From NCBI RefSeq assembly GCF_018129065.1, contig NZ_JAAEDM010000004.1:1-64000 (forward strand): a stretch of 64,000 bases of DNA. The letters are read 5' to 3'. Under the pieces are notes generated by a model that did no database searches, was not told the origin of the DNA, and was given only the letters and a program-made list of their open reading frames with translations. Positions within the stretch are counted from its first letter, which is position 1. Each line of letters begins with the position of its first letter. Positions 1 through 64,000 of the stretch are shown here, piece after piece. The translations under genes and the position numbers were made by a program. Source of the stretch: Neoroseomonas soli. Its GTDB lineage: Bacteria; Pseudomonadota; Alphaproteobacteria; Acetobacterales; Acetobacteraceae.

Positions 1-89
1 AGCAGGGCGGCGGGGCCGGGGTCGCCGGCAAGCTGCCGCAGCGCGGCCTCGGGCAGTTTCGCCGCGAGGCCGGGCGGCAGATCGGCCAT
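1..89 (-). CDS. 5' end of an unidentified protein (cut by window edge)
   Basis: An open frame begins with ATG at 89 and runs off the left edge. It gives 29 residues starting MADLPPGLAAKLPEAALR with strong G/C third positions. It starts 8 bases after the TAG of the TPP enzyme on the same strand, so the two may form one transcript. GGGAG touches the ATG with no spacer, so the start is uncertain. The 29 residues are too few to name a family. Confidence 0.4.
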   Translation of the reverse strand, partial: MADLPPGLAAKLPEAALRQLAGDPGPAAL

Positions 90-96
90 CTCCCGG

Positions 97-1731
97 CTAT
101 TCCGCCGCGCGCATCGCCGGCGCGGGCAGCACCGCCGCCAGCGAGGTGCGCACCACGATCGCCGCCGGCCCGGGCGCGGCAAGCGCCGCGGCGAGTGCCG
201 GCAGGTCGGCGTTGCTGTCGATCCGCGTTACCGGCACGCGGAAGGACGCGCACCAGGCGACGAAATCAGGGTTCTCCAGCGAGGTGCCGCTGACCCGCCC
301 GGGATGTGCCTGTTCCTGGTGGATGCGGATGGAAGCGTAGGTGCCATTGTCCGACAGCAGCAGCTTGAGCGGCACGTCACGCGCGACGGCAACGGCGAAC
401 TCGCCCGCCGTCATCAGCGCGCCGCCGTCGCCCACCGCCGCGATCACCTGCCGGTTCGGGTAGCGCAGCGCGGCGGCGACGCCGGCCGGCACGCCGAAGC
501 CCATGGCGCCGGAGACCGGCGCGAGCAGCCGCTGCGGCGGCACCCAGGGCACCTTGCGGTAGAAGGGCGCGCCGAAGGTGCCGGCATCGAGCGTCACGAT
601 CGCATCCGCCGCGGCGAGTTCGCCGATGCGGCGCGCGACGTCGGCGAAGGCGACGCCGTCATTGTGGTTGCCGGGGCGCACGCCGGTATCCGCGACATGG
701 ATGGCCCGCAGCCGCGCATTCCAGGCATCGCGGGAGGCGGGCGCGGCCGGTGCCTCCGCGCCCAGGGCCGCGACCAGGGCGAGCGCGTCGGCCGCCAGCG
801 CCATTTCCGCCGGGAAGAGCCAGCCGAGGAAGCGCGGCTCGGCGCAGACATGCACCAGGCGCTGGCCGTGCGCGGGCCAGGTCCAGCCCTGCGTGGTGAT
901 GTCGGTCAGCCGCGTACCGAGCGCCAGGACGAGGTCGCTCTCCGCGAAGGCGGCGCGCTGCGCGTCCGGGTTCCGCAGCCCGAGATCGCCCGCATAGAGC
1001 GCATGGTCGTTCGCAAACAGGTCCTGCCGGCGGAAGGAGACGGCGACCGGCAGCTTCCAGGCCTCGGCGAAGGCGCGCAGCGCCTCGCGCCCGCCGGGGC
1101 GGTCGAAGGCATGGCCGGCGAGCAGGATCGGGCGTTCCGCCTTGCGCAGCATCTCCGCGAGGCGGGCCACCTCGGCGGGCGCGGGGATGGCCGGGGCGGG
1201 CAGGGTGGCGGGCAGGACGGGGGCCGTGCAGGGCTCGGCGAGCACGTCCTCGGGCAGGGCAAGCACCACGGGGCCGGGCACGCCCTGCATGGCCATGGCG
1301 TAGGCGCGCGCGATCAGTTCGGGGACCTGGTTCGGCTCGGTCGCCTCGCCCACCCACTTGGCGATGCCGCCGAACATGCGGGTGTAGTCGATTTCCTGGA
1401 AGGCGTTGCGGCGCAGGTCGCGCTTCTCCACCTGCCCGACCAGCAGGATCAGCGGCACCGCGTCCTGCTCGGCCGTGTGCACGGCGATCGAGGCGTTGCA
1501 GGCGCCGGGGCCCCGCGAGACCAGCACCACGCCGGGCCGCCCCGTCATCTTCGCGTCGGCGACCGCCATGAAGCCGGCGCCGCCCTCGCTGCGGCAGGTG
1601 ACGAGGTCGAGCTTCGGATGCGCGTGCAGGGCGTCGAGCAGCGCGATGTAGGATTCGCCCGGCACGCAGAAGGCGCGGTCCACGCCCTGGTCGGCGAGGA
1701 AGTCGATGAGGCGCTCGGCGGCAGTCGGCAT
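97..1731 (-). CDS. Thiamine pyrophosphate-dependent enzyme, acetolactate synthase-like
   Basis: A 544-residue member of the acetolactate synthase / pyruvate decarboxylase superfamily. The N-terminal pyrimidine-binding domain has the usual cofactor-activating glutamate (about E49, in CRSEGGAGF). The C-terminal domain has the TPP/Mg motif GDGG at about 434 and the paired asparagine about 28 residues later (SDNGTY). An open frame extends upstream to 1806, but I chose ATG at 1731: family homology begins at MPTAAERLIDFLADQG and an AAGGAAA sits about 10 bases upstream. The substrate is unknown. It lacks the neighbours of a biosynthetic ilvBN operon and is divergent from two Bug receptors, so a catabolic decarboxylase or carboligase is likelier than isoleucine/valine synthesis. 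A second, distant paralogue lies at 25714. Confidence 0.85.
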   Translation of the reverse strand: MPTAAERLIDFLADQGVDRAFCVPGESYIALLDALHAHPKLDLVTCRSEGGAGFMAVADAKMTGRPGVVLVSRGPGACNASIAVHTAEQDAVPLILLVGQVEKRDLRRNAFQEIDYTRMFGGIAKWVGEATEPNQVPELIARAYAMAMQGVPGPVVLALPEDVLAEPCTAPVLPATLPAPAIPAPAEVARLAEMLRKAERPILLAGHAFDRPGGREALRAFAEAWKLPVAVSFRRQDLFANDHALYAGDLGLRNPDAQRAAFAESDLVLALGTRLTDITTQGWTWPAHGQRLVHVCAEPRFLGWLFPAEMALAADALALVAALGAEAPAAPASRDAWNARLRAIHVADTGVRPGNHNDGVAFADVARRIGELAAADAIVTLDAGTFGAPFYRKVPWVPPQRLLAPVSGAMGFGVPAGVAAALRYPNRQVIAAVGDGGALMTAGEFAVAVARDVPLKLLLSDNGTYASIRIHQEQAHPGRVSGTSLENPDFVAWCASFRVPVTRIDSNADLPALAAALAAPGPAAIVVRTSLAAVLPAPAMRAAE

Positions 1732-1900
1732 CGGGCAACGTTTCCTTGTTGGCTTGCCCCACCCGATAGCGCGGGTCCGGCCGGTGATCCATGGCGGGCG
1801 TGCCATCCGCCCACAATCGCGTTATGTCTTCGGAAAGATGCATGGCGCCGGTCGCCCGCCGGGGGCGACGAGCAGCCCTGCCGGAGGGAGTCGTCCACTG

Positions 1901-2881
1901 ATGCCGAATCGCCGTTCAACGCTTGCCCTGGCCCTTGCCGGGGGCCTCGCGCCGACGCTCGCGCGCGGTCAGGCCGCCGCCGAATGGCGGCCCACCCGGC
2001 CGATCCGCCTGATCGTGCCCTTCGCCCCCAGCGGTTCGAACGACATCGTGGGGCGGATCCTGGCGGAGGCGGTCGGCCAGATCCTCGGCCAGGCGGTCGT
2101 CGTGGAGAATCGCGCCGGCGCCGGCAGCGTGATCGGCACCGAGGCGGTCGCGCGCGCCGCGCCGGATGGCTACACGGTGCTGATCAACAGCGCGCATGCC
2201 ACCGTTCCCGCGATCGTCGCGCGCGTGCCGTATCACGCCGTCAACGACTTCGCGGGCGTCGCGGTGGCGGGATTCTCGCCGCACGTGCTGGTGGTGAACC
2301 CCAGCCTGCCGGTGCAGAACGCGCGCGAGCTCGTGGCGCTGCTGAAGGCCAATCCGGGCCGCTACAACTTCGCCTCGGCCGGCATCGGCAGCGGCGTGCA
2401 CCTCGCCGGCGAGCTCTTCCGCAGCACCAGCGAGGTGCAGGTGGAAATGGTGCACTACCGCGGCGGCGGGCCCGCCGTGGCGGCCCTGATGTCCGGCGAG
2501 GCCCAGTTCGGCACGCCCACCATGGCCTCTTCGATCGGGCAGGTCCGGCAGGGGGGCGTGCGTGCGCTCGCCGTCGCGGCCGCGCAGCGCAGCCCGGCGC
2601 TGCCGGACGTGCCGAGCGCGGTCGAGGCCGGCATCCCGCGCTTCATCTTCGAGGAGTTCTTCCCCATCCTCGCGCCCGCCGGCACGCCGGCGAACGTGCT
2701 GAGCGCGCTCGGCGCCGCCTTCCGCGCCGCGATTCAGCAGAACGCCGGCAAGTTGAGCGAGATGGCGGGCGTCGCGCCGCGCCCCGGTTACGAGACCTCG
2801 GACCAGGTGATGACGCTCGTGCGCGAGGGCGTCGATCAGTACACGGCCATCCTGCGCGCGGCCGGCGTCCAGCCGGAATAG
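1901..2881 (+). CDS. Bug-family (TctC) periplasmic solute-binding receptor
   Basis: A 326-residue substrate-binding protein of the tripartite tricarboxylate transporter (TTT) Bug family. The N-terminus (MPNRRSTLALALAGG, then ARGQA) is an export signal. The mature protein opens with the family pattern RPIRLIVPFAPSGSNDIVGR, then VVVENRAGAGSVIG and PDGYTVL. ATG at 1901 is chosen because GGAGGGAG ends 10 bases upstream and the signal peptide starts there. Such proteins bind carboxylates or other small anions in the periplasm and pass them to TctA/TctB membrane partners, none of which is in this window. Another Bug gene follows 108 bases later. The divergent TPP enzyme may act on an imported substrate, but that is only positional inference. 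Confidence 0.92.
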   Translation: MPNRRSTLALALAGGLAPTLARGQAAAEWRPTRPIRLIVPFAPSGSNDIVGRILAEAVGQILGQAVVVENRAGAGSVIGTEAVARAAPDGYTVLINSAHATVPAIVARVPYHAVNDFAGVAVAGFSPHVLVVNPSLPVQNARELVALLKANPGRYNFASAGIGSGVHLAGELFRSTSEVQVEMVHYRGGGPAVAALMSGEAQFGTPTMASSIGQVRQGGVRALAVAAAQRSPALPDVPSAVEAGIPRFIFEEFFPILAPAGTPANVLSALGAAFRAAIQQNAGKLSEMAGVAPRPGYETSDQVMTLVREGVDQYTAILRAAGVQPE

Positions 2882-2929
2882 GCGGGTTCCGGGAACCACC
2901 TCGCACGGCGCCCCCGGGGGTGCCGCACC

Positions 2930-2956
2930 CCCGGCGCGAGCGCGCCTCGCGCCGGG
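2930..2956 (+). terminator. GC-rich stem-loop between two Bug genes
   Basis: A perfect 11-bp inverted repeat, CCCGGCGCGAG / CTCGCGCCGGG, encloses a 5-base loop. It lies 49 bases after the stop of the first Bug gene. No T-run follows, so it may be a transcript-stabilising or attenuating hairpin and not a classical Rho-independent terminator. Confidence 0.45.
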
Positions 2957-2989
2957 CAATGGCCTGACATACAGGGAGGAAACAACAAC

Positions 2990-3964
2990 ATGACCATCAA
3001 ACGGCGCCCGCTGTTGCTGGCCGGCCTTGTCGCGCCCGCCATCGCCCGTGCCCAGGCGGGCTGGCGACCGGACCGGCCGCTGCGCATGATCATCCCCTTC
3101 GCGCCGGGCGGATCGACCGACGTGATCGGGCGCGTGGTGGCCGAGACGGCGGGCACGCTGCTCGGCCAGCCCTTTGTCGTCGAGAACCGCGCCGGCGGTG
3201 CGGCCGGGCTGATCGGCACCGATGCGGTGGCGAAATCCGCCCCGGACGGCCACACCATCCTGGTGAATTCCAACGCGCATGTCGTGACGCCGAGCCTGGT
3301 CGCGCGGATGCCCTACGATCCGGCGGCGGACTTCGCCGCGGTGGCGCATCTCGGGCGCGTGCCGCAGGTGCTGGTGGTCAACAGGAACCTCCCGGTGACG
3401 GACCTGGCGTCGCTGCTCACCTGGCTGCGGGCGAATTCGGGGAAGATCAACTTCGCTTCCGCCGGGATCGGCAGCGCCAACCACCTGACCAGCGAGGTCT
3501 TCCGCGCCGCGGTGCCGGGCGTGGAGATGCAGATGGTCCAGTATCGCGGCGGCGGACCGGCGATGCAGGCGGTCATTTCCGGCGACGCCCACATGGCCGT
3601 GGACCCGGTTGCCTCCGCCATCAGCCACATCCGGGGCGGCACGGTGCGCGCGATCGCGGTGGCCGGGCCGACGCGGGCCGCCATCCTGGCGGAGGTGCCA
3701 TCCGCCACCGAGGCCGGCCTGCCGGCCTTTGACAACGCCGCCTGGTTCGCCGCCTTCGTGCCGGTGCGCACCCCGGCGCCGGCGGTCGCGGCGCTGAACG
3801 CGGCCTTCAACACGGCCATGGAGCGGCTGCGGCCGCGCCTCGGCGAACTGGGCGTCGAGGTCCAGCCGCAATATGCGACGCCGGAGGCGCTGATGGCCTT
3901 CGTGCGGGCGGACATGGCCCGCAGCGCCGCAGTGTTGCGCGCGGCGGGGGTTCAGCCCGAATAG
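2990..3964 (+). CDS. Bug-family (TctC) periplasmic solute-binding receptor
   Basis: A 324-residue Bug receptor preceded by an excellent ribosome site (AGGGAGGA, 2972-2980). The signal peptide (MTIKRRPLLLAGLVAPAIARAQA) has twin arginines but a short hydrophobic stretch, so Sec or Tat export are both possible. Mature motifs are RPLRMIIPFAPGGSTDVIGR, FVVENRAGGAAGLIG and PDGHTILVNSNAH. It ends IQP-like (AGVQPE) exactly as the preceding Bug protein does (AGVQPE), which suggests tandem duplication followed by divergence in ligand specificity. No membrane TctA/TctB partner is adjacent, so it probably shares a transporter encoded elsewhere. Convergent with the preQ0-transporter gene, 12 bases away. 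Confidence 0.92.
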   Translation: MTIKRRPLLLAGLVAPAIARAQAGWRPDRPLRMIIPFAPGGSTDVIGRVVAETAGTLLGQPFVVENRAGGAAGLIGTDAVAKSAPDGHTILVNSNAHVVTPSLVARMPYDPAADFAAVAHLGRVPQVLVVNRNLPVTDLASLLTWLRANSGKINFASAGIGSANHLTSEVFRAAVPGVEMQMVQYRGGGPAMQAVISGDAHMAVDPVASAISHIRGGTVRAIAVAGPTRAAILAEVPSATEAGLPAFDNAAWFAAFVPVRTPAPAVAALNAAFNTAMERLRPRLGELGVEVQPQYATPEALMAFVRADMARSAAVLRAAGVQPE

Positions 3965-3976
3965 GCCGGGGCGGCG

Positions 3977-4537
3977 CTACGCCGGGACGATGCCGCGCCG
4001 CTCGTCGCGGCGGCGCAGCAGGTGCACGAAGGGCAGGGCGAGGAGCACCATCCACGCCTTGCCGATCACCTGCCCGGCCAGGAAGTCCAGGCTGCCGAAG
4101 GCGAGCCAGAGGAAGGCGATGCTGTCCACCACGAGGCCGACCGCGCCTGATGCGGCGACGGCCAGCACCAGCCCGCGCTTCTGCAACGGGGTATAGACCC
4201 CGAGATCGGCCATCTCGCTGAGGAAGAAGGCGACGGCCGAGGCCACCACCAGCGCCGGCGGCGCCAGCAGGGCCGAGAGCGCCGCCCCGGCCAGCACCGC
4301 GCCCGCCGCCCAGCCCACGCCGAGCCGCCGCTGCACCAGGTCCCGCAGCACCAGGGCGAGCCCGATCATCAGCACGCCGGACGGCGCCATCACACCCGGC
4401 GCCACCGGCACCAGGCAGGGACCATTGGGCACGCAGACCGTCCCGGCATGCCCGATCAGCCAGTTCGCCGCCGGGATGCAGAGGCCGAAGCCGATCAGCG
4501 CGAGCACGCCCTCGGCGCGCGGGGTCAACGACCTCAT
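3977..4537 (-). CDS. yhhQ: VUT/YhhQ-family transporter, probably for preQ0 or queuine
   Basis: A 186-residue integral membrane protein with about six hydrophobic segments and the VUT (DUF165) signature [20 protein letters not shown] near residue 95. Family members import 7-deazaguanine precursors of queuosine. Its ATG (4537-4535) overlaps the TGA of queC in an ATGA arrangement, so it is translationally coupled as the last gene of queG-queC-yhhQ. That context supports a preQ0/queuine salvage role for this copy. A polar insertion, VCVPNGPC, lies between the first two membrane segments. Exact substrate is inferred from the family. Confidence 0.85.
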
Positions 4538-5238
4538 AGTCTCTCCGAAACGTACTCCGCCCAGCCCTTGGCGCGCAGGTCGCAGGCCGGGCATTTGCCG
4601 CAGCCGAAGCCCCAGTGGTGGCGGTGGGATCGGTCGCCGAGATAGCAGGAATGGGTATGCTCGACCACCGCCGCGACGAGGTCGCGCCCGCCGAGCGTCT
4701 CCGCCAGTCGCCAGGTTCGCCCCTTGGTCAGCCACATCAGCGGGGTCTCGAGCACGAAGCGGCGTTCCATGCCGAGGTTCAGCGCCACCTGCAGTGCCTT
4801 GATGGTGTCGTCGCGGCAGTCCGGGTAGCCGGAGTAATCCGTTTCGCACATGCCGGCGACGATGCGGCGGATGCCGCGCCGGTAGGCGAGCGCGGCGGCG
4901 AAGCTGAGGAAGACGATGTTCCGGCCGGGGACGAAGGTGGTGGGCAGGCCTTCCTCGCCCATGCGGATCTCGGCATCGCGGGTCAGGGCGGTGTCGGAGA
5001 TCGCGCCCAGCGCATCGAGGTGCAGCACGTGGTCGGGGCCGAGCCGCGCGGCCCAGTCCGGGTCGATGGCCGGGATGGCGGCGCGGAAGGCGGCGCGGCA
5101 GTCGAGTTCGACCTTGTGCCGCTGGCCGTAGTCGAAGCCGAGCGTCTCGACATGCGCGAAGCGGTCCAGCGCCCAGGCGAGGCAGGTGGCGGAGTCCTGC
5201 CCGCCGCTGAACAGCACCAGAGCCGCGTCGTCCCTCAT
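4534..5238 (-). CDS. queC: 7-cyano-7-deazaguanine synthase QueC
   Basis: A 234-residue enzyme that converts 7-carboxy-7-deazaguanine to preQ0 with ATP and ammonia. Direct evidence: the PP-loop SGGQDS at residues 11-16, the substrate-site segment [12 protein letters not shown], and the C-terminal zinc cysteines CGKCPAC. Length fits the family. Its ATG overlaps the queG stop and its stop overlaps the transporter start, both as ATGA, giving a tightly coupled three-gene unit. queD and queE, which make its substrate, are not in the window. Confidence 0.97.
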
Positions 5239-6287
5239 GGGGCCTTCTCCAGCCGTTGCGCGGCCCAGCGGGCGGCGTCCGCCACCACGGGGTCGGGGTC
5301 CTCGGCCAGAGATTGCGCGACTGGCCGCAGGGAAGCCTCGCCCGAATTGCCGATCGCGACCAGCACGTTGCGCACGAAGCGGTTGCGCCCGATGCGCTTG
5401 ACCGGGCTGCCCGAGAACAGCGCGCGGAAGCCGGCATCGTCCAGCGCGGCGAGATCGGCAAGGCGTGGCGCGGTCAGTTCGGCGCGCGGCGCGAAGGCGG
5501 GCTCGCTGTGCGCGCGGGCGAACTTGTTCCAGGGGCAGGCGGCGAGGCAGTCGTCGCAGCCATAGATGCGGTTGCCCATCAGCGGGCGCAGTTCAGGATC
5601 GATGGGCCCGCGATGCTCGATGGTCAGGTAGGAAATGCAGCGCCGCGCTTCGAGCCGGTAGGGCGCGGGGAAGGCCGCCGTCGGGCAGGCATCGAGGCAG
5701 GCGCGGCAGGAACCACAATGGTCCGTCTCGGCCGCATCGGCGCCGAGATCGAGTGCGGTGTAGATCTCGCCCAGGAACAGCCAGGACCCGTGCGTGCGGG
5801 AGACCAGGTTGGTGTGCTTGCCCTGCCAGCCGAGGCCCGCCTGCTGCGCAAGCGGCTTCTCCATCACCGGCGCGGTGTCCACGAAGACCTTGAGCTCGCT
5901 GCCCGGCCAGCGTTCCGCCATCCAGCGCCCGAGCGCCTTCAGCCGCTTCTTCACCAGATCGTGGTAGTCGCGGTTGCGGGCATAGGCGCTGATGGTCGCG
6001 CGGTCGGCCTGCGCCAGCGGCGCCAGAGGGTCGTCCTCCGGGCCGTAGTTCACGCCGAGGGCGACGACCGAAACGGCCCCCGGCCACAACGCCTGCGGAT
6101 GCGAGCGCTGCTCCGCACGATCCTCCATCCAGCCCATCTCGCCATGCATCCCGGCGGCGAGGAATGCCATCAGCCGCTCGCGTGTCTCGGGCGCCAGGTG
6201 CGCGCGCGCGAAGCCCACGGCGTCGAAGCCGAGGGCGAGGGCCTTGCTGCGGATTTCGGCGCGCATGTCCATGGGGAGGATGGTCAT
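5235..6287 (-). CDS. queG: Epoxyqueuosine reductase QueG
   Basis: A 350-residue cobalamin- and iron-sulfur-dependent enzyme for the last step of queuosine synthesis (epoxyqueuosine to queuosine in tRNA). It has two ferredoxin-type clusters, [12 protein letters not shown] and [10 protein letters not shown], the segment GxHTNLVS after LGWQGK, and a C-terminal HEAT-like tail ([15 protein letters not shown]). The start is ambiguous between ATG 6287 (MTILPMDM) and ATG 6272 (MDMRAEI). Neither has a strong ribosome site; I used the longer. It is first in the operon with queC and yhhQ, and divergent from the MarR gene across an 87-base gap that holds palindromes. Confidence 0.95.
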
Positions 6288-6328
6288 AGCGCAACTGGCC
6301 GCCCGCTGAACGCCGTCGTCGATGATGC

Positions 6329-6374
6329 GAAGAATTCTTCTTGCTCGCCGGGGAATGCGAAGTAATCTCCGCAT
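6329..6374. promoter_or_regulatory. Two dyad operator candidates between queG and the MarR gene
   Basis: The divergent intergenic region holds a perfect 12-bp palindrome GAAGAATTCTTC (6329-6340) and a second dyad ATGCG-N10-CGCAT (6355-6374) ending at the ATG of the MarR gene. MarR proteins usually bind such dyads and repress themselves and a divergent gene. Assignment to this MarR is inference from position. Confidence 0.5.
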
Positions 6375-7022
6375 ATGCAAAGCCGGAACGAAACGACACC
6401 GACCCGGAATGTCCCAGCCCTGCACCGGACCTTCCCGCAGCACCTTGCGCGGCGGTTCTGGCAGATCGCGGCGACGTTCCAGAGCGAGGCGCTCGCCCCC
6501 TACGGGGTCGTGCCCTGGCATGTCGCCCTCCTGGCCCAGATCCAGGGTACGCCAGGCAAGGACCGGAACTGGCTGGCAGCCGCCATCGGCATCGACCCGA
6601 CCTCGACCGGGCAGGCGCTCGCCACCCTCGAGGCGCGCGGCCTCGTTGCCCGCGCCGCCAATCCCGCGGACCGCCGCGCCAATGCCTTCAGCCTGACGCC
6701 CGCGGGGCAGGCCCTGCGCGCGGACCTCTCCACGCCGGCGCGCGCCGTCGCGCAGCGGATGCTGGCGCCGCTGACCGAGGCCGAAGGCGAGACGCTGCTC
6801 CGCCTGCTCACGCGCCTGGTCGAAGCCCACGAGATCCACGCCCGCCCCGGTGCCGGCCGTCGGCCGCCGCGGCGCGCGCGGAATGAGGAAAGCCCCCCAT
6901 GCCAGACACCTGCCACCGCCTCGGCCGCCGCGCCGCCTTCGGCCTCGGTGCCGGCTTCATCCTCGCCGGCCCGCGCACCGCGGGCGCGCAGCAGGCCTGG
7001 CCCGACCGCCCCCTCCGCCTGA
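6375..7022 (+). CDS. MarR-family transcriptional regulator
   Basis: A winged-helix regulator. The core (residues 15-155) shows the MarR pattern: a helical start, the recognition region [20 protein letters not shown], the wing [15 protein letters not shown], and a C-terminal dimerisation helix. The frame continues to 7022, giving 215 residues and a 124-base overlap with the downstream Bug gene. The tail from about residue 160 is Arg/Pro/Ala/Ser-rich, as expected of a frame running over another gene. The functional protein could be shorter in evolutionary terms. It probably controls the Bug gene, itself and possibly queG. The ligand is unknown. Confidence 0.85.
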
Positions 7023-7891
7023 TCAATTCCGGCGCGGCGGGTTCCGGCATCGATCTGGTGGCACGGCTGCTGTCGGACGGGCTGGCGCAGCGCCTCGGCC
7101 AACCGGTGACGGTGGAGAACCGGCCAGGCGGCGGGTCGGTGCTCGCGGTACAGGCCCATGCCCAGGCGCGGCCGGGGGAATCGCTGCTGCTGGCCGCGAC
7201 GGGTGTCGCTTCCACCGTGCCCTACACCTTCAACGGGCGGCTGCCCTACGACCCTGAGGCGGACCTCGTGCCCGTCGCCATCCCGGCGAGCGAGTTCCTC
7301 TGCCTCGCCGTCAACGCGGAACTGCCCGTGCGGTCGGTGGCGGAACTGGTCGCGCATGCGAAGGCGCGGCCGGGGGCGCTGAACTGGAACTCGGTGCCGG
7401 GCTATGTGGAACTCGACACGCGGCTGTTCTTCCACCAGCAGGGGGTCGAGATCGCCTATGTCGCCTATCCGGGCTCGCCGCCGGCCATCCTCGACCTCGC
7501 GGCCGGGCGGATCCAGGTGGGGATGCAGCCGCTGACACCGTTGCTCGGCGCGATCCGGGAGGGGAAGGTGCGGCCGGTCGCCGTCACCTCCGGTAGCCGC
7601 GCGCCCTCGCTGCCGGATGTGCCGACGATGGAGGAAGCCGGCTTCCCCGCCCAGCGCTACGACCCCTTCACCGGGCTCTTCGGCTGGCGCGGCATGCCCG
7701 GGACAGCGCGTGACCGCGTCGCGGCAGTGGTGGCGGAGATCGTGGCATTGCCTGCGGTGGCCGAGCGGATGCGCGCGGCCGGGATCGTCGCGCGCTTCGG
7801 CGGCCCCGCGGAACTGGCCGCCGTCATCGGGGTACAGCGCGAGCGTGTGCAACTCGCGGTGCGGACGGTGGGGCTGCGGGCGCCGGGCTAG
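6899..7891 (+). CDS. Bug-family (TctC) periplasmic solute-binding receptor
   Basis: A 330-residue Bug receptor. Its N-terminus ([19 protein letters not shown], then GAQQA) is export-signal-like with twin arginines. The mature part reads [19 protein letters not shown], then [11 protein letters not shown]. It departs from its paralogues: the usual PFAPGG ligand loop is NSGAAG, and the usual PDGYT segment is replaced by RPGESLLLA. It may therefore bind a different ligand class. GAGGAAA lies about 10 bases upstream of the ATG. It starts inside the MarR frame, so the pair is likely co-transcribed. The TAG stop shares its G with the start of a MITE-like repeat. Confidence 0.9.
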
Positions 7892-8009
7892 TGTCCTGCC
7901 CGCGAAGTTCGCTGGATTTCCAGCGAACGAAGCGGACAAGCAGGCCACTGAAACCAAAGGCTGGTGGCCTGAGAACGAAGTCCGCAGGATTTCGGAAACA
8001 GGACGCCAG
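7888..8009 (+). repeat. MITE-like element, copy 1
   Basis: A 116-bp unit (7891-8006, or 122 bp with the extended ends) bounded by GTGTCCTG and CAGGACGC. The same unit occurs in reverse orientation at 33204-33319 with equal length and, by eye, about 8-9 mismatches. Internal folding is strong: a perfect arm pair GTTCGCTGGA/TCCAGCGAAC, a second pair AGGCCAC/GTGGCCT, and an enclosing GCGGAC/GTCCGC. It has no convincing gene and no target-site duplication I can see. It starts at the last base of the upstream TAG. Confidence 0.8.
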
Positions 8010-8016
8010 GACAGAT

Positions 8017-8103
8017 CGCATACGGCTGGAATCAGCCGTATGCGTGAAGATGCTCGCTCAAACATGGCTGGAGCGGTTTCCGCATCGGTGGAAACTGTTC
8101 TAG
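8017..8103 (-). repeat. Two-hairpin ATTC-loop repeat, copy 1
   Basis: Read on the minus strand this unit starts CTAGAACAG, forms a GTTTCC/GGAAAC hairpin, then a linker with GTTTGAGCGAGCATCTTCA. It ends with a perfect 12-bp stem CGCATACGGCTG/CAGCCGTATGCG around an ATTC tetraloop (8017-8044). The linker and loop match copy 2 at 11884-11990, while the stem sequence differs but stays paired. Its outer CTAG supplies the TAG stop of queF. Confidence 0.75.
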
Positions 8104-8573
8104 CCGCGGCCGCGATAGGGCTGGACCTCCTGCGCGGGGATCCACACTCCCTCGGGCGGGCTCCCCGATTGCCAGAACACGTCGATCGGCATGCCGCCGC
8201 GCGGATACCAATAGCCGCCGATGCGCAGCCATACCGGATCGAGCAGCCCCACGAGCCGCTGCGCGATGTCGAGCGTGCAGGCCTCGTGGAAGGCGCCGTG
8301 GTTGCGGAAGGAGGCGAGGTAGTTCTTGAGCGACTTGCTCTCGACGATCCATTCGCCGGGCACGTAGTCGATGACGAGGTGCGCGAAATCCGGCTGGCCC
8401 GTCAGCGGGCAGAGCGAGGTGAATTCCGGCGCGGTGAAGCGCACGCAGTAGCGCAGGTTCTTGTGCGGGGCGTGCACGCGTTCCAGCACCGCTTCCCCGG
8501 GGCTCGCGGGCAGGCGCGTCGGCTGACCGAGCTGCGTCAGGCCGTGATACTCGTGGTCGGGTCCGCCGCTCAT
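8100..8573 (-). CDS. queF: NADPH-dependent preQ0 reductase QueF
   Basis: A 157-residue single-domain (short-type) QueF that reduces the nitrile of preQ0 to the amine preQ1 with NADPH. The catalytic cysteine lies in [14 protein letters not shown] at about residue 54, and the family motif [20 protein letters not shown] follows. Its ATG overlaps the tgt stop in ATGA form, so queA-tgt-queF is one coupled operon on the minus strand. The stop codon is formed by the edge of a two-hairpin intergenic repeat. Confidence 0.97.
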
Positions 8574-9697
8574 GCCGCCTTCTCCTCCTCGCCCGCGCGC
8601 CAGCCGGCCTCGATGCGCGCGGCGGTTTCCTCGAAATGGCCTTCCAGGATCGCGGCCCGCAGTTCGGCCATCAGGTCCTGGTAGTATTGGATATTATGCC
8701 AGGTCAGCAGCATCGGCCCGAGCATCTCCCCCGCCTTGAACAGGTGATGGAGATAGGCGCGCGAATGCCGCCGGCAGGCCGGGCAGGAGCAATCGGGGTC
8801 GAGCGGCCCGTCATCCTCCGCATGTCGCGCGTTGCGGATGTTCAGCACGCCGCGCCGCGTATAGGCCCGCCCCGTGCGGCCCGAGCGCGTCGGCATCACG
8901 CAGTCGAACATGTCGATGCCGCGCCGCACCGCGCCCACCAGGTCGGACGGCGTGCCGACGCCCATCAGGTAGCGGGCGCTGTCCCCCGGCAGCAGCGGCA
9001 CGGTGGTGTCGAGGACGGAGAACATCATCTCCTGCCCCTCGCCGACGGCGAGGCCGCCGACGGCGTAGCCCTCGAAGCCGATGCGGGTCAGGGCTTCCAC
9101 GCTTTCCGCGCGCAGGTCGGGATAGGTGCTGCCCTGCACGATACCGAACAGCCCGTGGCCCTCGCGCTCGGTGAAGGCGTCGCGGCATCGCGCGGCCCAG
9201 CGCATGGACAGCCGCATGGACTCCGCCGCCTGCTTCTCGGTCGCCGGGAATGGCGTGCATTCATCGAGGCACATCGTCACGTCGGCGCCGAGCAGGCGCT
9301 GGATCTCGACGCTGCGCTCCGGCGTCAGGCGGTGCTTCGATCCGTCGATGTGGCTCTGGAAGGTGACGCCCTGCTCGTCCATCTTCCGCAGCCCGGACAG
9401 GGACATCACCTGGAACCCGCCGGAATCCGTCAGGATCGGCCCGTGCCAGTCCATCATGCGATGCAGCCCGCCGAGCCGCCCGACGCGCTCCGCCCCCGGC
9501 CGCAGCATCAGGTGATAGGTGTTGCCGAGCACCATGCGCGCGCCCGTCGCGCGCACCGCATCCGCGGTCATGGCCTTCACCGTGCCGGCGGTGCCGACGG
9601 GCATGAAGACCGGCGTGGGCACCTCGCCATGGGCGGTGTGCAGCACGCCGGCGCGCGCGGCGCCGTCGGTGGCGAGCCGCTTCCAGTGCAGCGTCAT
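8570..9697 (-). CDS. tgt: tRNA-guanine transglycosylase
   Basis: A 375-residue TIM-barrel enzyme that exchanges guanine 34 of GUN-anticodon tRNAs for preQ1. It shows the substrate site [16 protein letters not shown] at about 92-107, the nucleophile region [13 protein letters not shown], and the zinc site CSCPAC followed by a distant histidine. Length is typical of bacterial Tgt. It overlaps queA upstream and queF downstream by 4 bases each. Together with QueF and QueA the operon covers preQ0 to epoxyqueuosine. Confidence 0.98.
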
Positions 9698-10782
9698 GCC
9701 GCGCGCTCCAGCGTTGCGCGGCCGTCCGCGCGCTCCAACAATGAGGCGTCGCCGTAGGAGTAGAAGCGATACCGCTGCGCCACGGCATGCGCATAGGCGG
9801 CCTTCATCCGATCCGTGCCGGCGAAGGCGCAGACCAGCATGAACAGCGTGCTCTTCGGCAGATGGAAGTTGGTCATCAACAGGTCGGCGGTCCGGAAGCG
9901 GTGGCCGGGCAACAGGAAGAGGTCGGTGAGGCCGCGGAAGGGGCGGATGGTGCCGTCCTCGGCCGCGGCGCTTTCCAGCAGGCGCAGCGCGGTGGTGCCG
10001 ATCGCCACGATCCGCCCGCCGGCCGCGCGGGCCGCGTTGATCGTGGCGGCAGCCTCATCGCTTACCTCGCCCCATTCGGCATGCAGGCGATGCGCCCGCG
10101 GGTCGTCGCTGCGCAAAGGCAGAAAGGTTCCGGCCCCGACATGCAGCGTGACGGTCGCCCGCGCCACGCCGCAGGCGGATATGGCCTCGAGAAGGGCGTC
10201 CGTGAAGTGCAGGCTGGCAGTTGGCGCGGCCACCGCGCCGGGGCGTTCGGCGAAGATGGGCTGGTAGTCGGTCGCGTCTTCCGGCCGCGGGCCTTCGGGG
10301 CGGGCGATGTAGGGGGGCAGCGGGATCTCCCCGGCCTGTTCCAGCGCCGCCGCCAGCGCGGCCGGATCGGGACCGAAATCGAGCAGCGCCGCCCCGCCCT
10401 CCGGCGCACCGAGCACCTTCGCGGTGCAGCCCTCGGCGCCTTCGATCTCGATCGTGTCGCCGTCGCGCAGGCGGCGCGCGTTGCGGACCAGGGCATGCCA
10501 GACGCCGCCGCCCTCGGAACGGTTCAGCATCACCTCGATCCGCGCGGCGCCGCGGCGGGCGTGCAGGCGGGCCGGAATGACGCGGGTGTCATTCACCACC
10601 ATCACGTCGCCGGGGCGCAGCAGGCCGGGCAGGTCCCGCACGCCGGCATCGTCCAGCCCGCCCCGGCGCACCACCAGCATCCGCGCGGCATCGCGCGGCC
10701 GCGCGGGGGCCTGGGCGATCAGGTCCTCGGGCAGGTCGAAATCGAAATCGGCGGTGCGGAGAAGCGGCAGGTCGGCGGGCAC
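9694..10782 (-). CDS. queA: S-adenosylmethionine:tRNA ribosyltransferase-isomerase
   Basis: A 362-residue enzyme that transfers and isomerises the ribosyl part of SAM onto preQ1-tRNA to make epoxyqueuosine. Family features seen are the start [44 protein letters not shown] and the C-terminal [20 protein letters not shown]. The first in-frame start is GTG at 10782 and lacks a clear ribosome site, but homology begins within a dozen residues, so the start cannot lie far downstream. First gene of queA-tgt-queF, divergent from the metallophosphoesterase gene. Confidence 0.97.
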
Positions 10783-10866
10783 GGCGGGGCGGTAGCCCGC
10801 GCGGGCGGGCGGTGCAACCTTCGCCGGAGGCGGCTAGCGTGCCGCCGCCAGCACCGGAGCCCCGCC

Positions 10867-11886
10867 TTGCGCCTCTGCCTGCCGCCGATCCTTGTCCTGC
10901 TGCTCGCCTGGGCATTGCCCGCCGGCGCCGAGCCCATGCGCTTCGCCGCCTTCGGCGACATGCCCTACCGCGCCGAGGACGAACCGCGCGTCCTCACCCT
11001 GACCGCCGAGGTGAACCGGCGGGCGCCGGCCTTCACCGTGTTCCTCGGCGACACGAAATCCTCTCGCGAGCCCTGCACGGAGGAGATGCTCGTCACCCGC
11101 CCGCAGCGCGTCTTTGCCCGCTTCGATCGGGCGGTGATCTACACGCCTGGCGACAATGAATGGACTGATTGCGCGCCCCGTGGTCCCGGGGAAAGCGGGC
11201 CCGCCGACGCGCTGGGACGCCTGCGGGAGGCCTTCTTCGGCGGGCCGACCTCCCTCGGCGGGCGGCCGATCCGCCTCGAGCGGCAGGGCGGGCGCGGCGG
11301 GCCCTTCGGGAAGGAAACCGAGAACGCGCGCTGGACCCACGCCCGCATCCTCTTCGCAACGCTGAACCTGCCGGGCGTGCCGCGGCCCGAATTGCCCGGC
11401 GCGCGCCAGGTCCAGCCGGAGGCGCTGCTCATCCTGCCCCGCCTGGCCGCCGCCGCCGCCGTCTGGATCGATGAGACCTTTGCCGAGGCCCGCCGGAAGC
11501 AGGCGCGGGCGGTGGTCCTCGCCTTCCAGGCCGACCTCTGGCACCCCTGCCACATGGTCGCGGCACCGGATTGCCGCGCCCGGCCGGTCGCCTCGGGCGG
11601 GGAGGCGGGGACGCGGGCGCTGCGCGACCTGCCCTATGATGTCGGGATGGTGCTGGGGCGCATTGCCGATGGCGCGCGCGCCTTCCGCCGGCCCGTGCTG
11701 CTGCTGCACGGGGATGGCCACACCTACCTGGTGCAGTCCTGGCCGTCGGACGGGCACGGCGGCACCATCCCGCATGCGACGCGCATGATGGTGCCCGGCA
11801 ACCGGGAAGTCGCCGCCCTGCTGATCCGCGCCGATCCCGAGGCGCGGATCCCCTTCGTGGCGGAACTGGTCCGCGCGGCCGAATAG
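10867..11886 (+). CDS. Secreted metallophosphoesterase-like protein
   Basis: A 339-residue protein with a signal peptide (LCLPPILVLLLAWALPAGAE). It appears to start at TTG 10867, since GGAG lies 7 bases upstream and the signal begins there. No ATG fits in front of the signal. The body carries a calcineurin-like series: GDMPY, FLGDTKSS, TPGDNEW and LLHGDGHTY. This suggests a two-metal phosphoesterase fold acting in the periplasm. The usual DxH of motif I is not obvious (GDMPY), so catalysis is uncertain. It lies alone between divergent queA and convergent hyuB, and its TAG stop forms the left edge of a two-hairpin repeat. Confidence 0.72.
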   Translation: MRLCLPPILVLLLAWALPAGAEPMRFAAFGDMPYRAEDEPRVLTLTAEVNRRAPAFTVFLGDTKSSREPCTEEMLVTRPQRVFARFDRAVIYTPGDNEWTDCAPRGPGESGPADALGRLREAFFGGPTSLGGRPIRLERQGGRGGPFGKETENARWTHARILFATLNLPGVPRPELPGARQVQPEALLILPRLAAAAAVWIDETFAEARRKQARAVVLAFQADLWHPCHMVAAPDCRARPVASGGEAGTRALRDLPYDVGMVLGRIADGARAFRRPVLLLHGDGHTYLVQSWPSDGHGGTIPHATRMMVPGNREVAALLIRADPEARIPFVAELVRAAE

Positions 11887-11990
11887 AGCGGCCTCCATTC
11901 GCAGCGGCGCACGGCAACCGCTCCAGGCGCTTGTTTGCGCGGGCATCTTCATCCGATCGGGTGATTCCACCTGATCGGGGCCTGTTCTAG
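11884..11990 (+). repeat. Two-hairpin ATTC-loop repeat, copy 2
   Basis: A 107-bp repeat fills the gap between two convergent genes. It opens TAGAGCGG, pairs GAGCGG (11886-11891) with CCGCTC (11918-11923), has the linker GTTTGCGCGGGCATCTTCA, then an 11-bp stem (CCGATCGGGTG/CACCTGATCGG, one G-U pair) around ATTC at 11964-11967. It closes with TGTTCTAG. The TAG at its left is the stop of the phosphoesterase, and the CTA at its right is the stop of hyuB. It may act as a bidirectional terminator. Confidence 0.75.
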
Positions 11991-13597
11991 TCCCGGACGT
12001 AGCCGAGCCGGAGGTCGCGCGCCGCGACCTCCGCGTCGCGTTCGGCCGGGTCGCCGTAGCCACCGCCGCCGGGCATCTCCACCACGATGCGGTCGCCGGC
12101 GGGGACGACGTGGAAGCCCTTGGGCCGGAGTTCCTCGCCGGAAGCGAGGGAAAGCCGCCCGCGCGCGCCGTCCTGCCCGCCCGCGCGGCCGCGTGCCGGG
12201 TGCTTCACCCGCTCGAAGGTGGCGAAGATGCCGAAGGGCTCGCCGTCCCGGCGGCCGACCTCGATCACCTGTCCGAGGCCGCCGCGCTGGCGCCCGGCCC
12301 CGCCGGAGCCCTCGCGCAACTCCTTCTTCCAGAAGACAAGCGGCGTGATCGCCTCGGTCACTTCCACCGGGACGTTGCGCACGCCGGAGGGGAAGGGCGT
12401 CGCCGAGAGCCCGTCCAGGTTCGGCCGCGCGCCCGTTCCGCCCGAGTGGAAGGACGTGATCATGAAGGCCGGCCCCTTTGGCCCCGTGTAGCCGGGCCCG
12501 GCGCCGAGCTTCAGGTTCCACAGGTTGGACGTGCCCTCCGCCGGCACGCGGCCAGGGATCGCCTGGTCGAGCGCGCCGTAGACCACGTCGGGCAGCATGT
12601 GTCCCATGGTCGAGCGCGCGGTGACCGGGAAGGGGAAGGGTGCATTGACGATCGAGCCCTCGGGCGCGGTGACGATCACGGCGTCCAGCGTGCCGGCATT
12701 GTTCGGGATCTCCGCGCCCACCACGCATTTCACGCCGAAGGCGGTGTAGGCCTCCGTGTAGCAGAGCGGGCAGTTGATGCCGAAGGGCACCGCGGCCGAG
12801 GTGCCGGCGTAGTCCACGGCGATGTGGTCGTCGGCGATCGTGACCGTGGCGTGCAGGTCGATCGGCTCGTTCACGCCGTCGATGCGCATGTGGGATTTCC
12901 ACGTGCCCTTCGGCAGCTTCCGGATCGCCGCCGTCATGCCGGCGCGGGAGCGGGTGATGATGTAGTCCCCGAGCGCGTCGAGGTCCGCGAGCCCGTGCTC
13001 GGCGAGCATGGCGGACAGGCGCCTCTCGCCCGTCTCGTTGCAGGCCATGAGCGCGAAGACGTCCCCTTCCACCTGCACCGGCTCGCGCACATTGGCGCGG
13101 ATGATGCGCATCACCGTCTCGTCCACCACGCCTTCGCGCGCGAGCGGGATCAGCGGGATGAACAGCCCTTCGTGGAAGACCTGCTTGCCTTCCGCCGACT
13201 GGCCGACGCCGCCGATGTCCACCAGATGCGTCGTCGAGGAGAAGAGCGCGACGAGCTTCCCGTTGTGGAAGGCAGGCGAGGTGACCACCAGGTCGTAGAG
13301 ATGCCCGGTCCCCTTCCAGGGATCGTTGGTGATGTAATGGTCGCCCGGCTTCATCGTGTGTGCCGGGAACTCCCTGAGGAAATGCACGACGCTGCGCGCC
13401 ATGGAGTTCACGTGCCCCGGCGTGCCGGTCACGGCCTGGGCCAGCATCTGCCCGTCGAGGTCGAAGACGCCGGCGGAGATGTCTCCCGCCTCGCGCGCGG
13501 AGGTGGAGAACGCCGTGCGCACCAGCGTGCGCGCCTGCTCCTCCACCACCGAGAGCAGGCGGTTCCACATGACCTGGAAGCGGATGTCGGTGTTCAT
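11987..13597 (-). CDS. hyuB: Hydantoinase B / oxoprolinase family protein (set 1)
   Basis: A 536-residue HyuB-type subunit. Together with HyuA it forms ATP-dependent enzymes that open five-membered cyclic amides (N-methylhydantoin, 5-oxoproline) or related carboxylases. Family features: TSAREAGDISAGVFD near residue 32, GDHYITNDPW, the HLVDIGG region, NAPFPFPVTARSTMGH and the glycine-rich end EMPGGGGYGDPAERD. It overlaps hyuA by 4 bases (ATGA) and is the last gene of Bug-hyuA-hyuB. The exact substrate cannot be read from sequence. Confidence 0.92.
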   Translation of the reverse strand: MNTDIRFQVMWNRLLSVVEEQARTLVRTAFSTSAREAGDISAGVFDLDGQMLAQAVTGTPGHVNSMARSVVHFLREFPAHTMKPGDHYITNDPWKGTGHLYDLVVTSPAFHNGKLVALFSSTTHLVDIGGVGQSAEGKQVFHEGLFIPLIPLAREGVVDETVMRIIRANVREPVQVEGDVFALMACNETGERRLSAMLAEHGLADLDALGDYIITRSRAGMTAAIRKLPKGTWKSHMRIDGVNEPIDLHATVTIADDHIAVDYAGTSAAVPFGINCPLCYTEAYTAFGVKCVVGAEIPNNAGTLDAVIVTAPEGSIVNAPFPFPVTARSTMGHMLPDVVYGALDQAIPGRVPAEGTSNLWNLKLGAGPGYTGPKGPAFMITSFHSGGTGARPNLDGLSATPFPSGVRNVPVEVTEAITPLVFWKKELREGSGGAGRQRGGLGQVIEVGRRDGEPFGIFATFERVKHPARGRAGGQDGARGRLSLASGEELRPKGFHVVPAGDRIVVEMPGGGGYGDPAERDAEVAARDLRLGYVRD

Positions 13598-15666
13598 GCG
13601 GCCGTCTCCAGCACGATCTGGTGCAGGGCGTTGATGCGCGCGGTGGTGCCGCGCGGGACCACGGTCGTGGTGCCGTCCTCGACGATCAGCGCGGGGCCGG
13701 CGAGCGTCATGCCGGGGGCGAGGGATGCGCGCTCGTGCAGCGCCGCGGCTTCCGTCGCGCCGGTCGCCGGATCGGTCACCTCCCGGCTGCCGCGCGGCGG
13801 CGGGGCGGGCAGGGATGGCGGATCCGGCACCCGCGCGGGCAGCGGCCGCGCGGCGGACAGCGAGAGGGCGAAGGTCATCGCCTCCACCTCCAGCCGCGGG
13901 ATGACGCGGCCGAAGAGGGTCGTGTAGGCGGCCTCGAAGCTGCGGTGCAGGCCGGCCGCATCGGTTGCCTCGAAGGCGCGGGCGGGCAGCGGCACGGCGA
14001 TCTCGTGCCCCTGGCCGCGATAGCGCATGAAGCCGGTGCGGGTTTCCGTCAGCGCGGCGGCGGGCGCGCCCATGCGGACCACCGCCTCGGCCTCCGCCCG
14101 CATCTCCGCGAAAAGCAGGTTCAGCGCCGCCGCATCGAAGGCATCGAGGCGCATGTGCCGGCTGCGCACCACCTCATAGGCGATCGGCGCGCGCAGGAAG
14201 CCGTGCGCGGAACCCACCCCCGCGCCCACCGGCACCACGACCCGCGCGATGCCGAGCTTCTGCGCCAGTCGCGCGGCATGCAGCGGCGCCGCGCCCCCGA
14301 AGGCGATCATGGCACGGCCGGCCGTATCCTTGCCGTTCTCCACGGCATGCACGCGGGCGGCATTGGCCATGGTCTCGTCCACGATTTCGGCGATGCCCAC
14401 GGCGCCCTGCCTCGGCGGCATGGCGAGCGGGGCGGCGACACTGTCGCCCACCACGGCCTCGGCGCGCGCGACGTCGAGCGCGATCGACCCGCCGGCGAAG
14501 CGCGCGGGATCGAGCCGGCCGAGCGTCGCATCCGCATCGGTGACGGTCGGCGCCGTTCCGCCGCGCCCGTAGCAGGCGGGGCCCGGCACGCTGCCCGCGC
14601 TGTCCGGCCCGACCAGGATGCGCCCGAGCGCATCGACGCGCGCGATCGAGCCGCCGCCGGCGCCGATCTCCACCAGCTCGATCACCGGGATGCGCACCGG
14701 CAGGCCGCTGCCCTGGATGAAGCGGTAGGCGCGCGCCACCTCGAAGGACCGCGAGCGCTGGAATTCGAGATCGTCGATCAGCGTCAGCTTCGCCGTGGTG
14801 CCGCCCATGTCGAAGGCCAGCACCTGCCCGAGCCCGTTCTCGGCGGCGACGGCCTGCGCAAGGATCGCCCCGCCCGCGGGCCCGCTTTCCACCAGCCGGA
14901 CGGGATAGCGCCGGGCCGTCTCGACCGTGGTGACGCCGCCCGAGGACATCATCAGCAGCAGCGGGCAGTCGAGCCCGGCCTCCTTCAGCCCCTCCTCCAG
15001 GGCCGCCAGGTAGCGGCCCATCAGCGGCAGGACATAGGCATTGGCGATGGTGGTGGAGGCGCGTTCGTATTCCCGGATCTCGGGCGCCACCTCGGAGGAG
15101 ATGGTGACGGACGCGCCCGGCATCTCCTCGGCGAGGATCTCCGCCGCGCGACGTTCGTGCGCCGGGTTGGTGAAGGAATGCAGGAAGCAGATCGCCACCG
15201 CCTGGATGCCGCGCCCGCGCAGGCTCCGCGCCGTGGCGCGCACGGCGTCCTCATCCAGCGGCAGCAGGACCGAGCCATCCGCCGCGACGCGTTCCCTCAC
15301 GCCGAGGCGCAGGTCGCGCGGCACCAGCGGCTCGGGCCGCTGCATCGACAGGTCATATTGCTCGAAGCGGTGTTCGTAGGCCATCTCGACGGAATCGCGG
15401 AAGCCTTCCGTCGTCAGCAGGGCGGTGGGCGCGCCCTTGCGCTCGATCAGCGCATTGGTCGCGAGCGTCGTGCCGTGGACCACCAGCCCGACCTCCGCGG
15501 GCGCGCAGCCGGCGGCGGCGAGGATGGCGCTGGCACCTTCCAGCACGGCACGCTCGGGCGCCTCGGGCGTGGTGAGCAGCTTCATCTCATGGGTGCCGCG
15601 CGGCGTCTGCAGCACGAGGTCCGTGAAGGTGCCGCCGATGTCGACGGCCAGGCGCGAGTCACCCAT
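13594..15666 (-). CDS. hyuA: Hydantoinase A / oxoprolinase family protein (set 1)
   Basis: A 690-residue HyuA-type ATP-binding subunit. The actin-like ATPase start VDIGGTFTDL is at residues 8-17, followed by VVHGTTLATNALIERKG, the conserved ISSEVAPEIREYERAST, MMSSGGVTTV, VLAFDMGGTTAKL and GAGGGSIARVDALG. It probably phosphorylates the cyclic amide or lactam before HyuB-linked hydrolysis. Its start overlaps the end of the upstream Bug gene by 8 bases, and its stop overlaps hyuB by 4, so all three are co-translated. This paralogue is clearly distinct from the second HyuA at 19952. Confidence 0.93.
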   Translation of the reverse strand: MGDSRLAVDIGGTFTDLVLQTPRGTHEMKLLTTPEAPERAVLEGASAILAAAGCAPAEVGLVVHGTTLATNALIERKGAPTALLTTEGFRDSVEMAYEHRFEQYDLSMQRPEPLVPRDLRLGVRERVAADGSVLLPLDEDAVRATARSLRGRGIQAVAICFLHSFTNPAHERRAAEILAEEMPGASVTISSEVAPEIREYERASTTIANAYVLPLMGRYLAALEEGLKEAGLDCPLLLMMSSGGVTTVETARRYPVRLVESGPAGGAILAQAVAAENGLGQVLAFDMGGTTAKLTLIDDLEFQRSRSFEVARAYRFIQGSGLPVRIPVIELVEIGAGGGSIARVDALGRILVGPDSAGSVPGPACYGRGGTAPTVTDADATLGRLDPARFAGGSIALDVARAEAVVGDSVAAPLAMPPRQGAVGIAEIVDETMANAARVHAVENGKDTAGRAMIAFGGAAPLHAARLAQKLGIARVVVPVGAGVGSAHGFLRAPIAYEVVRSRHMRLDAFDAAALNLLFAEMRAEAEAVVRMGAPAAALTETRTGFMRYRGQGHEIAVPLPARAFEATDAAGLHRSFEAAYTTLFGRVIPRLEVEAMTFALSLSAARPLPARVPDPPSLPAPPPRGSREVTDPATGATEAAALHERASLAPGMTLAGPALIVEDGTTTVVPRGTTARINALHQIVLETAA

Positions 15667-16618
15667 CGATGCTGATGTTCCCCGTTCTCACCACGCCTTC
15701 CCAGCGCGTTGAATCCGCGCGCAGGAAGGCATCATAATCCGCGAGTTCCATGACGGCCGGATGCAGGCCGGCCTCGTCGAAGCGGCGCACGGTCGCCGGA
15801 TCGCGCATCACCTTGACCACCGCGGCGTGCAGGATGCCGCGGATCTCCACCGGCAGGCCGGGCGGCGCAGCGAGGCCGTACCAGTTTTCGCTTTCGTAGC
15901 CCGGCACGCCTTCGGCCACCGCAGGCACGTCCGGCAGCAGCGGCCAGCGCTGCGGCGAGGTCACCGCCATCGCCCGCGCCCCTCCGGCATTGATGACGGA
16001 GAGCGTCGCCGGGTCGCCGAAATAAAGGTCCACCACGCGTGCCGCGAGATCGTTCAGCGCAGGCCCGGTGCCGCGATACGGCACGTGGATCATGCGCAGC
16101 CCGGCCATCTGGTTGAACAACTCGCCCGTCAGGTGCTGGCTGGTGCCCGCGCCACCCGAGGCGTAGCGCAGTTCCCGGGCCTTCGCGAGGGCGAGGAATT
16201 CCGTCAGCGTGCTCGCCGGCAGATCGGTGCGCACCGCGACGATGAAGGGCATGCGCACCAGCCGCGTGATGTGCGTGAGGCCGAGCGCCTCGTACGGCAG
16301 GCGCCGCAGGTGCGGTCCCGCGGTGATCGTGCCCGCGCCGGTCAGCGAGAGGGTGTAGCCGTCCGGCGCGGCGCGGCTCATCGCCTCGACACCGATCACG
16401 CCACCGGCGCCGCCGCGGTTCTCCACCACCACCGTCTGTCCCAGTTCACGCGAGAGTGGTTCGGCCAGCAGCCGCGCCGTCAGGTCGACTCCGCCGCCGG
16501 GGGGGAAGGGCGCGATGAGACGGATCGGGCGGTTCGGGAACCCGCCCGGACCCTGTGCGCGCGCCGCCGCGGGCAGCGCGAGGCCGGCGGCAAGCAGATC
16601 GCGGCGGCGGAGCGTCAT
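15659..16618 (-). CDS. Bug-family (TctC) receptor of hydantoinase operon 1
   Basis: A 319-residue Bug receptor, first gene of operon 1. The signal peptide (MTLRRRDLLAAGLALPAAARAQ) has a twin-arginine-like RRRDLL. Mature motifs are RPIRLIAPFPPGGGVDLTAR, VVVENRGGAGGVIG, PDGYTLSLTG and VPYRGTGPALNDL. ATG at 16618 is supported by GGGAGA 8-9 bases upstream. An open frame continues further upstream without coding character. Coupling to hyuA/hyuB suggests it captures the cyclic amide substrate of that enzyme, although no TctA/TctB channel is in the window. Confidence 0.92.
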   Translation of the reverse strand: MTLRRRDLLAAGLALPAAARAQGPGGFPNRPIRLIAPFPPGGGVDLTARLLAEPLSRELGQTVVVENRGGAGGVIGVEAMSRAAPDGYTLSLTGAGTITAGPHLRRLPYEALGLTHITRLVRMPFIVAVRTDLPASTLTEFLALAKARELRYASGGAGTSQHLTGELFNQMAGLRMIHVPYRGTGPALNDLAARVVDLYFGDPATLSVINAGGARAMAVTSPQRWPLLPDVPAVAEGVPGYESENWYGLAAPPGLPVEIRGILHAAVVKVMRDPATVRRFDEAGLHPAVMELADYDAFLRADSTRWEGVVRTGNISIDG

Positions 16619-16858
16619 GGCGGGCTCTCCCAGCGAGGGCACGAGCATGGGCCAGGCTTCGCGGTTGCGAAACCCCCTCCTCCGCCCTGCTGCCGCCGAA
16701 GGCAGCGACGGGCCGTTCTGCCGCCCGGCGGGGCATCGCCGTGCGCGCGGGCCCCGAAGGCGCGGGTGCCGCCCCTCGACGCATCGCCCGACGCGTGGTC
16801 GAGTGTCGTCATGCGGGCGGACGGAAGATCCGACCCCGGTCAACAGGAGGAGTTTGCG

Positions 16859-17929
16859 ATGCTGCGACGCGTGATCGCCGGGCTTCTTGCCTCGGCAGCG
16901 GTTTCTGTCCCCGCCCTGGCGCAGGTGCCGAGCCTGCCGGCCGGGCCGCCGGTGCGAATCGCCGCGGTCACGCAGCCGCTGCCGACCCAGCCGCAATACA
17001 CGCGCGTCGATGTTCCCGTGCTGCGCGATGCCACCGCGCAGCGCAGCAACGGCCGCATCCAGGTGACGCTGTCCACCCATGCCGAGCGCAACCTCGCCGG
17101 CAACGAGATCGTGCGCCTGGTCCGCTCCGGTCAGGTGGAGATCGGCGCGGGCACGCTGACGACGCTATCCGGTGACGTGCCGATCCTGGACGGCGTGGAC
17201 CTGGCAGGCCTCGCGCCCGACATCCGCGACGCGCAGCGCATCGCCGAGGCGATCATCCCCGCCGCCAATCGCGACCTCGAGCGTTTCGGCACGCGGCTGG
17301 TCGGGCTCTATCCCTTCCCGGCGCAGGTGGTGTTCTGCCGCCAGGCCTTCACCAGCCTGTCCGACCTGCGCGGCCGGCGCATCCGCACCTTCGGCAATTC
17401 GCTGGTGGATTTCTTCACCACACTCGGCGCGCAGCCGGTGAGCATCGGCTTCCCCGAGGTCTATTCGGCGCTCGAGCGCGGCGTGGTGGACTGCGCCATC
17501 ACAGGATCGGGGTCCGGCGCCGCGGCGCGCTGGCCGGAGGTGACGACGCACATTTCCAACCTTCCGGTCTCCTGGGCCGTCGCCGGGTATCTCGTCAACC
17601 TCAACTGGTGGAACCGGCTGGACCCGCAGGTGCGCGCCTTCATGGAAGCGACCATGAAGGAAGTCAGCGACAAGCAGTGGGAACTCGGCAATGCCGCGAC
17701 GCGCGACGGCATCGACTGCAACATCGGCCGCACCGCCGAATGCCGCATCCACAACGTTGCCGCCCGGCCGATGACGGAAGTGGCGGCGACCGATGCCGAC
17801 AAGGCCGAGGCACGCCGCATCTTCCGCGAGGTCGTGCTGCCCGGCTGGGTGCGCCGCTGCGGCGCCCGCTGCGGGGAGGTCTACAACGAGGTGATCGCGC
17901 CGATCTCCGGCGTGCGCTTCGGCGGGTGA
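16859..17929 (+). CDS. dctP: TRAP transporter periplasmic receptor (DctP-type)
   Basis: A 356-residue TRAP substrate-binding protein. A textbook AGGAGG (16845-16850) sits 8 bases before the ATG. Signal peptide MLRRVIAGLLASAAVSVPALAQ. The body has the DctP pattern of a ligand cleft, with SDLRGRRIRTFGNSLVDFF, SIGFPEVYSALERGVVD and a late FMEATMKEVSDKQWELG helix. It has an unusually cysteine-rich end (NIGRTAECRIHN, then RRCGARCGEVYN). First gene of a seven-gene plus-strand operon, divergent from the Bug-hyuAB operon across 240 bases. It likely binds the substrate of HyuA/HyuB set 2. Confidence 0.93.
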   Translation: MLRRVIAGLLASAAVSVPALAQVPSLPAGPPVRIAAVTQPLPTQPQYTRVDVPVLRDATAQRSNGRIQVTLSTHAERNLAGNEIVRLVRSGQVEIGAGTLTTLSGDVPILDGVDLAGLAPDIRDAQRIAEAIIPAANRDLERFGTRLVGLYPFPAQVVFCRQAFTSLSDLRGRRIRTFGNSLVDFFTTLGAQPVSIGFPEVYSALERGVVDCAITGSGSGAAARWPEVTTHISNLPVSWAVAGYLVNLNWWNRLDPQVRAFMEATMKEVSDKQWELGNAATRDGIDCNIGRTAECRIHNVAARPMTEVAATDADKAEARRIFREVVLPGWVRRCGARCGEVYNEVIAPISGVRFGG

Positions 17930-18570
17930 GCGGCGCGGTCGGCCCGGTCCCGGCTCCGCTGCGGGCGGTCCGCGCGCTGCGGCGCGCGGCCGCCGCGGTG
18001 GCGGCGCTGATGGCCTATGTCGCGGGCTGGGCCTACATCGTCTGCGCGCTGTTCATCACCTTCGACATCGTGGCGCGCACCTTCCTCGGCTTCTCCTCCC
18101 AGGCGACGGTGGAAGTCACCGGCTACCTGCTGGCCGGCGGCATTGCCTGGGCGCTGGCGCATACGCTGTTCAAGCGGGCGCATATCCGCGTGGACGTCTT
18201 CGTGAACCGGCTGCCCGTCCAGGTGCGGGCACCGCTGCACATCCTGGCGCTGGGGCTGCTGTCGGCGCTCGCTGTCCTGTTCGCCTGGGCGGCCTGGGAA
18301 CTGGTGGACGAGAGCGCGCTGTTCGACGCGCACGACAATTCCGCGCTGCGGTTCCAGATGGTCTGGCCGCAGGGCATCTGGGCCTTCGGGATATCGGCCT
18401 TCGTCCTCTCCTGCTTCGTGCTGCTGCTGGAGGCGTCGCTGGCGCTGCTGGCGGGGCGGGGGGCTTCGCTGGACGGGCTGCTCGGATCCCGCACGCTCGA
18501 GGACGAGACCGAGGAGGCATTGGAAGCCGTGGCCATGGCGCATGAAGGCGAGGAGGCTCCGCGCCCGTGA
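17926..18570 (+). CDS. dctQ: TRAP transporter small permease (DctQ-type)
   Basis: A 214-residue four-helix membrane protein starting at GTG 17926, which overlaps the dctP stop (GTGA). Hydrophobic segments lie at about 25-50, 65-85, 105-130 and 150-175. The DctQ-typical FKRAHIRVDVF is between helices 2 and 3. A long acidic C-terminal tail (EDETEEALEAVAMAHEGEE) extends into the cytoplasm and is longer than in many DctQ proteins. It joins the large permease to form the TRAP membrane complex. Confidence 0.9.
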   Translation: MSGAVGPVPAPLRAVRALRRAAAAVAALMAYVAGWAYIVCALFITFDIVARTFLGFSSQATVEVTGYLLAGGIAWALAHTLFKRAHIRVDVFVNRLPVQVRAPLHILALGLLSALAVLFAWAAWELVDESALFDAHDNSALRFQMVWPQGIWAFGISAFVLSCFVLLLEASLALLAGRGASLDGLLGSRTLEDETEEALEAVAMAHEGEEAPRP

Positions 18571-19931
18571 TCGCCATCGTCTTCCTGCTCGGCCTGCTGG
18601 CCGTCACCATCTTCGCCGCGGCCACCACCGGCCAGGCGCTGCCCGTCGGCGAGATCCTGATGCTGACGGCGGTCTTCGTCGTCTTCTTCGGATCGGGGGT
18701 GTACATCGCCGCCGTGCTCGGCGTGCTCGGCGTGCTGACCGGGTTCCTGTTCTCCGACCGGCCGTGGTGGGCCTTCCTGGGGCAGACGTTGTGGGGGCCG
18801 TCCTCCAACTTCGTGCTGGTGGCCGTTCCGCTCTTCCTGCTGATGGGGGAGATCCTGCTGCGGGCGGGGCTGTCGGACCGGCTCTACAAGGCGCTGAACG
18901 TCTGGCTGAACCGCATGCCGGGCGGGTTGCTGCACACCAACATCGTGTCCTGCGCGGTGTTCTCGGCGATCTCGGGGTCGTCGGTGGCGACCGCGGCGAC
19001 GATGGGCTCGGTGGCACTGCCCTATTTCCAGGACACGAAGTACAGCCAGCGCATGGTGCTGGGTTCGCTGGCGGCGGGCGGGGCGCTCGGCAACCTGATC
19101 CCGCCGGGCATCACCTTCATCATCTACGGGCTGATCACCGAGACCTCGGTCGGTGCGCTCTACATCGCGGCGATCATTCCTTCGGTGCTGGTGACGGGCC
19201 TCTTCATCCTGGTGATCCTGGCCCATGGGCTGAAGCACCCGATGGAGAAGCCCGAACGGGTGCCCCTGGGCGTGAAGATGCGCGCCCTGCTGGACCTGGT
19301 GCCGACGCTGCTGTTGATCCTGCTGGTGCTGGGATCGATCTATGGCGGCTTCGCCACGCCGACCGAGGCTGCCGCGCTCGGCGTCGTGGGTGCGGCGGTC
19401 TTCGCCGCGCTGGAACGCCGGCTGACCTTCCGCATGCTGAATGCCTCGGCGGAAGCGACGGCGCGCAACACGGCGCTGCTCGGGCTGATCCTCTTCGGCG
19501 CCTACCTGCTGAACTACATCCTGACCCTCATCAACGTGCCGCAGGCGCTGGCCGGGCTGATCGCCGGGCTGCCGATCCCGCCCTGGGGCATCATGCTGTG
19601 CATCATCGCGCTCTATGTCGCGCTCGGGACCTTCATGGAGGGTTTCTCCATGATCATCACCACCGTGCCGGTGGTGTTCCCGATCGTGGTGGCGCTGGGC
19701 TACGACCCGATCTGGTTCGGCGTGATCGTCACCATGCTGGTCGAGATCGCGCAGATCAGCCCGCCAGACGGAACGGTGATGTACGTGCTGCAGGGAATGC
19801 GCAGCCGGCCGGGCCCGATCACCGACGTCTTCATGGGCGTCATGCCCTTTCTCGGGGTCTATCTTCTGGCTGTCGCCATCCTCATGATCTTCCCCGGCCT
19901 CGCGCTCTGGCTGCCGGCCATCATGTCCTGA
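18567..19931 (+). CDS. dctM: TRAP transporter large permease (DctM-type)
   Basis: A 454-residue multi-spanning permease of the DctM family, starting at GTG 18567 in a GTGA overlap with dctQ. Characteristic segments: VAVPLFLLMGEILLRAG, the SAISGSSVATAATMGSVALP motif, NLIPPGITFIIYG, GGFATPTEAAALG and EIAQISPPDGTVMYVLQG. It carries the sodium-coupled transport pathway. Together dctPQM form a full TRAP uptake system, in contrast to the receptor-only Bug gene of operon 1. Confidence 0.95.
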   Translation: MIAIVFLLGLLAVTIFAAATTGQALPVGEILMLTAVFVVFFGSGVYIAAVLGVLGVLTGFLFSDRPWWAFLGQTLWGPSSNFVLVAVPLFLLMGEILLRAGLSDRLYKALNVWLNRMPGGLLHTNIVSCAVFSAISGSSVATAATMGSVALPYFQDTKYSQRMVLGSLAAGGALGNLIPPGITFIIYGLITETSVGALYIAAIIPSVLVTGLFILVILAHGLKHPMEKPERVPLGVKMRALLDLVPTLLLILLVLGSIYGGFATPTEAAALGVVGAAVFAALERRLTFRMLNASAEATARNTALLGLILFGAYLLNYILTLINVPQALAGLIAGLPIPPWGIMLCIIALYVALGTFMEGFSMIITTVPVVFPIVVALGYDPIWFGVIVTMLVEIAQISPPDGTVMYVLQGMRSRPGPITDVFMGVMPFLGVYLLAVAILMIFPGLALWLPAIMS

Positions 19932-19951
19932 ACCAATTCGGGAAACGCTGC

Positions 19952-22021
19952 GTGACAAGCACCGACACGGCCCGCCCCGTCCGCATCGCGGTCGATATCG
20001 GCGGCACCTTCACCGACCTCCAGATCCTCGATGCCCGCAATGGCATCGCCCGCGCGTGGAAGACGCCGACGACGCCGGAGGACCCCTCCATTGGCCTGAT
20101 GCGCGGCGTGACCGAGGCCGCCGAACGCTTCGGCTTCGCGCTGGCCGATGTCGGGCTTCTGCTGCACGGCACCACCATCGCGACGAATGCGGTGCTCGAG
20201 CGGAAACTGGCGCGCGGCGTCCTGCTGACGACCGCGGGCTTCGAGGACGTGCTCGAGATCAACCGCCATGTTCGCCGCGACATCTATGGCCTGGCGCCGG
20301 AACCCTTCCCGACGCTGATCCCGCGCGACCGGCGGCTCGGCGTGCCGGAGCGCATGCGTGCCGATGGCACCACGGAGACCGCGCTCGACGAGGCCGCGAT
20401 CCCGGCGCTGCTGGACCGCATCGCGGCATTGGGCGCGGACTGCGTGGCGGTATCCTTGCTGCATGCCTACGCCAACCCGGCGCATGAGCAGCGCCTCGCG
20501 ACGATGATCCGCGTCGCGCGGCCGGACCTGCCGGTGTCGCTGTCCTCGGACATCTCGCCCGAGATCCGCGAATACGAACGCACCTCCACCACGGTGCTGA
20601 ACGCGCTGCTGGTGCCGGTGGTGAAGGCCTATCTCGACCGGCTGGATGCGCGGCTGGGGGAGGGCGGATTCCAGCCGCTCGTCTTCCTCGTGCAGTCGAA
20701 TGGCGGCGTGTGCAGCCTGCGCATGGCGGCGGAGCAGCCGGCGCGGCTGCTGCTGTCCGGCCCGTCCGGCGGCACTTTGGCGGCTGGGCGGCTCTCGGCG
20801 CTGCTGTCGCGGCCGAACCTGGTGGCGGTGGACATGGGCGGGACGTCCTTCGACGTCTCCGTCGTGCAGGATGGACGCGTCTCGGTCATCACCCAGGGCG
20901 AGATCGATCGCCTGCCGGTGCGGTTGCCCATGGTCGAGATGCGCACCATCGGCGCCGGCGGCGGGTCCATCGCCTCGGTGGATGCGGGCGGGCGATTGAC
21001 GGTGGGGCCGCGCAGCGCGGGGGCGCGGCCGGGGCCGGTTTCCTACGGCCGCGGAGGGAGCGAACCGACGGTCACGGACGCCAACCTGGCGCTGGGCAGG
21101 CTCGATCCGGAATTCTTCCTCGGCGGCATGATGAAGCTCGACATGCCGGGCACGCGCGCCGCGCTGGAGGCGAAGGTCGGCAAGCCGCTCGGCCTTGGCG
21201 TGGAACAGGCCGCGGAAGGGGTCCTGACCGTCACGAATGCCAATCTCGGCGCGGCGATCCGGCTGTCGCTGTTCGAGAAGGGGTTGGATCCGCGCGACTT
21301 CTGTCTGCTGTCCTTCGGCGGCGCCGGTGGCCTGCATGCGACGGAGGTGGCGGCGGAACTCGGTATCTCCGAGGTCGCCTTCCCGCGCGAGCCGGGCACG
21401 CTCTCCGCCTATGGCATCCTGTTCTCCGACCTGACGCAGGACATCGCCCGTTCCCGCGTGATGCGTGCGGAAGCCGCCAGCCTGCCGCGAATCGTGGAAA
21501 CCCTCGCGGCCCTCCGCGCCGAGGCCGACGCGCGCCTGGCGCAGGACGGCATCGCGCCCGAGCGCCGCCGCATCAGCATGGCCGCCGACATGCGCTACCA
21601 CGGCCAGGCCTTCGAACTGCTGATTCCATGGGGCGAGGTCGCCACGCCTGATGCCGAGGATATCGCCGCGCTCGTCGAGGCCTTCCACGCCACGCACCGG
21701 CAGCGGTTCTCCTACGCCAATCCGGGCGATCCGGTGGAGGTCGTCACGCTGCGCGCCGTCGCGACGGGCGTGCTGGACAAGCCCGAACCCGGCGACCCGC
21801 CACCCGCCGAACGCCCCGCGCGCAAGGGCGCGCGCCGCGTCTTCGAGGCCGGGGCATGGCGCGACATCGCAGTCTGGGACCGCGAGGCCTTGACTGACGC
21901 CGACACCATCGAGGGTCCCGCCGTGGTCGAGGAGGCCTTCGCGACCCACTGGATCACGCGCGGCTGGACAGCGCGGCTCGGCCCCGCCGGCACGCTGATG
22001 GCGCGGAGGGAGACGCCATGA
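19952..22021 (+). CDS. hyuA: Hydantoinase A / oxoprolinase family protein (set 2)
   Basis: A 689-residue HyuA-type subunit starting at GTG 19952, with GGGAAA 7 bases upstream and 20 bases after dctM. It shows VDIGGTFTDL near residue 14, LLHGTTIATNAVLERKL, DISPEIREYERTSTTVLNA, LVQSNGGVCSL, VAVDMGGTSFDVSVV and GAGGGSIASVDAGG. The ATPase core matches set 1, but the ADIRYHG-like C-terminal domain (AADMRYHGQAFELLIP) differs, so the two are old paralogues. It ends in an ATGA overlap with hyuB set 2. Confidence 0.93.
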   Translation: MTSTDTARPVRIAVDIGGTFTDLQILDARNGIARAWKTPTTPEDPSIGLMRGVTEAAERFGFALADVGLLLHGTTIATNAVLERKLARGVLLTTAGFEDVLEINRHVRRDIYGLAPEPFPTLIPRDRRLGVPERMRADGTTETALDEAAIPALLDRIAALGADCVAVSLLHAYANPAHEQRLATMIRVARPDLPVSLSSDISPEIREYERTSTTVLNALLVPVVKAYLDRLDARLGEGGFQPLVFLVQSNGGVCSLRMAAEQPARLLLSGPSGGTLAAGRLSALLSRPNLVAVDMGGTSFDVSVVQDGRVSVITQGEIDRLPVRLPMVEMRTIGAGGGSIASVDAGGRLTVGPRSAGARPGPVSYGRGGSEPTVTDANLALGRLDPEFFLGGMMKLDMPGTRAALEAKVGKPLGLGVEQAAEGVLTVTNANLGAAIRLSLFEKGLDPRDFCLLSFGGAGGLHATEVAAELGISEVAFPREPGTLSAYGILFSDLTQDIARSRVMRAEAASLPRIVETLAALRAEADARLAQDGIAPERRRISMAADMRYHGQAFELLIPWGEVATPDAEDIAALVEAFHATHRQRFSYANPGDPVEVVTLRAVATGVLDKPEPGDPPPAERPARKGARRVFEAGAWRDIAVWDREALTDADTIEGPAVVEEAFATHWITRGWTARLGPAGTLMARRETP

Positions 22022-23643
22022 CGCTCGGACCCATCGAGATCGAGGTCATCCGCAACGCATTGACTGCCGCGGCCGCCGAGATGGACATCACCATCTGGCG
22101 TACCAGCCGCTCGACCATCGTGCGCGAGCTGCTGGACTACTCCACCGCCGTCTTCGATGCGGAGGGCAACAACGTCGCGCAATCGGCGCGCATCCCGCAG
22201 CACCTGAACTCGATGGGTGCCGCGCTGCGCACGCTGCTCGACCGCTTCGTGAACGCCGAGGAATGGGGGCCCGACGACGTCGTCGCCACCAACGACCCCT
22301 ATTGCGGCGCGCAGCACCTGAACGACGTGCTGGTGTTCAAGCCGGTGATGCATGAGGGCAGGCGCGTCGCCTATGTCGGCGCGCTCTGCCACCACATCGA
22401 CATGGGCGGCATGGCGCCGGGTTCCTATGCCGCCACGGCGACGGAGGTCTTCCAGGAAGGCCTTCGCATCCCGCCGATCAAGCTGATCGAGAACGGCCGC
22501 CTGAACCGGGCGGTCTGGGAGATGATCGGCCAGAACGTGCGCAAGCCGGCGCTGATGCTGGGCGACCTTCAGTCGCAGCTCGCGAGCCTCGAGGTCGGCG
22601 CGGCGTCGATCCGCCGCCTCGCGCAGCGCCATGGGGCGGCGGGAATGCTGGAGGCGACCGCCCGCATCCTCGACATGAGCGAGGCCGCCATGCGCGCCGC
22701 CATCCGCGCCATGCCGGACGGGCGCTACGAGTTCGAGGATTTCCTCGACGATGACGGCGTCTCCGGCGAGCCCGTGCGCCTGCACGCCGTGCTGACGGTG
22801 AAGGGCGACGAGATCGCGGTCGATCTCACCGGCTGCGCCGACCAGCAGCGCGGGCCGATCAACTGCACGCCGGCGATGTCGAACTGCGCGGTCTATTATT
22901 CCATCATCGCCGCGACGGATGGCGCGATGCCGGCCAATGCCGGCTGCTACCGCCCGATCCGCATCACCCACCGGGAGGGCAGCGTCACCTCCTGCCGCGC
23001 ACCGGCCTCGGTCGCGCATCGCGTCGCGGTGTCGCACCGCCTGGCGAACGTGATGTTCGGCTGCCTGCACCAGGCGCTGCCGGACCGCATGCCCGCCGCC
23101 TACTACGGCGGTTCCTACGTCGCGACCTTCCAGACCGAGGCCGAGGACGGCGGCCGCGAGGTGCTGGTCGAGATCGAGATCGGCGGCACCGGCGCCAACC
23201 CGGTGAAGGATGGCGTCAACGCCTGGTCCTTCGGCATGCACAACAACGCCAACATCCCGGCGGAGATGATCGAGAGCCAGATGCCGCTGACGATCACCCG
23301 CTACGGCCTGCTGCCCGGGTCCGGCGGGGCGGGGAAGCATCGCGGCGGCCTTGGCCTGTTCCGCGAATGGCGGCTGGACAGTCCGGCCGGTGTCTTTACC
23401 GCGAACATGGACCGCTTCCGCTTCCCGCCCTATGGCCTTGCCGGCGGCGGGCCGGGCAGCCTCGGGCGGCTCGTGCGCATCCGCGACGGCGTCGAGACGC
23501 CCATCGCGCCGAAGTCGGATGGCGTGCGCCTGCTGAGGGGCGATATCGTGCGCCTGGAAACGTCAGGCGGTGGCGGCTTCGGCGATCCGGCCGCGCGCGA
23601 TCATGCCGACGTCGCACGCGACAAGGAACTCGGCTACGCATGA
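22018..23643 (+). CDS. hyuB: Hydantoinase B / oxoprolinase family protein (set 2)
   Basis: A 541-residue HyuB-type subunit, partner of the preceding HyuA. Seen motifs: TSRSTIVRELLDYSTAVFD, VVATNDPYCGAQHLND, HHIDMGG, NANIPAEMIES and a glycine-rich end GGGGFGDPAARDHADVARD. The start ATG overlaps the hyuA stop and its stop overlaps the MaoC-like gene, both ATGA. The function is ATP-dependent opening or carboxylation of a cyclic amide or similar compound brought in by the TRAP system. The precise substrate is unknown. Confidence 0.93.
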   Translation: MTLGPIEIEVIRNALTAAAAEMDITIWRTSRSTIVRELLDYSTAVFDAEGNNVAQSARIPQHLNSMGAALRTLLDRFVNAEEWGPDDVVATNDPYCGAQHLNDVLVFKPVMHEGRRVAYVGALCHHIDMGGMAPGSYAATATEVFQEGLRIPPIKLIENGRLNRAVWEMIGQNVRKPALMLGDLQSQLASLEVGAASIRRLAQRHGAAGMLEATARILDMSEAAMRAAIRAMPDGRYEFEDFLDDDGVSGEPVRLHAVLTVKGDEIAVDLTGCADQQRGPINCTPAMSNCAVYYSIIAATDGAMPANAGCYRPIRITHREGSVTSCRAPASVAHRVAVSHRLANVMFGCLHQALPDRMPAAYYGGSYVATFQTEAEDGGREVLVEIEIGGTGANPVKDGVNAWSFGMHNNANIPAEMIESQMPLTITRYGLLPGSGGAGKHRGGLGLFREWRLDSPAGVFTANMDRFRFPPYGLAGGGPGSLGRLVRIRDGVETPIAPKSDGVRLLRGDIVRLETSGGGGFGDPAARDHADVARDKELGYA

Positions 23644-24119
23644 CCGCCTTCGATCCCACCGCCCATCGCATGGTGCCGCAGCAGCGCTGGTTCGAGGACT
23701 TCACCCTCGGCGAGCGCTTCGTCCTGCCCAGCCGCACCATGACGGATGCCATTTTCCTCGCCTTCCAGGCTGCATCCGGCGACAACCACCCGGTCCACTA
23801 CGATGTCGAGTATTGCCGCGCGCATGGCATGCCGCACATGCTGGCGCACGGCTTCCAGGTGGTCATCCAGACGGCGGCAGGGGCGGGGATGTTCCCGCAC
23901 ATGGTGGAGGAGAGCCTCAAGGGCTTTCTCGACCAGTCCTCCAGCTTCCTCCATCCGGTCTTCGTGGGCGACACGCTCTACGCCGCGCTGGAGGTGGACG
24001 AGGTCACGCCCCAGCGCACGACCGGCGTGATCGGCCTGCGCAGCACCGTGCATAACCAGAAGGGCGAACTCGTGATGGATGGCCGCCAGCGTTATCTGCT
24101 GCGGCGCCGTCCGGCCTGA
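23640..24119 (+). CDS. MaoC-like hot-dog dehydratase
   Basis: A 159-residue single hot-dog domain of the MaoC/(R)-hydratase type. The hydratase-2 site is present as GDNHPVHYDVEYC near residue 45 followed by MLAHGFQVV, the pair of segments that positions the catalytic Asp/His. Such proteins add or remove water at an enoyl group, often on a CoA thioester. It overlaps hyuB by 4 bases, so it probably acts downstream of the HyuAB product, for example dehydrating an opened hydroxy-acid intermediate. Confidence 0.82.
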   Translation: MTAFDPTAHRMVPQQRWFEDFTLGERFVLPSRTMTDAIFLAFQAASGDNHPVHYDVEYCRAHGMPHMLAHGFQVVIQTAAGAGMFPHMVEESLKGFLDQSSSFLHPVFVGDTLYAALEVDEVTPQRTTGVIGLRSTVHNQKGELVMDGRQRYLLRRRPA

Positions 24120-24168
24120 CTTCACGCGCTTCCCCCGTCGCGCCACACTCGGCGCGACGGAGGAAACC

Positions 24169-24702
24169 ATGGCCCGCATTCCCTACGCCGATCCCGCGCA
24201 GCCGGACCTGAGGGAGGCGGCAGAGACCATCCGCGCTTCCCGCAAGAAGATCGGCCACCTGCATCGCATGCTGCTGCACGCACCGCCCATCGCGCAGGGC
24301 TGGATCAGCATGTTCGATGCCGTGCGCTGGAACTCCACGCTCTCCGGCAAGCTGCGGGAGATGGTGATCTGCCGCATCGCCGCCATCAACGGCGCGTCCT
24401 ACGAATGGAACGCCCATGCGCCGATCGCGCTGGCGGAGGGCATGACGCAGGCGCAGCTCGACGACCTGCCGGATTGGGAAGGCAGTCTGCTCTTCGACGC
24501 GACGGAACGCGCCGCACTGGCCTATTGCGATGCCATGACGAAGCAGGTCCACGTGCCGGAAGATGTCGCCAGGGCCGCGCGCGACCTCTTCCCGCCACGC
24601 CAACTCGTCGAACTGACGACGACCATCGCCGGCTACAACTGCGTCTCCCGCGTGCTCGAAGCCCTCGAGATCAAGGGCTCCGACCCGCTGCCCGACGCCT
24701 GA
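24169..24702 (+). CDS. Carboxymuconolactone decarboxylase family protein
   Basis: A 177-residue AhpD/CMD-like protein with AGGA 5 bases before ATG 24169. The core has LREMVICRIAAINGASYEWNAHAPIALAEG, matching the CMD helix pair, but the CxxC of peroxidase-type AhpD is absent. A redox role is therefore less likely than a lyase, decarboxylase or structural role. Fifty bases after the MaoC-like gene, and last in the TRAP-hyu operon. Convergent with the next Bug gene, leaving a 1-base gap. Confidence 0.8.
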   Translation: MARIPYADPAQPDLREAAETIRASRKKIGHLHRMLLHAPPIAQGWISMFDAVRWNSTLSGKLREMVICRIAAINGASYEWNAHAPIALAEGMTQAQLDDLPDWEGSLLFDATERAALAYCDAMTKQVHVPEDVARAARDLFPPRQLVELTTTIAGYNCVSRVLEALEIKGSDPLPDA

Positions 24703-24703
24703 C

Positions 24704-25636
24704 CTATTCGGCCGAGCGCAATCCCGCGGCTTCGATCAGCGAGCGGAACTTCTCGCCTTCGCTGCGCGAGAAGGCCGCGAACTCCGTGCGATTGCGGTAG
24801 AGGATGGGCTGCGCCACGCGGTTCATCCCCGCGACCACCTCGGCGTTGCGCATGGTGCGATCGCAGGCCGCTTCCAGCCGTGCCATCACCGGCTCCGGCG
24901 TGCCGGCCGGCACATAGAGGCCGGACCAGATCGTATAGACCAGGTCGTAGCCCTGTTCCCGCATCGTCGGCACGTCGGGGAAGTCGGGATTGCGGCGTTC
25001 GGTCAGGAAGGCGATCGGATGCAGGTCGTACTGCCGGATCAGCAGCGTCTGGTCGGTGAACAACTGCACCTGGCCCTGCTGGAAGGCCAGCATCACCTCA
25101 CCGGAGCCACGGTAGGGCACATGGTTCATCTCGATGTTCGCCAGCCGCATGAAGGCAACGTTCGAGATGTGCGGGATGCTGCCCGCCCCGGTCGAGGCGA
25201 AGGGGAAACCCGTGCCCTGCGCGCGGGCGCGCGCGACCACATCCGCCACCGTGCGCAGCCCGGAGGTCTTCGGCGTCATCATCACCACCGGGCTGTCCGC
25301 CACCTGGCAGATCGCGGCGAAGTTCTCCAGGCCGTAGCTCAGCCCGCGCCGGAAATGCGGCTGGATCGCCATCGGCCCGACCGGCGAGAACAGGACCGTC
25401 TGCCCATCCGGCCGGGCGCGCGCCGCTTCCGCGGTGCCGATGGTCCCCCCGGCGCCGGCGACGTTGCGCACCACGACCGGCTGGCCGAGCGCCGCCCCCA
25501 TCTCGTTCTGCATCAGCCGCGCGACGATGTCGGTCGGTCCGCCTGCGGCGAAGTTCACGATCATCTGGACCTGTGCCTGCGCGGGCACGGCAGCCATCAC
25601 CAGCGCCGCGACCAGCGCGGCCCTCATCTTCCTCAT
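24704..25636 (-). CDS. Bug-family (TctC) periplasmic solute-binding receptor
   Basis: A 310-residue Bug receptor with an AGGAGGAA site before ATG 25636 and a clear signal peptide (RAALVAALVMAAVPAQAQ). Mature motifs are VQMIVNFAAGGPTDIVAR, VVVRNVAGAGGTIG, PDGQTVLFSPVG and VPYRGSGEVML. The first loop is NFAAGG, not PFAPGG, again hinting at altered ligand choice. It is divergent from the TPP enzyme operon across 77 bases, and those genes may process its ligand. It is the fifth Bug gene in the window. Confidence 0.92.
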   Translation of the reverse strand: MRKMRAALVAALVMAAVPAQAQVQMIVNFAAGGPTDIVARLMQNEMGAALGQPVVVRNVAGAGGTIGTAEAARARPDGQTVLFSPVGPMAIQPHFRRGLSYGLENFAAICQVADSPVVMMTPKTSGLRTVADVVARARAQGTGFPFASTGAGSIPHISNVAFMRLANIEMNHVPYRGSGEVMLAFQQGQVQLFTDQTLLIRQYDLHPIAFLTERRNPDFPDVPTMREQGYDLVYTIWSGLYVPAGTPEPVMARLEAACDRTMRNAEVVAGMNRVAQPILYRNRTEFAAFSRSEGEKFRSLIEAAGLRSAE

Positions 25637-25713
25637 CCGCTTCCTCCTGCCTGCTTGTCGGCGCAGGCCTCTGGCGGCAGGCTAACGGGAAGCGATGAGA
25701 AAGTGATAGGTGC

Positions 25714-27390
25714 ATGAGCGGGACTATGACGGGCGGGAACTGGCTGGCAGCGAGCCTGGCCGCCTCCGGCCAGACCCATGTCTTCTTCGTCGATGCGGTG
25801 CTGCGGCGCACATTGCTCGCGCTGTCGGAGGCGGGCGTCGCGCCGGTGCTCGCGCATACCGAGAAGGCGGCGGTCTACATGGCCGACGGCTATGCCCGCG
25901 TCTCGGGCCGGCCGGGTGTCGTGGCGGTGCAGTCGGTGGGTGCGGCGAACCTCGCGGCGGGGTTGCAGGATGCGTATCTCGCGCGGACGCCCATCGTCGC
26001 TTTGACGGGGCGCAAGGTTCCGGCGCACCAGAACCGCAACGCCTACCAGGAACTTGAGCACGCGCCGCTCTTCGCGCCGGTGACGAAGCTTCGCGCCGAC
26101 GTGGCCGAGGCCGCCGACCTGCCGCGCGCGCTGCGCCAGGCCTTCGCCGCCGCCACGGCGATGCCGCCGCGGCCCGTGCATCTCGACCTGTTTGGCCTGC
26201 AGGCGGAAGTCGTCGAAGGCGGCGCAGTCCCGGCGCCGGCCGCGGACCTCTCGGCCTTCCGCACGCCGATGCACCGGCCGGAACCTGATCCTGCCGCGAT
26301 CGCCGCGGCCGCCGCGGCACTGCGCGCGGCGCCGCGCGTCGCGATCGTCGCGGGGGATGGCGCGGCGCTGTCCGGCTGCGGGGCGGAACTGCTGGCCGTG
26401 GCCGATGCATTGGCCGCGCCCATCGCGACCGCGCTCGGCGCGCGCGGCATCGTCTCCACGCGCCATCCCCTGCACATCGGCGTGGCGGGCGCCTACGCGG
26501 CGCCGCCGGCGAACCGCATCCTCCAGGATGCCGACCTGATCCTCATGGTCGGCGCCGATACGGGCGACATGCTGACCAACTACTGGCGCACGCCGAAGGC
26601 CGGCGCGCAGGTGGTGCAGATCGACGCCGATCCGCTGGAATTCGACCGCTCCTACCCCGCCATCGTCGCCGTGCAGGCGGACCCACGGGCGGGGCTGCGC
26701 GCGCTTGCGGCGGCATTGGGCAAGCCGTCGCGTGACGGCGCCTACCTGGCCGCGGCGCAGGCGCGCATGGCGGAGTGGCGGGCGGAGGTCGCGCCGCGCC
26801 TCGCCAGCGCGGCCGCGCCCATCGACCCCGCGCGACTCGCCGCCGAGATCACCGCCGCGCTGCCCGCCGATGGCATCCTCGTCGCGGATACCGGCTATTC
26901 CGGCATCTGGACGGGCACGCTGGTCGATCTGGAACCGTCACAGACCTACCTGCGCGCCGCGGGCTCGCTCGGCTGGTCCTTCCCTGCCGCGCTGGGCGCG
27001 AAATGCGCGGCGCCGAATCGGAAGGTCGTCTGCTGGACGGGAGACGGCGCGCTCTACTACCACTTGGCGGAACTCGAGACTGCGCGCCGCCGCGGCATCG
27101 CCGTGACGCTGGTGGTGAACAACAATTCCGGCTTCGGCCAGGGTTGGCCGAACCTGGTGCGCCAGGCTGGCAACCGGCCCGATGCGGCCGCCGAGTTGCT
27201 GCGCTTCGGCCCGACCGACTTCACGCAGGTCGCCCGGTCCTTTGGCCTCGACGGCATCCGCGTCGAACGGCCGGAGGATATCGGCCCGGCGCTGAAGCGC
27301 GCCATCGCCGCCGACCACACCATGGTGGTGGACGTCGCCACCGACATCGAGGCCCGCGCCCCCGCGCCCTGGGCCCCTGAAGGAGCCTGA
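25714..27390 (+). CDS. Thiamine pyrophosphate-dependent enzyme (acetolactate synthase-like)
   Basis: A 558-residue TPP enzyme. The activating glutamate is in HTEKAAVYMADGYAR (about E50). The cofactor motif GDGALYYHLAELETA comes late, with VVNNNSGFGQG completing the metal site. A central domain (AIVAGDGAALSGCGAEL) resembles the nucleotide-binding domain of acetolactate synthases. First gene of a three-gene unit with a 3-hydroxyacyl-CoA dehydrogenase-like protein and an SDR, which suggests decarboxylation or ligation of a 2-keto acid followed by two oxidoreductions. The start is weakly supported; ATG 25726 is an alternative. Confidence 0.86.
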   Translation: MSGTMTGGNWLAASLAASGQTHVFFVDAVLRRTLLALSEAGVAPVLAHTEKAAVYMADGYARVSGRPGVVAVQSVGAANLAAGLQDAYLARTPIVALTGRKVPAHQNRNAYQELEHAPLFAPVTKLRADVAEAADLPRALRQAFAAATAMPPRPVHLDLFGLQAEVVEGGAVPAPAADLSAFRTPMHRPEPDPAAIAAAAAALRAAPRVAIVAGDGAALSGCGAELLAVADALAAPIATALGARGIVSTRHPLHIGVAGAYAAPPANRILQDADLILMVGADTGDMLTNYWRTPKAGAQVVQIDADPLEFDRSYPAIVAVQADPRAGLRALAAALGKPSRDGAYLAAAQARMAEWRAEVAPRLASAAAPIDPARLAAEITAALPADGILVADTGYSGIWTGTLVDLEPSQTYLRAAGSLGWSFPAALGAKCAAPNRKVVCWTGDGALYYHLAELETARRRGIAVTLVVNNNSGFGQGWPNLVRQAGNRPDAAAELLRFGPTDFTQVARSFGLDGIRVERPEDIGPALKRAIAADHTMVVDVATDIEARAPAPWAPEGA

Positions 27391-27394
27391 CTTC

Positions 27395-28357
27395 ATGTCC
27401 CGCGTCGCAGTTCTCGGTGCCGGCACCATGGACCACGCCCTGGCGCTGGTCTTCGCCCTCGGCGGCCATACGGTGCGGCTGACCGACAGCAACCCCGAGA
27501 CCCTCGGCCGCGCGCAGGGGTTGATGGAAAAGGCGCTCGCCACGCTGGCGGCGGCGGGGGAGGCGCCCGAGGGCTGGACCCCGGCCCATCTGGCACAGGC
27601 GGTGACGCGGCACGAAAGCCTCGCCGACTGCGTCGAGGGCGCGGAACTGATCGTGGAGGCGATCGTCGAGAACCCGGAGGCGAAGACCACGCTCTACGCG
27701 CAGCTCGATGCGGTGGCGCCGGAGGATGCGATCATCGCCTCCAACACCTCCTACCTCGACATCTTCCCGCTGATGCCGGCGGCGCGGCAGCGCAGGACGC
27801 TGATCGCGCACTGGTACACGCCACCCTACCTCGTGGACCTGGTGGACATCGTCGGCGGGCCGGAAACCGATCCCGCCGCCATCGAGACGGTGCGCGCCAT
27901 GGTCGCGGCCATGGGCAAGCAGCCCATCGTCATGCGGAAATTCGTCCCCGGCTACATCGCCAACCGCATCCAGTCGGCGATCGGGCTCGAGGTGCAGCAA
28001 CTGCTCGACGACGGCGTGGCGACGGCCGAGGAGATCGACGCCGCCATCATCCACGGCATCGCGCTGCGCCTGCCGATCCTCGGCGTGCTCGCGAAGGCCG
28101 ATTTCACGGGCCTGCCGATGATGCAGCATGCGCTGAAGAACAAGATGTACGCGCCGCCGCCCGTGCGCGGCCGCAGCGAGAGCCTCGACAGGCTGGTCGC
28201 CGCCGGCAGGACCGGCGTGATGTCCGGCGCCGGCTTCTACGACTGGGCCGGCAAGGACCCCGCGACGCTGTTCGAGGAGCGCGACCGCCGCCTGCTGGCG
28301 CTGCGGAAGGCGCTCAGGGAGATCGGCACCATGGCAGGACTGGAGCGCGACGCATGA
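27395..28357 (+). CDS. 3-hydroxyacyl-CoA dehydrogenase family protein
   Basis: A 320-residue NAD-dependent dehydrogenase. The N-terminal Rossmann motif is VAVLGAGTMDHALA, followed by EAIVENPEAKTTLY and ASNTSYLDIFPL (the conserved SNTS), HWYTPPYLVDLV, and the hinge KFVPGYIANRIQ into the C-terminal helical domain. The usual HFFNP is HWYTP here, so the substrate is probably a free or smaller hydroxy acid and not a long acyl-CoA. AAGGAG lies 9 bases upstream, and the gene starts 4 bases after the TPP enzyme stop. Confidence 0.88.
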   Translation: MSRVAVLGAGTMDHALALVFALGGHTVRLTDSNPETLGRAQGLMEKALATLAAAGEAPEGWTPAHLAQAVTRHESLADCVEGAELIVEAIVENPEAKTTLYAQLDAVAPEDAIIASNTSYLDIFPLMPAARQRRTLIAHWYTPPYLVDLVDIVGGPETDPAAIETVRAMVAAMGKQPIVMRKFVPGYIANRIQSAIGLEVQQLLDDGVATAEEIDAAIIHGIALRLPILGVLAKADFTGLPMMQHALKNKMYAPPPVRGRSESLDRLVAAGRTGVMSGAGFYDWAGKDPATLFEERDRRLLALRKALREIGTMAGLERDA

Positions 28358-29124
28358 TCCGCTACGACCTCAAGGGCAAGACGGCGCTGGTGACCGGCGG
28401 CGCCTCGGGCATCGGCCTCGCCACCGCGGTGATGCTGCTCGATTCGGGCGCGAAGGTCGCCATCAACCACCTCGCGGACGATCCGCGCGGCCCGGACGTG
28501 GTGGCGAAGCTGCGCGCCAATGGCCGGCACGCCATCTCCGCCCCCGGCAATGTCGGCGACGCCGAGGACTGCGTGCGCATGGTGAACCAGGCGGTCGCCG
28601 ACCTCGGGCGGCTCGACTACCTGGTGAACAATGCCGGCACGCCCGGCACGAGCAGCATCATCCGCCCGCAGGAACTCGACCGCCTGACGGAGGATCTTTG
28701 GGAGACGGTGCTGCAGGTGAACCTGCTCGGCGTCTTCCGCTGCACCAAGGCGGCGGCGCCGGCGTTGAGGGCGGCAGGCGGGGCAGTGGTCAGCGTCGCG
28801 TCCATCGCCGGCTTCGACAGCCCGGGTTCGTCCATGGCCTACGGCGCCACCAAGGCGGGCGTGATCAGCCTGACGAAGAACCTTGCGCGCTCCCTGGCGC
28901 CGGAGGTGCGGGTGAACGCCATCGCACCGGGCGCGGTCGATTCCACCTGGATGGTCGAATGGACCGAGGAACGGCGCCAGGTGAGTGCCGAGAAGGCGCT
29001 GCTCAAGCGCCGCTGCCAGCCGGCGGACCTCGCGGAGGTGATGGTCTTCCTGCTGGCCGGCGCCGCGATGGTCACGGGCCAGACGATCGTGGTCGATGGC
29101 GGCCTGACGCTGGAGAGCCGCTGA
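28354..29124 (+). CDS. Short-chain dehydrogenase/reductase
   Basis: A 256-residue classical SDR. Cofactor loop VTGGASGIGLA at about 13-23, NNAG segment (VNNAGTPG), catalytic serine in VSVASIAGF and the YxxxK pair in AYGATKAGV. The C-terminus is the usual VTGQTIVVDGGLTL. Oxidises or reduces an alcohol/ketone with NAD(P). Coupled by ATGA to the preceding dehydrogenase, so the TPP enzyme, the dehydrogenase and the SDR probably serve one catabolic route. FabG activity cannot be excluded but the context argues against fatty-acid synthesis. Confidence 0.93.
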   Translation: MIRYDLKGKTALVTGGASGIGLATAVMLLDSGAKVAINHLADDPRGPDVVAKLRANGRHAISAPGNVGDAEDCVRMVNQAVADLGRLDYLVNNAGTPGTSSIIRPQELDRLTEDLWETVLQVNLLGVFRCTKAAAPALRAAGGAVVSVASIAGFDSPGSSMAYGATKAGVISLTKNLARSLAPEVRVNAIAPGAVDSTWMVEWTEERRQVSAEKALLKRRCQPADLAEVMVFLLAGAAMVTGQTIVVDGGLTLESR

Positions 29125-29184
29125 CCGGTCCGGCGCCGGCCGCTCGTGCTCCCGCGGGGCGCGCCGGTGCCGAATGGCCGCCCG

Positions 29185-29394
29185 TCAGGTGGCGTTGCCG
29201 GCCGCGCGGTGAAGGGCGCCGACCATCGTCGCCAGCGCCGCCAGGCCGCGCTGACGGTCCGCATCGGCGAGCGGCAGGCGCAGCAGCGTGCCCGCGCAAC
29301 CGCGCAGGTGCAGTTCCGCGCTCCCGGTCGATTCCAGCAGGGCGACAGAGGAAAGATCCTCTTGTCGGGGACGGGGAAGCGCCAGGTCGGTCAT
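29185..29394 (-). CDS. Small hypothetical protein
   Basis: A 69-residue frame starting at ATG 29394, with GTGAGG 6-7 bases upstream. It reads MTDLALPRPRQEDLSSVALL and is mostly helical and leucine/alanine-rich, with G/C-biased third positions. No signal peptide, membrane segment or family recognised. It lies convergent to the SDR gene in an otherwise empty 400-base gap. A spurious frame remains possible. Confidence 0.45.
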   Translation of the reverse strand: MTDLALPRPRQEDLSSVALLESTGSAELHLRGCAGTLLRLPLADADRQRGLAALATMVGALHRAAGNAT

Positions 29395-29533
29395 TTTCGG
29401 CCTCACTGAAAGCAGCGCCGCGATCTTGCGCTTCGCCTAGGTGAGCGCATCAGGCTTGCCCGAGAGTTAACCCGATGCCTTGCCCGGATGGTTTTTGCGC
29501 CACAGCATGGCGGAGCGTTTGAGGAACCTGCCC

Positions 29534-30736
29534 ATGCCGACGATCGACACCGACCGCTTCCTGCGGGACCTGAACGACCTCAGGAAGATCGGCGCCTACA
29601 AGACCGGCGTGCATCGCCCGACCTATTCCCCGCAGGACATGGAGTCGCGCCGCTGGCTGATGGAGCGTCTCGCCGAATGCGGGCTCGAGCCCTCCATCGA
29701 CGGCATCGGCAACGTGTACGGGCGGCACAAGGGGCCCGGGCCGCATCTGCTGGTGGGCAGCCACATCGAGAGCCAGAACTACGCTGGCTGGCTGGACGGC
29801 GCGCTGGGCGTCGTTGCCGGCGTCGCACTCGCGCGCGCGGGCCTGCCGGTGGACGTCTGCGCCTTCGCCGATGAGGAAGGGCATTTCGAGGGCGGATTCC
29901 TCGGCTCCCGCTCCATCATCGGCGAACTGAGCGACGAGGAGATCGACCGCAGCCGCAGCCGCAACGACGGCCAACCGCTGCGCGACGCGCTCGCGGAGGC
30001 CGGCCTCGCCGGCAAGCCGCGCATGCAGCTCGAGCCCGGCCGGCACAAGGGCTTCTTCGAGATGCACATCGAGCAGGGAACGCAGCTCGAATCCCGCGGC
30101 CTGCGCGTCGGCGTCGTCACCGGCATCGTCGCCATCTGGCAGTGGCTGATCGAGTTCGCCGGCCAGCAGGACCACGCCGGCGGCACCACCATGGCCGAGC
30201 GCAAGGATGCCGGCCTTTCCGCCGTGCGCCTGCTTGCCGCCATCGACCGCGAATTCCCGCTCGTCTGCGGTGAGCGCTCGACCTGGACGACCGGGCGCAT
30301 CGCGCTCGAGCCTGGCGCGCCCTCCATCATCCCAGGCTCGGCCGAGGTGCTCTTCCAGTTCCGCGACGTCTCGGTCGAGGTGCTGGAGCGCATGGAGCGC
30401 ACCCTCCGCGCCCTGGTGCAGGAGAGCAACCGGCGGGAGAAGTGCCCCGCCACGCTGACGCAGAAGTCCCGCGCCACGCCCGCGCTCTGCGACCCGGCGA
30501 TGATGGCCGCCCTCGACGCCGCGGCGCAGGAGGAAGCGTCCGGTGCCTGGATGCGCCTGCCCTCCGGCGCCGGCCACGACGCGCAGTACATCGCCAAGCG
30601 CATGCCGGCGGCGATGCTGTTCACGCCCTCGATCGGCGGCATCAGCCACCACTGGGCCGAGGACACGAAGGAAGAGGACCTGGCGCTCTGCTGCCAGGTG
30701 CTGGGCAATGCGGCTGGGCGCTACCTGAAGGGGTAG
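29534..30736 (+). CDS. Zn-dependent M20-type amidohydrolase (allantoate / N-carbamoyl amino acid type)
   Basis: A 400-residue member of the AllC/AmaB branch of peptidase family M20. Metal-site segments are VGSHIES with WLDGALG (about 75-92), FADEEGHFEG, EMHIEQGTQLE, QQDHAGGTTM and SGAGHDAQY. These enzymes cleave the carbamoyl or ureido group from N-carbamoyl amino acids or allantoate. I chose ATG 29534 because GAGGAAC lies just upstream. Two earlier in-frame ATGs (29480, 29507) lack a site. It could act on ring-opened hydantoins from the HyuAB operons, an inference from chemistry. A paralogue lies at 61314. Confidence 0.9.
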   Translation: MPTIDTDRFLRDLNDLRKIGAYKTGVHRPTYSPQDMESRRWLMERLAECGLEPSIDGIGNVYGRHKGPGPHLLVGSHIESQNYAGWLDGALGVVAGVALARAGLPVDVCAFADEEGHFEGGFLGSRSIIGELSDEEIDRSRSRNDGQPLRDALAEAGLAGKPRMQLEPGRHKGFFEMHIEQGTQLESRGLRVGVVTGIVAIWQWLIEFAGQQDHAGGTTMAERKDAGLSAVRLLAAIDREFPLVCGERSTWTTGRIALEPGAPSIIPGSAEVLFQFRDVSVEVLERMERTLRALVQESNRREKCPATLTQKSRATPALCDPAMMAALDAAAQEEASGAWMRLPSGAGHDAQYIAKRMPAAMLFTPSIGGISHHWAEDTKEEDLALCCQVLGNAAGRYLKG

Positions 30737-30740
30737 TGCC

Positions 30741-32321
30741 CTAACCCTCCGCGCCGTAGGCCCCCGTGCCCACTGCCCGGCCGAGCGCCTGAGCAGGTGT
30801 CGGACCGGCGAGGTCGCCGGGCAGGGCGGCGGCGAAGGCCACGCGGCGCGGGCACTGGTCGCCGGCGAGCCTCGCCCGCAGGAAATCCCGCAGCTCGGCC
30901 GCGAGGTCCGGCCCGGGCCGCGCCCCCGGGCTTGGGATGACGATAGCGGTGGCCTCGCCGAGGCTTGCCGCCTCCGCGGCGCCGATCAACGCGGCCGTGG
31001 CGACCGCCGGGTGCTGGCGCAGGCAGCGTTCCACCGCCGCGTGCGCGGCCTCGGCGTCCTCGGGCGCTGCGTGCTGCGTCAGCGGCGATAGCCGGCCTTC
31101 GGTGTCGAGCGTGCCGCTCTCCCCGGTCAGCAGCCAGGGGCCGCGGAAGGCTGCGGCAGTGGCCGCGGGGTCCTGCCAATAGCCGAGGAAGATCCCGGGG
31201 TCGGGCCGGCGCAGCGCGATCGCGCCGGATTGCCCTGCCGGCAGCGGCATCCCGTCCGGCCCGAGGACCGCGATGCGGCGCCCCGGCACCGCCCGCCCGA
31301 CCGAGCCGGGCGGCTGCATGTCGTCATCCGGGCCCGTCGCGGCGATCACGCCGCATTCCGGCAGCGCATGGGCCTCGACGACCGAAGCACCGAACGCATC
31401 GCGCAGATCGGCATCGAGCGGCCCGTCGAAGGTGGCAAGGGCTGGCAGGCGCTGGATGGGGCGGCTCGTCACCGCGTCCCGCATCCGGCGCAGTGCGGCG
31501 GCCGGGAGCACGGCGGCGCCGATATCGCCCCGCGCCAGGATGCGCAGCGCGCGTTCGGGCTCGATGCCCTCTGTCGCCAGGGTCAGCACCGGCACGCCGC
31601 GACCGAGCGCCGGCAGCACGGCGTCGAGCAGGCCGCCGCGCCCCGCCCAGTCCCCCGGCGCCCACAGCAACTGACCTTCCCGGAGCCCGGGCACATGGCC
31701 GGACAGTGCCCGATGGGCGTGCAGCACGCCGCGCGGCGTGGCGCCGTAGAGGAGCAGCGCGGGCGCGCCGGCGTCGGTCGCGAGGGCGGGGAAATCCGTG
31801 CTGGCGCGCTCCATCTCCTGCCACAGGGAGAGGGCGCCCGCTGCCGCGCCGTCGGCGCAGAACACCAGGCGCAGCGCCGGAAGCCGGTGGCGAATCGCCG
31901 CGAGCGCCGGCATCCCGGCGGCGTCGGTGACGAGGCCGGCGCAGCCGGCGTGGCGGAGCCGGACGGCGAGCCCCTCCGGCGGCAGCGACCTTGCGAACGG
32001 CACCGCGATGGCGCCGAGGCGGAGCGCCGCGAGCACGGCGAGGAGCGCTTCCGGCCCCTGCGGCAGGAGGATGCCGAGGCGGTCACCGCGGCGGATGCCC
32101 CGCGCGCTCAGGACATGGGCGAGCCTGGCGGAGTTCGCGCGCAAGGCGTCGAAGGTGATCCGCTCGGCCCGGCCGTCGCGGCGCAGGTGGAACAGTGCGG
32201 TGCGGCCGGAGCCGTCCACCAGCCCGCCGCTGCAGACGGCCGCGACGTTAAGGGCTCGCGAGGAGGGCCGGCGGGAATCGCCAGGCTGCACGTGGCGCGC
32301 GGGGGCGCTGCCGGGGCGCAC
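30741..32321 (-). CDS. Adenylate-forming (AMP-binding) family homologue without lysine
   Basis: A 526-residue protein with the overall order of acyl-CoA synthetases: an N-terminal LRRDGRAERITFDALRANSA, LLPQGPEALLAVLAALRLGAI, a LFxLPE-like middle (VVEAHALPECGVIAATG), GSVGRAVPGRR and FLGYWQDP. Core catalytic motifs are degraded. The P-loop (S/T)SGTTGxPKG is LLYGATPRGVLH, the GRxDD hinge is missing, and the C-terminal catalytic lysine is absent. In fact I find no lysine in the whole protein. It starts at GTG 32321 with GGAAGGG 7 bases upstream. Probably a non-adenylating relative (binding or hydrolytic role), or a decaying gene kept in frame. Convergent with the amidohydrolase, 4 bases apart. 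Confidence 0.75.
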   Translation of the reverse strand: MRPGSAPARHVQPGDSRRPSSRALNVAAVCSGGLVDGSGRTALFHLRRDGRAERITFDALRANSARLAHVLSARGIRRGDRLGILLPQGPEALLAVLAALRLGAIAVPFARSLPPEGLAVRLRHAGCAGLVTDAAGMPALAAIRHRLPALRLVFCADGAAAGALSLWQEMERASTDFPALATDAGAPALLLYGATPRGVLHAHRALSGHVPGLREGQLLWAPGDWAGRGGLLDAVLPALGRGVPVLTLATEGIEPERALRILARGDIGAAVLPAAALRRMRDAVTSRPIQRLPALATFDGPLDADLRDAFGASVVEAHALPECGVIAATGPDDDMQPPGSVGRAVPGRRIAVLGPDGMPLPAGQSGAIALRRPDPGIFLGYWQDPAATAAAFRGPWLLTGESGTLDTEGRLSPLTQHAAPEDAEAAHAAVERCLRQHPAVATAALIGAAEAASLGEATAIVIPSPGARPGPDLAAELRDFLRARLAGDQCPRRVAFAAALPGDLAGPTPAQALGRAVGTGAYGAEG

Positions 32322-33000
32322 CTCAGCGCCCTTCCGTCGTGGCGGTCGAAGCCTGGGTCATGAGCGAGTCCATGTGGCTGTGCCACCCCTGGGAGTGTCG
32401 CCGGCACCGCCGGGAGCCTGGGCTCGTCTGCGCTGCCGGAATGAATTCAGTATTCAGCCTAATAACGAAATCGTGCAATCGCCAAATATCGATACATCTG
32501 CAAAAATACAGCAGGAAAACTACTCAAGCGTGTTCAGTTAATATTGTCTTCCCGCGGAAGTGATGCTGTTCGGTGCGATCATCACGTCCGGTATGGGGTC
32601 AGACGCTCACGATCGCGTGAAGTGAGAAGCGTATCCCCGGATGCAATCGGCCGGGACGGGGCGGTCTCGGTTCAGGGCCTTCGGAACCTCCGCTGCGCGC
32701 GCCGCGTGCATCAGTGCCGCCGCAGCCGCCGCTTCGGTGGTGACGTCACGGCCGGCGATCATCCTGGCGGCACCTTGCGATGCGGGCCTTTATCGACGGG
32801 TCGCGGCGCGTCGCCGGCAGCCATGGGGCGGGGCGCCCAGCCCGACGCAGTGAGTCTTTTCGGCAACACGGCGTCGTTACCTTCGGCCCGGCGAGCCCTT
32901 GCGCACAGTTTTCACGCCAGATTGCTGATCACATGCGCATGATGACGCTCGAGTGCGGCAAAGGGGGCACCCCGCGGCGTCAAGCACGGGTGATCTGAAC
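32322..33000. other. Gene-poor gap with an AT-rich patch
   Basis: No gene is convincing here. Bases about 32441-32550 are clearly poorer in G/C than everything around them (runs such as AATAACGAAATCG and GTTAATATTG), then composition returns to normal. Short open frames at 32544-32942 and 32641-32853 have mixed third-position use and no strong ribosome site. The patch could be a promoter region or a remnant of transferred DNA. Confidence 0.5.
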
Positions 33001-33204
33001 GTGAACCATTACGTTGAAGGCGCGATCATTCAGCAGCGCATGAGTTCGGCGTCCGGCATGGACCCGGTCATGGACGACCCGGTCCTGGCGGCCGCCGCGG
33101 CAGTCGAGCAATGCCTCGCCAATGCGCATGAGGCTGGCAAGGAGGAGGCGGTGCGCCTCCTGCATGCCGTCTTCGCGCTGCTGACGGCGGCACCCCGGCA
33201 CTAG
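33001..33204 (+). CDS. Small hypothetical protein
   Basis: A 67-residue frame from GTG 33001 (GGTGA 7 bases upstream), reading MNHYVEGAIIQQRMSSASG and then an alanine- and leucine-rich helix ending LLHAVFALLTAAPRH. Codon third positions are mostly G/C, unlike the preceding 500 bases, which supports a real gene. ATG 33040 is an alternative start. The TAG stop shares its last base with the MITE-like repeat. No family recognised. Confidence 0.5.
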   Translation: MNHYVEGAIIQQRMSSASGMDPVMDDPVLAAAAAVEQCLANAHEAGKEEAVRLLHAVFALLTAAPRH

Positions 33205-33322
33205 TGTCCTGATTCCGAAATCCTGCGGACGTCGTTCTCAGGCCACTAGCCTTTGTCTTCAGTGGCCTGCTTGTCCGATTCGTTCGCAGGAAATCCAGCG
33301 AACTTCGCGGGCAGGACACCAG
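33201..33322 (-). repeat. MITE-like element, copy 2
   Basis: The reverse-oriented partner of the 7.9-kb element: 116 bp from GTGTCCTG (33204-33211) to CAGGACAC (33312-33319), and 122 bp if the outer CTA/CAG bases are included. Terminal repeats are perfect over 8 bp. The AGGCCACT/AGTGGCCT arm pair is kept, while the GTTCGC arm has one mismatch. It abuts a two-hairpin repeat directly on its right side. Confidence 0.8.
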
Positions 33323-33448
33323 AGCAGCGTCCGGTCGAGTGGAACCGCTGCGCGGATCCGCCGACCGGACAAAAGCTGCTCTAGATTCAAAGTTTTCGAG
33401 AGCAAGAAATCCGATCAGGTGATTCCACCTGATCGGATATTGCTCTAG
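33321..33448 (+). repeat. Two-hairpin ATTC-loop repeat, copy 3
   Basis: The first hairpin pairs AGAGCAGC (33321-33328) with GCTGCTCT (33375-33382), and inner TCCGGTCG with CGACCGGA. The second pairs AGAGCAA (33399-33405) with TTGCTCT (33440-33446) and a perfect 12-bp stem TCCGATCAGGTG/CACCTGATCGGA around ATTC (33422-33425). It ends CTAG. The second hairpin matches copy 2 closely, and the first is more elaborate. It lies 45 bases past the pdeM stop. Confidence 0.75.
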
Positions 33449-33493
33449 CCACGACGCCGGGAGCCCGCCTCGGGGGAGGCGAGCGCCCGCGCT

Positions 33494-34207
33494 TCAGGAC
33501 GTGCGGAGGGCCGGTTCCGGCGCGTGTCGGCGCGGCGCGCCGTGCCCCGCCAGAGGAAAGGCATAGAGGCGTTCCGACCCAAGCAGGAACGCCCGCCCGC
33601 CACGCGGAAACAGCGATGCGATCGCCGCGTCCGTCACATCCAGCCCACCGGTGAAGGCGCCGAAGGCGGGCATCAGCACGCGCCTCCCATCCGAGACGAA
33701 GCAGGGCCGGCTGATCCCGCCCGCCCGCGTCGGCGCCGTCGCCTTGGGGTGGAGGTGGCCGGCGATCTCGCCCGTGGCCCGCGCCGCAGGGACGTGGCGG
33801 AAGGTGAGGGGGCCTTCCTCCCAGTCTTCGACCGCCTGGCCTGGCAGGCCCGCCGGCGCGGCCGGGTCGTGGTTGCCCGCGATCCACACCGCCTCGCAGT
33901 CGGCGAGCGCATGGGCGAGCACCGCGCGCTCCGCCGGCGGCAGACGAGTCGCGCCGTGCGCGTCGTGGAAGGAATCCCCCAGGAAGACGACGCGCCGCGG
34001 GCGGTAGCGCCGCAGCAGCGGGATCAGCCGCGCCAGCGTCTCCCGCGTGTCGTAGGGCGGCAGCAGCCGGCCCCGCGCGGCGAAGGCACTGCCCTTCTCG
34101 AAATGCAGGTCGGCGACGCAGAGCAGCCGCCGCGCCGGCCAGTGCAGCACCCCGGCGGGGTCGAGCATCAACCGCTCCCCGGCGACGTGGACGGGCGCGG
34201 CGCTCAT
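33494..34207 (-). CDS. pdeM: Ligase-associated DNA damage response endonuclease PdeM
   Basis: A 237-residue calcineurin-like phosphoesterase. Metal-site motifs in order: CVADLHFEKG (D33, H35), FLGDSFHD, WIAGNHD and GEIAGHLHP. Length and the divergent context match the PdeM family found beside ATP-dependent ligases. Its ATG overlaps the helicase stop (ATGA), so the two are one unit on the minus strand. Expected role is nucleolytic end processing in a DNA repair pathway. The biochemical substrate is not settled for the family. Confidence 0.92.
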   Translation of the reverse strand: MSAAPVHVAGERLMLDPAGVLHWPARRLLCVADLHFEKGSAFAARGRLLPPYDTRETLARLIPLLRRYRPRRVVFLGDSFHDAHGATRLPPAERAVLAHALADCEAVWIAGNHDPAAPAGLPGQAVEDWEEGPLTFRHVPAARATGEIAGHLHPKATAPTRAGGISRPCFVSDGRRVLMPAFGAFTGGLDVTDAAIASLFPRGGRAFLLGSERLYAFPLAGHGAPRRHAPEPALRTS

Positions 34208-36747
34208 CGGCCGGTCACCATGCCGGGGGCGCTGCGGATGTAGCGGGCGTGCCGCCTGTCGCGCGCCTTGGCGCGGGCGACCGAGGTGCCGCGGACCGGG
34301 ACGGATTCCGTGACCTCGGCCAGCGTCTCGCTGAAATGCTCGGCGCCATCGGTCGCTTCCTCGACCAGGGCGGCGGCCTCGGCGAGCAGGGCGTCCTCGG
34401 CCCCGCCGGCGACCCATTCCCGGCCTTCCTCGATCAGCGCGGGCACGGCGAGCGGCGAGACCTGCTTCAGCACGCGGTGCCGGATGCGGCCCTTCACGCG
34501 CGCGAGCAGCGCGGCGATGCGGGCGACGTCGGTCAGGCCCTGCGCGGCCTCGGCGCGGGTGGCGCGCAGCAGGATGTGGTCGGGCTGGTGGCGGCGGAGC
34601 ACGTCGTAGATCAGGTCCGAATTCATCGTCATCTGGCGGCCGGACTTTTCCGCGCCGGGGTGGGATTTCTCGATCAGGCCGGCGATGGTCGCGATGTTGC
34701 GGAAGGTCCGCCGCAGCATGGAGGACTCGGCCAGCCATTCCTCCATCTCGTCGCCCAGGATGTCCTCGGTGAACAGGGCCTCCACGCCCTTCGGCTCGAA
34801 GGCGGACCAGATGGCGAGCACGTAGTCGGTGCCGACATAGCCGAGCGGCCCCATGCCGAGCCGTTCCATCCGCTTCGTCACCAGCATGCCCAGCGTCTGG
34901 TGCGCGAGCCGCCCCTCGAAGGTGTAGGCGACGAGGAACCACTTGCCGCCGCGCGGGAAGGTTTCCACCAGCAGCCCGTCGCGCGGCGGCAGTTCCGATT
35001 TCAGGCGCTGCAATCGCAGCCATTCCTTCACAGGCTCGGGCAGATGCCGCCAGCGGCGCGGGTCGTGCAGGATGGCGCGCACGCGGGCCGCGAGATAAGT
35101 CGTCAGCGGCATCCGCGCCCCGGCATAGACCGGCACGCGCGGCTCGCCTTCCCCGCCGCGGGAGACGATCACCGCGCCCGGGTCCAGCCGCTCGTAGCGC
35201 AGCACCTGGCCACCGAAGAGGAAGCAGTCGCCGGGCTCGAGGGTGGAGACGAACCATTCCTCCACCTCCCCGAGCACCCCGGCGCCGCGCAGCCGCACCT
35301 TGAGCAGCGGCGTCTCCACGATGGTGCCGAGGTTCATGCGCAGCTGCCGCGCCACCTGCTTGCCGCGGACATGCAGGAAGCCTTCGGAATCCCGGAACAG
35401 GCGGCGGAAGCGGTCATAGGCCTGGAGCGCGTAGCCGCCATCCTCGACGAAGCGCACCACGTCGTCGAAGTCGCGGCGCGTCAGTGCGGCATAGGGCCCG
35501 GCGCGCGTGACCTCCGCATACAGGTCGTCCGGCCGGAAAGGCGCGGAACAGGCCACGGCCAGCACGTGCTGCGCCAGGACATCCAGCCCGCCGGGGCGCG
35601 GCGGCTCGCCATCCAGGTCGCCCGCCTGCACGGCCTCCGTCGCGGCGACGCATTCCACGACCTCGAAGCGGTTCGCGGGCACCAGCACCGCCCGGGAAGG
35701 CTCGTCCATCCGGTGATTGGCGCGGCCGACGCGCTGCAACAGCCGTGATACCCCCTTGGGTGCGCCGACCTGGATCACCTGGTCCACATCGCCCCAGTCG
35801 ATGCCGAGGTCGAGCGAGGCCGTCGCCACCACCGCGCGCAGGCGGCCCTCGGCCATCGCGGCCTCGACCTTCCGGCGCAGGCCGATCTCGAGGCTGCCGT
35901 GGTGCATGGCGATGGGCAGCGCCGCCTCGTTCAACCGCCACAGCGCGGCGAAGATCAGTTCCGCCTGCGCGCGCGTGTTGACGAAGACGATGGTGACGCG
36001 GGCGGCCTCGATCCGCCGGTAGATCTCCGGCGCCGAGGCAAGGCCCATGTGCCCGCCCCAGGGCAGGTGGCCTTCCGGCAGTTGCAGTTCGAAGACCGGC
36101 GCCGCGCCGCCGCGGGTTTCCAGCAGCCGGACGTCCTCCGCGCGCGCCGTGGGCGAGAGCCACGCCCGCAGCGCCTGCGGATGCGCGACGGTCGCCGACA
36201 ACCCCACGCGCCGCGCACCGGGTGCGAGCGTCGCCAGCCGGCTCATGCACAGCGCCAACTGGTCGCCGCGCTTGGTCCCGGCCAGGGCATGTGCCTCGTC
36301 CACCACGATGGCGGAAAGCCCGGCGAACATCTCTGGCGCATCGGGCAGGGAGAGCAGCAGGGTCAGGCTCTCCGGCGTGGTCAGCAGCAGGTTGGGCGGA
36401 CGTTCGCGTTGGCGCTGGCGGCGATTGACGGGGGTGTCGCCGGTGCGGGTCTCGATGGTGATGGGCAGGCCCATCTCGGTCACCGGCGCGGTCAGGTTCC
36501 GCGCGATGTCCACCGCCAGGGCCTTGAGCGGGGAAATGTAGAGCGTGTGCAGCCCCTCCCGCGGGGTGTGCGCGAGATCCACCAGCGAGGGCAGGAACCC
36601 CGCCAGCGTCTTGCCGCCCCCGGTGGGCGCCAGCAGCAGGACGTGTTCGCCCCGCGCCGCGGCGTCCAGCAATGCCATCTGGTGCGGCCGCGGCGCCCAG
36701 CCGCGCGCGGCGAACCAGCCGGCGAAAGGTTCTGGCAATGTTCTCAT
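34204..36747 (-). CDS. Ligase-associated DNA damage response DEXH-box helicase (Lhr-like)
   Basis: An 847-residue superfamily 2 helicase. Walker A APTGGGKT at about 40-47, DEAH as VVDEAHAL, SAT motif (GLSATVAHPQ), motif IV-VI segments FVNTRAQAE and QRVGRANHR, then the Lhr winged-helix and DUF4910-like C-terminal parts. It probably moves 3'-5' on DNA and acts with the neighbouring nuclease, exonuclease and ligase. I chose ATG 36747 (MRTLPEPFAGWF), where homology starts. An upstream GTG at 36813 would overlap the divergent exonuclease gene. Coupled to pdeM. Confidence 0.95.
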   Translation of the reverse strand: MRTLPEPFAGWFAARGWAPRPHQMALLDAAARGEHVLLLAPTGGGKTLAGFLPSLVDLAHTPREGLHTLYISPLKALAVDIARNLTAPVTEMGLPITIETRTGDTPVNRRQRQRERPPNLLLTTPESLTLLLSLPDAPEMFAGLSAIVVDEAHALAGTKRGDQLALCMSRLATLAPGARRVGLSATVAHPQALRAWLSPTARAEDVRLLETRGGAAPVFELQLPEGHLPWGGHMGLASAPEIYRRIEAARVTIVFVNTRAQAELIFAALWRLNEAALPIAMHHGSLEIGLRRKVEAAMAEGRLRAVVATASLDLGIDWGDVDQVIQVGAPKGVSRLLQRVGRANHRMDEPSRAVLVPANRFEVVECVAATEAVQAGDLDGEPPRPGGLDVLAQHVLAVACSAPFRPDDLYAEVTRAGPYAALTRRDFDDVVRFVEDGGYALQAYDRFRRLFRDSEGFLHVRGKQVARQLRMNLGTIVETPLLKVRLRGAGVLGEVEEWFVSTLEPGDCFLFGGQVLRYERLDPGAVIVSRGGEGEPRVPVYAGARMPLTTYLAARVRAILHDPRRWRHLPEPVKEWLRLQRLKSELPPRDGLLVETFPRGGKWFLVAYTFEGRLAHQTLGMLVTKRMERLGMGPLGYVGTDYVLAIWSAFEPKGVEALFTEDILGDEMEEWLAESSMLRRTFRNIATIAGLIEKSHPGAEKSGRQMTMNSDLIYDVLRRHQPDHILLRATRAEAAQGLTDVARIAALLARVKGRIRHRVLKQVSPLAVPALIEEGREWVAGGAEDALLAEAAALVEEATDGAEHFSETLAEVTESVPVRGTSVARAKARDRRHARYIRSAPGMVTGR

Positions 36748-36794
36748 CCGCGGGGCAATATGGCGGTGGTTCCCCGTCGCGGGAAGCCGCCCAT

Positions 36795-37841
36795 ATGCGC
36801 CCCGTGAACGCACCCCACCCAGAGACCTGGCTGAAGGTCACCCCGTCCGGCCTCTATTGCGAGCCCGGCGGGTTCTTCATCGATCCGACGCGCGCCGTCG
36901 ATCGCGCGGTGATCAGCCACGGCCATTCCGACCACGCCCGGCCCGGCCACCGGGCGGTGCTGGCGACGCGCGAGACCCTCGCCATCATGACCGCGCGGAT
37001 GGGCGAGGGCCGGGCTGGGGAAACCCAGCAGGCGCTGCCCTTCGGGGAGGCGCTGACCATCAACGGCGTGCGGGTCTGGCTGCGCCCGGCGGGGCATGTG
37101 CTCGGCTCCGCCCAGGTCTGCATGGAATGGCGCGGCAGTCGCGCGGTCGTCTCGGGCGACTACAAGCGCCAGCGCGACCCCACCTGCGCGCCCTTCGAAC
37201 CAGAACCCTGCGACGTCTTCGTCACCGAGGCCACCTTCGCCCTGCCGGTCTTCCGCCACCCGCTGCCCGAGGCCGAGATCGCGCGCCTGCTGCGTTCCGT
37301 CGCGCTGTTCCCGGAACGGACGCATGTCGTCGGCTGCTACTCCCTCGGGAAGTGTCAGCGGCTGATCGCCATGCTGCGGCAGGCAGGCTGGGAAGGGCCG
37401 GTCCATTTGCACGGCGCCCATGTGGCGCTGTGCCGGACCTATGAGGAACTCGGCGTTCCGCTTGGCCCGCTGCGCACCGCGACCGTGGCGAAGAAGGACG
37501 ACCTCAAGGGGGCGATCGTGCTGGCGCCGCCTTCCGCCGTGGCGGATCGCTGGGCGCGGCGGCTGGCGGAACCGGTCGTCGCCGTCGCCTCCGGCTGGAT
37601 GCGCGTGCGCCAGCGGGCGAAGCAGGGCGGGGTGGAATTGCCCCTCGTCATTTCCGACCACGCCGACTGGGACGAGTTGCTGGCGACCGCCGCCGAGGTC
37701 CAGGCGCCGGAAATCTGGGTGACGCATGGGCGGGAGGACGCGCTGATCCATGCGCTCTCCCTCCGCGGCATCCGCGGCCGCGCCTTGCACCTGGTCGGCC
37801 GCGGCGAGGAGGACGAGGGCGAGGAGCCTGCCGCCGCATGA
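36795..37841 (+). CDS. Ligase-associated DNA exonuclease (metallo-beta-lactamase fold)
   Basis: A 348-residue protein of the CPSF/SNM1-like MBL branch. The signature HGHSDH is at residues 42-47, with further ligands in PAGHVLGSA and VVSGDYKRQ. The second half has the beta-CASP-like segment GCYSLGKCQRLIAML and the late SDHADWDEL. Expected to trim DNA ends with metal ions. ATG 36795 has GGAAG 8 bases upstream. It lies 47 bases from the divergent helicase and overlaps the ligase by 4 bases, so the four repair genes share one promoter region. Confidence 0.94.
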   Translation: MRPVNAPHPETWLKVTPSGLYCEPGGFFIDPTRAVDRAVISHGHSDHARPGHRAVLATRETLAIMTARMGEGRAGETQQALPFGEALTINGVRVWLRPAGHVLGSAQVCMEWRGSRAVVSGDYKRQRDPTCAPFEPEPCDVFVTEATFALPVFRHPLPEAEIARLLRSVALFPERTHVVGCYSLGKCQRLIAMLRQAGWEGPVHLHGAHVALCRTYEELGVPLGPLRTATVAKKDDLKGAIVLAPPSAVADRWARRLAEPVVAVASGWMRVRQRAKQGGVELPLVISDHADWDELLATAAEVQAPEIWVTHGREDALIHALSLRGIRGRALHLVGRGEEDEGEEPAAA

Positions 37842-39427
37842 GCCTGCCCGCCTTCGCCGAGTTGCTGGAACGCCTGGTCTTCACCCCCGGTCGCAACGGG
37901 AAGCTCGCCCTGTTGCGGCAGTGGTTCGCCGGGCAGCCGGACCCGGACCGCGGCGTCGGCCTGGCCGCGCTGACGGAGGAACTGCGCTTCGCCGCTGCCA
38001 AGCCTGCGGTGATCCGGGAGATCGCCGCCGAGCGCACCGACCCGGAACTGCTGCGCCTGTCCTACGATTATGTCGGGGACCTCGCCGAGACCGTGGCGCT
38101 GATCTGGCAGCCGCGGGCCGGCGTGAACGCGCCACCACCGACGCTGTCGGAGGTGGTCGAGGCGTTGGAGACGACGCCGAAGGCGGAGGTTCCGGCGCTG
38201 ATCGCCGGCTGGCTCGACACGCTCGACGCCGGCGGGCGGCTGGCGCTGATCAAGCTGGTGACGGGAGGGCTGCGCGTCGGCGTCTCGGCCCGGCTTGCGC
38301 GCGTGGCGCTGGCCGAATGGTCGGGCCAGGCGGTCGAGGAGATCGAGGAGGTCTGGCACGGCGTCGCACCCCCCTACGTGCCGCTGTTCCGCTGGCTGGA
38401 AGGGCAGGACGGGCGCCCCGATCCACGCGACGCGCCGATCTTCCGCCCGCTGATGCTGGCCCATCCGCTCGAGGAAGCCGACCTCGCCGCGCTGCGCGCC
38501 GAGGAGTGGCGCGCCGAATGGAAATGGGACGGCATCCGCGTGCAACTGACGTCAGGCCCTGGCGGCAGGCGGCTCTGGTCGCGCGGGGGCGAGGACATCT
38601 CCGCCGCCTTCCCTGACATTCTTGCCGCGATGGACTTCCATGCCGTGCTCGATGGCGAGCTTCTCGTGGTGCGCGAGGGGGAGGTCGCACCCTTCGCCGA
38701 CCTGCAGCAACGCCTCAACCGCAAGACCGTCACCGCGCGGATGCAGCGGGAGTTTCCTGCCGCGGTGCGGCTCTACGACCTGCTGTTCGACGAGCACGAG
38801 GACCTGCGCCCGCTGCCCTTCGACGCGCGCCGGGCGCGGCTGGAAACATGGCATGCGCGGGCGGCGCCGCCGCGCATGGAGCTTTCCGGGCTGGTGCCGT
38901 TCGGCAGCATCGACGCGCTGGCCCGTCTGCGCGACGGCGCGCGTGCCGCCTCCATCGAGGGGCTGATGCTCAAGCGCGCCGATGCGCCCTATGTCGCCGG
39001 CCGCGTGAAGGGGCTGTGGTGGAAGTGGAAGCGCGACCCGCTGACGGTGGACGCGGTGCTGATGTACGCGCAGCGCGGCCACGGCAGGCGATCCTCCTTC
39101 TATTCCGACTACACCTTCGGCGTCTGGCGCGATGACGGCGAACTGGTCCCGATCGGCAAGGCCTATTCCGGCTACACGGACGAGGAACTGGCCTGGCTCG
39201 ACCGCTGGATCAGGAACAACACGGTCAACCGCTTCGGCCCGGTGCGGGAGGTCGAGCGCGGCCTGGTGCTGGAAGTCGCCTTCGACGCGGCGCAACTCAG
39301 CACCCGCCACAAGTCCGGGGTCGCGCTGCGCTTTCCGCGCATCGCCCGCATCCGCCGCGACAAGCCGGTGGAGGAAGCGGACAAGCTGGCCACCGTCATG
39401 GCGCTGGTCGAGAACCGCCCCGGTTGA
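37838..39427 (+). CDS. Ligase-associated ATP-dependent DNA ligase
   Basis: A 529-residue ATP-dependent ligase. The N-terminal third is the all-helical DNA-binding domain (LSYDYVGDLAETVALIW, GLRVGVSARLARVAL). The catalytic core has EWKWDGIRVQL with the adenylated lysine at K229, then LDGELLV, EGLMLKRADAPY and WWKWKRDPLTVD (motif V). A C-terminal OB fold follows (RHKSGVALRFPRI). Coupled by ATGA to the exonuclease. The family seals nicks in a stress or damage pathway in addition to the housekeeping NAD ligase. Confidence 0.95.
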   Translation: MSLPAFAELLERLVFTPGRNGKLALLRQWFAGQPDPDRGVGLAALTEELRFAAAKPAVIREIAAERTDPELLRLSYDYVGDLAETVALIWQPRAGVNAPPPTLSEVVEALETTPKAEVPALIAGWLDTLDAGGRLALIKLVTGGLRVGVSARLARVALAEWSGQAVEEIEEVWHGVAPPYVPLFRWLEGQDGRPDPRDAPIFRPLMLAHPLEEADLAALRAEEWRAEWKWDGIRVQLTSGPGGRRLWSRGGEDISAAFPDILAAMDFHAVLDGELLVVREGEVAPFADLQQRLNRKTVTARMQREFPAAVRLYDLLFDEHEDLRPLPFDARRARLETWHARAAPPRMELSGLVPFGSIDALARLRDGARAASIEGLMLKRADAPYVAGRVKGLWWKWKRDPLTVDAVLMYAQRGHGRRSSFYSDYTFGVWRDDGELVPIGKAYSGYTDEELAWLDRWIRNNTVNRFGPVREVERGLVLEVAFDAAQLSTRHKSGVALRFPRIARIRRDKPVEEADKLATVMALVENRPG

Positions 39428-39485
39428 CACCGCGGCGGCGCGCATCGCCTGATACGCGCCGCGATCCTTGCCGGAGGATACCGCC

Positions 39486-41054
39486 GTGCGTTCCGTCCTC
39501 CTTGCCGCCGCCGCGCTGCTCGCAGCCGCCCCCGCCCTGGCGCAGCAATCGCTGACCATCGGCCTGGCCACGCCGCCGACCGCGCTCGACCCGCACTACC
39601 ACGCCCATGCCCAGTCGAGCGCCACGGCCGCGCATGTCTTCGAACAGTTGCACGCGCCGGACGCGAAGATGCAGATCGTCCCGCGCCTCGCGACCGGCGC
39701 GACGACGACCGACGGCATCACCTGGGACGTCAGCCTGCGCGAAGGCGTGCGCTGGCACGACGGCACGCCCTTCACGGCCGACGACGTCGCCTTTTCCATC
39801 CATCGCGCCGCGAACGTCCCGAATAGTCCCGGCAGCTTCGGCACCTACACGCGGGAGGTGCGGCGGATCGAGGTCACGGGGCCGCTCAGCCTGCGCATCA
39901 CGGCCGCGGCCCCGGCGCCGCTGCTGATGGCCAATCTCTCCAATATCTTCATCGTCTCGCGCCGCCATGGAGAGGGCGCGACGACGGACGACTACAACTC
40001 CGGCAAGGCCATGATCGGCACCGGGCCGTATCGCTTCGCGCGCTGGTCGGCCGGGACCGAGATCCATTTCGCCCGCAACGACGCCTATTGGGGGCAACGC
40101 GAGCCGTGGGAGCGTGCCTCCTTCCGCGTCATCGCCAACAACACGGCGCGCACCGCGGCGCTGCTCGCCGGTGACGTGGACCTGATCGCGGACATCCCTT
40201 CCACCGACGTCGCGCGGGTGCGCGGCGACCGGCGCTTCCAGGTCGTCACCGTCGCGTCCAACCGCCTGGTCTTCCTCGGCCTCGACCGCACGGACGAGGC
40301 GCTGGCGACGGGCCATGTCCGCGCGGCGGAAGGCGCGCCGGCGCTCGCGCGCAATCCGCTCGGCGAGGTGCGGGTGCGCCGTGCGCTGTCCATGGCGATC
40401 GACCGGCGCGCCCTGGTGGAGCGCATCAACGAGGGCCAGGCCATCGCAACGGGCCAGTTCCTGCCCGAAGGATTCTTCGGCCATTTCGCCGACATTCCGG
40501 TCGAGCGCCACGACCCCGAAGGCGCCCGCCGCCTGCTGGCCGAGGCCGGCTTTCCCGCCGGGTTCCGGCTCACGCTGACAACCTCCAACGACCGCATCGT
40601 CAACAGCGCGCGCATGGTGCAGGCGATCGGGCAGATGTGGACGCGCATCGGCGTCGCGACCTCGGTCGAGACCATGCCGCACGCCGTCTTCACGCCGCGG
40701 CGCAACCGCTACGAGCTGCCGGTCTTCCTCTCCTCCTGGGGCAACCAGACGGGGGAGTCGCTCTACACCCTGGTGCCGCAGCTCGGCACGCGCGGGCAGG
40801 GCGGCCTCGGCAATGCGAACCGCATCCGCTACTCGAACCCCGCTCTCGACCGGCTGTTCGTGGCGGCGGGCACGGAAATCGACGCGCCACGGCGCCTCGG
40901 CCTGATCCGCCAGGCGACCGACATCGCGCTCGCCGACGCAGTCATGCTTCCGCTGCTGTTGCAGGTGAACAACTGGGGCGCGCGTCAGGGGCTGGGCATG
41001 GCGCCGCGCGTGGACCAGTACACCCTGGCGATGAGCGTCCGCCCGGCGGATTGA
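39486..41054 (+). CDS. ABC transporter substrate-binding protein, family 5 (peptide/nickel type)
   Basis: A 522-residue periplasmic receptor. GTG 39486 is chosen because GGAGG sits 8 bases upstream and the signal peptide (VRSVLLAAAALLAAAPALAQ) begins there. Mature motifs: LDPHYHAHAQS, WDVSLREGVRWHDGTPFTADDV, GTGPYRF and VRRALSMAIDR. These bind oligopeptides, dipeptides, nickel chelates or opines. No permease or ATPase gene is next to it, so its partners must be elsewhere. The next gene, an HpcH-type aldolase, is 53 bases on and may belong to the same transcript. Confidence 0.92.
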   Translation: MRSVLLAAAALLAAAPALAQQSLTIGLATPPTALDPHYHAHAQSSATAAHVFEQLHAPDAKMQIVPRLATGATTTDGITWDVSLREGVRWHDGTPFTADDVAFSIHRAANVPNSPGSFGTYTREVRRIEVTGPLSLRITAAAPAPLLMANLSNIFIVSRRHGEGATTDDYNSGKAMIGTGPYRFARWSAGTEIHFARNDAYWGQREPWERASFRVIANNTARTAALLAGDVDLIADIPSTDVARVRGDRRFQVVTVASNRLVFLGLDRTDEALATGHVRAAEGAPALARNPLGEVRVRRALSMAIDRRALVERINEGQAIATGQFLPEGFFGHFADIPVERHDPEGARRLLAEAGFPAGFRLTLTTSNDRIVNSARMVQAIGQMWTRIGVATSVETMPHAVFTPRRNRYELPVFLSSWGNQTGESLYTLVPQLGTRGQGGLGNANRIRYSNPALDRLFVAAGTEIDAPRRLGLIRQATDIALADAVMLPLLLQVNNWGARQGLGMAPRVDQYTLAMSVRPAD

Positions 41055-41107
41055 CCGCCCCCGGGGCGCGTGGTGGCGTGGCGCCATCGCCAACCAGGGG
41101 AACGTCC

Positions 41108-41893
41108 ATGCCCATCGCGCCCAATCTCGCCCGCCGCCGCCTCGAGAAGGGGGAACTCGCCCTCGGCTTCGGCGTGCATCATCTGCGCACGCCCGCCGTC
41201 GGCCTGATCGCCGCCGCGTCCGGCTTCGACTGGCTGTTCATCGACATGGAGCACGGCGCGATGAGCGTCGATGACGCCACGCGCATGTGCATGGCCGCGC
41301 TGTCACAGGGCGTCACGCCCATCGTGCGCTGCTGCAAGGACGCGCTGTTCGAGGGCACGCGCTGCCTCGACAACGGCGCCATGGGCGTCGTCGTCCCGCA
41401 CATCGACACCAAGGAGGAAGCCGAGGCGGTGGTCCGCGCCTTCCGCTACCCGCCGATCGGCGAGCGTTCCTGGGGCGGCCCGCCGGCGCAATACGGCTTC
41501 GTGGTTGCGGACACGGCCGCGGCGCAGGTCGAACTGAACAAGGAAATCCTCATCACGGTGATGATCGAGACGCCCCAGGCGGTCGAGAACGCCGCCGCCA
41601 TCGCCGCGGTGCCGGGGGTGGACTGCCTGATGATCGGCACCTCCGACCTCACGGCCTCCATGGGCATCGCGGGGCAGATCGGCCACCCGGACGTGCGCGC
41701 GGCCTATGCGAAGGTCGCCGCGGCCTGCAAGGCGGCGGGCAAGCACATGGGCATGGGCGGCGTCTACGACGAGAAGGTGGCGCCGGACTACATCGCCCTC
41801 GGCGCGCGCTTCCTGCTGTCGGGCTCCGACCACGCCTTCCTGATGGCGGGCGGCGGGGGCCGTGCGAAGTTCCTGCGCGGGCTGCAGAAGTAG
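41108..41893 (+). CDS. HpcH/HpaI-family aldolase / citrate-lyase-like protein
   Basis: A 261-residue TIM-barrel class II pyruvate aldolase. Metal-binding and phosphate-like motifs are FIDMEHGAMSVDD (glutamate ligand), VIVRCCKD-type strand, GAMGVVVPHIDT, a metal-site segment MIETPQAVENAAAI and GTSDLTASMG. Such enzymes split 4-hydroxy-2-keto acids into pyruvate or oxaloacetate plus an aldehyde. GGGGAAC lies upstream of ATG 41108. The aldol substrate cannot be told from the sequence. Confidence 0.9.
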   Translation: MPIAPNLARRRLEKGELALGFGVHHLRTPAVGLIAAASGFDWLFIDMEHGAMSVDDATRMCMAALSQGVTPIVRCCKDALFEGTRCLDNGAMGVVVPHIDTKEEAEAVVRAFRYPPIGERSWGGPPAQYGFVVADTAAAQVELNKEILITVMIETPQAVENAAAIAAVPGVDCLMIGTSDLTASMGIAGQIGHPDVRAAYAKVAAACKAAGKHMGMGGVYDEKVAPDYIALGARFLLSGSDHAFLMAGGGGRAKFLRGLQK

Positions 41894-41944
41894 GCCCACC
41901 GCGGGCGGGCAGGGCGGCGCCGTCCTGCCCGCCTCGGCGAGAAA

Positions 41945-41984
41945 TTGCGACTTATTCGCATTTCAACTTGCGAGCCGGTCGCAA
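41945..41984. promoter_or_regulatory. Tandem Fur-like iron boxes
   Basis: Two dyads of the same build lie just upstream of the iron module: TTGCGA-N5-TCGCAT (41945-41961) and a perfect TTGCGA-N5-TCGCAA (41968-41984). Their centres are 23 bp apart, about two helical turns, on the same face of the DNA. Half-site and spacing resemble Fur/Irr-type operators of alphaproteobacteria. That assignment is inference; the dyads are direct. Confidence 0.65.
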
Positions 41985-42023
41985 CTGACATAAGCCTCGT
42001 CCCATCCCAGGACGAGGTCCCCG

Positions 42024-43046
42024 ATGCTCCGTCGCCATCTTCTCGCGCTGGCCGTGATCGCCGCCCCTGCCGCCGCCCTGGCCCAGGGGCCGGAGATCGC
42101 CGTCTACACGGCGCGCCACTACGACACCGACGCCCAGCTCTATGAGGCCTTCACCCGCGCGACCGGCATCCGCGTCCGCACCATCCAGGCCGATGCCGAC
42201 CAGCTCGTCGCGCGCATCCGTTCGGAGGGCGCGAACAGCCCGGCCGACGTCTTCATCACCGTGGACGCGACGCGCCTTGCCCGCGCCGAGCAGGCCGGCA
42301 TCCTGCAGCCCTACGCGAGCGCGGCCATCGACCAGCGCGTGCCGGCGGCGCTGCGCGACCCGAACGGGCAGTGGTTCTCCGTGACCATGCGCGGCCGCGT
42401 CATCATGTACGACAAGCAGGCCGGCCGCCCCGAGGGCCTGAACCGCTACGAGGACCTGGCCGACCCGCGCTTCCGCGGCCAGATCTGCGTGCGCGCTTCC
42501 AACCACCCCTACAACATCGCGCTCGCGACCAGCATCCTCGCCGCCGACGGGGCCGAGGCGACCGAGGCCTGGGCACGCGGCGTCGCTGCCAACCTGGCCC
42601 GCCCACCACAGGGTGGCGACCGCGACCAGTTCCGCGCGCTGCCCTCGGGCCAGTGCCGCATCGCGATCTCCAACACGTATTACCTCGGCCATGTGGGCCG
42701 CTCCGAACGCCCCGAGGACCAGGCCCTGTTCCAGCGCATCGGCGTGATCTTCCCGAACCAGGCTCCGGGGGACCGCGGCACGCATGTGAACGTCTCGGGC
42801 GCCGGGCTGGTGAAGACGTCGCCGCACCCGGCCGAGGCGCGCCGCTTCCTCGAATTCCTGGTGTCCGACCAGGCGCAGGAAATCCTGGCGCAGGGCAACA
42901 TGGAATATCCGGCGGTGCCCGGCGCGCCGATGCACCCTTTGCTTCGCGCCATGGGCGAGTTCCGCGCCGAGGGCATCGAACCGCTGCGCGACCCGGCGCA
43001 CGCCACCCAGGCGCTGCAGATCATGCAGCGCGCCGGCTGGCGCTGA
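42024..43046 (+). CDS. Ferric iron ABC transporter substrate-binding protein (FbpA/FutA type)
   Basis: A 340-residue periplasmic Fe3+-binding protein with signal peptide MLRRHLLALAVIAAPAAALAQ. It has IAVYTARHYDTDAQLYEAF at the start and the tyrosine pair in SNTYYLGHVG that ligates iron in FbpA relatives. Downstream of tandem Fur-like boxes and upstream of bfd and bfr. Its likely membrane partner is the FbpB-type permease at 47725-49401, which is on the other strand 5 kb away. No ATPase is in the window. Confidence 0.92.
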   Translation: MLRRHLLALAVIAAPAAALAQGPEIAVYTARHYDTDAQLYEAFTRATGIRVRTIQADADQLVARIRSEGANSPADVFITVDATRLARAEQAGILQPYASAAIDQRVPAALRDPNGQWFSVTMRGRVIMYDKQAGRPEGLNRYEDLADPRFRGQICVRASNHPYNIALATSILAADGAEATEAWARGVAANLARPPQGGDRDQFRALPSGQCRIAISNTYYLGHVGRSERPEDQALFQRIGVIFPNQAPGDRGTHVNVSGAGLVKTSPHPAEARRFLEFLVSDQAQEILAQGNMEYPAVPGAPMHPLLRAMGEFRAEGIEPLRDPAHATQALQIMQRAGWR

Positions 43047-43053
43047 GGCGGCC

Positions 43054-43233
43054 GTGGTCGTCTGCCACTGCAATCGCCTGACCGACGTGCAGGTGACGGC
43101 GGCGATCGCCGCCGGCGCCTCCCGCCCGGCGGAGGTCTATGCCGGCTGCGGCTGCGGCGCGCAGTGCGGGTGCTGCTGCCCCACCATCCTCGACCTGCTC
43201 CGCACAGGGTCGCCAGGCGCGACGCGCGAGTGA
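43054..43233 (+). CDS. bfd: Bacterioferritin-associated ferredoxin (Bfd-like, 2Fe-2S)
   Basis: A 59-residue gene starting at GTG 43054 with GAGG 5 bases before it, and 7 bases after the iron-receptor stop. The sequence begins MVVCHCNRLTDVQV and carries CGCGAQCGCCCP, matching the BFD [2Fe-2S] fold in which four cysteines bind the cluster. It has more cysteines (C4, C6 and five clustered) than the minimal set. Bfd passes electrons to bacterioferritin to release stored iron as Fe2+. Its position between the Fe receptor and bfr supports the call. Confidence 0.85.
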   Translation: MVVCHCNRLTDVQVTAAIAAGASRPAEVYAGCGCGAQCGCCCPTILDLLRTGSPGATRE

Positions 43234-43320
43234 TCGTTCCTTGACACCGCCCCGCCGCATCCAGCCCACTGGTCACGGCGGGGCGCCTGCCTGCGTGCCG
43301 CGGGACGGAGGCCGATGACC

Positions 43321-43809
43321 ATGCTGCGCGACCCGAAGGTGATCGAGTTCCTGAACACCCAGCTCACCAACGAGCTGACCGCGATCAACCAGTACTTCCT
43401 GCATGCGCGCATGCTGCGCCACTGGGGCGTGACGAAGCTCGGCAAGCACGAATACGAGGAATCGATCGAGGAAATGAAGCACGCCGATGCGCTGATCGAG
43501 CGCATCCTCTTCCTCGGCGGCCATCCGAACGTGCAGCGCCTGAACCCGATCCTGATCGGGCAGAGCGTCCGCGAGATCCTGGAATGCGACCAGAAGCTCG
43601 AGGAAAAGGCGATCGCCGACCTGCGCGAGGCCATCGCCCATTGCGAGTCCGTGCGCGACTTCGTCTCCCGCGACCTCTTCGCCTCGATCCTGCGCGACGA
43701 GGAGAACCACGCCGACTTCGTCGACACGCAGTTCGACCTGATCGAGCGCATCGGCATCGAGCGCTACACGATGCTCAATTCGGACGCGGCGCCGGACCAG
43801 GGGCACTGA
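43321..43809 (+). CDS. bfr: Bacterioferritin
   Basis: A 162-residue heme ferritin that stores iron. Starting at ATG 43321 (MLRDPKVIEFLN) puts every site on the canonical numbering: ferroxidase residues E18, E51, H54, E94, E127, H130 and the heme methionine M52 (in EEMKHADAL). GGAG is about 10 bases upstream. The ATG two codons earlier (43315) has a spacing of only 4 bases. Probably co-transcribed with the iron receptor and bfd, and iron-controlled. Its last 35 bases overlap the convergent GH3 gene. Confidence 0.97.
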   Translation: MLRDPKVIEFLNTQLTNELTAINQYFLHARMLRHWGVTKLGKHEYEESIEEMKHADALIERILFLGGHPNVQRLNPILIGQSVREILECDQKLEEKAIADLREAIAHCESVRDFVSRDLFASILRDEENHADFVDTQFDLIERIGIERYTMLNSDAAPDQGH

Positions 43810-45298
43810 GCGCCGCCGCGATCGCGGCGAAGCGGTCCGGATCGGCGATGACGCGCGGCACCTTGTGCTGGCCGCCGAGCTTGCCCTGCGCGCGCATCCA
43901 GGCTGCGAAGGCGCCGGGCGGCAGCAGCACCACCTCCGGTGCGTCGAGTTGCGCGCCATCGCGGTGCGCGGCGTAGTCGTCGTTCTCCGCCCGCAGCGCA
44001 TCATCCAGGGCGGCGGCGAGCACCGCGGACGTTCCCTCCGACGCCGTCGCCGCCGCCTCCACGCACCAACGATGTCGCCCGCGGCTGCCGGCGAATTCCG
44101 GCCCGACGACGTATTCCGCGACCGCGATGCCGGCCTGGCTCGCCGCGTGCAGCAGGGCTGCCTCGATCTCCTCGCCCGCCAGGTGTTCCCCGAAGGCCGA
44201 GAGCGTCCACGATGTCCTGCCCGTCACCAGCAGCCGAGGCGGGTCGCGGTCCACGAAGCGCACCGTGTCGCCGATCACGTAGCCGAAGAGCCCGGCGCAG
44301 GAGGAAACGACGACCGCGTACTCCACCCCCGTCTCGATCGTCGCTGCCCAGTGGCGGGTGGGGGATAGCGCGTCGAGCTCCGCGACGGGCACGAACTCGA
44401 AGAAGCAGCCTCGGTCGAGGTTGAGGCGCATCCCTTCGCGCTCGCCGCGGTCGGCGATGGCGATGAAGCCCTCGCTGGCCGGATAGACCTCGCGGGTCGC
44501 GCAGCCGGCCGGCAGATAGGGCGCGAGGCGGTCGCGATACGGTGCCCAGGCGACCCCGCCATGGATCAGCAGTTCGAGCGCCGGAAGCGGCGGCATGCCG
44601 CGGCGCGCCGCCAGGCGTTCGAGCAGCACGAGCAGCCAGGACGGCGTGCCCGAGAGCGCCCGGATCTCCGCGACCGGAGCCTCGCGCGCCAGCGCATCCA
44701 GCTTCGCGTCCCAGTCCGCCATCAGCGCGATCGATTCCGGCGGCCAGGACCAGCGCCGCAGGATGGCCGGGACCTCATGCGCCGCGATGCCGGAGAGATC
44801 CCCCTGCCGCACCCCCGGCGCCACCTGCTCGAGCGCCGTCGAGCCGCCGAGCATGAAGGACAGACCGCCGAAGGGTCGCGCACGCGGGTTGGCGGCGAGA
44901 TGCCAGGCCAGCACGTCGAGCGCCGCGCCCCGATTGGCGCGCACCATCTCCCGCGTCACCGGGATGTGCTTGGTTCGCCCCGATGTCGTGCCCGAGGACA
45001 GCGCGAGATAGGGCGTGCGCCCCGGCCACAGCACGCCGTCCAGCACGGGCAGGGCGGCGGCCAGGTAGTCGTCGTGCAGGTCCTCGTAGCGCCGCAGCGG
45101 CACGGCGCGCTGGAAGTCGGCGACGGAGCGGATCCCGTCGAAGCCGTGGTCGCGCCCGAAGCGCGTGCCGCATGCACGGCGCAGCAGGGACAGCAGCAGG
45201 CGTTCCTGTTCCGCAGCCGGGTCCATGGCGCGCAGCCGCGCGACGCGCCGCGCCGCATGGGCGCGCAGGCAGGGCGTCGCGTCGAAGGGAATGCTCAC
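43775..45298 (-). CDS. GH3-family acyl-acid amido synthetase
   Basis: A 507-residue member of the GH3 branch of adenylating enzymes, best known from plants, where they join jasmonate, auxin or other acids to amino acids. Motifs: P-loop LALSSGTTSGRTKHIP, active-site YPASEGFIAI, and VVVSSCAGLFGYVIGDTVRFV, which matches the family GDxV(R/K)F segment. It begins at GTG 45298 in a GTGA overlap with the penicillin-acylase gene and ends inside the bfr 3' end on the other strand. The amide-forming activity is inferred from family. Acid and amine substrates are unknown. Confidence 0.88.
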   Translation of the reverse strand: MSIPFDATPCLRAHAARRVARLRAMDPAAEQERLLLSLLRRACGTRFGRDHGFDGIRSVADFQRAVPLRRYEDLHDDYLAAALPVLDGVLWPGRTPYLALSSGTTSGRTKHIPVTREMVRANRGAALDVLAWHLAANPRARPFGGLSFMLGGSTALEQVAPGVRQGDLSGIAAHEVPAILRRWSWPPESIALMADWDAKLDALAREAPVAEIRALSGTPSWLLVLLERLAARRGMPPLPALELLIHGGVAWAPYRDRLAPYLPAGCATREVYPASEGFIAIADRGEREGMRLNLDRGCFFEFVPVAELDALSPTRHWAATIETGVEYAVVVSSCAGLFGYVIGDTVRFVDRDPPRLLVTGRTSWTLSAFGEHLAGEEIEAALLHAASQAGIAVAEYVVGPEFAGSRGRHRWCVEAAATASEGTSAVLAAALDDALRAENDDYAAHRDGAQLDAPEVVLLPPGAFAAWMRAQGKLGGQHKVPRVIADPDRFAAIAAALSAPGPAPRPN

Positions 45299-47562
45299 CG
45301 CGCCGGCTCCAGCCGCGTGACGCGCGGGAATTCCGCCGCCACCGTTTCGCGGCGCAGCGGGATGCGGATGCTCCGCCGTTCGAGCCACAGCGGCACCTGG
45401 TCCGCGAAGGCCGCAGAGCCCAGCCACCCGTCCTGCCCGCCCCAGAGCGTGAACCAGTTGGCGTCGGGGTCGGCCATGTCGCTGACATGCCGCGCCATGG
45501 AGCCGAAGGAGGCCGCATGCCGCTGCGTCACCAGCCCGTGGCTCGTCTTCATCGGCGTCTCCCGCGACCCGCCCACGGGATGGTCGCCATAGGCGAAGGC
45601 GCCGCCCACCACCGGCAGGTTGAACAGCCAGTGGGAGACGCGCAGGCGGTGCATGTCCCCCCAGGTGCCGAGGGCGGCGAAGTCGCGCGCCGCAGCCGCC
45701 GAGGCCTCGCGCAGCACCGCCGCGCGGCGCCCGGGCGGCAGCGCGTCGAGGTCCGGCAGCAGAAAGGCGGTCAGGAAGTTCCACTGGCTTTCCGGGGAGC
45801 GACGGTTGCCGGTCTCGCCCTGCCGCTCCTCGGGCTGCAGCAGGGGCACCAGGCGGGCGAGCAGCACCTCGAAGGCGACCGGCGCGCGCGCATCCACCCG
45901 GTAGTCGCCGTCCCAGCCGCGCAGGGCCTCGATCAGCGGCGCGGCCTCGGGCGTGCCGCCGAGACGTTCCACCAGCGCCGCCGCCAGCCGGCCGGCGCGC
46001 GGGGAGCGCGTGTCGGCCTGGATCGCCATGATGTCCTGCGCCGTGGCGCGCGGCTGCGCGGCGAGCATCTCGCGCAGCCTCGCCACCCTGTCGCTGTCGG
46101 AGAAGAAGTAGCCCAGCACCGGCGGCGTGCGGCCGCCGAGCGGTTCCGGCCGGTTGTTGGCGCTGGCGAGGAAGCCCTCGCGCGGGTTCACCACGTAGGG
46201 GAGGTCCGGCGTGCGCAGCAGGCGCTGCCACGGCGCGGTCGCGGCCGCGTCACGCGCGTCGAGCACCGGATCCTCGCGCGGGATCTCCCGCCGCGCCGGG
46301 ATGGTGGTGGCGTAGAACTGCCCGATGCTGCCGTCGCGGCCGGCCCAAAGCATGTTCTGCGCCGAGACGCCGAAGCGGTCGAAGGCGGCGCGGAATTCCT
46401 GCCCGTTGCGGGCGCGCGCGGCGGCGAGCAGGGCGGTGATCTCGTCGGTCGGCTCGTGGCCCACCCAGCGCAGCGCGATCACGTCCCCGGGCCGGCGCGG
46501 CAGCACCGAGGCATCGGTCAGCACCGGCCCCAGCGGCGTGATCCTTACCTCGCGCGTCGCCGTGAACCACAGGCGCTGGCGGATGCGGACCGTCTCCGTG
46601 CGGAACTGCTCCGGCGGCAGGCGGGACACGTCAAACAGGTCCGAGGACGCCGCGCGCATGTTGGTCCCGCCCCAGCCGATCTCCGGATTCCGCCCGACGC
46701 CGAGGAAGGGCAGCCCCGGCACCATCAGCCCCACCGCATGGAAGGAGGGCGAGCGCATCCCCGCCGCCAGCCACAGGTTCGGCAGGTTCAGCGCGAGATG
46801 CGGGTCGGAGCCGATCAGCGCCCCGCCGCTCGCGGAACGCCGCCCGGCGACGGCGACGGTGTTGGAGCCGGCGCGGGAAGTGCCGGCCAGGATGTCCCTT
46901 ACCAGCGCCAGCCGGCGATCGGGCGGCAGCGCGGCTTCCGGCGCCGAGGTGCCTGCCGCCACCGTGCGTTCCCACAGTCGCGCGAAGCCCGGCGTGCCGC
47001 GCGCCGGCAGGATCGAGAGATAGCCGAGCCAGTTCACGTCCGTGCCCGCCAGCCGGCCGATGGCGAGCAGGTCGTCCTCGGTGTAGGGCTCGGGCGCGAG
47101 GCCCAGCAGCGCGAATTCCGGCGGCGGCTCGGCGCGCATGGTCGCGTGGTTCAGCCCGGCGACGAAGGCGGCCATCAGGCGGCGCGTCTCCTCCGGCCAG
47201 GCGGCGCGGATGGCCGGGGCGGCGCGGCCGAAATCGAGTATGCGCAACGCGTGGTCGATCTCGGTGGCGAAGGGACCGGCCACCTCCGAGAGCCGCCCGC
47301 GCGCGGCCAGCCGCATCAGCGCGATCTGCGCTCCGCGCAGGTGCCCCTGCACCAGGCCGAGGGCGAAGAAGAGGTCGCGGTCGGTCTCGGCCTCGACCCA
47401 GGGGACCATGTGGCGGTTCCAGCGGATGACGACGGGGCGCTCGATTGCGGCGCCGGCGGCGGGGAGCGCCGCGATGCGGCGGTCAACGCCGACCGGGCGC
47501 GGGTCGATGGAGGCGCAGCCGGCGAGGAACAGGAGCAGGAGGAGGCGAAGCATGAAGGCCAT
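45295..47562 (-). CDS. Penicillin acylase family N-terminal nucleophile hydrolase, lipoprotein
   Basis: A 755-residue Ntn hydrolase. The start MAFMLRLLLLLFLAGC is a lipoprotein signal with lipobox LAGC, so the enzyme should be anchored in the envelope. The precursor splits before the nucleophile serine at about S233 (in SRAGSNTVAVAG, where relatives have GSNNW). Later motifs GSDPHLALNLPNLW, GLPFLGVGRNPEIGWGGT and WGDMHRL match the family. Such enzymes hydrolyse amides: beta-lactam side chains, acyl-homoserine lactones or N-acyl amino acids. No clear ribosome site marks the start; ATG 47553 is possible. It is translationally coupled to the GH3 gene. Confidence 0.9.
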   Translation of the reverse strand: MAFMLRLLLLLFLAGCASIDPRPVGVDRRIAALPAAGAAIERPVVIRWNRHMVPWVEAETDRDLFFALGLVQGHLRGAQIALMRLAARGRLSEVAGPFATEIDHALRILDFGRAAPAIRAAWPEETRRLMAAFVAGLNHATMRAEPPPEFALLGLAPEPYTEDDLLAIGRLAGTDVNWLGYLSILPARGTPGFARLWERTVAAGTSAPEAALPPDRRLALVRDILAGTSRAGSNTVAVAGRRSASGGALIGSDPHLALNLPNLWLAAGMRSPSFHAVGLMVPGLPFLGVGRNPEIGWGGTNMRAASSDLFDVSRLPPEQFRTETVRIRQRLWFTATREVRITPLGPVLTDASVLPRRPGDVIALRWVGHEPTDEITALLAAARARNGQEFRAAFDRFGVSAQNMLWAGRDGSIGQFYATTIPARREIPREDPVLDARDAAATAPWQRLLRTPDLPYVVNPREGFLASANNRPEPLGGRTPPVLGYFFSDSDRVARLREMLAAQPRATAQDIMAIQADTRSPRAGRLAAALVERLGGTPEAAPLIEALRGWDGDYRVDARAPVAFEVLLARLVPLLQPEERQGETGNRRSPESQWNFLTAFLLPDLDALPPGRRAAVLREASAAAARDFAALGTWGDMHRLRVSHWLFNLPVVGGAFAYGDHPVGGSRETPMKTSHGLVTQRHAASFGSMARHVSDMADPDANWFTLWGGQDGWLGSAAFADQVPLWLERRSIRIPLRRETVAAEFPRVTRLEPAR

Positions 47563-47594
47563 GCTTGGGCCAGGCGCGGCGGACGGCAAGGTCG

Positions 47595-47730
47595 GGGGAG
47601 GGGAACCGCCCCCGATCCCCCTCCCTTCTTTGTCTTCCTAGGAACTGACCTAGGCAGTCATTTCCCAAGTGACAAAGAAGGTTGAGGGGGGGTCGGGGGG
47701 AGAAGTTCCCTTCTCCCCCCGCCTTCAACC
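47595..47730. terminator. Strongly structured intergenic region, probable terminator
   Basis: Between the permease stop and the acylase start lie nested inverted repeats. CCTTCTTTGTC pairs with GACAAAGAAGG across about 40 bases, with inner GGAA-TGAC/GTCA-TTCC. CGGGGGGAGAAG pairs perfectly with CTTCTCCCCCCG around a 4-base loop. GGTTGA/TCAACC flanks that stem, and TCA is the stop of the permease gene. A further GGGGGAGGGG/CCCCCTCCC pair is at the left. No gene is seen. Confidence 0.6.
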
Positions 47731-49401
47731 CTCCCGTCGCATGGCTCGCGTCAGCGCGATAACCGGCAACAGCCCCGCCGCCACGATCAGCAGCGCCGCG
47801 GTCGATGCTTCCGCCAGCCTCTCGTCCGAGGCCAGGTTGTAGATGCGCACCGCCAGCGTATCGAGGTCGAAGGGCCGCACGATCAGTGTCGCCGGCAGTT
47901 CCTTCATGGTGTCGACGAAGACCAACACCGCCGCCGTCAGCAGGGCGCCGCGGGCGAGCGGCAGTTCCACCTCCCGCACTGCCTGCCCGGGCGTGCGGCC
48001 GAGCACCCGCGCCGCGGCGAAGAGCGAGGGCTTCAGCCGCGCCAGCCCCGATTCCACCGCCGATAGCGCCACCGCCAGGAACCGCACCAGATAGGCGAAG
48101 ACCAGCGCCGCCATGGTCCCCGAGAGCAGCAGCCCGGTCGAGACGCCGAACCGCGCCCGCATCCAGGCATCGAGCGCATTGTCGAAGACGCCGAAGGGCA
48201 CCAGCGTGCCCACCGCGATGACCGAGCCCGGCAGGGCATACCCCAGCGCCGCCACCCGGTTCGCCGCCGAGCGCAGCGGGGAGGGATGCATCCGCGCCGC
48301 CCAGGCCATCACCGACGCGATCGTCACCGCCAGCCCCGCGGTGATCGCCGCCAGGGTCAGCGAATTCAGCGCGAAGGGCAGGAATCGCTCCGGTGTCAGC
48401 GGGTCGCCAGAGGTCACGGCGAGCCAGGCGAGCGCGCCGGCCGGCACGCCGAAGCCCAGTACGACGGGCATGGCGCAGGCGAAGATGGCCAATGCCTCCT
48501 TCCACCCGCGCAGGACCACCGGGCGCAGCGGCGGGTGGCGCGTCGTGGTCGGGTGGAAGCGCCGGCCGCCGCGCGAGATGCGCTCGAGCCCCAGGAGCAG
48601 GAACACGCATCCGAGCAGCGCGACTGAGAGCTGCGCCGCCGCCCCGCGGTCGTCCATGCCGAACCAGGCTTCATAGATGCCGGTGGTGAAGGTGCGCACG
48701 CCGAAATGCTGGACGGTGCCGAAATCGGCCAGGGTCTCCATCAGCGCCAGCGCGATACCGGCCGCGAGAGCCGGGCGCGCGAGCGGCAGCGCGACATGCA
48801 GGAAGGTGCGCGGCAGCCCGTGCCCGAGCGTGCGGGACGCTTCGAGCAGGCAGACGCTCTGCTGCAGGAAGGCGGCGCGGCAGAGCAGGTAGACGTAGGG
48901 GTAGAGCACCATCGCCAGCATCACCGCCGCCCCGGGCAGCGAACGGATCTCCGGCAGCCAGTACTGGCCGTAGCGCAGGCCCGTCAGGCTGCGGAACGCT
49001 TCCTGCGCCGGCCCCGCCACGTCAAACAGCCATGTGTAGACATAGCCGCAGAGAAAGGCCGGCATGGCGAGCGGCAGCAGCAGCGCCACCTCGAGCACCC
49101 GGTGGCCGCGGAAGTCGCAGGTCGAGACGATCCAGGCCGAAATGGCCCCGGCCGAGCCCGCCATCAGCGCCACCAGCAGCGCGAGCAGGGCCGAATTGGC
49201 CAGCATGTCGGGCAGGGTGGTGGTGGCGATATGCAGGAAGCTCGCGCCCGGTACGGCCACCGCGGTCGCGACCAGGGCGAGCAACGGCGCGGTGATGGCC
49301 GCGGCCGCGAGCAGCGAGGCCCAGGCCCAGACCGGCGCACGCCGCCGTTGGGGTGCCAGGCGAGGGAGGGGCACGGCCTCCACGGTCATGTTGCGAGCCA
49401 T
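47725..49401 (-). CDS. Iron ABC transporter permease, double domain (FbpB type)
   Basis: A 558-residue permease with about 12 membrane segments in two fused BPD_transp_1 domains. Each half carries an EAA-type loop: EASRTLGHGLPRTFLHVALPLARPAL in the first, AARVLGRTPGQAVREVELPLARGALL in the second. The TLADFGTVQHFGV and DTMKELPATLIVRPF segments are typical of Fe3+ (AfuB/FbpB) permeases. ATG 49401 (MARNMTVEA) is used; ATG 49389 is an alternative. No ATPase is adjacent. The receptor at 42024 is the natural partner. Confidence 0.92.
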   Translation of the reverse strand: MARNMTVEAVPLPRLAPQRRRAPVWAWASLLAAAAITAPLLALVATAVAVPGASFLHIATTTLPDMLANSALLALLVALMAGSAGAISAWIVSTCDFRGHRVLEVALLLPLAMPAFLCGYVYTWLFDVAGPAQEAFRSLTGLRYGQYWLPEIRSLPGAAVMLAMVLYPYVYLLCRAAFLQQSVCLLEASRTLGHGLPRTFLHVALPLARPALAAGIALALMETLADFGTVQHFGVRTFTTGIYEAWFGMDDRGAAAQLSVALLGCVFLLLGLERISRGGRRFHPTTTRHPPLRPVVLRGWKEALAIFACAMPVVLGFGVPAGALAWLAVTSGDPLTPERFLPFALNSLTLAAITAGLAVTIASVMAWAARMHPSPLRSAANRVAALGYALPGSVIAVGTLVPFGVFDNALDAWMRARFGVSTGLLLSGTMAALVFAYLVRFLAVALSAVESGLARLKPSLFAAARVLGRTPGQAVREVELPLARGALLTAAVLVFVDTMKELPATLIVRPFDLDTLAVRIYNLASDERLAEASTAALLIVAAGLLPVIALTRAMRREG

Positions 49402-49492
49402 TCTCAGCCAGGCGATAGCATGCCAGCCGGCCGGGCGCGAGCCTGTCCCGCGGGCTGCCTTCGCGGCGCCACGCCGCGTCGGTTCCCGGGTT

Positions 49493-50311
49493 TCAGCGCG
49501 CCGCCGGCAGTGGCGGGATGCGGTTGCCTCCGGCGAAGCCCTGCATGGTCCAGTCATAGGGCGCGGCACTCGTGCGCACGCTGCCGAGCCGTGGCGAGCC
49601 GAGGTCGAGGATTGCCGTCATCACCACCGTCCACATGGTGATGAGCACCAGGCTGATCAGCCGCAGCCGCATCCCGCGCAGGCCGAGCTGGTAGCCGAGG
49701 CCCGCCATGGTCGCGAAGGTCATGCCGATCAGCAGCCAGAACAGGGTCGGCGGCATGCCGGTGACGAAGGCGAGGCGTTCGGCGGCGGACTGGTCGATCA
49801 CGTCGTTCACCGCGGCCATCAGGGAGGCGGCGACGGGATCCGGCCGTTCGCGCACCAGCGCGGAGACATGGCCCCACATCTCGCCCTGCAGGGCGTCGGA
49901 CCGGGCCTGGATCGCCGCGATCCGGCCGGTGTCCAGCGGCGCCTGCACGAAGTCCCGGCGGACCGGCACGTAGGCCTCGAGCAACCGGGCGACTTCGGCG
50001 GAGCGAGGGTGGTCGATCGCGACCGCCCGCAGCCAGGCGGTGCCGATCGCATTGGCCTCGGCCAGCGTTCCGTCCCGCCTTTCCTGGAAGCGGGCGGAGG
50101 AGAAGGAGAGGGTGAGGGCCAGCACGAAGGCGAGCAGGCCGAGCATGCCCCCGACGATGACGCCGACCCCCTCCGGCTCGCCGGCGCCGCTCACCGCGGT
50201 GCGCCGCCCGAGCCAGTGGCCGATCTCCCGCGAGAGCAGCTGCAGGACGAAGAGCACGGCGGCGAAGGCCAGGGCGCCGTAGCGGGCGATGTCGATGACG
50301 AATTCAGTCAG
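49493..50311 (-). CDS. DUF4239-like (bestrophin-like) membrane protein
   Basis: About 272 residues. N-terminal hydrophobic segments (ARYGALAFAAVLFVLQLL, VIVGGMLGLLAFVLALTLSF), a soluble helical middle starting FQERRDGTLAEANAIGTAWLRA, and two C-terminal membrane segments (TLFWLLIGMTFATMAGLGY, RLISLVLITMWTVVMTAILD). The layout and ANAIGTAWLR match DUF4239. No ATG, GTG or TTG is present near the N-terminus. GGAG lies 9 bases before a CTG at 50311, so CTG initiation is my best guess. Function unknown. Divergent from glcF. Confidence 0.7.
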   Translation of the reverse strand: MTEFVIDIARYGALAFAAVLFVLQLLSREIGHWLGRRTAVSGAGEPEGVGVIVGGMLGLLAFVLALTLSFSSARFQERRDGTLAEANAIGTAWLRAVAIDHPRSAEVARLLEAYVPVRRDFVQAPLDTGRIAAIQARSDALQGEMWGHVSALVRERPDPVAASLMAAVNDVIDQSAAERLAFVTGMPPTLFWLLIGMTFATMAGLGYQLGLRGMRLRLISLVLITMWTVVMTAILDLGSPRLGSVRTSAAPYDWTMQGFAGGNRIPPLPAAR

Positions 50312-50413
50312 GGCGGCGATCTCCGAGACGGCCGATGGTAGGCAGTGGGGAGCGTGTGGCGCAATCGGGCCCGGGTGCTGGCGGCCGCGCCGTGCGGCTC
50401 CTAGATTGACACC

Positions 50414-51730
50414 ATGCAGACCAGCTTCACCGCCGCGCAGCTCAAGGACCCGGACACCGCGGAGAGCAACCGCATCCTGCGCACCTGCGTGCATTGCGGC
50501 ATGTGCACCGCGACCTGCCCGACCTTCCTGCTGCTGGGCGACGAGCTCGATTCCCCCCGCGGCCGCATCTACCTGATCAAGGAGATGCTGGAAGGCGGCA
50601 AGCCGGCAACGGAGGAGGTGGTCCGCCACGTGGACCGCTGCCTTTCCTGCCTGTCCTGCATGACGACCTGCCCCTCCGGCGTCCACTACATGCACCTGGT
50701 CGACCATGCGCGGGCCTATATCGAGAAGACCTACGAGCGTCCCCGCGCCGAGCGGGCCCTGCGCCGCCTGCTCTCCTTCCTGCTGCCGCATCCGGGGCGG
50801 TTCCGCCTGGCACTTGCCGGCGCATCCCTGGCGCGTCCCCTTGCACGGCTGGTGCCGGGGCGGTCGCAGACGGCGAACCGGCTGCGGGCGATGCTGCGGC
50901 TGGCGCCTGCCTCGGTGCCGTCGCCGTCGGATGTCGAACGGCCGCGCGTGCATCCGGCGGAAGGCCCGCGGCGCGGGCGCGTCGGCATCCTGATGGGCTG
51001 CGCGCAGCAGGTTCTGGCGCCTTCCATCAACGAGGCCACGATCCGCCTGCTGACGCGAATGGGCCTCGAGGTGGTGGTGACGAAGGACCAGGGCTGCTGC
51101 GGGGCGCTCGACCACCACATGGGCCACCACGACCCCGCGATGCGCCTGGCGCGCGCCAACATCGCCGCCTGGAGCCGCGAAATCGAGGGCGAGGGGCTGG
51201 ATGCGATCGTGGTGAACGCATCCGGCTGCGGCACCACGCTGAAGGACTACGGCTTCATGTTCCGCGACGAGCCGGAACGCGAGAAGGCCGCGAAGGTCGC
51301 CACGCTGGCGGCCGACATCTCCGAGGTGCTGACCCGCTTCGGCTACGCGCCCACGCGCCCGGCGCCGGGCATCACCGTCGCCTACCACGCCGCCTGTTCC
51401 CTCCAGCACGGGCAGAAGATCACCGCCGAGCCCAAGGCGCTGCTCAAGGCGGCAGGCTTCACGGTGAAGGAGCCGGCGGAAAGCCACATCTGCTGCGGCT
51501 CCGCCGGCACCTACAACCTGCTGCAGCCGGAGATCGCGGGGCAGCTCAAGGAACGCAAGCAGGCCAATATCGCGCGCACCGGGGCGGCGCTGATCGCCTC
51601 GGGCAATATCGGTTGCCTGACGCAACTGGGCGATGGCGCCATCCCGGCGGTGCATACGGTGGAACTGCTCGACTGGATGGCGGGCGGGCCAGAGCCGGAC
51701 GCCGTGGCGCGCGCCCGCGCGGCGGCGTGA
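50414..51730 (+). CDS. glcF: Glycolate oxidase iron-sulfur subunit GlcF
   Basis: A 438-residue GlcF/LutA-type protein. Two 4Fe-4S sets are CVHCGMCTATCP (C25, C28, C31, C35) and CLSCLSCMTTCP. Two later CCG (DUF3483-like) domains have QGCCGALDHHMGHH and ICCGSAGTYNLLQPE. It passes electrons from the GlcD/GlcE flavoproteins, which oxidise glycolate to glyoxylate. The glcD and glcE genes are not in the window, which is unusual because they are often adjacent. The downstream TPR gene is 47 bases on. Confidence 0.93.
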   Translation: MQTSFTAAQLKDPDTAESNRILRTCVHCGMCTATCPTFLLLGDELDSPRGRIYLIKEMLEGGKPATEEVVRHVDRCLSCLSCMTTCPSGVHYMHLVDHARAYIEKTYERPRAERALRRLLSFLLPHPGRFRLALAGASLARPLARLVPGRSQTANRLRAMLRLAPASVPSPSDVERPRVHPAEGPRRGRVGILMGCAQQVLAPSINEATIRLLTRMGLEVVVTKDQGCCGALDHHMGHHDPAMRLARANIAAWSREIEGEGLDAIVVNASGCGTTLKDYGFMFRDEPEREKAAKVATLAADISEVLTRFGYAPTRPAPGITVAYHAACSLQHGQKITAEPKALLKAAGFTVKEPAESHICCGSAGTYNLLQPEIAGQLKERKQANIARTGAALIASGNIGCLTQLGDGAIPAVHTVELLDWMAGGPEPDAVARARAAA

Positions 51731-51777
51731 CCACGCGGCGCTTGCCCCGCAGGGTGTGGAGGGCGGAGCATCGCCCC

Positions 51778-52353
51778 ATGCGCGCCGCCCTGCTTGCCCT
51801 GACGCTGCTGCTGCCGCCCACCCTGGCCGCCGCGCAGTCGCAGCCCGGCGCCAACCGTGCCCAGGAAAGCCGCCGCGCCGAGCTGGATTCCCTCTTCGAG
51901 ACGCTGAAATCCGCACCGGACGAGGCGCTTGCCTCCGCGGTGGAAGGGCGCATCCGCGCGATCTGGATCGAGATGGCCTCGCCCGCGGCCGTCCTGCTGC
52001 TGCGCCGCGGCGCGCGCAACATGGCCTCCCGCACGCATGACGAGGCGCTCGAGGATTTCGACGCCGCCATAACCCTCAGTCCGCTGAGCGCCGAGGCCTG
52101 GTTCCAGCGCGCCCAGGCCAATGCCGCAATGGGCGATGCGGCAGCCGCCGCGCGCGACCTGCGGGAGGCGCTGCGGCTGGAGCCGCGGCATTTCGGTGCG
52201 CTGGTCACGCTCTCGATCCTGCAGGACGAAGGCGGCGACGCCCGCGCGGCGCTGCGCAGCATGGAGGCGGCGCTGGCGCTTCACCCGCACCTGCGCGGCG
52301 GCCGGGAACGCCTGCGCGAACTGCGCCGCAAGGCCGAGGGCGACGCGACATGA
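51778..52353 (+). CDS. Secreted TPR-repeat protein
   Basis: A 191-residue protein with a signal peptide (MRAALLALTLLLPPTLAAAQ) and about three TPR units: ALEDFDAAITLSPLSAEAWF, AARDLREALRLEPRHFGAL and ALRSMEAALALHPHL. A GGAG is about 10 bases upstream. It should sit in the periplasm as a protein-interaction scaffold. Similar small TPR proteins are common and have no assigned reaction. It is likely co-transcribed with glcF and perhaps ada, but a functional link is not evident. Confidence 0.85.
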   Translation: MRAALLALTLLLPPTLAAAQSQPGANRAQESRRAELDSLFETLKSAPDEALASAVEGRIRAIWIEMASPAAVLLLRRGARNMASRTHDEALEDFDAAITLSPLSAEAWFQRAQANAAMGDAAAAARDLREALRLEPRHFGALVTLSILQDEGGDARAALRSMEAALALHPHLRGGRERLRELRRKAEGDAT

Positions 52354-52417
52354 CCGCGCCGCGCCGGCGCAACGCCCGGATGGCTCGCGGCAAGGCGGGC
52401 GTGGGATAGGGTTGCTC

Positions 52418-53497
52418 ATGCCCGACGACCTCCGCCCCTCCGCCGACGATGCCCGCTGGGCCGCCCTGCTGGCGCGTGAACCGCATCCGGCCTGCGGGCC
52501 TTTCCTCTACGCTGTCACGACGCAGGGCGTGTTCTGCAAGCCTGGCTGCCCCTCGCGGCCACCGCTGCGACGGAACACGCGCTTCTTCCCCGATGTCGCC
52601 GCCGCCGAGGCCGCCGGTTTCCGCGCCTGCCGGCGTTGCGACCCGAAGGGCGAGCGCGCGGCGATCCACGCCGCCGCCATCCGCGCCGCCTGCGACCTGA
52701 TCGAGGCGAGCGAGACCATTCCCTCCCTGGCGACGCTTGCCGAGCGCGCGGGCTATGCCCGCCACCATTTCCTGCGCCTGTTCCGCGACATCACGGGCGT
52801 CACTCCGCGCTCCTATGCCGAGAGCGTGCGCGCGCGGCGCCTTTCGGCGGCGCTCGCCGAGGGCGCGCGGGTGGCCGATGCGGTGGCCGAGGCCGGCTTC
52901 GGCAGCGAAAGCCGCGTCTATGAGGACACCGGCCGCGTGCTCGGCATGACCCCCGGCGCGGCCCGCCGCGGCGGGGCAGGGGAGGTGATCCGCGTCGCGC
53001 TCGCCGAAAGCGCTCTCGGCCCGCTACTGATCGGCGCCACCGAGGCGGGCATCTGCTTCATCGGCTTCGGGGAGGATGCGGCGGCGCTGCGCGGCGACGT
53101 CATGCACCGTTTCCCCAAGGCCCGCATCGAGGACGCGCCTGAGGCGCTGGCCGATGCGGTGCGCCAGGTGGTCACCTTCGTCGCCGAGCCCAGGGCGGCG
53201 CTCGACCTGCCGCTGGACCTGCGCGGCACCGCCTTCCAGCGTCGGGTGTGGGAGGCGCTGCGCCAGATCCCGCTCGGCGAGACGCGGACCTATTCCGGCC
53301 TCGCCGCAGCGCTCGGGGAACCCCGCGCGACGCGCGCCGTGGCGCGGGCCTGCGCGCAGAACAAGGTCTCGCTTGCCGTGCCCTGCCACCGCGTCGTGGG
53401 CAAGGACGGCGACCTCACCGGCTATCGCTGGGGCGTGGAGCGGAAGCGGGCGCTGCTGGCGGGGGAAGGCGCGGCCCGGAGGACGCCCAAGGCCTGA
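52418..53497 (+). CDS. ada: Bifunctional alkylation-response regulator and DNA methyltransferase Ada
   Basis: A 359-residue Ada. The N-terminal zinc domain has C40, C44, C71 and C74 (VFCKPGCPSRP, ACRRCDP), with the first as methyl acceptor for phosphotriesters. The AraC-type HTH follows (TLAERAGYARHHFLRLFRD, VADAVAEAGFGSESRVY). The C-terminal MGMT domain has AVPCHRVVG, whose cysteine at about 323 takes methyl groups from O6-methylguanine. Full-length and intact. It could activate itself and other repair genes when methylated. Convergent with pyk, 31 bases apart. Confidence 0.95.
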   Translation: MPDDLRPSADDARWAALLAREPHPACGPFLYAVTTQGVFCKPGCPSRPPLRRNTRFFPDVAAAEAAGFRACRRCDPKGERAAIHAAAIRAACDLIEASETIPSLATLAERAGYARHHFLRLFRDITGVTPRSYAESVRARRLSAALAEGARVADAVAEAGFGSESRVYEDTGRVLGMTPGAARRGGAGEVIRVALAESALGPLLIGATEAGICFIGFGEDAAALRGDVMHRFPKARIEDAPEALADAVRQVVTFVAEPRAALDLPLDLRGTAFQRRVWEALRQIPLGETRTYSGLAAALGEPRATRAVARACAQNKVSLAVPCHRVVGKDGDLTGYRWGVERKRALLAGEGAARRTPKA

Positions 53498-53528
53498 CGC
53501 CTGCGAGGCCCGCGCTGTCCCACGCGCC

Positions 53529-55178
53529 CTACTTCACGATCGCGACCCGCAGCGCGTTGGTCGTCCCCGGCGTCCCGAACGGCACGCCGGCGGTGACCAC
53601 CACCTCGTCTCCCGCCTTGGCGAAGCCTTCGGTCTGCGCCGCGCGGACGGCGCGGGCCACCATCTCGGTCATCGAGTGGATCTCGCTGACCTCGAGCGGG
53701 TGGACGCCCCAGATCACGGCCATGCGGCGCGCGGTCTCCCCGCTCGCGGTCAGGCCGAGGATCGGGCAGTTCGGCCGCTCCCGCGCGACGCGCAGCGTGG
53801 TGGACCCGGTGGAGGAGAAGGTCGCGATCGCCTCGGCCTCGATGGTTTCGGCCACCTGGCGGGCGGCGGTGGCGATGGCGCCGGCGCTGGTGCGCTCCGG
53901 GGCGGGGCGGGAGGCATCGGTGATGCGCCGCCAGTCCGGGTCCTGCTCCACTCGCGCGACGATGCGGTCCATCATGTTCACCGCCTCGTAGGGATACTGG
54001 CCGGCGGCGGTTTCGGCGGAGAGCATCACCGCATCGGCGCCGTCGAAGACGGCGGTGCCGACGTCCGAGACCTCGGCGCGGGTCGGCGAGGGCGCGGTGA
54101 TCATGGATTCGAGCATCTGCGTCGCCACCACCACCGGCTTGCCGAGGGCGCGGGCGGCGCGGACGATGCGCTTCTGCACCAGCGGCACTTCCTCGGGCGG
54201 CAGTTCCACGCCGAGGTCGCCGCGCGCGACCATGACGCAATCGGTCAGCGCCAGGATGCCGTCGAGGTTTTCGACCGCCTGGGGCTTTTCCATCTTCACC
54301 ATCACCCAGGCACGGCCGGCGGCGATCTTCTTCGTCTCGGCCACGTCCTCGGGCCGCTGCACGAAGGACAGGCCGATGTATTCGATGCCGAGCGGCAGCA
54401 CGAAATCGAGGTCGGCGCGGTCCTTCTCCGTCAGCGCCGGGATGGGTAGCGCGACATCGGGCACGTTCACGCCCTTGCGGTCGGAGAGCGGGCCACCGAC
54501 CACCACTTCGGTTTCGAGATGGTCGGGCCGCGTGCGGGTGACGCGCAGCCGCAACTTGCCGTCGTCCAGCAGCAGGCTGGTGCCGATCCGGGCGGCCTGG
54601 ATGATCTCCGGGTGCGGCAGGTTGACGCGGACGGCATCGCCGGGCGTCGGGTTCAGGTCGAGCCGGAAGGCCTGTCCCTGGGTCAGTTGCACCCGCCCGG
54701 CCTGGAAGCGCCCGACCCGCAACTTCGGTCCCTGCACGTCGGCGAGGATGCCGATCGGGCGGCCGACCTTGCGCTCGACCTCCCGGATCATGGCGATGCG
54801 GGCGGCGTGGTCCTCATGCGAGCCATGCGAGAAGTTAAGCCGGAAGACGTCGGCGCCGGCGCGGTAGAGCCGTTCGATCACCTCGATGGTGGAGGAGGAC
54901 GGGCCGAGGGTCGCGATCACCTTGGTCCGCCGCCGGCGGCGGAGGACGGGACGGCTGGCCATGCGGGGGGATCCTTCGGGCTTCGGCGGGGGCGGGGCGG
55001 TGAGGTCCGGGCGCAGCGCCTGCGGCGCCAGGCCGAGGATGCGGGCGACATCGGCAAGGCGGTCGTCCGGCACCCGCCTCCATTGGGAGACGGCGGCGGT
55101 GGAGATGCCGAGTTCCGTGGCGATCTTCGTGATGGCGCCGCGGCGGGCGAAGGCTTCTTCGAGGACGGGGTCGCGCAT
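53529..55178 (-). CDS. pyk: Pyruvate kinase with N-terminal YdaS-like helix-turn-helix
   Basis: A 549-residue protein in one unbroken frame. Residues 1-60 form a Cro/YdaS-like HTH (RRGAITKIATELGISTAAVSQW, ending APQALRPDL, the YdaS pattern). A Pro-rich linker (TAPPPPKPEGSPR) leads to a complete pyruvate kinase from about residue 73: TKVIATLGPSSS, RLNFSHGSHEDH, DVQGPKLRVG, VKMEKPQAVEN and VARGDLGVELP. The inner ATG at 54962 has its own AAGGA 9 bases upstream, so both a fused and a plain kinase could be made. Operator-like dyads lie just upstream (55186-55242). It follows glycerate kinase, as in ttuD-ttuE sets, and makes pyruvate and ATP from phosphoenolpyruvate. Confidence 0.9.
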   Translation of the reverse strand: MRDPVLEEAFARRGAITKIATELGISTAAVSQWRRVPDDRLADVARILGLAPQALRPDLTAPPPPKPEGSPRMASRPVLRRRRRTKVIATLGPSSSTIEVIERLYRAGADVFRLNFSHGSHEDHAARIAMIREVERKVGRPIGILADVQGPKLRVGRFQAGRVQLTQGQAFRLDLNPTPGDAVRVNLPHPEIIQAARIGTSLLLDDGKLRLRVTRTRPDHLETEVVVGGPLSDRKGVNVPDVALPIPALTEKDRADLDFVLPLGIEYIGLSFVQRPEDVAETKKIAAGRAWVMVKMEKPQAVENLDGILALTDCVMVARGDLGVELPPEEVPLVQKRIVRAARALGKPVVVATQMLESMITAPSPTRAEVSDVGTAVFDGADAVMLSAETAAGQYPYEAVNMMDRIVARVEQDPDWRRITDASRPAPERTSAGAIATAARQVAETIEAEAIATFSSTGSTTLRVARERPNCPILGLTASGETARRMAVIWGVHPLEVSEIHSMTEMVARAVRAAQTEGFAKAGDEVVVTAGVPFGTPGTTNALRVAIVK

Positions 55179-55185
55179 GGGCTTA

Positions 55186-55242
55186 TTCTTACGTCAGATA
55201 AGAACGCTCGCCGAGAGTAATTTGTCACTTACGATATGTAAG
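55186..55242. promoter_or_regulatory. Two operator-like dyads before the HTH-pyruvate kinase gene
   Basis: Site 1, CTTAC-N5-ATAAG inside the longer TTCTTA-N7-TAAGAA (55186-55204), ends 7 bases before the ATG. Site 2, CTTAC-N5-GTAAG, is at 55228-55242. Half-site and spacing are the same and the centres are 40 bp apart. The area is AT-rich for this genome. Autoregulation by the fused HTH is a natural but untested reading. Confidence 0.55.
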
Positions 55243-55444
55243 GTTCCCTGCCTCAATCCATCGGATCGCCTTGCTATGAGGGTCGATCCAGGCCGCCGGC
55301 CCGGCCTCCACGCACAGCAGGAGGCCGTTCGCCCCCCCCCCCGCGATGGCCTCGGCGGGGATCTGCGCAGGGCGGCGCGCGGTCGCGCACCTCCTCCGCC
55401 GCGAAGCGCCGGTGGCGGGCGGCGAGCCGCGCGGCCTCGGTCAC
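55225..55444 (-). pseudogene. Frameshifted small gene between glycerate kinase and pyruvate kinase
   Basis: Starting at GTG 55444 (GTGA overlap with glycerate kinase) a frame reads MTEAARLAARHRRFAAEEVR with perfect G/C third positions, then loses that bias and meets TAG. From about 55375 the +1 frame takes over the bias and reads AQIPAEAIAGGG, NGLLLCVEAGPAAWID and PHSKAIRWIEAGNLTYRK to TGA at 55225. A single-base indel near 55366-55385 explains both. An 11-G run (55332-55342) lies inside the second half. Intact, it would code about 73 residues of unknown family. A sequencing error is possible. Confidence 0.6.
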
Positions 55445-56721
55445 GCGACCAGGATGGCCCGGAAGTCGTTGACGTTGGTGAGCGTCGGCCCGGTGGTGAC
55501 GAGATCGCCCAGCGTGGAAAAAAGCCGGTGGCTGTCATGGCCGGCGAGCAGGGCGCGCGCATCGAGCCCGGCGGCGCGGGCGCGGGCCAGCGTGTCGGGA
55601 GCGGCGATGGCGCCGGCATTCTCCTCGGATCCGTCGATGCCGTCCGTATCGCCCATCAGGGTCCAGACTCCCGGCGCATCGGCAAGCGCGAGCGTGCAGC
55701 CGAGCAGGCATTCTCCATTCCGCCCGCCGCGGCCCGGCTTCTCGGCGCGGATCGTCACCGTCGTCTCGCCGCCCGAGAGCAGCACGCAGGGCGCCGGAAG
55801 CGGATGTCCATGTTGCCGCGCGGAGAGCGCGATACCGGCGAGCACGGTGCCGACCTCCCGCGCCTCGCCTTCCAGCGCGTCGCCCAGGATGATCGGTGCG
55901 AGGCCCAGCCCGCGCGCCGCCTCCGCCGCCGCCTCGAGGGCCGTCAGCGGTGTCGCGATGAAGCGGTAGTCCGGCGTGCCGAGGCGCGGGTCGCCGGGCT
56001 TGGGGCTTTCCTCCGCGGCGTCGGCAAGGTGCGCCGTCACGGCGCCAGGCAGCGCCATGCGGTAATGCGCGACGAGGGTGCGCGCCTGCTCGAAGGTCGA
56101 AGGGTCCGGCACCGTGGGGCCGGAGGCGATCACCGTGGGGTCGTCCCCCGGCACGTCCGAGATGGCGAGCGTCACCACCCGCGCCGGATGCGCAGCCGCG
56201 GCCAGCCGCCCGCCCGAGAAGGCCGAGAGGTGCCGGCGGATGCAGTTCATCTCGTGGATGGTCGCGCCCGAGGCGAGCAGCGCCTTGTTCACCGCGATCA
56301 GGTCGGCGAGCGCCAGGCCGGGGGCGGGCAGGGTGGTCAGCGAGGATCCGCCGCCCGAGACGAGGAACAGCACCAGATCCCCCGGCCCCGCCGCCGCGGC
56401 GAGGTCCAGCATGCGCCGCGCGGCGACAGCCCCGGCCTCGTCGGGCACGGGGTGGGAGGATTCCGCGACCTCGATCCGTTGCGTCGGGTAGCCGTGCCCG
56501 TAGCGCGTGACCACCAGGCCCGAGAGCGGGACATCCGGCCAGGCCGCTTCCACCGCCGCGGCCATGACCGCGGCGGATTTTCCGGCGCCGAGCACCAGCA
56601 CGCGGCCGCTGGGCTTCTCCGGCAGGTGGCGCGCCAGCACGACGCGGGGGTCGGCGCTCGCCACCGCGGCGTCGAACAGGCGCCGCAGCGCCCGGCGGGC
56701 CGTTGCGTCATCAAGGGCCAT
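55441..56721 (-). CDS. Glycerate 2-kinase / hydroxypyruvate reductase-like (MOFRL family)
   Basis: A 426-residue GckA/TtuD-type protein. The N-terminal DUF4147 part has LGAGKSAAVMAAA, SSHPVPDEAG and LFLVSGGGSSLTTLP. The C-terminal MOFRL part has VLLSGGETTVTI, GGRNGECLLGCTL and MGDTDGIDGSEENAGA. It phosphorylates D-glycerate to 2-phosphoglycerate. Followed on the same strand by pyruvate kinase, the pair could take glycerate from glyoxylate, hydroxypyruvate or tartrate into pyruvate with enolase. GlcF nearby fits a glycolate link. Confidence 0.93.
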   Translation of the reverse strand: MALDDATARRALRRLFDAAVASADPRVVLARHLPEKPSGRVLVLGAGKSAAVMAAAVEAAWPDVPLSGLVVTRYGHGYPTQRIEVAESSHPVPDEAGAVAARRMLDLAAAAGPGDLVLFLVSGGGSSLTTLPAPGLALADLIAVNKALLASGATIHEMNCIRRHLSAFSGGRLAAAAHPARVVTLAISDVPGDDPTVIASGPTVPDPSTFEQARTLVAHYRMALPGAVTAHLADAAEESPKPGDPRLGTPDYRFIATPLTALEAAAEAARGLGLAPIILGDALEGEAREVGTVLAGIALSARQHGHPLPAPCVLLSGGETTVTIRAEKPGRGGRNGECLLGCTLALADAPGVWTLMGDTDGIDGSEENAGAIAAPDTLARARAAGLDARALLAGHDSHRLFSTLGDLVTTGPTLTNVNDFRAILVA

Positions 56722-56814
56722 GCGTTCCGTCCTCGATCTCGTCGGGCGGCATCATCCCCGCTCCGGCGCGCGAGGCAATGCCGCGCGCGGCCCTCCCTCC
56801 GCCCGGGCGCGCCG

Positions 56815-56930
56815 GTTTCCCGGTTCCGGGATCCCGCGGCCTTCGTTCGCCGGCTCGCTGGCCGTGGTTTTCCGTGGCCTGCCGATCCGTTTCGTGCGCC
56901 GCCGGCGCTGCGGAGTTCGGCTATCCGCAG
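56815..56930 (-). repeat. Degraded, GC-enriched copy of the MITE-like element
   Basis: Aligned with copy 2 on the plus strand, bases 56815-56899 keep about 70-75% identity by eye. The best blocks are TTCCG-GG-ATCC, GCGG-N3-TCGTTC and GTGGCCTGC-N3-TCCG-N-TTCGT. Most differences are A/T to G/C. The right end is hardly recognisable and overlaps the stop of the NTF2-like gene. The copy probably decayed in place under GC bias. Confidence 0.5.
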
Positions 56931-57307
56931 CTCACCTCGTCCCAGGCCTGGACGGTCAGGTGCCGGCGGATGCGCCCGTCATGCAGTTCGAGCGTCATGG
57001 CCGAAACCACGTGGCAGCCATCGGGATAGGCGCAGCGCTCGACGAAGGCCGCGCGGTGCGCGTCGCTGATCGTCTCCCCCACGGCATGGGTCATCTCGCG
57101 GGAGCAGACGTCGCGCCAGAAGGCCTCGATGGCCGGCCGGCCGACCAGGCGCATGGGCGTGCTGGGCGGGCGGTTGCGGTCGATGATCTCCATCTCCGCG
57201 TCGTCCTCGTAAAGCGAGGCGATCGTGTCGGCATCGCTTTGTTCGAGGGCTCGCTTCATGGCTGCGAGATCGAAGGCGGCCGCGGCCCGGTGTGCGCTGT
57301 GCGACAT
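56921..57307 (-). CDS. NTF2-like (SnoaL-type) small protein
   Basis: A 128-residue alpha+beta barrel of the NTF2/SnoaL group: N-terminal helix FDLAAMKRALEQSDADTIASLY, EDDAEMEIIDRN, a middle GRPAIEAFWRDVC and paired strands HVVSAMTLELHDGRI, RRHLTVQAWDE. Cysteines occur at three places (DVCSRE, ERCAYPDGCH), but no disulfide is predicted for a cytoplasmic protein. The fold is used by isomerases, cyclases and binding proteins, so no reaction can be named. Single gene, divergent from the DUF1244 gene. Confidence 0.8.
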   Translation of the reverse strand: MSHSAHRAAAAFDLAAMKRALEQSDADTIASLYEDDAEMEIIDRNRPPSTPMRLVGRPAIEAFWRDVCSREMTHAVGETISDAHRAAFVERCAYPDGCHVVSAMTLELHDGRIRRHLTVQAWDEVSCG

Positions 57308-57462
57308 GGCGCTTCCTCCCCGCGCGGCGCGTGTTCCGCCGCGTACGACGGGAGACTACACCGGCGGGACCGGGGCCGGGATGCCATTTCCGCCGCCCCG
57401 AGCTTGGCGCCGGCCGCCGCCTGCACCAGATTGGCCCTGGACCAGGACAAGGAGACCGCGCC

Positions 57463-57774
57463 ATGCCCGTGCCCGAGATCGACGACGCCACCCGCATCGA
57501 GCTGGAGGCCGCCGCCTTCCGTCGCCTGGTCCAGCACCTGCGCGAGCGGACCGACGTGCAGAACATCGACATGATGAACCTGGCGGGCTTCTGCCGGAAC
57601 TGCCTCTCCCGCTGGTACCGGGAGGCCGCGGAGGCGAAGGGCATGGCCCTGGCCGACCCGGACGCGCGCGAGATCGTGTACGGCATGCCCTACAAGGACT
57701 GGCAGGCGAAGCACCAGAAGGCGGCGACGCCCGAGCAGAAGGCGAAGTTCGCCGCCGCGAATCCGGGGCATTGA
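57463..57774 (+). CDS. DUF1244 domain-containing protein
   Basis: A 103-residue protein matching DUF1244 along its length: RRLVQHLRERTDVQNIDMMN, then LAGFCRNCLSRWYREAAE with a CxxC pair, and VYGMPYKDWQAKHQ. AAGGAG lies 9 bases upstream. The family is conserved in alpha- and gammaproteobacteria and its function is unknown. The CRNC pair suggests metal binding or redox sensitivity. It is followed 14 bases later by gapR, so both are probably one transcript. Confidence 0.92.
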   Translation: MPVPEIDDATRIELEAAAFRRLVQHLRERTDVQNIDMMNLAGFCRNCLSRWYREAAEAKGMALADPDAREIVYGMPYKDWQAKHQKAATPEQKAKFAAANPGH

Positions 57775-57788
57775 GAGAGGCAAGGTTG

Positions 57789-58115
57789 ATGGCGCGGACG
57801 CCGAAGGCTAAACCCGCCGCCCTTCAGACGGAGGCGCGGAAGAACATGTCGCAGACGGCGGCGAAGCAGGACGACACCGAGGTTGGCGGCATCGCGGCCG
57901 ACCGGCTGCGGTCCATCATCGAGCGCGTCGAGCGGCTCGAGGAGGAGAAGAAGGCCCTTTCCTCCGACATCAAGGACATCATGGCGGAGGCGAAGTCGGC
58001 CGGCTTCGACGTGAAGGTGATCCGCGAGATCATCCGCATCCGCAAGCAGGAACCGGCGGATGTGGAGGAGCATGAGACGCTGCTCGACCTCTATCGCCGC
58101 GCGCTGGGGATGTGA
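57789..58115 (+). CDS. gapR: GapR-family nucleoid-associated protein (DUF2312)
   Basis: A small coiled-coil DNA-binding protein of the GapR family, known from Caulobacter to bind overtwisted DNA and aid replication. The core ADRLRSIIERVERLEEEKKA and KSAGFDVKVIREIIRIRKQ, ending LLDLYRRALGM, is diagnostic. From ATG 57789 it has 108 residues, including a basic N-tail. The inner ATG 57846 (MSQTAAKQDD) would give 89 residues, typical of Caulobacter GapR. AAGG/GAGAGG precede the first ATG, so I kept it. A stem-loop follows the stop. Confidence 0.93.
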   Translation: MARTPKAKPAALQTEARKNMSQTAAKQDDTEVGGIAADRLRSIIERVERLEEEKKALSSDIKDIMAEAKSAGFDVKVIREIIRIRKQEPADVEEHETLLDLYRRALGM

Positions 58116-58456
58116 CGCCCATGTCAGTGAAGGCATAGTTTGTCACAAACGCCTTCACAGAACATCATGATAGCGAAACAAGAGGCGCGGCCGGATGCGC
58201 GGCGGCGGATATGGGGAATACGAGGCCACTAGGGCCTTGGCAGCGCGTAATTTCACCTACGACGTTGTGCCCTAGACAGGAGACCGAGTCGTGCCGCCGG
58301 CCGTGTCGAATGATCCAACTCGACCGGCGGCAGCTTAAGGGATCAGTTCATTCCTGACGTGACGACCGCAATGGGCGCAAAGCCGCCGCCGCGCCGCTGA
58401 CTGCCCCCATACCGTCCCCTACTCCGCGACGCCGGCACAGGATTGCCCGCCCAGCA
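58116..58456. other. Intergenic region between gapR and the Lrp gene
   Basis: A 341-base gap between convergent genes. Besides the stem-loop at 58127-58158 it has a second dyad, GCCGCCGG (58293-58300) with CCGGCGGC (58324-58331). No open frame has convincing coding character. A structured RNA is possible but unsupported. Confidence 0.5.
58127..58158 (+). terminator. Stem-loop after gapR
   Basis: GTGAAGGC (58127-58134) pairs with GCCTTCAC (58151-58158), with an inner GTTTG/CAAAC pair around TCA. It begins 12 bases after the gapR stop. There is no T-run, so it may be a Rho-type or stabilising hairpin. Confidence 0.5.
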
Positions 58457-58921
58457 TCATGGCTGGCGAAGACCTTCCACTTCACGAAGCGTGACGATCG
58501 TTCGAAATGACGCGACGTTCGGATCGTCGTGGAACATCTCGCGGGTGAACGTCGCGTAGGCCTCCATGCTGCGCACTCGCAGCAGGAGGACAAAGTCCAC
58601 CTCGCCCGTGACGTACCAGGCGCCCTGAACCTCCTCGCGGGCGCGGAGCTTCCTCTCGAAGGCGTCCAGCGCCGCCGTTCCCTCCCGCTCAAGGGAGACC
58701 AGCACATGGATGGTCAGGGGCGTGCCGAGCACCGCCGGATGGACGACGGATACGTCGGCAATGATGACGCCGTTCTTCCGCAGATTGCGCACGCGCCGCA
58801 GCACCGCGCTCTCAGACAGGCCAACCTGCTCCGCGAGGAGGCGGGCCGGCGTCTGGTTGTTGGCTCGGAGCCGATCCAGCAGGGCGCGGTCGAAATCGTC
58901 CAGGTCGGCGTTTTTCATCAT
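58457..58921 (-). CDS. Lrp/AsnC-family transcriptional regulator
   Basis: A 154-residue feast/famine regulator. N-terminal HTH: LDDFDRALLDRLRANNQTP, then LAEQVGLSESAVLRRVRNLRKNGVI. C-terminal RAM ligand domain: HVLVSLEREGTAALDAFERKL, VQGAWYVTGEVDFVLLLRV and VASFRTIVTLREV. The start is placed at ATG 58921 (MMKNADLDDF); upstream in-frame ATGs lack family similarity and would cross the operator dyad. It is divergent from the lyase-amidohydrolase genes and probably controls them in response to an amino acid. Confidence 0.93.
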   Translation of the reverse strand: MMKNADLDDFDRALLDRLRANNQTPARLLAEQVGLSESAVLRRVRNLRKNGVIIADVSVVHPAVLGTPLTIHVLVSLEREGTAALDAFERKLRAREEVQGAWYVTGEVDFVLLLRVRSMEAYATFTREMFHDDPNVASFRTIVTLREVEGLRQP

Positions 58922-58934
58922 GAGTGCCCGCCAA

Positions 58935-58951
58935 ATGACGAAATCCGTCAT
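58935..58951. promoter_or_regulatory. Operator dyad between Lrp and the lyase gene
   Basis: A perfect ATGACG-N5-CGTCAT dyad in the divergent promoter region. CGAAATC and GATTTCG form a second, longer inverted pair around it (58939-58968). Likely Lrp-type binding site, by position. Confidence 0.5.
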
Positions 58952-59005
58952 AGGGCGCCCCGATTTCGGCGCCAATGGTCATCCAAGGGGCGGCATGATC
59001 GCTCC

Positions 59006-60055
59006 ATGAACACGCTGGCCGAAGCTGCCTTCGCAACGCCCTCCGCCATCGCGGTGGAGCTGTCCCGCCTCTCGTCGGACTATGCGGCGACACCGCTGCT
59101 CGATCTGCCCCGCCTCGCCGCCAGGCTCGGCGTCGCCCAGGTCCTGGCCAAGGACGAAGGGCGCCGGATGCTCGGCAGCTTCAAGTCGCTCGGCGGGACC
59201 TATGCCGGGCTCCGCGCCTTGGCCCGCGCCGCGCGGACGGACATCGCGGGGCTGATCGCGTCGCACCCGGCAGGCCAGCCTGCGCTGGTCTGCGCCAGCG
59301 ACGGCAACCATGGCCTGGCGGTCGCCGCGGCGGCGCGTTTCGCCGGGGCCAACGCCCGCGTGTACCTACATGACGGCGTGCCCCTGGCGCGCGCCCAGCG
59401 CATCCAGGCGCAGGGGGCCGAGATCGTGCGGGTCGCGGGCACATACGATGACGCGGTGGGTGCCGCGGCCGCGGCCGCGCATGCCGGCGCAGGCATCCTG
59501 GTGGCGGACACCACCGACGATCCGGACGACCCGGTCGTGCGCGACGTGATGGCCGGATACGGCGTCATGGCGGAGGAGATCCGGCATCAGGTGGCCGCGG
59601 CCGGCCATGCGCGGCCGACGCACCTCTTCGTGCAGGCGGGCGTCGGCGGATTGGCGGCGGCCATGGCCGAAGGTCTCGGCGGCTGGCTGGCCGAGCCCGG
59701 GATCATCGTCGTCGTGGAGCCCGCGAATGCGCCCGCGGTCGCCGCGGCTCTTGCCTCCGGGCAACCCGTCCGCGTCGAGGGCGATCTCGAAACCACGGCC
59801 GAGATGCTGTCCTGCGGGGAGGGCAGCGCCCCGGCTCTGGCGGTGCTGCGCCGGCACGGCGTCCGATCCATGACGGTCACCGAGGACGCGCTGGCGGCGG
59901 CGCCGGGGCTGCTGCATGGCTGCGGCGGGCCGCGCACGACACCATCCGGCAGCGCGGGCCTTGCCGGCGCCGTCGCGGCATTGGCCGGGCCCACGGCTCC
60001 GGGCCCCGAGGCAAGGATCCTGGTGCTCGTCACCGAAACGGATATGGCAGCCTGA
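59006..60055 (+). CDS. PLP-dependent ammonia-lyase (diaminopropionate / threonine dehydratase-like)
   Basis: A 349-residue fold-type II PLP enzyme. The Schiff-base lysine is in MLGSFKSLGG (about residue 57), the phosphate or substrate loop is SDGNHGLAVAAAA, and QAGVGGLAAAMAE is the glycine-rich PLP phosphate-binding loop. The layout, including a YAATPLLDLPRLA start, is nearest to diaminopropionate ammonia-lyase, though it is shorter than the roughly 400 residues of that family. Expected to release ammonia and a 2-keto acid from an amino acid. First in a set with two amidohydrolases under the divergent Lrp gene. Confidence 0.85.
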   Translation: MNTLAEAAFATPSAIAVELSRLSSDYAATPLLDLPRLAARLGVAQVLAKDEGRRMLGSFKSLGGTYAGLRALARAARTDIAGLIASHPAGQPALVCASDGNHGLAVAAAARFAGANARVYLHDGVPLARAQRIQAQGAEIVRVAGTYDDAVGAAAAAAHAGAGILVADTTDDPDDPVVRDVMAGYGVMAEEIRHQVAAAGHARPTHLFVQAGVGGLAAAMAEGLGGWLAEPGIIVVVEPANAPAVAAALASGQPVRVEGDLETTAEMLSCGEGSAPALAVLRRHGVRSMTVTEDALAAAPGLLHGCGGPRTTPSGSAGLAGAVAALAGPTAPGPEARILVLVTETDMAA

Positions 60056-60147
60056 CGCATTGGTGGTGATGACAGGTTTCCACGGGGACCTTGCCGAGGC
60101 ACCGCTCGCCGGCGCTACGGCAGCGACGAGTTGATGGGGGATCTGGG

Positions 60148-61317
60148 ATGACCGACGACGACGCGCTGTGGACTGAATTGCGGGGTTGGCGCCGTGACTT
60201 CCACGCCCATCCTGAGTTCGGTTTCGAGGAGAACCGGACCAGCCGCCTGGTGGCGGAACGCCTGCGCGCCTTCGGCTTCACCGAGGTGGTCGAAGGCATC
60301 GGCGGCACCGGCGTGGTGGCGACGCTGACGCGCGGGACTGGCAATCGGTCCATCGCCCTGCGGGCCGACATGGACGCGCTCCGAATCCAGGAACAGGGCG
60401 AGGTGCCGCATCGCTCGCGGACGCCGGGGGTGATGCATGCCTGCGGCCATGACGGGCACACCACCATGCTGCTGGGCGCGGCGAGGATCCTCGCGGCCGA
60501 GGGCGGCTTCAACGGCACCGTGCGCTTCGTCTTCCAGCCTGCCGAGGAGTGGGGCAAGGGCGCGCTCGCCATGCTGGCCGACGGGTTGGCGGAGCGATTC
60601 CCCTTCGACGAGATCTACGGCATCCACAACCAGCCGGGCCTGCCGGTCGGCGCCTTCCGCACCCGGGCCGGCGCCGTGATGTCGGCCGAGGACAATTTCG
60701 AGATCGTCCTGCGCGGCGTGGGCGGCCATGCGTCGCGGCCGCAACAGGGGCGGGAGGTGCTGGTGGCCGCCTGCGCCCTCGTGCTCAATCTCCAGACCAT
60801 CGTCTCCCGCCGCGTTGCGCCGACCGACACGGCGGTGGTCTCGGTGACCGAGTTGCTGACGGATGGCACCCGCAACGCGCTGCCCGGCACGGCCCGCATT
60901 CTGGGCGATGCGCGCAGCTTTCATCCGGCGGTGAGTGCGACGATCGAGGCGGAGCTGCGCCGCATCGCCGCCGGCACCGCCGCCAGCTACGACCTCGCCT
61001 GCGACGTGACCTACACGCGAGAATTCGTGCCGACAATCAACGACCCCGACGCCGCGGCGGCGGCCCTCGCTGCGGCTCGCAAGGTGTTCGAGGCGGACAG
61101 CGTTGCCGAGGCGGCGGCCCCGAACACGGGATCGGAGGATTTCGCCCGCTTCCTCCAGCAGGCGCCCGGCTGCTTCGCCTTCATCGGCAATGGCGAGGAA
61201 TCGAAGCCGCTGCACAATCCCGGATACGACTTCAATGACGACGCTCTGCCGCACGGCACGAAGTTCTTCGTGCAGATCGTGCGCGACCGCCTTCCGATCC
61301 GCGAGTCCCCGCCATGA
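60148..61317 (+). CDS. M20-family amidohydrolase (hippurate hydrolase-like)
   Basis: A 389-residue metallo-amidohydrolase of the AbgA/HipO type. Metal motifs: ALRADMDAL, MHACGHDGHTTMLLGAA, FQPAEEWGKGA, the lid domain start GVGGHASRPQQG and late TGSEDFARF. It cleaves N-acyl amino acids. The ATG at 60148 is 92 bases after the lyase stop. Its last four bases overlap the start of the next hydrolase. A plausible order is deacylation or decarbamoylation first, then lyase attack on the free amino acid. Confidence 0.93.
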   Translation: MTDDDALWTELRGWRRDFHAHPEFGFEENRTSRLVAERLRAFGFTEVVEGIGGTGVVATLTRGTGNRSIALRADMDALRIQEQGEVPHRSRTPGVMHACGHDGHTTMLLGAARILAAEGGFNGTVRFVFQPAEEWGKGALAMLADGLAERFPFDEIYGIHNQPGLPVGAFRTRAGAVMSAEDNFEIVLRGVGGHASRPQQGREVLVAACALVLNLQTIVSRRVAPTDTAVVSVTELLTDGTRNALPGTARILGDARSFHPAVSATIEAELRRIAAGTAASYDLACDVTYTREFVPTINDPDAAAAALAAARKVFEADSVAEAAAPNTGSEDFARFLQQAPGCFAFIGNGEESKPLHNPGYDFNDDALPHGTKFFVQIVRDRLPIRESPP

Positions 61318-62552
61318 CCGACCTCCGCATCAACGGTGCACGCCTGCTCGGCCGGCTCCAGGCCCTTGGAGAGATCGGGAGGGACGGTGAGGGGAGGCTG
61401 ACCCGGCTTGCCGCGTCGGATACCGACCGCGCGGGGCGCGATGCCGTCGCCGGCTGGATGCGTGACGCGGGGCTCGAGGTGATGGTGGACCGCATCGGCA
61501 ACCTGTTCGGTGTCTGGCAGGCGGGGCCGGAGGGCGCGGCGCCGCTGATGCTCGGTTCCCATATCGACACCGTCATCAACGCCGGCATCTATGATGGCTG
61601 CTACGGCGTTCTGGGTGGGCTGGAAGTGGTCCAGACGCTGCGCGAGGCCGGCGTGCAGCCGGCGCGGCCCATCGTGGTCGCGGCCTTCACCAATGAGGAA
61701 GGCGTGCGCTACGCGCCCGACATGCTGGGCTCCCTCGTCTATGCCGGCGGCCTTGATGTGGATGAGGCGCTCGCCACCATCGGCACCGACGGCACAGTGC
61801 TGGGCGAGGAACTCGCCCGCATCGGCTATGCCGGCCCACACGAGCCCGGCTTCCTCCGCCCGCACGCCTATCTGGAACTTCACATCGAGCAGGGGCCGGT
61901 GCTGGAGCGCGAGGGCGTGCCAATTGGCGCGGTGGAGAACCTGCAGGGCATCTCCTGGCAGCGGGTGACCATCGACGGCGTGGCGAACCACGCCGGCACC
62001 ACGCCGATGTCCATGCGCCAGGATGCGGGCCAGGCGGCCGCGCGGGTGGTGACCTTCCTGCGCGACCGGGTGGCCGGCTCCAATGCCCCCACGGTCGCGA
62101 CGGTAGGCTGCATGGCCTTCGAACCCAATGCGATCAACGTCATCCCGTCCCGCGCCGTCTTCACCGTCGATCTGCGCGACCCCGATGAGGACAGGCTGCG
62201 AGCGGAGGAGGATGCGCTGGCGCGCTACCTCGATGACCTGGCGGCGGCCGAGGGGGTGACGATCTCGGTCGAGCGCCTCGCACGCTTCGCGCCGGTGACC
62301 TTCGACCCGGCCATCGTGCAGGCCATCGAGGAGGCGGCTGCGGCACATGGCCTGCGCTCCAGGCGGATGACCTCGGGTGCCGGGCATGATGCGCAGATGA
62401 TCGCGCGCATCTGCCCGGCCGCCATGATCTTCGTCCCCAGCGCCGGCGGCATCAGCCACAACCCGCGCGAGCACACCGCCGCCGCGGAGCTGGAAGCGGG
62501 GGCCAGCGTGCTGCTGGATGTCGTTCGCAAGCTCACGGGCGTGTCGCCCTGA
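61314..62552 (+). CDS. Zn-dependent hydrolase (N-carbamoyl-L-amino acid amidohydrolase type)
   Basis: A 412-residue AmaB/AllC-type enzyme. Metal and substrate motifs: LGSHIDTVINAGIYDGCYG, FTNEEGVRYAPDM, ELHIEQGPVLE, VANHAGTTPMSMRQDA and TSGAGHDAQMIAR. It removes carbamoyl or similar groups from N-substituted amino acids. Coupled by ATGA to the M20 amidohydrolase. It is related to, but clearly distinct from, the enzyme at 29534. Confidence 0.93.
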   Translation: MTDLRINGARLLGRLQALGEIGRDGEGRLTRLAASDTDRAGRDAVAGWMRDAGLEVMVDRIGNLFGVWQAGPEGAAPLMLGSHIDTVINAGIYDGCYGVLGGLEVVQTLREAGVQPARPIVVAAFTNEEGVRYAPDMLGSLVYAGGLDVDEALATIGTDGTVLGEELARIGYAGPHEPGFLRPHAYLELHIEQGPVLEREGVPIGAVENLQGISWQRVTIDGVANHAGTTPMSMRQDAGQAAARVVTFLRDRVAGSNAPTVATVGCMAFEPNAINVIPSRAVFTVDLRDPDEDRLRAEEDALARYLDDLAAAEGVTISVERLARFAPVTFDPAIVQAIEEAAAAHGLRSRRMTSGAGHDAQMIARICPAAMIFVPSAGGISHNPREHTAAAELEAGASVLLDVVRKLTGVSP

Positions 62553-62671
62553 TCACGCCCCGTCGGCGTCTTGTGGGCCGCAGGCAAAGGCGGCCCAGCG
62601 GGGCATGCTGCTCCGGCCGCCCGGAGATGGTCAGGACCGCCTATCGGCCAATGGTGTAGAATTCACTACCC

Positions 62672-62960
62672 ATCCCCAATGGCGTGCTTGGTGCAGTGAG
62701 CGCGTTGATCGGGATCTTCCTGCCGGGCTTGCTGCTGATGGGACGGCATGCTGCGGTCCCGGGGCGAGTTCCGGAAGCGGCGCTTGGCGCAGGCGATGCT
62801 GGGGGGGGGTAAACGCCTCCACGGTCGGCATTCTGCTGGGGGCGCTCTACGATCCGATCTTCACGTCCAGCGTGAAGGTGCCCGCCGATTTCTCCATCGC
62901 GGCCTTCGCCTCCCTAGTATTGTGGAAGGTCCCAACCTGGGTGGTGGTTGCTGTGGCCGG
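62672..62960 (+). pseudogene. chrA: Remnant of a chromate transporter gene (chrA)
   Basis: Pieces of the second ChrA half are readable but in changing frames: NGVLGAVSALIGIFLPGLLLM, then LRSRGEFRKRRLAQAMLGG in another frame, then GVNASTVGILLGALYDPIF and VPADFSIAAFASLVLWKVP. A 9-G run (62801-62809) lies at the second frame change. Both the N-terminal half and the end are missing, and the right end is cut by a transposase fragment. Non-functional. Confidence 0.75.
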
Positions 62961-63275
62961 TGAACGCGAAGCGCGTGTATCTCCTGTACAGTGAGGAAGG
63001 CCTGACGATCCGGACCAAACTGCCGCGGCGCAAGCGGGCGTGGCGGTATCGGAAAGGACGGCCGGGCGCGACGGCGCCGAATGAAATCTGGGCGATGGAC
63101 TTCGTCGTCGACCAGCTGTTCGACGGCCGGCCGATCCGGATCCTGGCAGTGATCGACGCTCACACGCGAGAGGCGCTCTCGATCGCAGCGAGAGCCACCT
63201 TCCGGGCCTTCGACGTGGTGCAGGAGCTCGACCGCCTGACGCGCGAGGCCCCAGCGCCCTCCCGGGCGCTCATCA
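62957..63275 (+). mobile_element. Truncated IS3-family transposase (OrfB) fragment
   Basis: About 105 residues of an IS3-type OrfB: NAKRVYLLYSEEGLTIRTKL, RRKRAWRYRKGRP, NEIWAMDFVVDQLFDG with the first catalytic Asp, and RILAVIDAHTREAL. The part with the other DDE residues is missing and the sequence switches to unrelated bases near 63275. It joins the chrA remnant directly. No terminal repeats are seen. A scar of past insertion. Confidence 0.8.
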
Positions 63276-63334
63276 CTGGCTTGCCGATTGCTATTTGCCT
63301 TGATGCATAGATGGTCAAGGTATAGAAGCGCTCC

Positions 63335-63766
63335 ATGAAGGCCCTCAGCCCCGCTCCCGCACCGCGCGTCGACTACGCCTCCCGCGACTACTGGGCGGGC
63401 ACGATCAAGATGGGCCTGTCCAAGTTCTTCATCCTGCGCGTCCTGCATGACGGGCCGATGCACGGTTATGACATCGCGCGTTCCGTCGAGCGGACGACGG
63501 GAGGCTGCTGCTCGCCGACAGAGGGAACGATCTATCCCGTGCTGCGCGAGTTCGAGGCCGGCGGCTTCCTGACCGTGCACGAGGAAGTGGTGCAGGGCCG
63601 GCAGCGCCGCGTCTACCAACTCACCAAGGCAGGACGTGCCGCGTTCCGCGTCGCCCTCGACGCCTGGATGGAGGCGACGGCGGCTCTACAGGATACCGGC
63701 CGCGCCTTCGCAGCGGCCGATCAGGCGCGCAAGTCGCGCGCAGGAGGCGATGGATGCTGCCCGTGA
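63335..63766 (+). CDS. PadR-family transcriptional regulator
   Basis: A 143-residue PadR-like winged-helix protein: FFILRVLHDGPMHGYDIARSV, the recognition region CSPTEGTIYPVLREFEAGGFL and the wing GRQRRVYQLTKAGRAAF. A GCC pair (TTGGCCSPTEG) just before the recognition helix could sense metal or oxidant, and CC recurs at the end. A TATAGA lies 22 bases upstream of the ATG. It is 83 bases before a flavoprotein gene that it may control. Its closeness to a chrA remnant hints at a metal-resistance island. Confidence 0.85.
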   Translation: MKALSPAPAPRVDYASRDYWAGTIKMGLSKFFILRVLHDGPMHGYDIARSVERTTGGCCSPTEGTIYPVLREFEAGGFLTVHEEVVQGRQRRVYQLTKAGRAAFRVALDAWMEATAALQDTGRAFAAADQARKSRAGGDGCCP

Positions 63767-63848
63767 GCGGCGATCCGACCTCTTCCTGTCGGCCAATACC
63801 TCGATCATCGATGCATCGTGGTTCAGAATTTCGCGTGTGGAGGAACCT

Positions 63849-64000
63849 ATGACCTCGTGCTGTTCGCGGCCCGCAGCCGCTTCGACCGACGCAACGCGTG
63901 ACCCGGCCGCCGAAGCGAGGCTGCCGGTGGCGATCATCGGCGCCGGTCCCATCGGCCTGGCAGCCGCCGCGCAACTCCTCGCCCGCGGCATCGAGCCGTT
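63849..64000 (+). CDS. Start of an FAD/NAD(P)-dependent oxidoreductase (cut by window edge)
   Basis: ATG 63849 has GGAGGAA 4-5 bases upstream. The 50 visible residues begin MTSCCSRPAAAST, then the dinucleotide-binding start LPVAIIGAGPIGLAAAAQL (GxGxxG). This marks an FAD-dependent oxidoreductase or flavin monooxygenase-like protein. The early CC pair, as in the PadR protein before it, might bind a metal or metalloid. The rest is outside the window. Confidence 0.75.
   Translation, partial: MTSCCSRPAAASTDATRDPAAEARLPVAIIGAGPIGLAAAAQLLARGIEP

Follow-up and report, generated by a model that had tools for sequence, protein, structure and literature searches.

The window, by which we mean the whole 64-kb stretch of the Neoroseomonas soli genome that was analysed, contains three copies of a two-hairpin repeat, all of which, as the original prediction had it, are present and match a covariance model made from copies of other genomes (E = 3.7e-14, 5.5e-20 and 2.4e-14 for copies 1 to 3). 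Copy 1, of a 98-bp subtype (8006 to 8103, minus strand), contains in its tip CTAG (8100 to 8103) the TAG stop of the called queF-II gene for preQ1 synthase (8100 to 8573, minus strand; TIGR03139, E = 3.3e-42, and PF14489). It is abutted by a 122-bp member of a second repeat family (7888 to 8009, minus strand; assigned by pattern and context), the tip CTAG of which (7888 to 7891) in turn contains the TAG stop of a TctC-family gene (6899 to 7891, plus strand; PF03401, E = 2.1e-37). Copy 2, of the 108-bp main subtype (11883 to 11990, plus strand), lies between two convergent genes and holds the TAG stops of both in its tips ATAG (11883 to 11886) and CTAG (11987 to 11990), on the left of an unnamed gene call (10867 to 11886, plus strand) for which neither Pfam nor NCBIfam gave a match at E ≤ 0.001 and on the right of a hydantoinase B gene (11987 to 13597, minus strand; PF02538, E = 3.5e-145). 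Copy 3, of a subtype with a long hairpin 1 (33319 to 33448, plus strand), abuts another member of the second family (33201 to 33322, plus strand), the terminal four bases being common to both. The second family, with ends CTAGTGTCCTG, a linker like CTTTGTTTT and a length of 122 in the eight copies matched end to end, is similar in design to the two-hairpin element but a different family, located at the CTAG ends of the former.

The consensus of the two-hairpin element runs in the order TAGAGC, hairpin 1, TTTGTTTT linker, hairpin 2 and GCTCTA, with the core GAGC..[hairpin 1]..linker TTTGTTTT..[hairpin 2]..GCTC flanked on both sides by TA, and is bounded by an imperfect terminal inverted repeat, CTAGAGCrGhTyCCG, in which the two ends, CTAGAGCGGTTTCCG and CTAGAGCAGATCCCG, are identical at 12 of 15 positions, as is usual for miniature inverted-repeat elements (MITEs). 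The outer stem of hairpin 2, GAGCA/TGCTC, surrounds an internal loop, and an inverted-repeat scan places the inner stem and loop at 8017 to 8044 (minus strand, 12-bp arms, loop ATTC), 11953 to 11978 (plus strand) and 33407 to 33440 (plus strand). The stems of the three window copies indeed differ in sequence and nevertheless pair, and the linker GTTTG..GCG..GCATCTTCA is common to two of them. That the loop is always ATTC closed by TG/CA holds for these three copies but not for the family, as the loop is GANTC in 90 of the 130 copies with a located hairpin 2, ATTC being the commonest form and AGTC the next; its seeming invariance in alignment A1 arises because the copies in A1 were chosen by that loop. 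The 24 copies with AGTC loops may represent one subfamily. In other genomes, 25 of 46 copies keep GANTC, and a conserved CcrM-site signal, although the frequency in the source genome is suggestive, is not claimed. Copy 3 has a longer hairpin 1, as do two further copies (L012 and L042), and is still matched by the model from end to end; the three window copies are subtypes of one family.

This family is large, gene-free, about 108 bp in unit length and present in many alphaproteobacteria. Far from being restricted to three copies, an outcome that would have spoken against the original prediction, it has at least 146 covariance-model matches (E ≤ 0.01) in the 5.24-Mb source genome, a lower bound since scoring was confined to 150 candidates, from which two copies with a long hairpin 1 seen by pattern are missing; one pair of the 146 overlaps on opposite strands and five are shorter than 90 bases. 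Matches are found in 73 of 120 genomes of the bacterial family and 18 of 289 of the class, the source genome counted in each. The length is exactly 108 bp in 74 of 140 copies and the copy nearest to the consensus is identical to it at 107 of 108 positions; short, non-coding, dispersed and near-identical in many copies, the element also resembles MITEs in these respects. The genome contains the pattern STGATTCCAS 56 times, far above chance, as opposed to once for the reversed-pattern control. Alignment A1 consists of 42 copies from these 56 matches: nine were skipped, seven without a clear hairpin by eye and two with the element on the other strand, and three of the long subtype and two others were omitted. 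One of the seven, L002, may be a decayed copy. A mis-specified pattern, CSTGATTCCASG, had no matches, and copy 1 found just two hits among plasmids, at E 0.9. In the open-licence papers searched, including PMC2267715 and PMC2873474, a description of the family in Acetobacteraceae was not found.

The gene context, derived for 140 of the 146 matches (six were left out) with a simple codon model trained on the window, places 78 copies between convergent, 43 between tandem and 8 between divergent genes, while 3 lie inside a called gene and 8 are without a called neighbour; convergent placement thus applies to 78 of 129 classified copies versus 8 of the 51 junctions in the window (p = 5e-8). Beyond what had been noted before, the element supplies the TAG stop of a neighbouring gene in 66 of the 140 copies. 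Taken over all 140 copies, the 74 stop-sharing ends comprise 71 TAG, two TAA and one TGA, and, elements below 90 bp being excluded here as in the outer-base counts below, the stop coincides exactly with the terminal position at 73 of 201 ends that face a gene 3' end. Without recourse to the gene caller, the TAG lies in the longest open frame at 73 of 100 ends in the source genome, compared with 36 of 93 control ends without TAG; elsewhere its frame comes first at 53 of 81 ends (p = 4e-9 against an expectation of one third). The latter test used 14 of 30 loci of genome G058, 26 of 30 of three other-family genomes and 23 of 27 single-genome loci, with loci too short for both flanks, and two of the other-family loci (L117 and L119), omitted; G058 stands apart, with the TAG frame ahead at just 3 of 12 ends, so that one genome does not show stop sharing. 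The stop is shared on the hairpin-1 side in 24 copies, on the other side in 37, which is not a significant difference in orientation (p = 0.12), and on both sides in six. Element tips often serve as stop codons, at exact gene ends.

The suggestion that sequence changes while pairing is kept proved real: when a single copy from each of 27 genomes was aligned with MAFFT, 20 of 27 predicted pairs showed pair-keeping changes on both sides. An alignment of 55 matches, which had been fitted to the structure, has 249 double-change cells, where shuffles give 64.9 and slid controls no more than 53. No clear surplus of G-U over A-C is seen, with 54 versus 74 for three stems in 74 source-genome copies, 29 versus 35 on the 55 matches and 15 versus 16 on the 27-genome alignment, although the inner stem of hairpin 1 shows the opposite trend in one register (35 versus 4), which in the register of RNAalifold shrinks to 6 versus 5. 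A palindrome in DNA is therefore favoured over RNA, and RNA should not be read from the covariation of such repeats alone. Pairing conserved across genomes coexists with this lack of a clear wobble excess and with decay in resident copies, the outer stem of hairpin 1 being Watson-Crick in 576 of 666 cells.

The family is probably mobile DNA. In our preferred reading, to which we give good though not overwhelming credence, the repeats are a non-autonomous, MITE-like element of about 108 bp that duplicates TA at YTAR/CTAG targets, often in stop codons. A transposase acting in trans would recognise the imperfect terminal inverted repeat and the palindromes, which would be kept for mobility and not for a host function, and the element would enter at TA, preferably in YTAR/CTAG, with TA duplicated. 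CTAG is rare within genes of these genomes and mostly confined to stop codons and intergenic DNA, so that insertions would mostly be seen at gene 3' ends. As the element starts with G on both strands, TA plus G would re-form TAG in the original frame on either side, whereby one gene or two convergent genes would keep their ends. A search for terminal patterns and the PF13340 hits did not reveal a transposase with matching ends in the genome, for which reason we speak of a 'MITE-like' element and not of a proven MITE. An IS5-type partner was considered, but none of the three PF13340 hits has matching ends; an inverted six-base TAGAGC pair around L348 shows little further identity, the 186-aa protein encoded there matches DUF4096 only, and every one of the 63 terminal-repeat hits without mismatch falls within a model match.

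The proposed TA duplication is suggested by end patterns and by comparison with sister species, with flanks of about 75 to 90% identity, as opposed to strains of one species. Four empty sites have an NTAG stop in the sister species: C5:2556 and C20:1257 versus N. marina, C38:35655 versus N. eburnea, where it is one codon off, and an N. eburnea copy whose empty site is in N. marina. An ancestral TA(A/G) stop is compatible with the outer bases at 23 of 24 and 36 of 37 ends on the obligatory side, compared with 27 of 37 and 21 of 24 ends on the unconstrained side (p = 0.004); copies without a shared stop have nearly the same outer bases (66 of 69 and 61 of 69), which makes the rule a weak one and partly a general YTAR preference. 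Some far-side outer bases belong to an abutting repeat. For the hydantoinase gene, the ATAG end of copy 2 implies an ancestral TAT, which is not a stop.

C precedes 70 of 121 element-free TAG stops in N. marina, which has 2 copies in 800 kb, versus 15 of 89 in N. eburnea, which has 22, and 9 of 61 at source-genome loci, whereas C before TGA is steady (57, 52 and 53%, respectively); element-free CTAG stops are thus scarce in the element-rich genomes. By hand tally, the element-free orthologs of 11 element-bearing stops have TGA only in eight cases, TAG only in two and both in one, while 18 element-free TAG stops correspond in relatives to TAG only in 12 cases, to other stops in five and to a mixture in one, a difference that is significant with mixed cases excluded (p = 0.018). 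A pre-existing TAG target predicts like proportions, hence insertion may convert TGA, or the stops were switched first. Entry at TGA stops that become TAG without a TA duplication, for example at T|GA with element ends AG..CT, would account for the eight TGA cases, five of which are CTGA, but we regard it as unlikely, as, among the 24 right ends across from a stop shared on the left, just 2 read CTGA, NTAG is found at the four empty sites and CTAG stops are scarce in element-rich genomes.

Still less probable is that the host keeps the repeats between convergent genes to terminate transcription in both directions or to stabilise RNA 3' ends, with hairpin 1 and the T-rich linker behind it acting as the terminator. 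The convergent placement, the linker, the pairing conserved across genomes and a lower column divergence of stems (0.04 to 0.09) than of the linker (0.17) in 72 source-genome copies are in line with such a role. The unpaired internal loop is, however, conserved like the stems (0.04), and we do not read the lower stem divergence as selection on the stems, while it leaves room for some constraint after insertion. The T-rich linker follows hairpin 1 on one strand only; orientation preference and G-U excess are not significant and not clear, respectively, resident copies lose pairing, and N. marina has so few matches compared with N. eburnea. The terminator and RNA feature of the original prediction are not supported by wobble pairs or by Rfam. 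Its third guess, a REP-type element, comes nearest, with palindromes at gene 3' ends, and GTAG REP termini are reported to supply TAG stops, with convergent and unidirectional placement (PMC3733652); that REPIN/REP elements were moved by a RAYT tyrosine transposase is nevertheless equally improbable, as the genome yields no match to the REP transposase domain Y1_Tnp (PF01797), which is detected in 5 of 14 control genomes, the units are about 108 bp with CTAG/TA at both ends and not palindromes of 20 to 40 bp with a one-end GTAG tag, and C rather than G mostly precedes TAG. A structured non-coding RNA family, for which the strong covariation and the single register in which the inner stem of hairpin 1 favours G-U could speak, is highly improbable, since G-U does not exceed A-C in other stems or across genomes, copies in both orientations overlap stop codons, and Rfam gave no match at gathering score in the window and, for one good copy, only two far below it (E 1.1 and 3.6).

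Beyond the MITE-like element itself, a wider reading, which we put forward tentatively and consider less likely than not, joins both window families, the Acetobacteraceae copies and rhizobial RIME-like sequences in a class-wide superfamily of two-palindrome elements that would parasitise stop codons: the target would be CTAG, continued insertion would have stripped most free CTAG stops from element-rich genomes and so reshaped their stop-codon usage, stops on either strand would be mended by the terminal G, and a transposase other than RAYT would require the hairpins in DNA form. If true, scattered intergenic repeats of alphaproteobacteria would share a single architecture and target rule, no host function would be needed to account for their place at gene 3' ends, and a non-coding mobile element would change which stop codons a genome can hold, which is testable.

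Elements such as ERIC/RU-1, Correia/NEMIS and RUP are likewise non-coding, foldable, about 100 to 130 bp long, TA-targeting and of high copy number; they occupy other hosts, and the likeness is one of description only. The nearest kinds are RIME1, Bru-RS1 and the GTAG REPs. RIME1, the Rhizobium-specific intergenic mosaic element of Osteras 1995, is said to be an intergenic repeat of 108 bp with two large palindromes and many copies, a description which the 108 positions and two hairpins of our model recall. RIME1 is rhizobial and our family is from Acetobacteraceae; 350 kb of S. meliloti pSymB hold sequences of similar design with weak model scores (E 0.0009 to 0.6), one of which (E 0.23) has CTTTGTTTT as well as CTAG at its right end. 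PMC2573895 counts RIMEs with the intergenic repeats of rhizobia whose function is unknown, and stop-codon sharing by RIME1 was not found in the open-licence papers searched. GTAG REPs with RAYT share with the two-hairpin element a tip that supplies TAG stops to flanking ORFs and a location between convergent and unidirectional ORFs (PMC3733652); the two-hairpin element differs from them in size, in CTAG/TA at both ends and in a genome without a Y1_Tnp match. Bru-RS1 of Brucella is a 103-bp intergenic palindromic repeat which offers YTAR sites to IS711, an insertion sequence that duplicates TA at YTAR and has been seen inserted in the palindrome (PMC3163539 and PMC2266754). The occupation of the CTAG ends of the two-hairpin family by the second repeat family resembles Bru-RS1/Bru-RS2 when compared by description; there, an insertion sequence enters the repeat, whereas here the repeats themselves seem to move.

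Direct check of the window confirmed that the three two-hairpin stretches of the original prediction exist, here copy 1 (8006-8103, minus strand), copy 2 (11883-11990, plus strand) and copy 3 (33319-33448, plus strand), and the family extends well beyond them, as a covariance model built on 42 copies, which includes both hairpins as well as the outer stem of hairpin 2, gave at least 146 matches (E ≤ 0.01) in the 5.24-Mb N. soli genome, the three of the window among them. This number is a lower bound, as scoring covered 150 candidates and the matches lack two copies of the subtype to which copy 3 belongs. Among the matches, one pair overlaps and five are shorter than 90 bases. The pattern of loop and closing bases alone occurs 56 times in the genome versus once for the reversed control, and a general model derived from copies of other genomes recovers window copies 2, 3 and 1 with E = 5.5e-20, 2.4e-14 and 3.7e-14 respectively.

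The consensus of 46 loci reads cTAGAGC-hairpin 1-CTCtag-linker including TTGtttt-GaGCA-internal loop-hairpin 2-TGCTCTAg, its two ends being imperfect inverted repeats of each other that agree at 12 of 15 positions. Three subtypes are present in N. soli, and in one copy (locus L041) hairpin 1 of one subtype appears joined to hairpin 2 of another. Tandem copies at G000:C3:63002-63203, C79:7425-7635 and C6:83287-83499 (contigs of N. soli) overlap by the last four bases, a layout that looks like insertion of one element into the end of the other. Under stricter search filters, 73 of the 120 family genomes had a match at E ≤ 0.001, as did 18 of the 289 class genomes at E ≤ 1e-4, N. soli counted in both, and fifteen named stretches from Neoroseomonas, Pseudoroseomonas, Plastoroseomonas, Paracraurococcus, Roseicella and Elioraea match the core exactly. 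On 350 kb of Sinorhizobium meliloti pSymB, the general model picked up seven sequences, all weakly (E 0.0009 to 0.6), one of which carries the CTTTGTTTT linker and terminates in GCTCTAG.

The proposed change of stem sequence with kept pairing was borne out across genomes, since 20 of 27 pairs predicted by RNAalifold show pair-keeping double changes in a MAFFT alignment in which 27 genomes are represented by a single copy each. When 55 matches were aligned by fitting to the model, double changes occurred in 24 of 26 pairs and 92.3% of cells paired, versus 73.3% in shuffled and 32-45% in slid controls; among the 42 N. soli copies such pairs number 13 of 26, and the contrast between two subtypes accounts for much of this. 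Selection at the RNA level on one strand is expected to raise G-U above A-C cells. The respective counts are 15 vs 16 in the 27-genome alignment, 29 vs 35 in the 55 matches and 54 vs 74 in three stems of 74 N. soli copies, so that on balance the pairing is read as a DNA palindrome. An exception is a five-pair register of the inner stem of hairpin 1, where G-U outnumbers A-C by 35 to 4 in the N. soli copies; with the register chosen by RNAalifold the counts are 6 vs 5. Pairs have been lost in many resident copies, the outer stem of hairpin 1 being Watson-Crick in 576 of 666 cells, as expected if the structure is needed for spreading and not at each site; despite this loss, stem columns are less diverged than the linker.

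A simple codon-model gene caller placed 140 of the 146 matches: 78 between convergent and 43 between tandem genes, 8 divergent, 3 within a call and 8 without a called neighbour. Among copies of at least 90 bases, a stop codon lies exactly at the terminal position of the element at 73 of 201 ends facing a gene 3' end. At least one stop is shared by 68 of the 140 copies and two by 6, the 74 shared stops being TAG (71), TAA (2) and TGA (1), and 66 copies supply a TAG stop. Of the window copies, copy 1 holds the stop of queF-II, and copy 2 those of two genes, one for hydantoinase B and one unnamed. Independently of the caller, open frames were compared at element ends with a TAG, a minimum of 120 open codons being required; the TAG frame is the longest at 73 of 100 such ends in N. 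soli and at 13 of 19 in N. eburnea, in 21 of 27 cases among single copies from 23 other family genomes, and at 16 of 23 ends from two further families, represented by three genomes. At N. soli control ends without TAG the corresponding frame is longest at 36 of 93. One genome (G058) shows no stop sharing, with the TAG frame longest at only 3 of 12 ends.

With duplication of the TA and an element-initial G, the base past the far TA would reveal the ancestral codon. For left-shared stops a purine stands there in 23 of 24 cases, and for right-shared stops the complement of this base is a purine in 36 of 37, versus 21 of 24 and 27 of 37 where the rule does not apply (p = 0.004); copies with two shared stops agree with it in 5 of 6 and 6 of 6. 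Since the proportions are 66 of 69 and 61 of 69 in copies without a shared stop, a general YTAR preference accounts for much of the outer-base pattern. Four sites are element-free in sister species, with an NTAG stop there at, or at most one codon from, the same place. Element-free orthologs could be compared for 11 element-bearing stops, and have TGA only in 8 cases, TAG only in 2 and a mixture in 1; for 18 element-free TAG stops taken as comparison, the counts are TAG only 12, not TAG 5 and mixed 1. A pre-existing TAG target should make the two groups alike and the counts run against it. Either the stops had already changed by the time the element arrived, or TGA is converted by some of the insertions.

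The base before element-free TAG stops bears on a TAG target as well, C preceding 70 of 121 in N. marina (2 matches in 800 kb examined), 15 of 89 in N. eburnea (22 matches in 800 kb) and 9 of 61 in N. soli loci, which were picked around elements and are not a random sample. General loss of CTAG does not account for the few CTAG stops, because C before TGA is alike in all three and N. eburnea has no fewer CTAG sites within genes at a distance from stops (derived figures, about 18 vs 12).

The window holds 15 CTAG sites, and those within called genes are confined to three repeat-linked stops; GANTC is present 60 times versus about 167 expected from base composition. At 30734-30743 convergent genes lie four bases apart, both TAG-terminated with no element, and the orthologous stop bears an element-like tip in N. 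eburnea.

Neither the PF13340 and PF01797 families nor the terminal-repeat pattern yielded a partner transposase in the genome. Two ORFs of 186-187 aa (L348:1180-1740 and L349:1180-1740, both minus strand) carry Pfam DUF4096 only, with no catalytic transposase domain, and are perhaps domesticated DNA-binding domains.

A second two-hairpin family of 122 bp, with CTAGTGTCCTG ends (31 pattern matches in the genome versus 1 in the control), has a linker like that of the first and CTAG ends, and provides in-frame stops at 16 of 30 distinct ends according to the gene caller. Its window copies adjoin copy 1 (7888-8009, minus strand, ending a TctC-like gene) and copy 3 (33201-33322, plus strand), each with the terminal four bases in common. 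In other Neoroseomonas (loci L165, L331, L161 and L295), gene ends repeatedly carry a further intergenic palindrome similar to CCAAAGGCCGAAAGGCCTTTGG. Tandem minisatellites are a 27-base GCTGGAGCGCGCGGACAACCGCGCGAC array in another genome (G437:C19, L173) and a 7-base CCTCCAG array on N. soli contig C20, just past the copy at 1257.

As described in part of PMC3733652, REPs sit downstream of genes and between convergent genes, and the termini of GTAG REPs often supply TAG stops, so stop sharing in itself is already known in another repeat class. Sections of PMC3163539 and PMC2266754 describe duplication of TA at YTAR by IS711 and its insertion within the 103-bp Bru-RS1 palindrome. From the literature on REPs and IS711/Bru-RS1 and the general description of RIME1, the element may be filed as RIME-like and MITE-like, with a putative stop-codon target rule.
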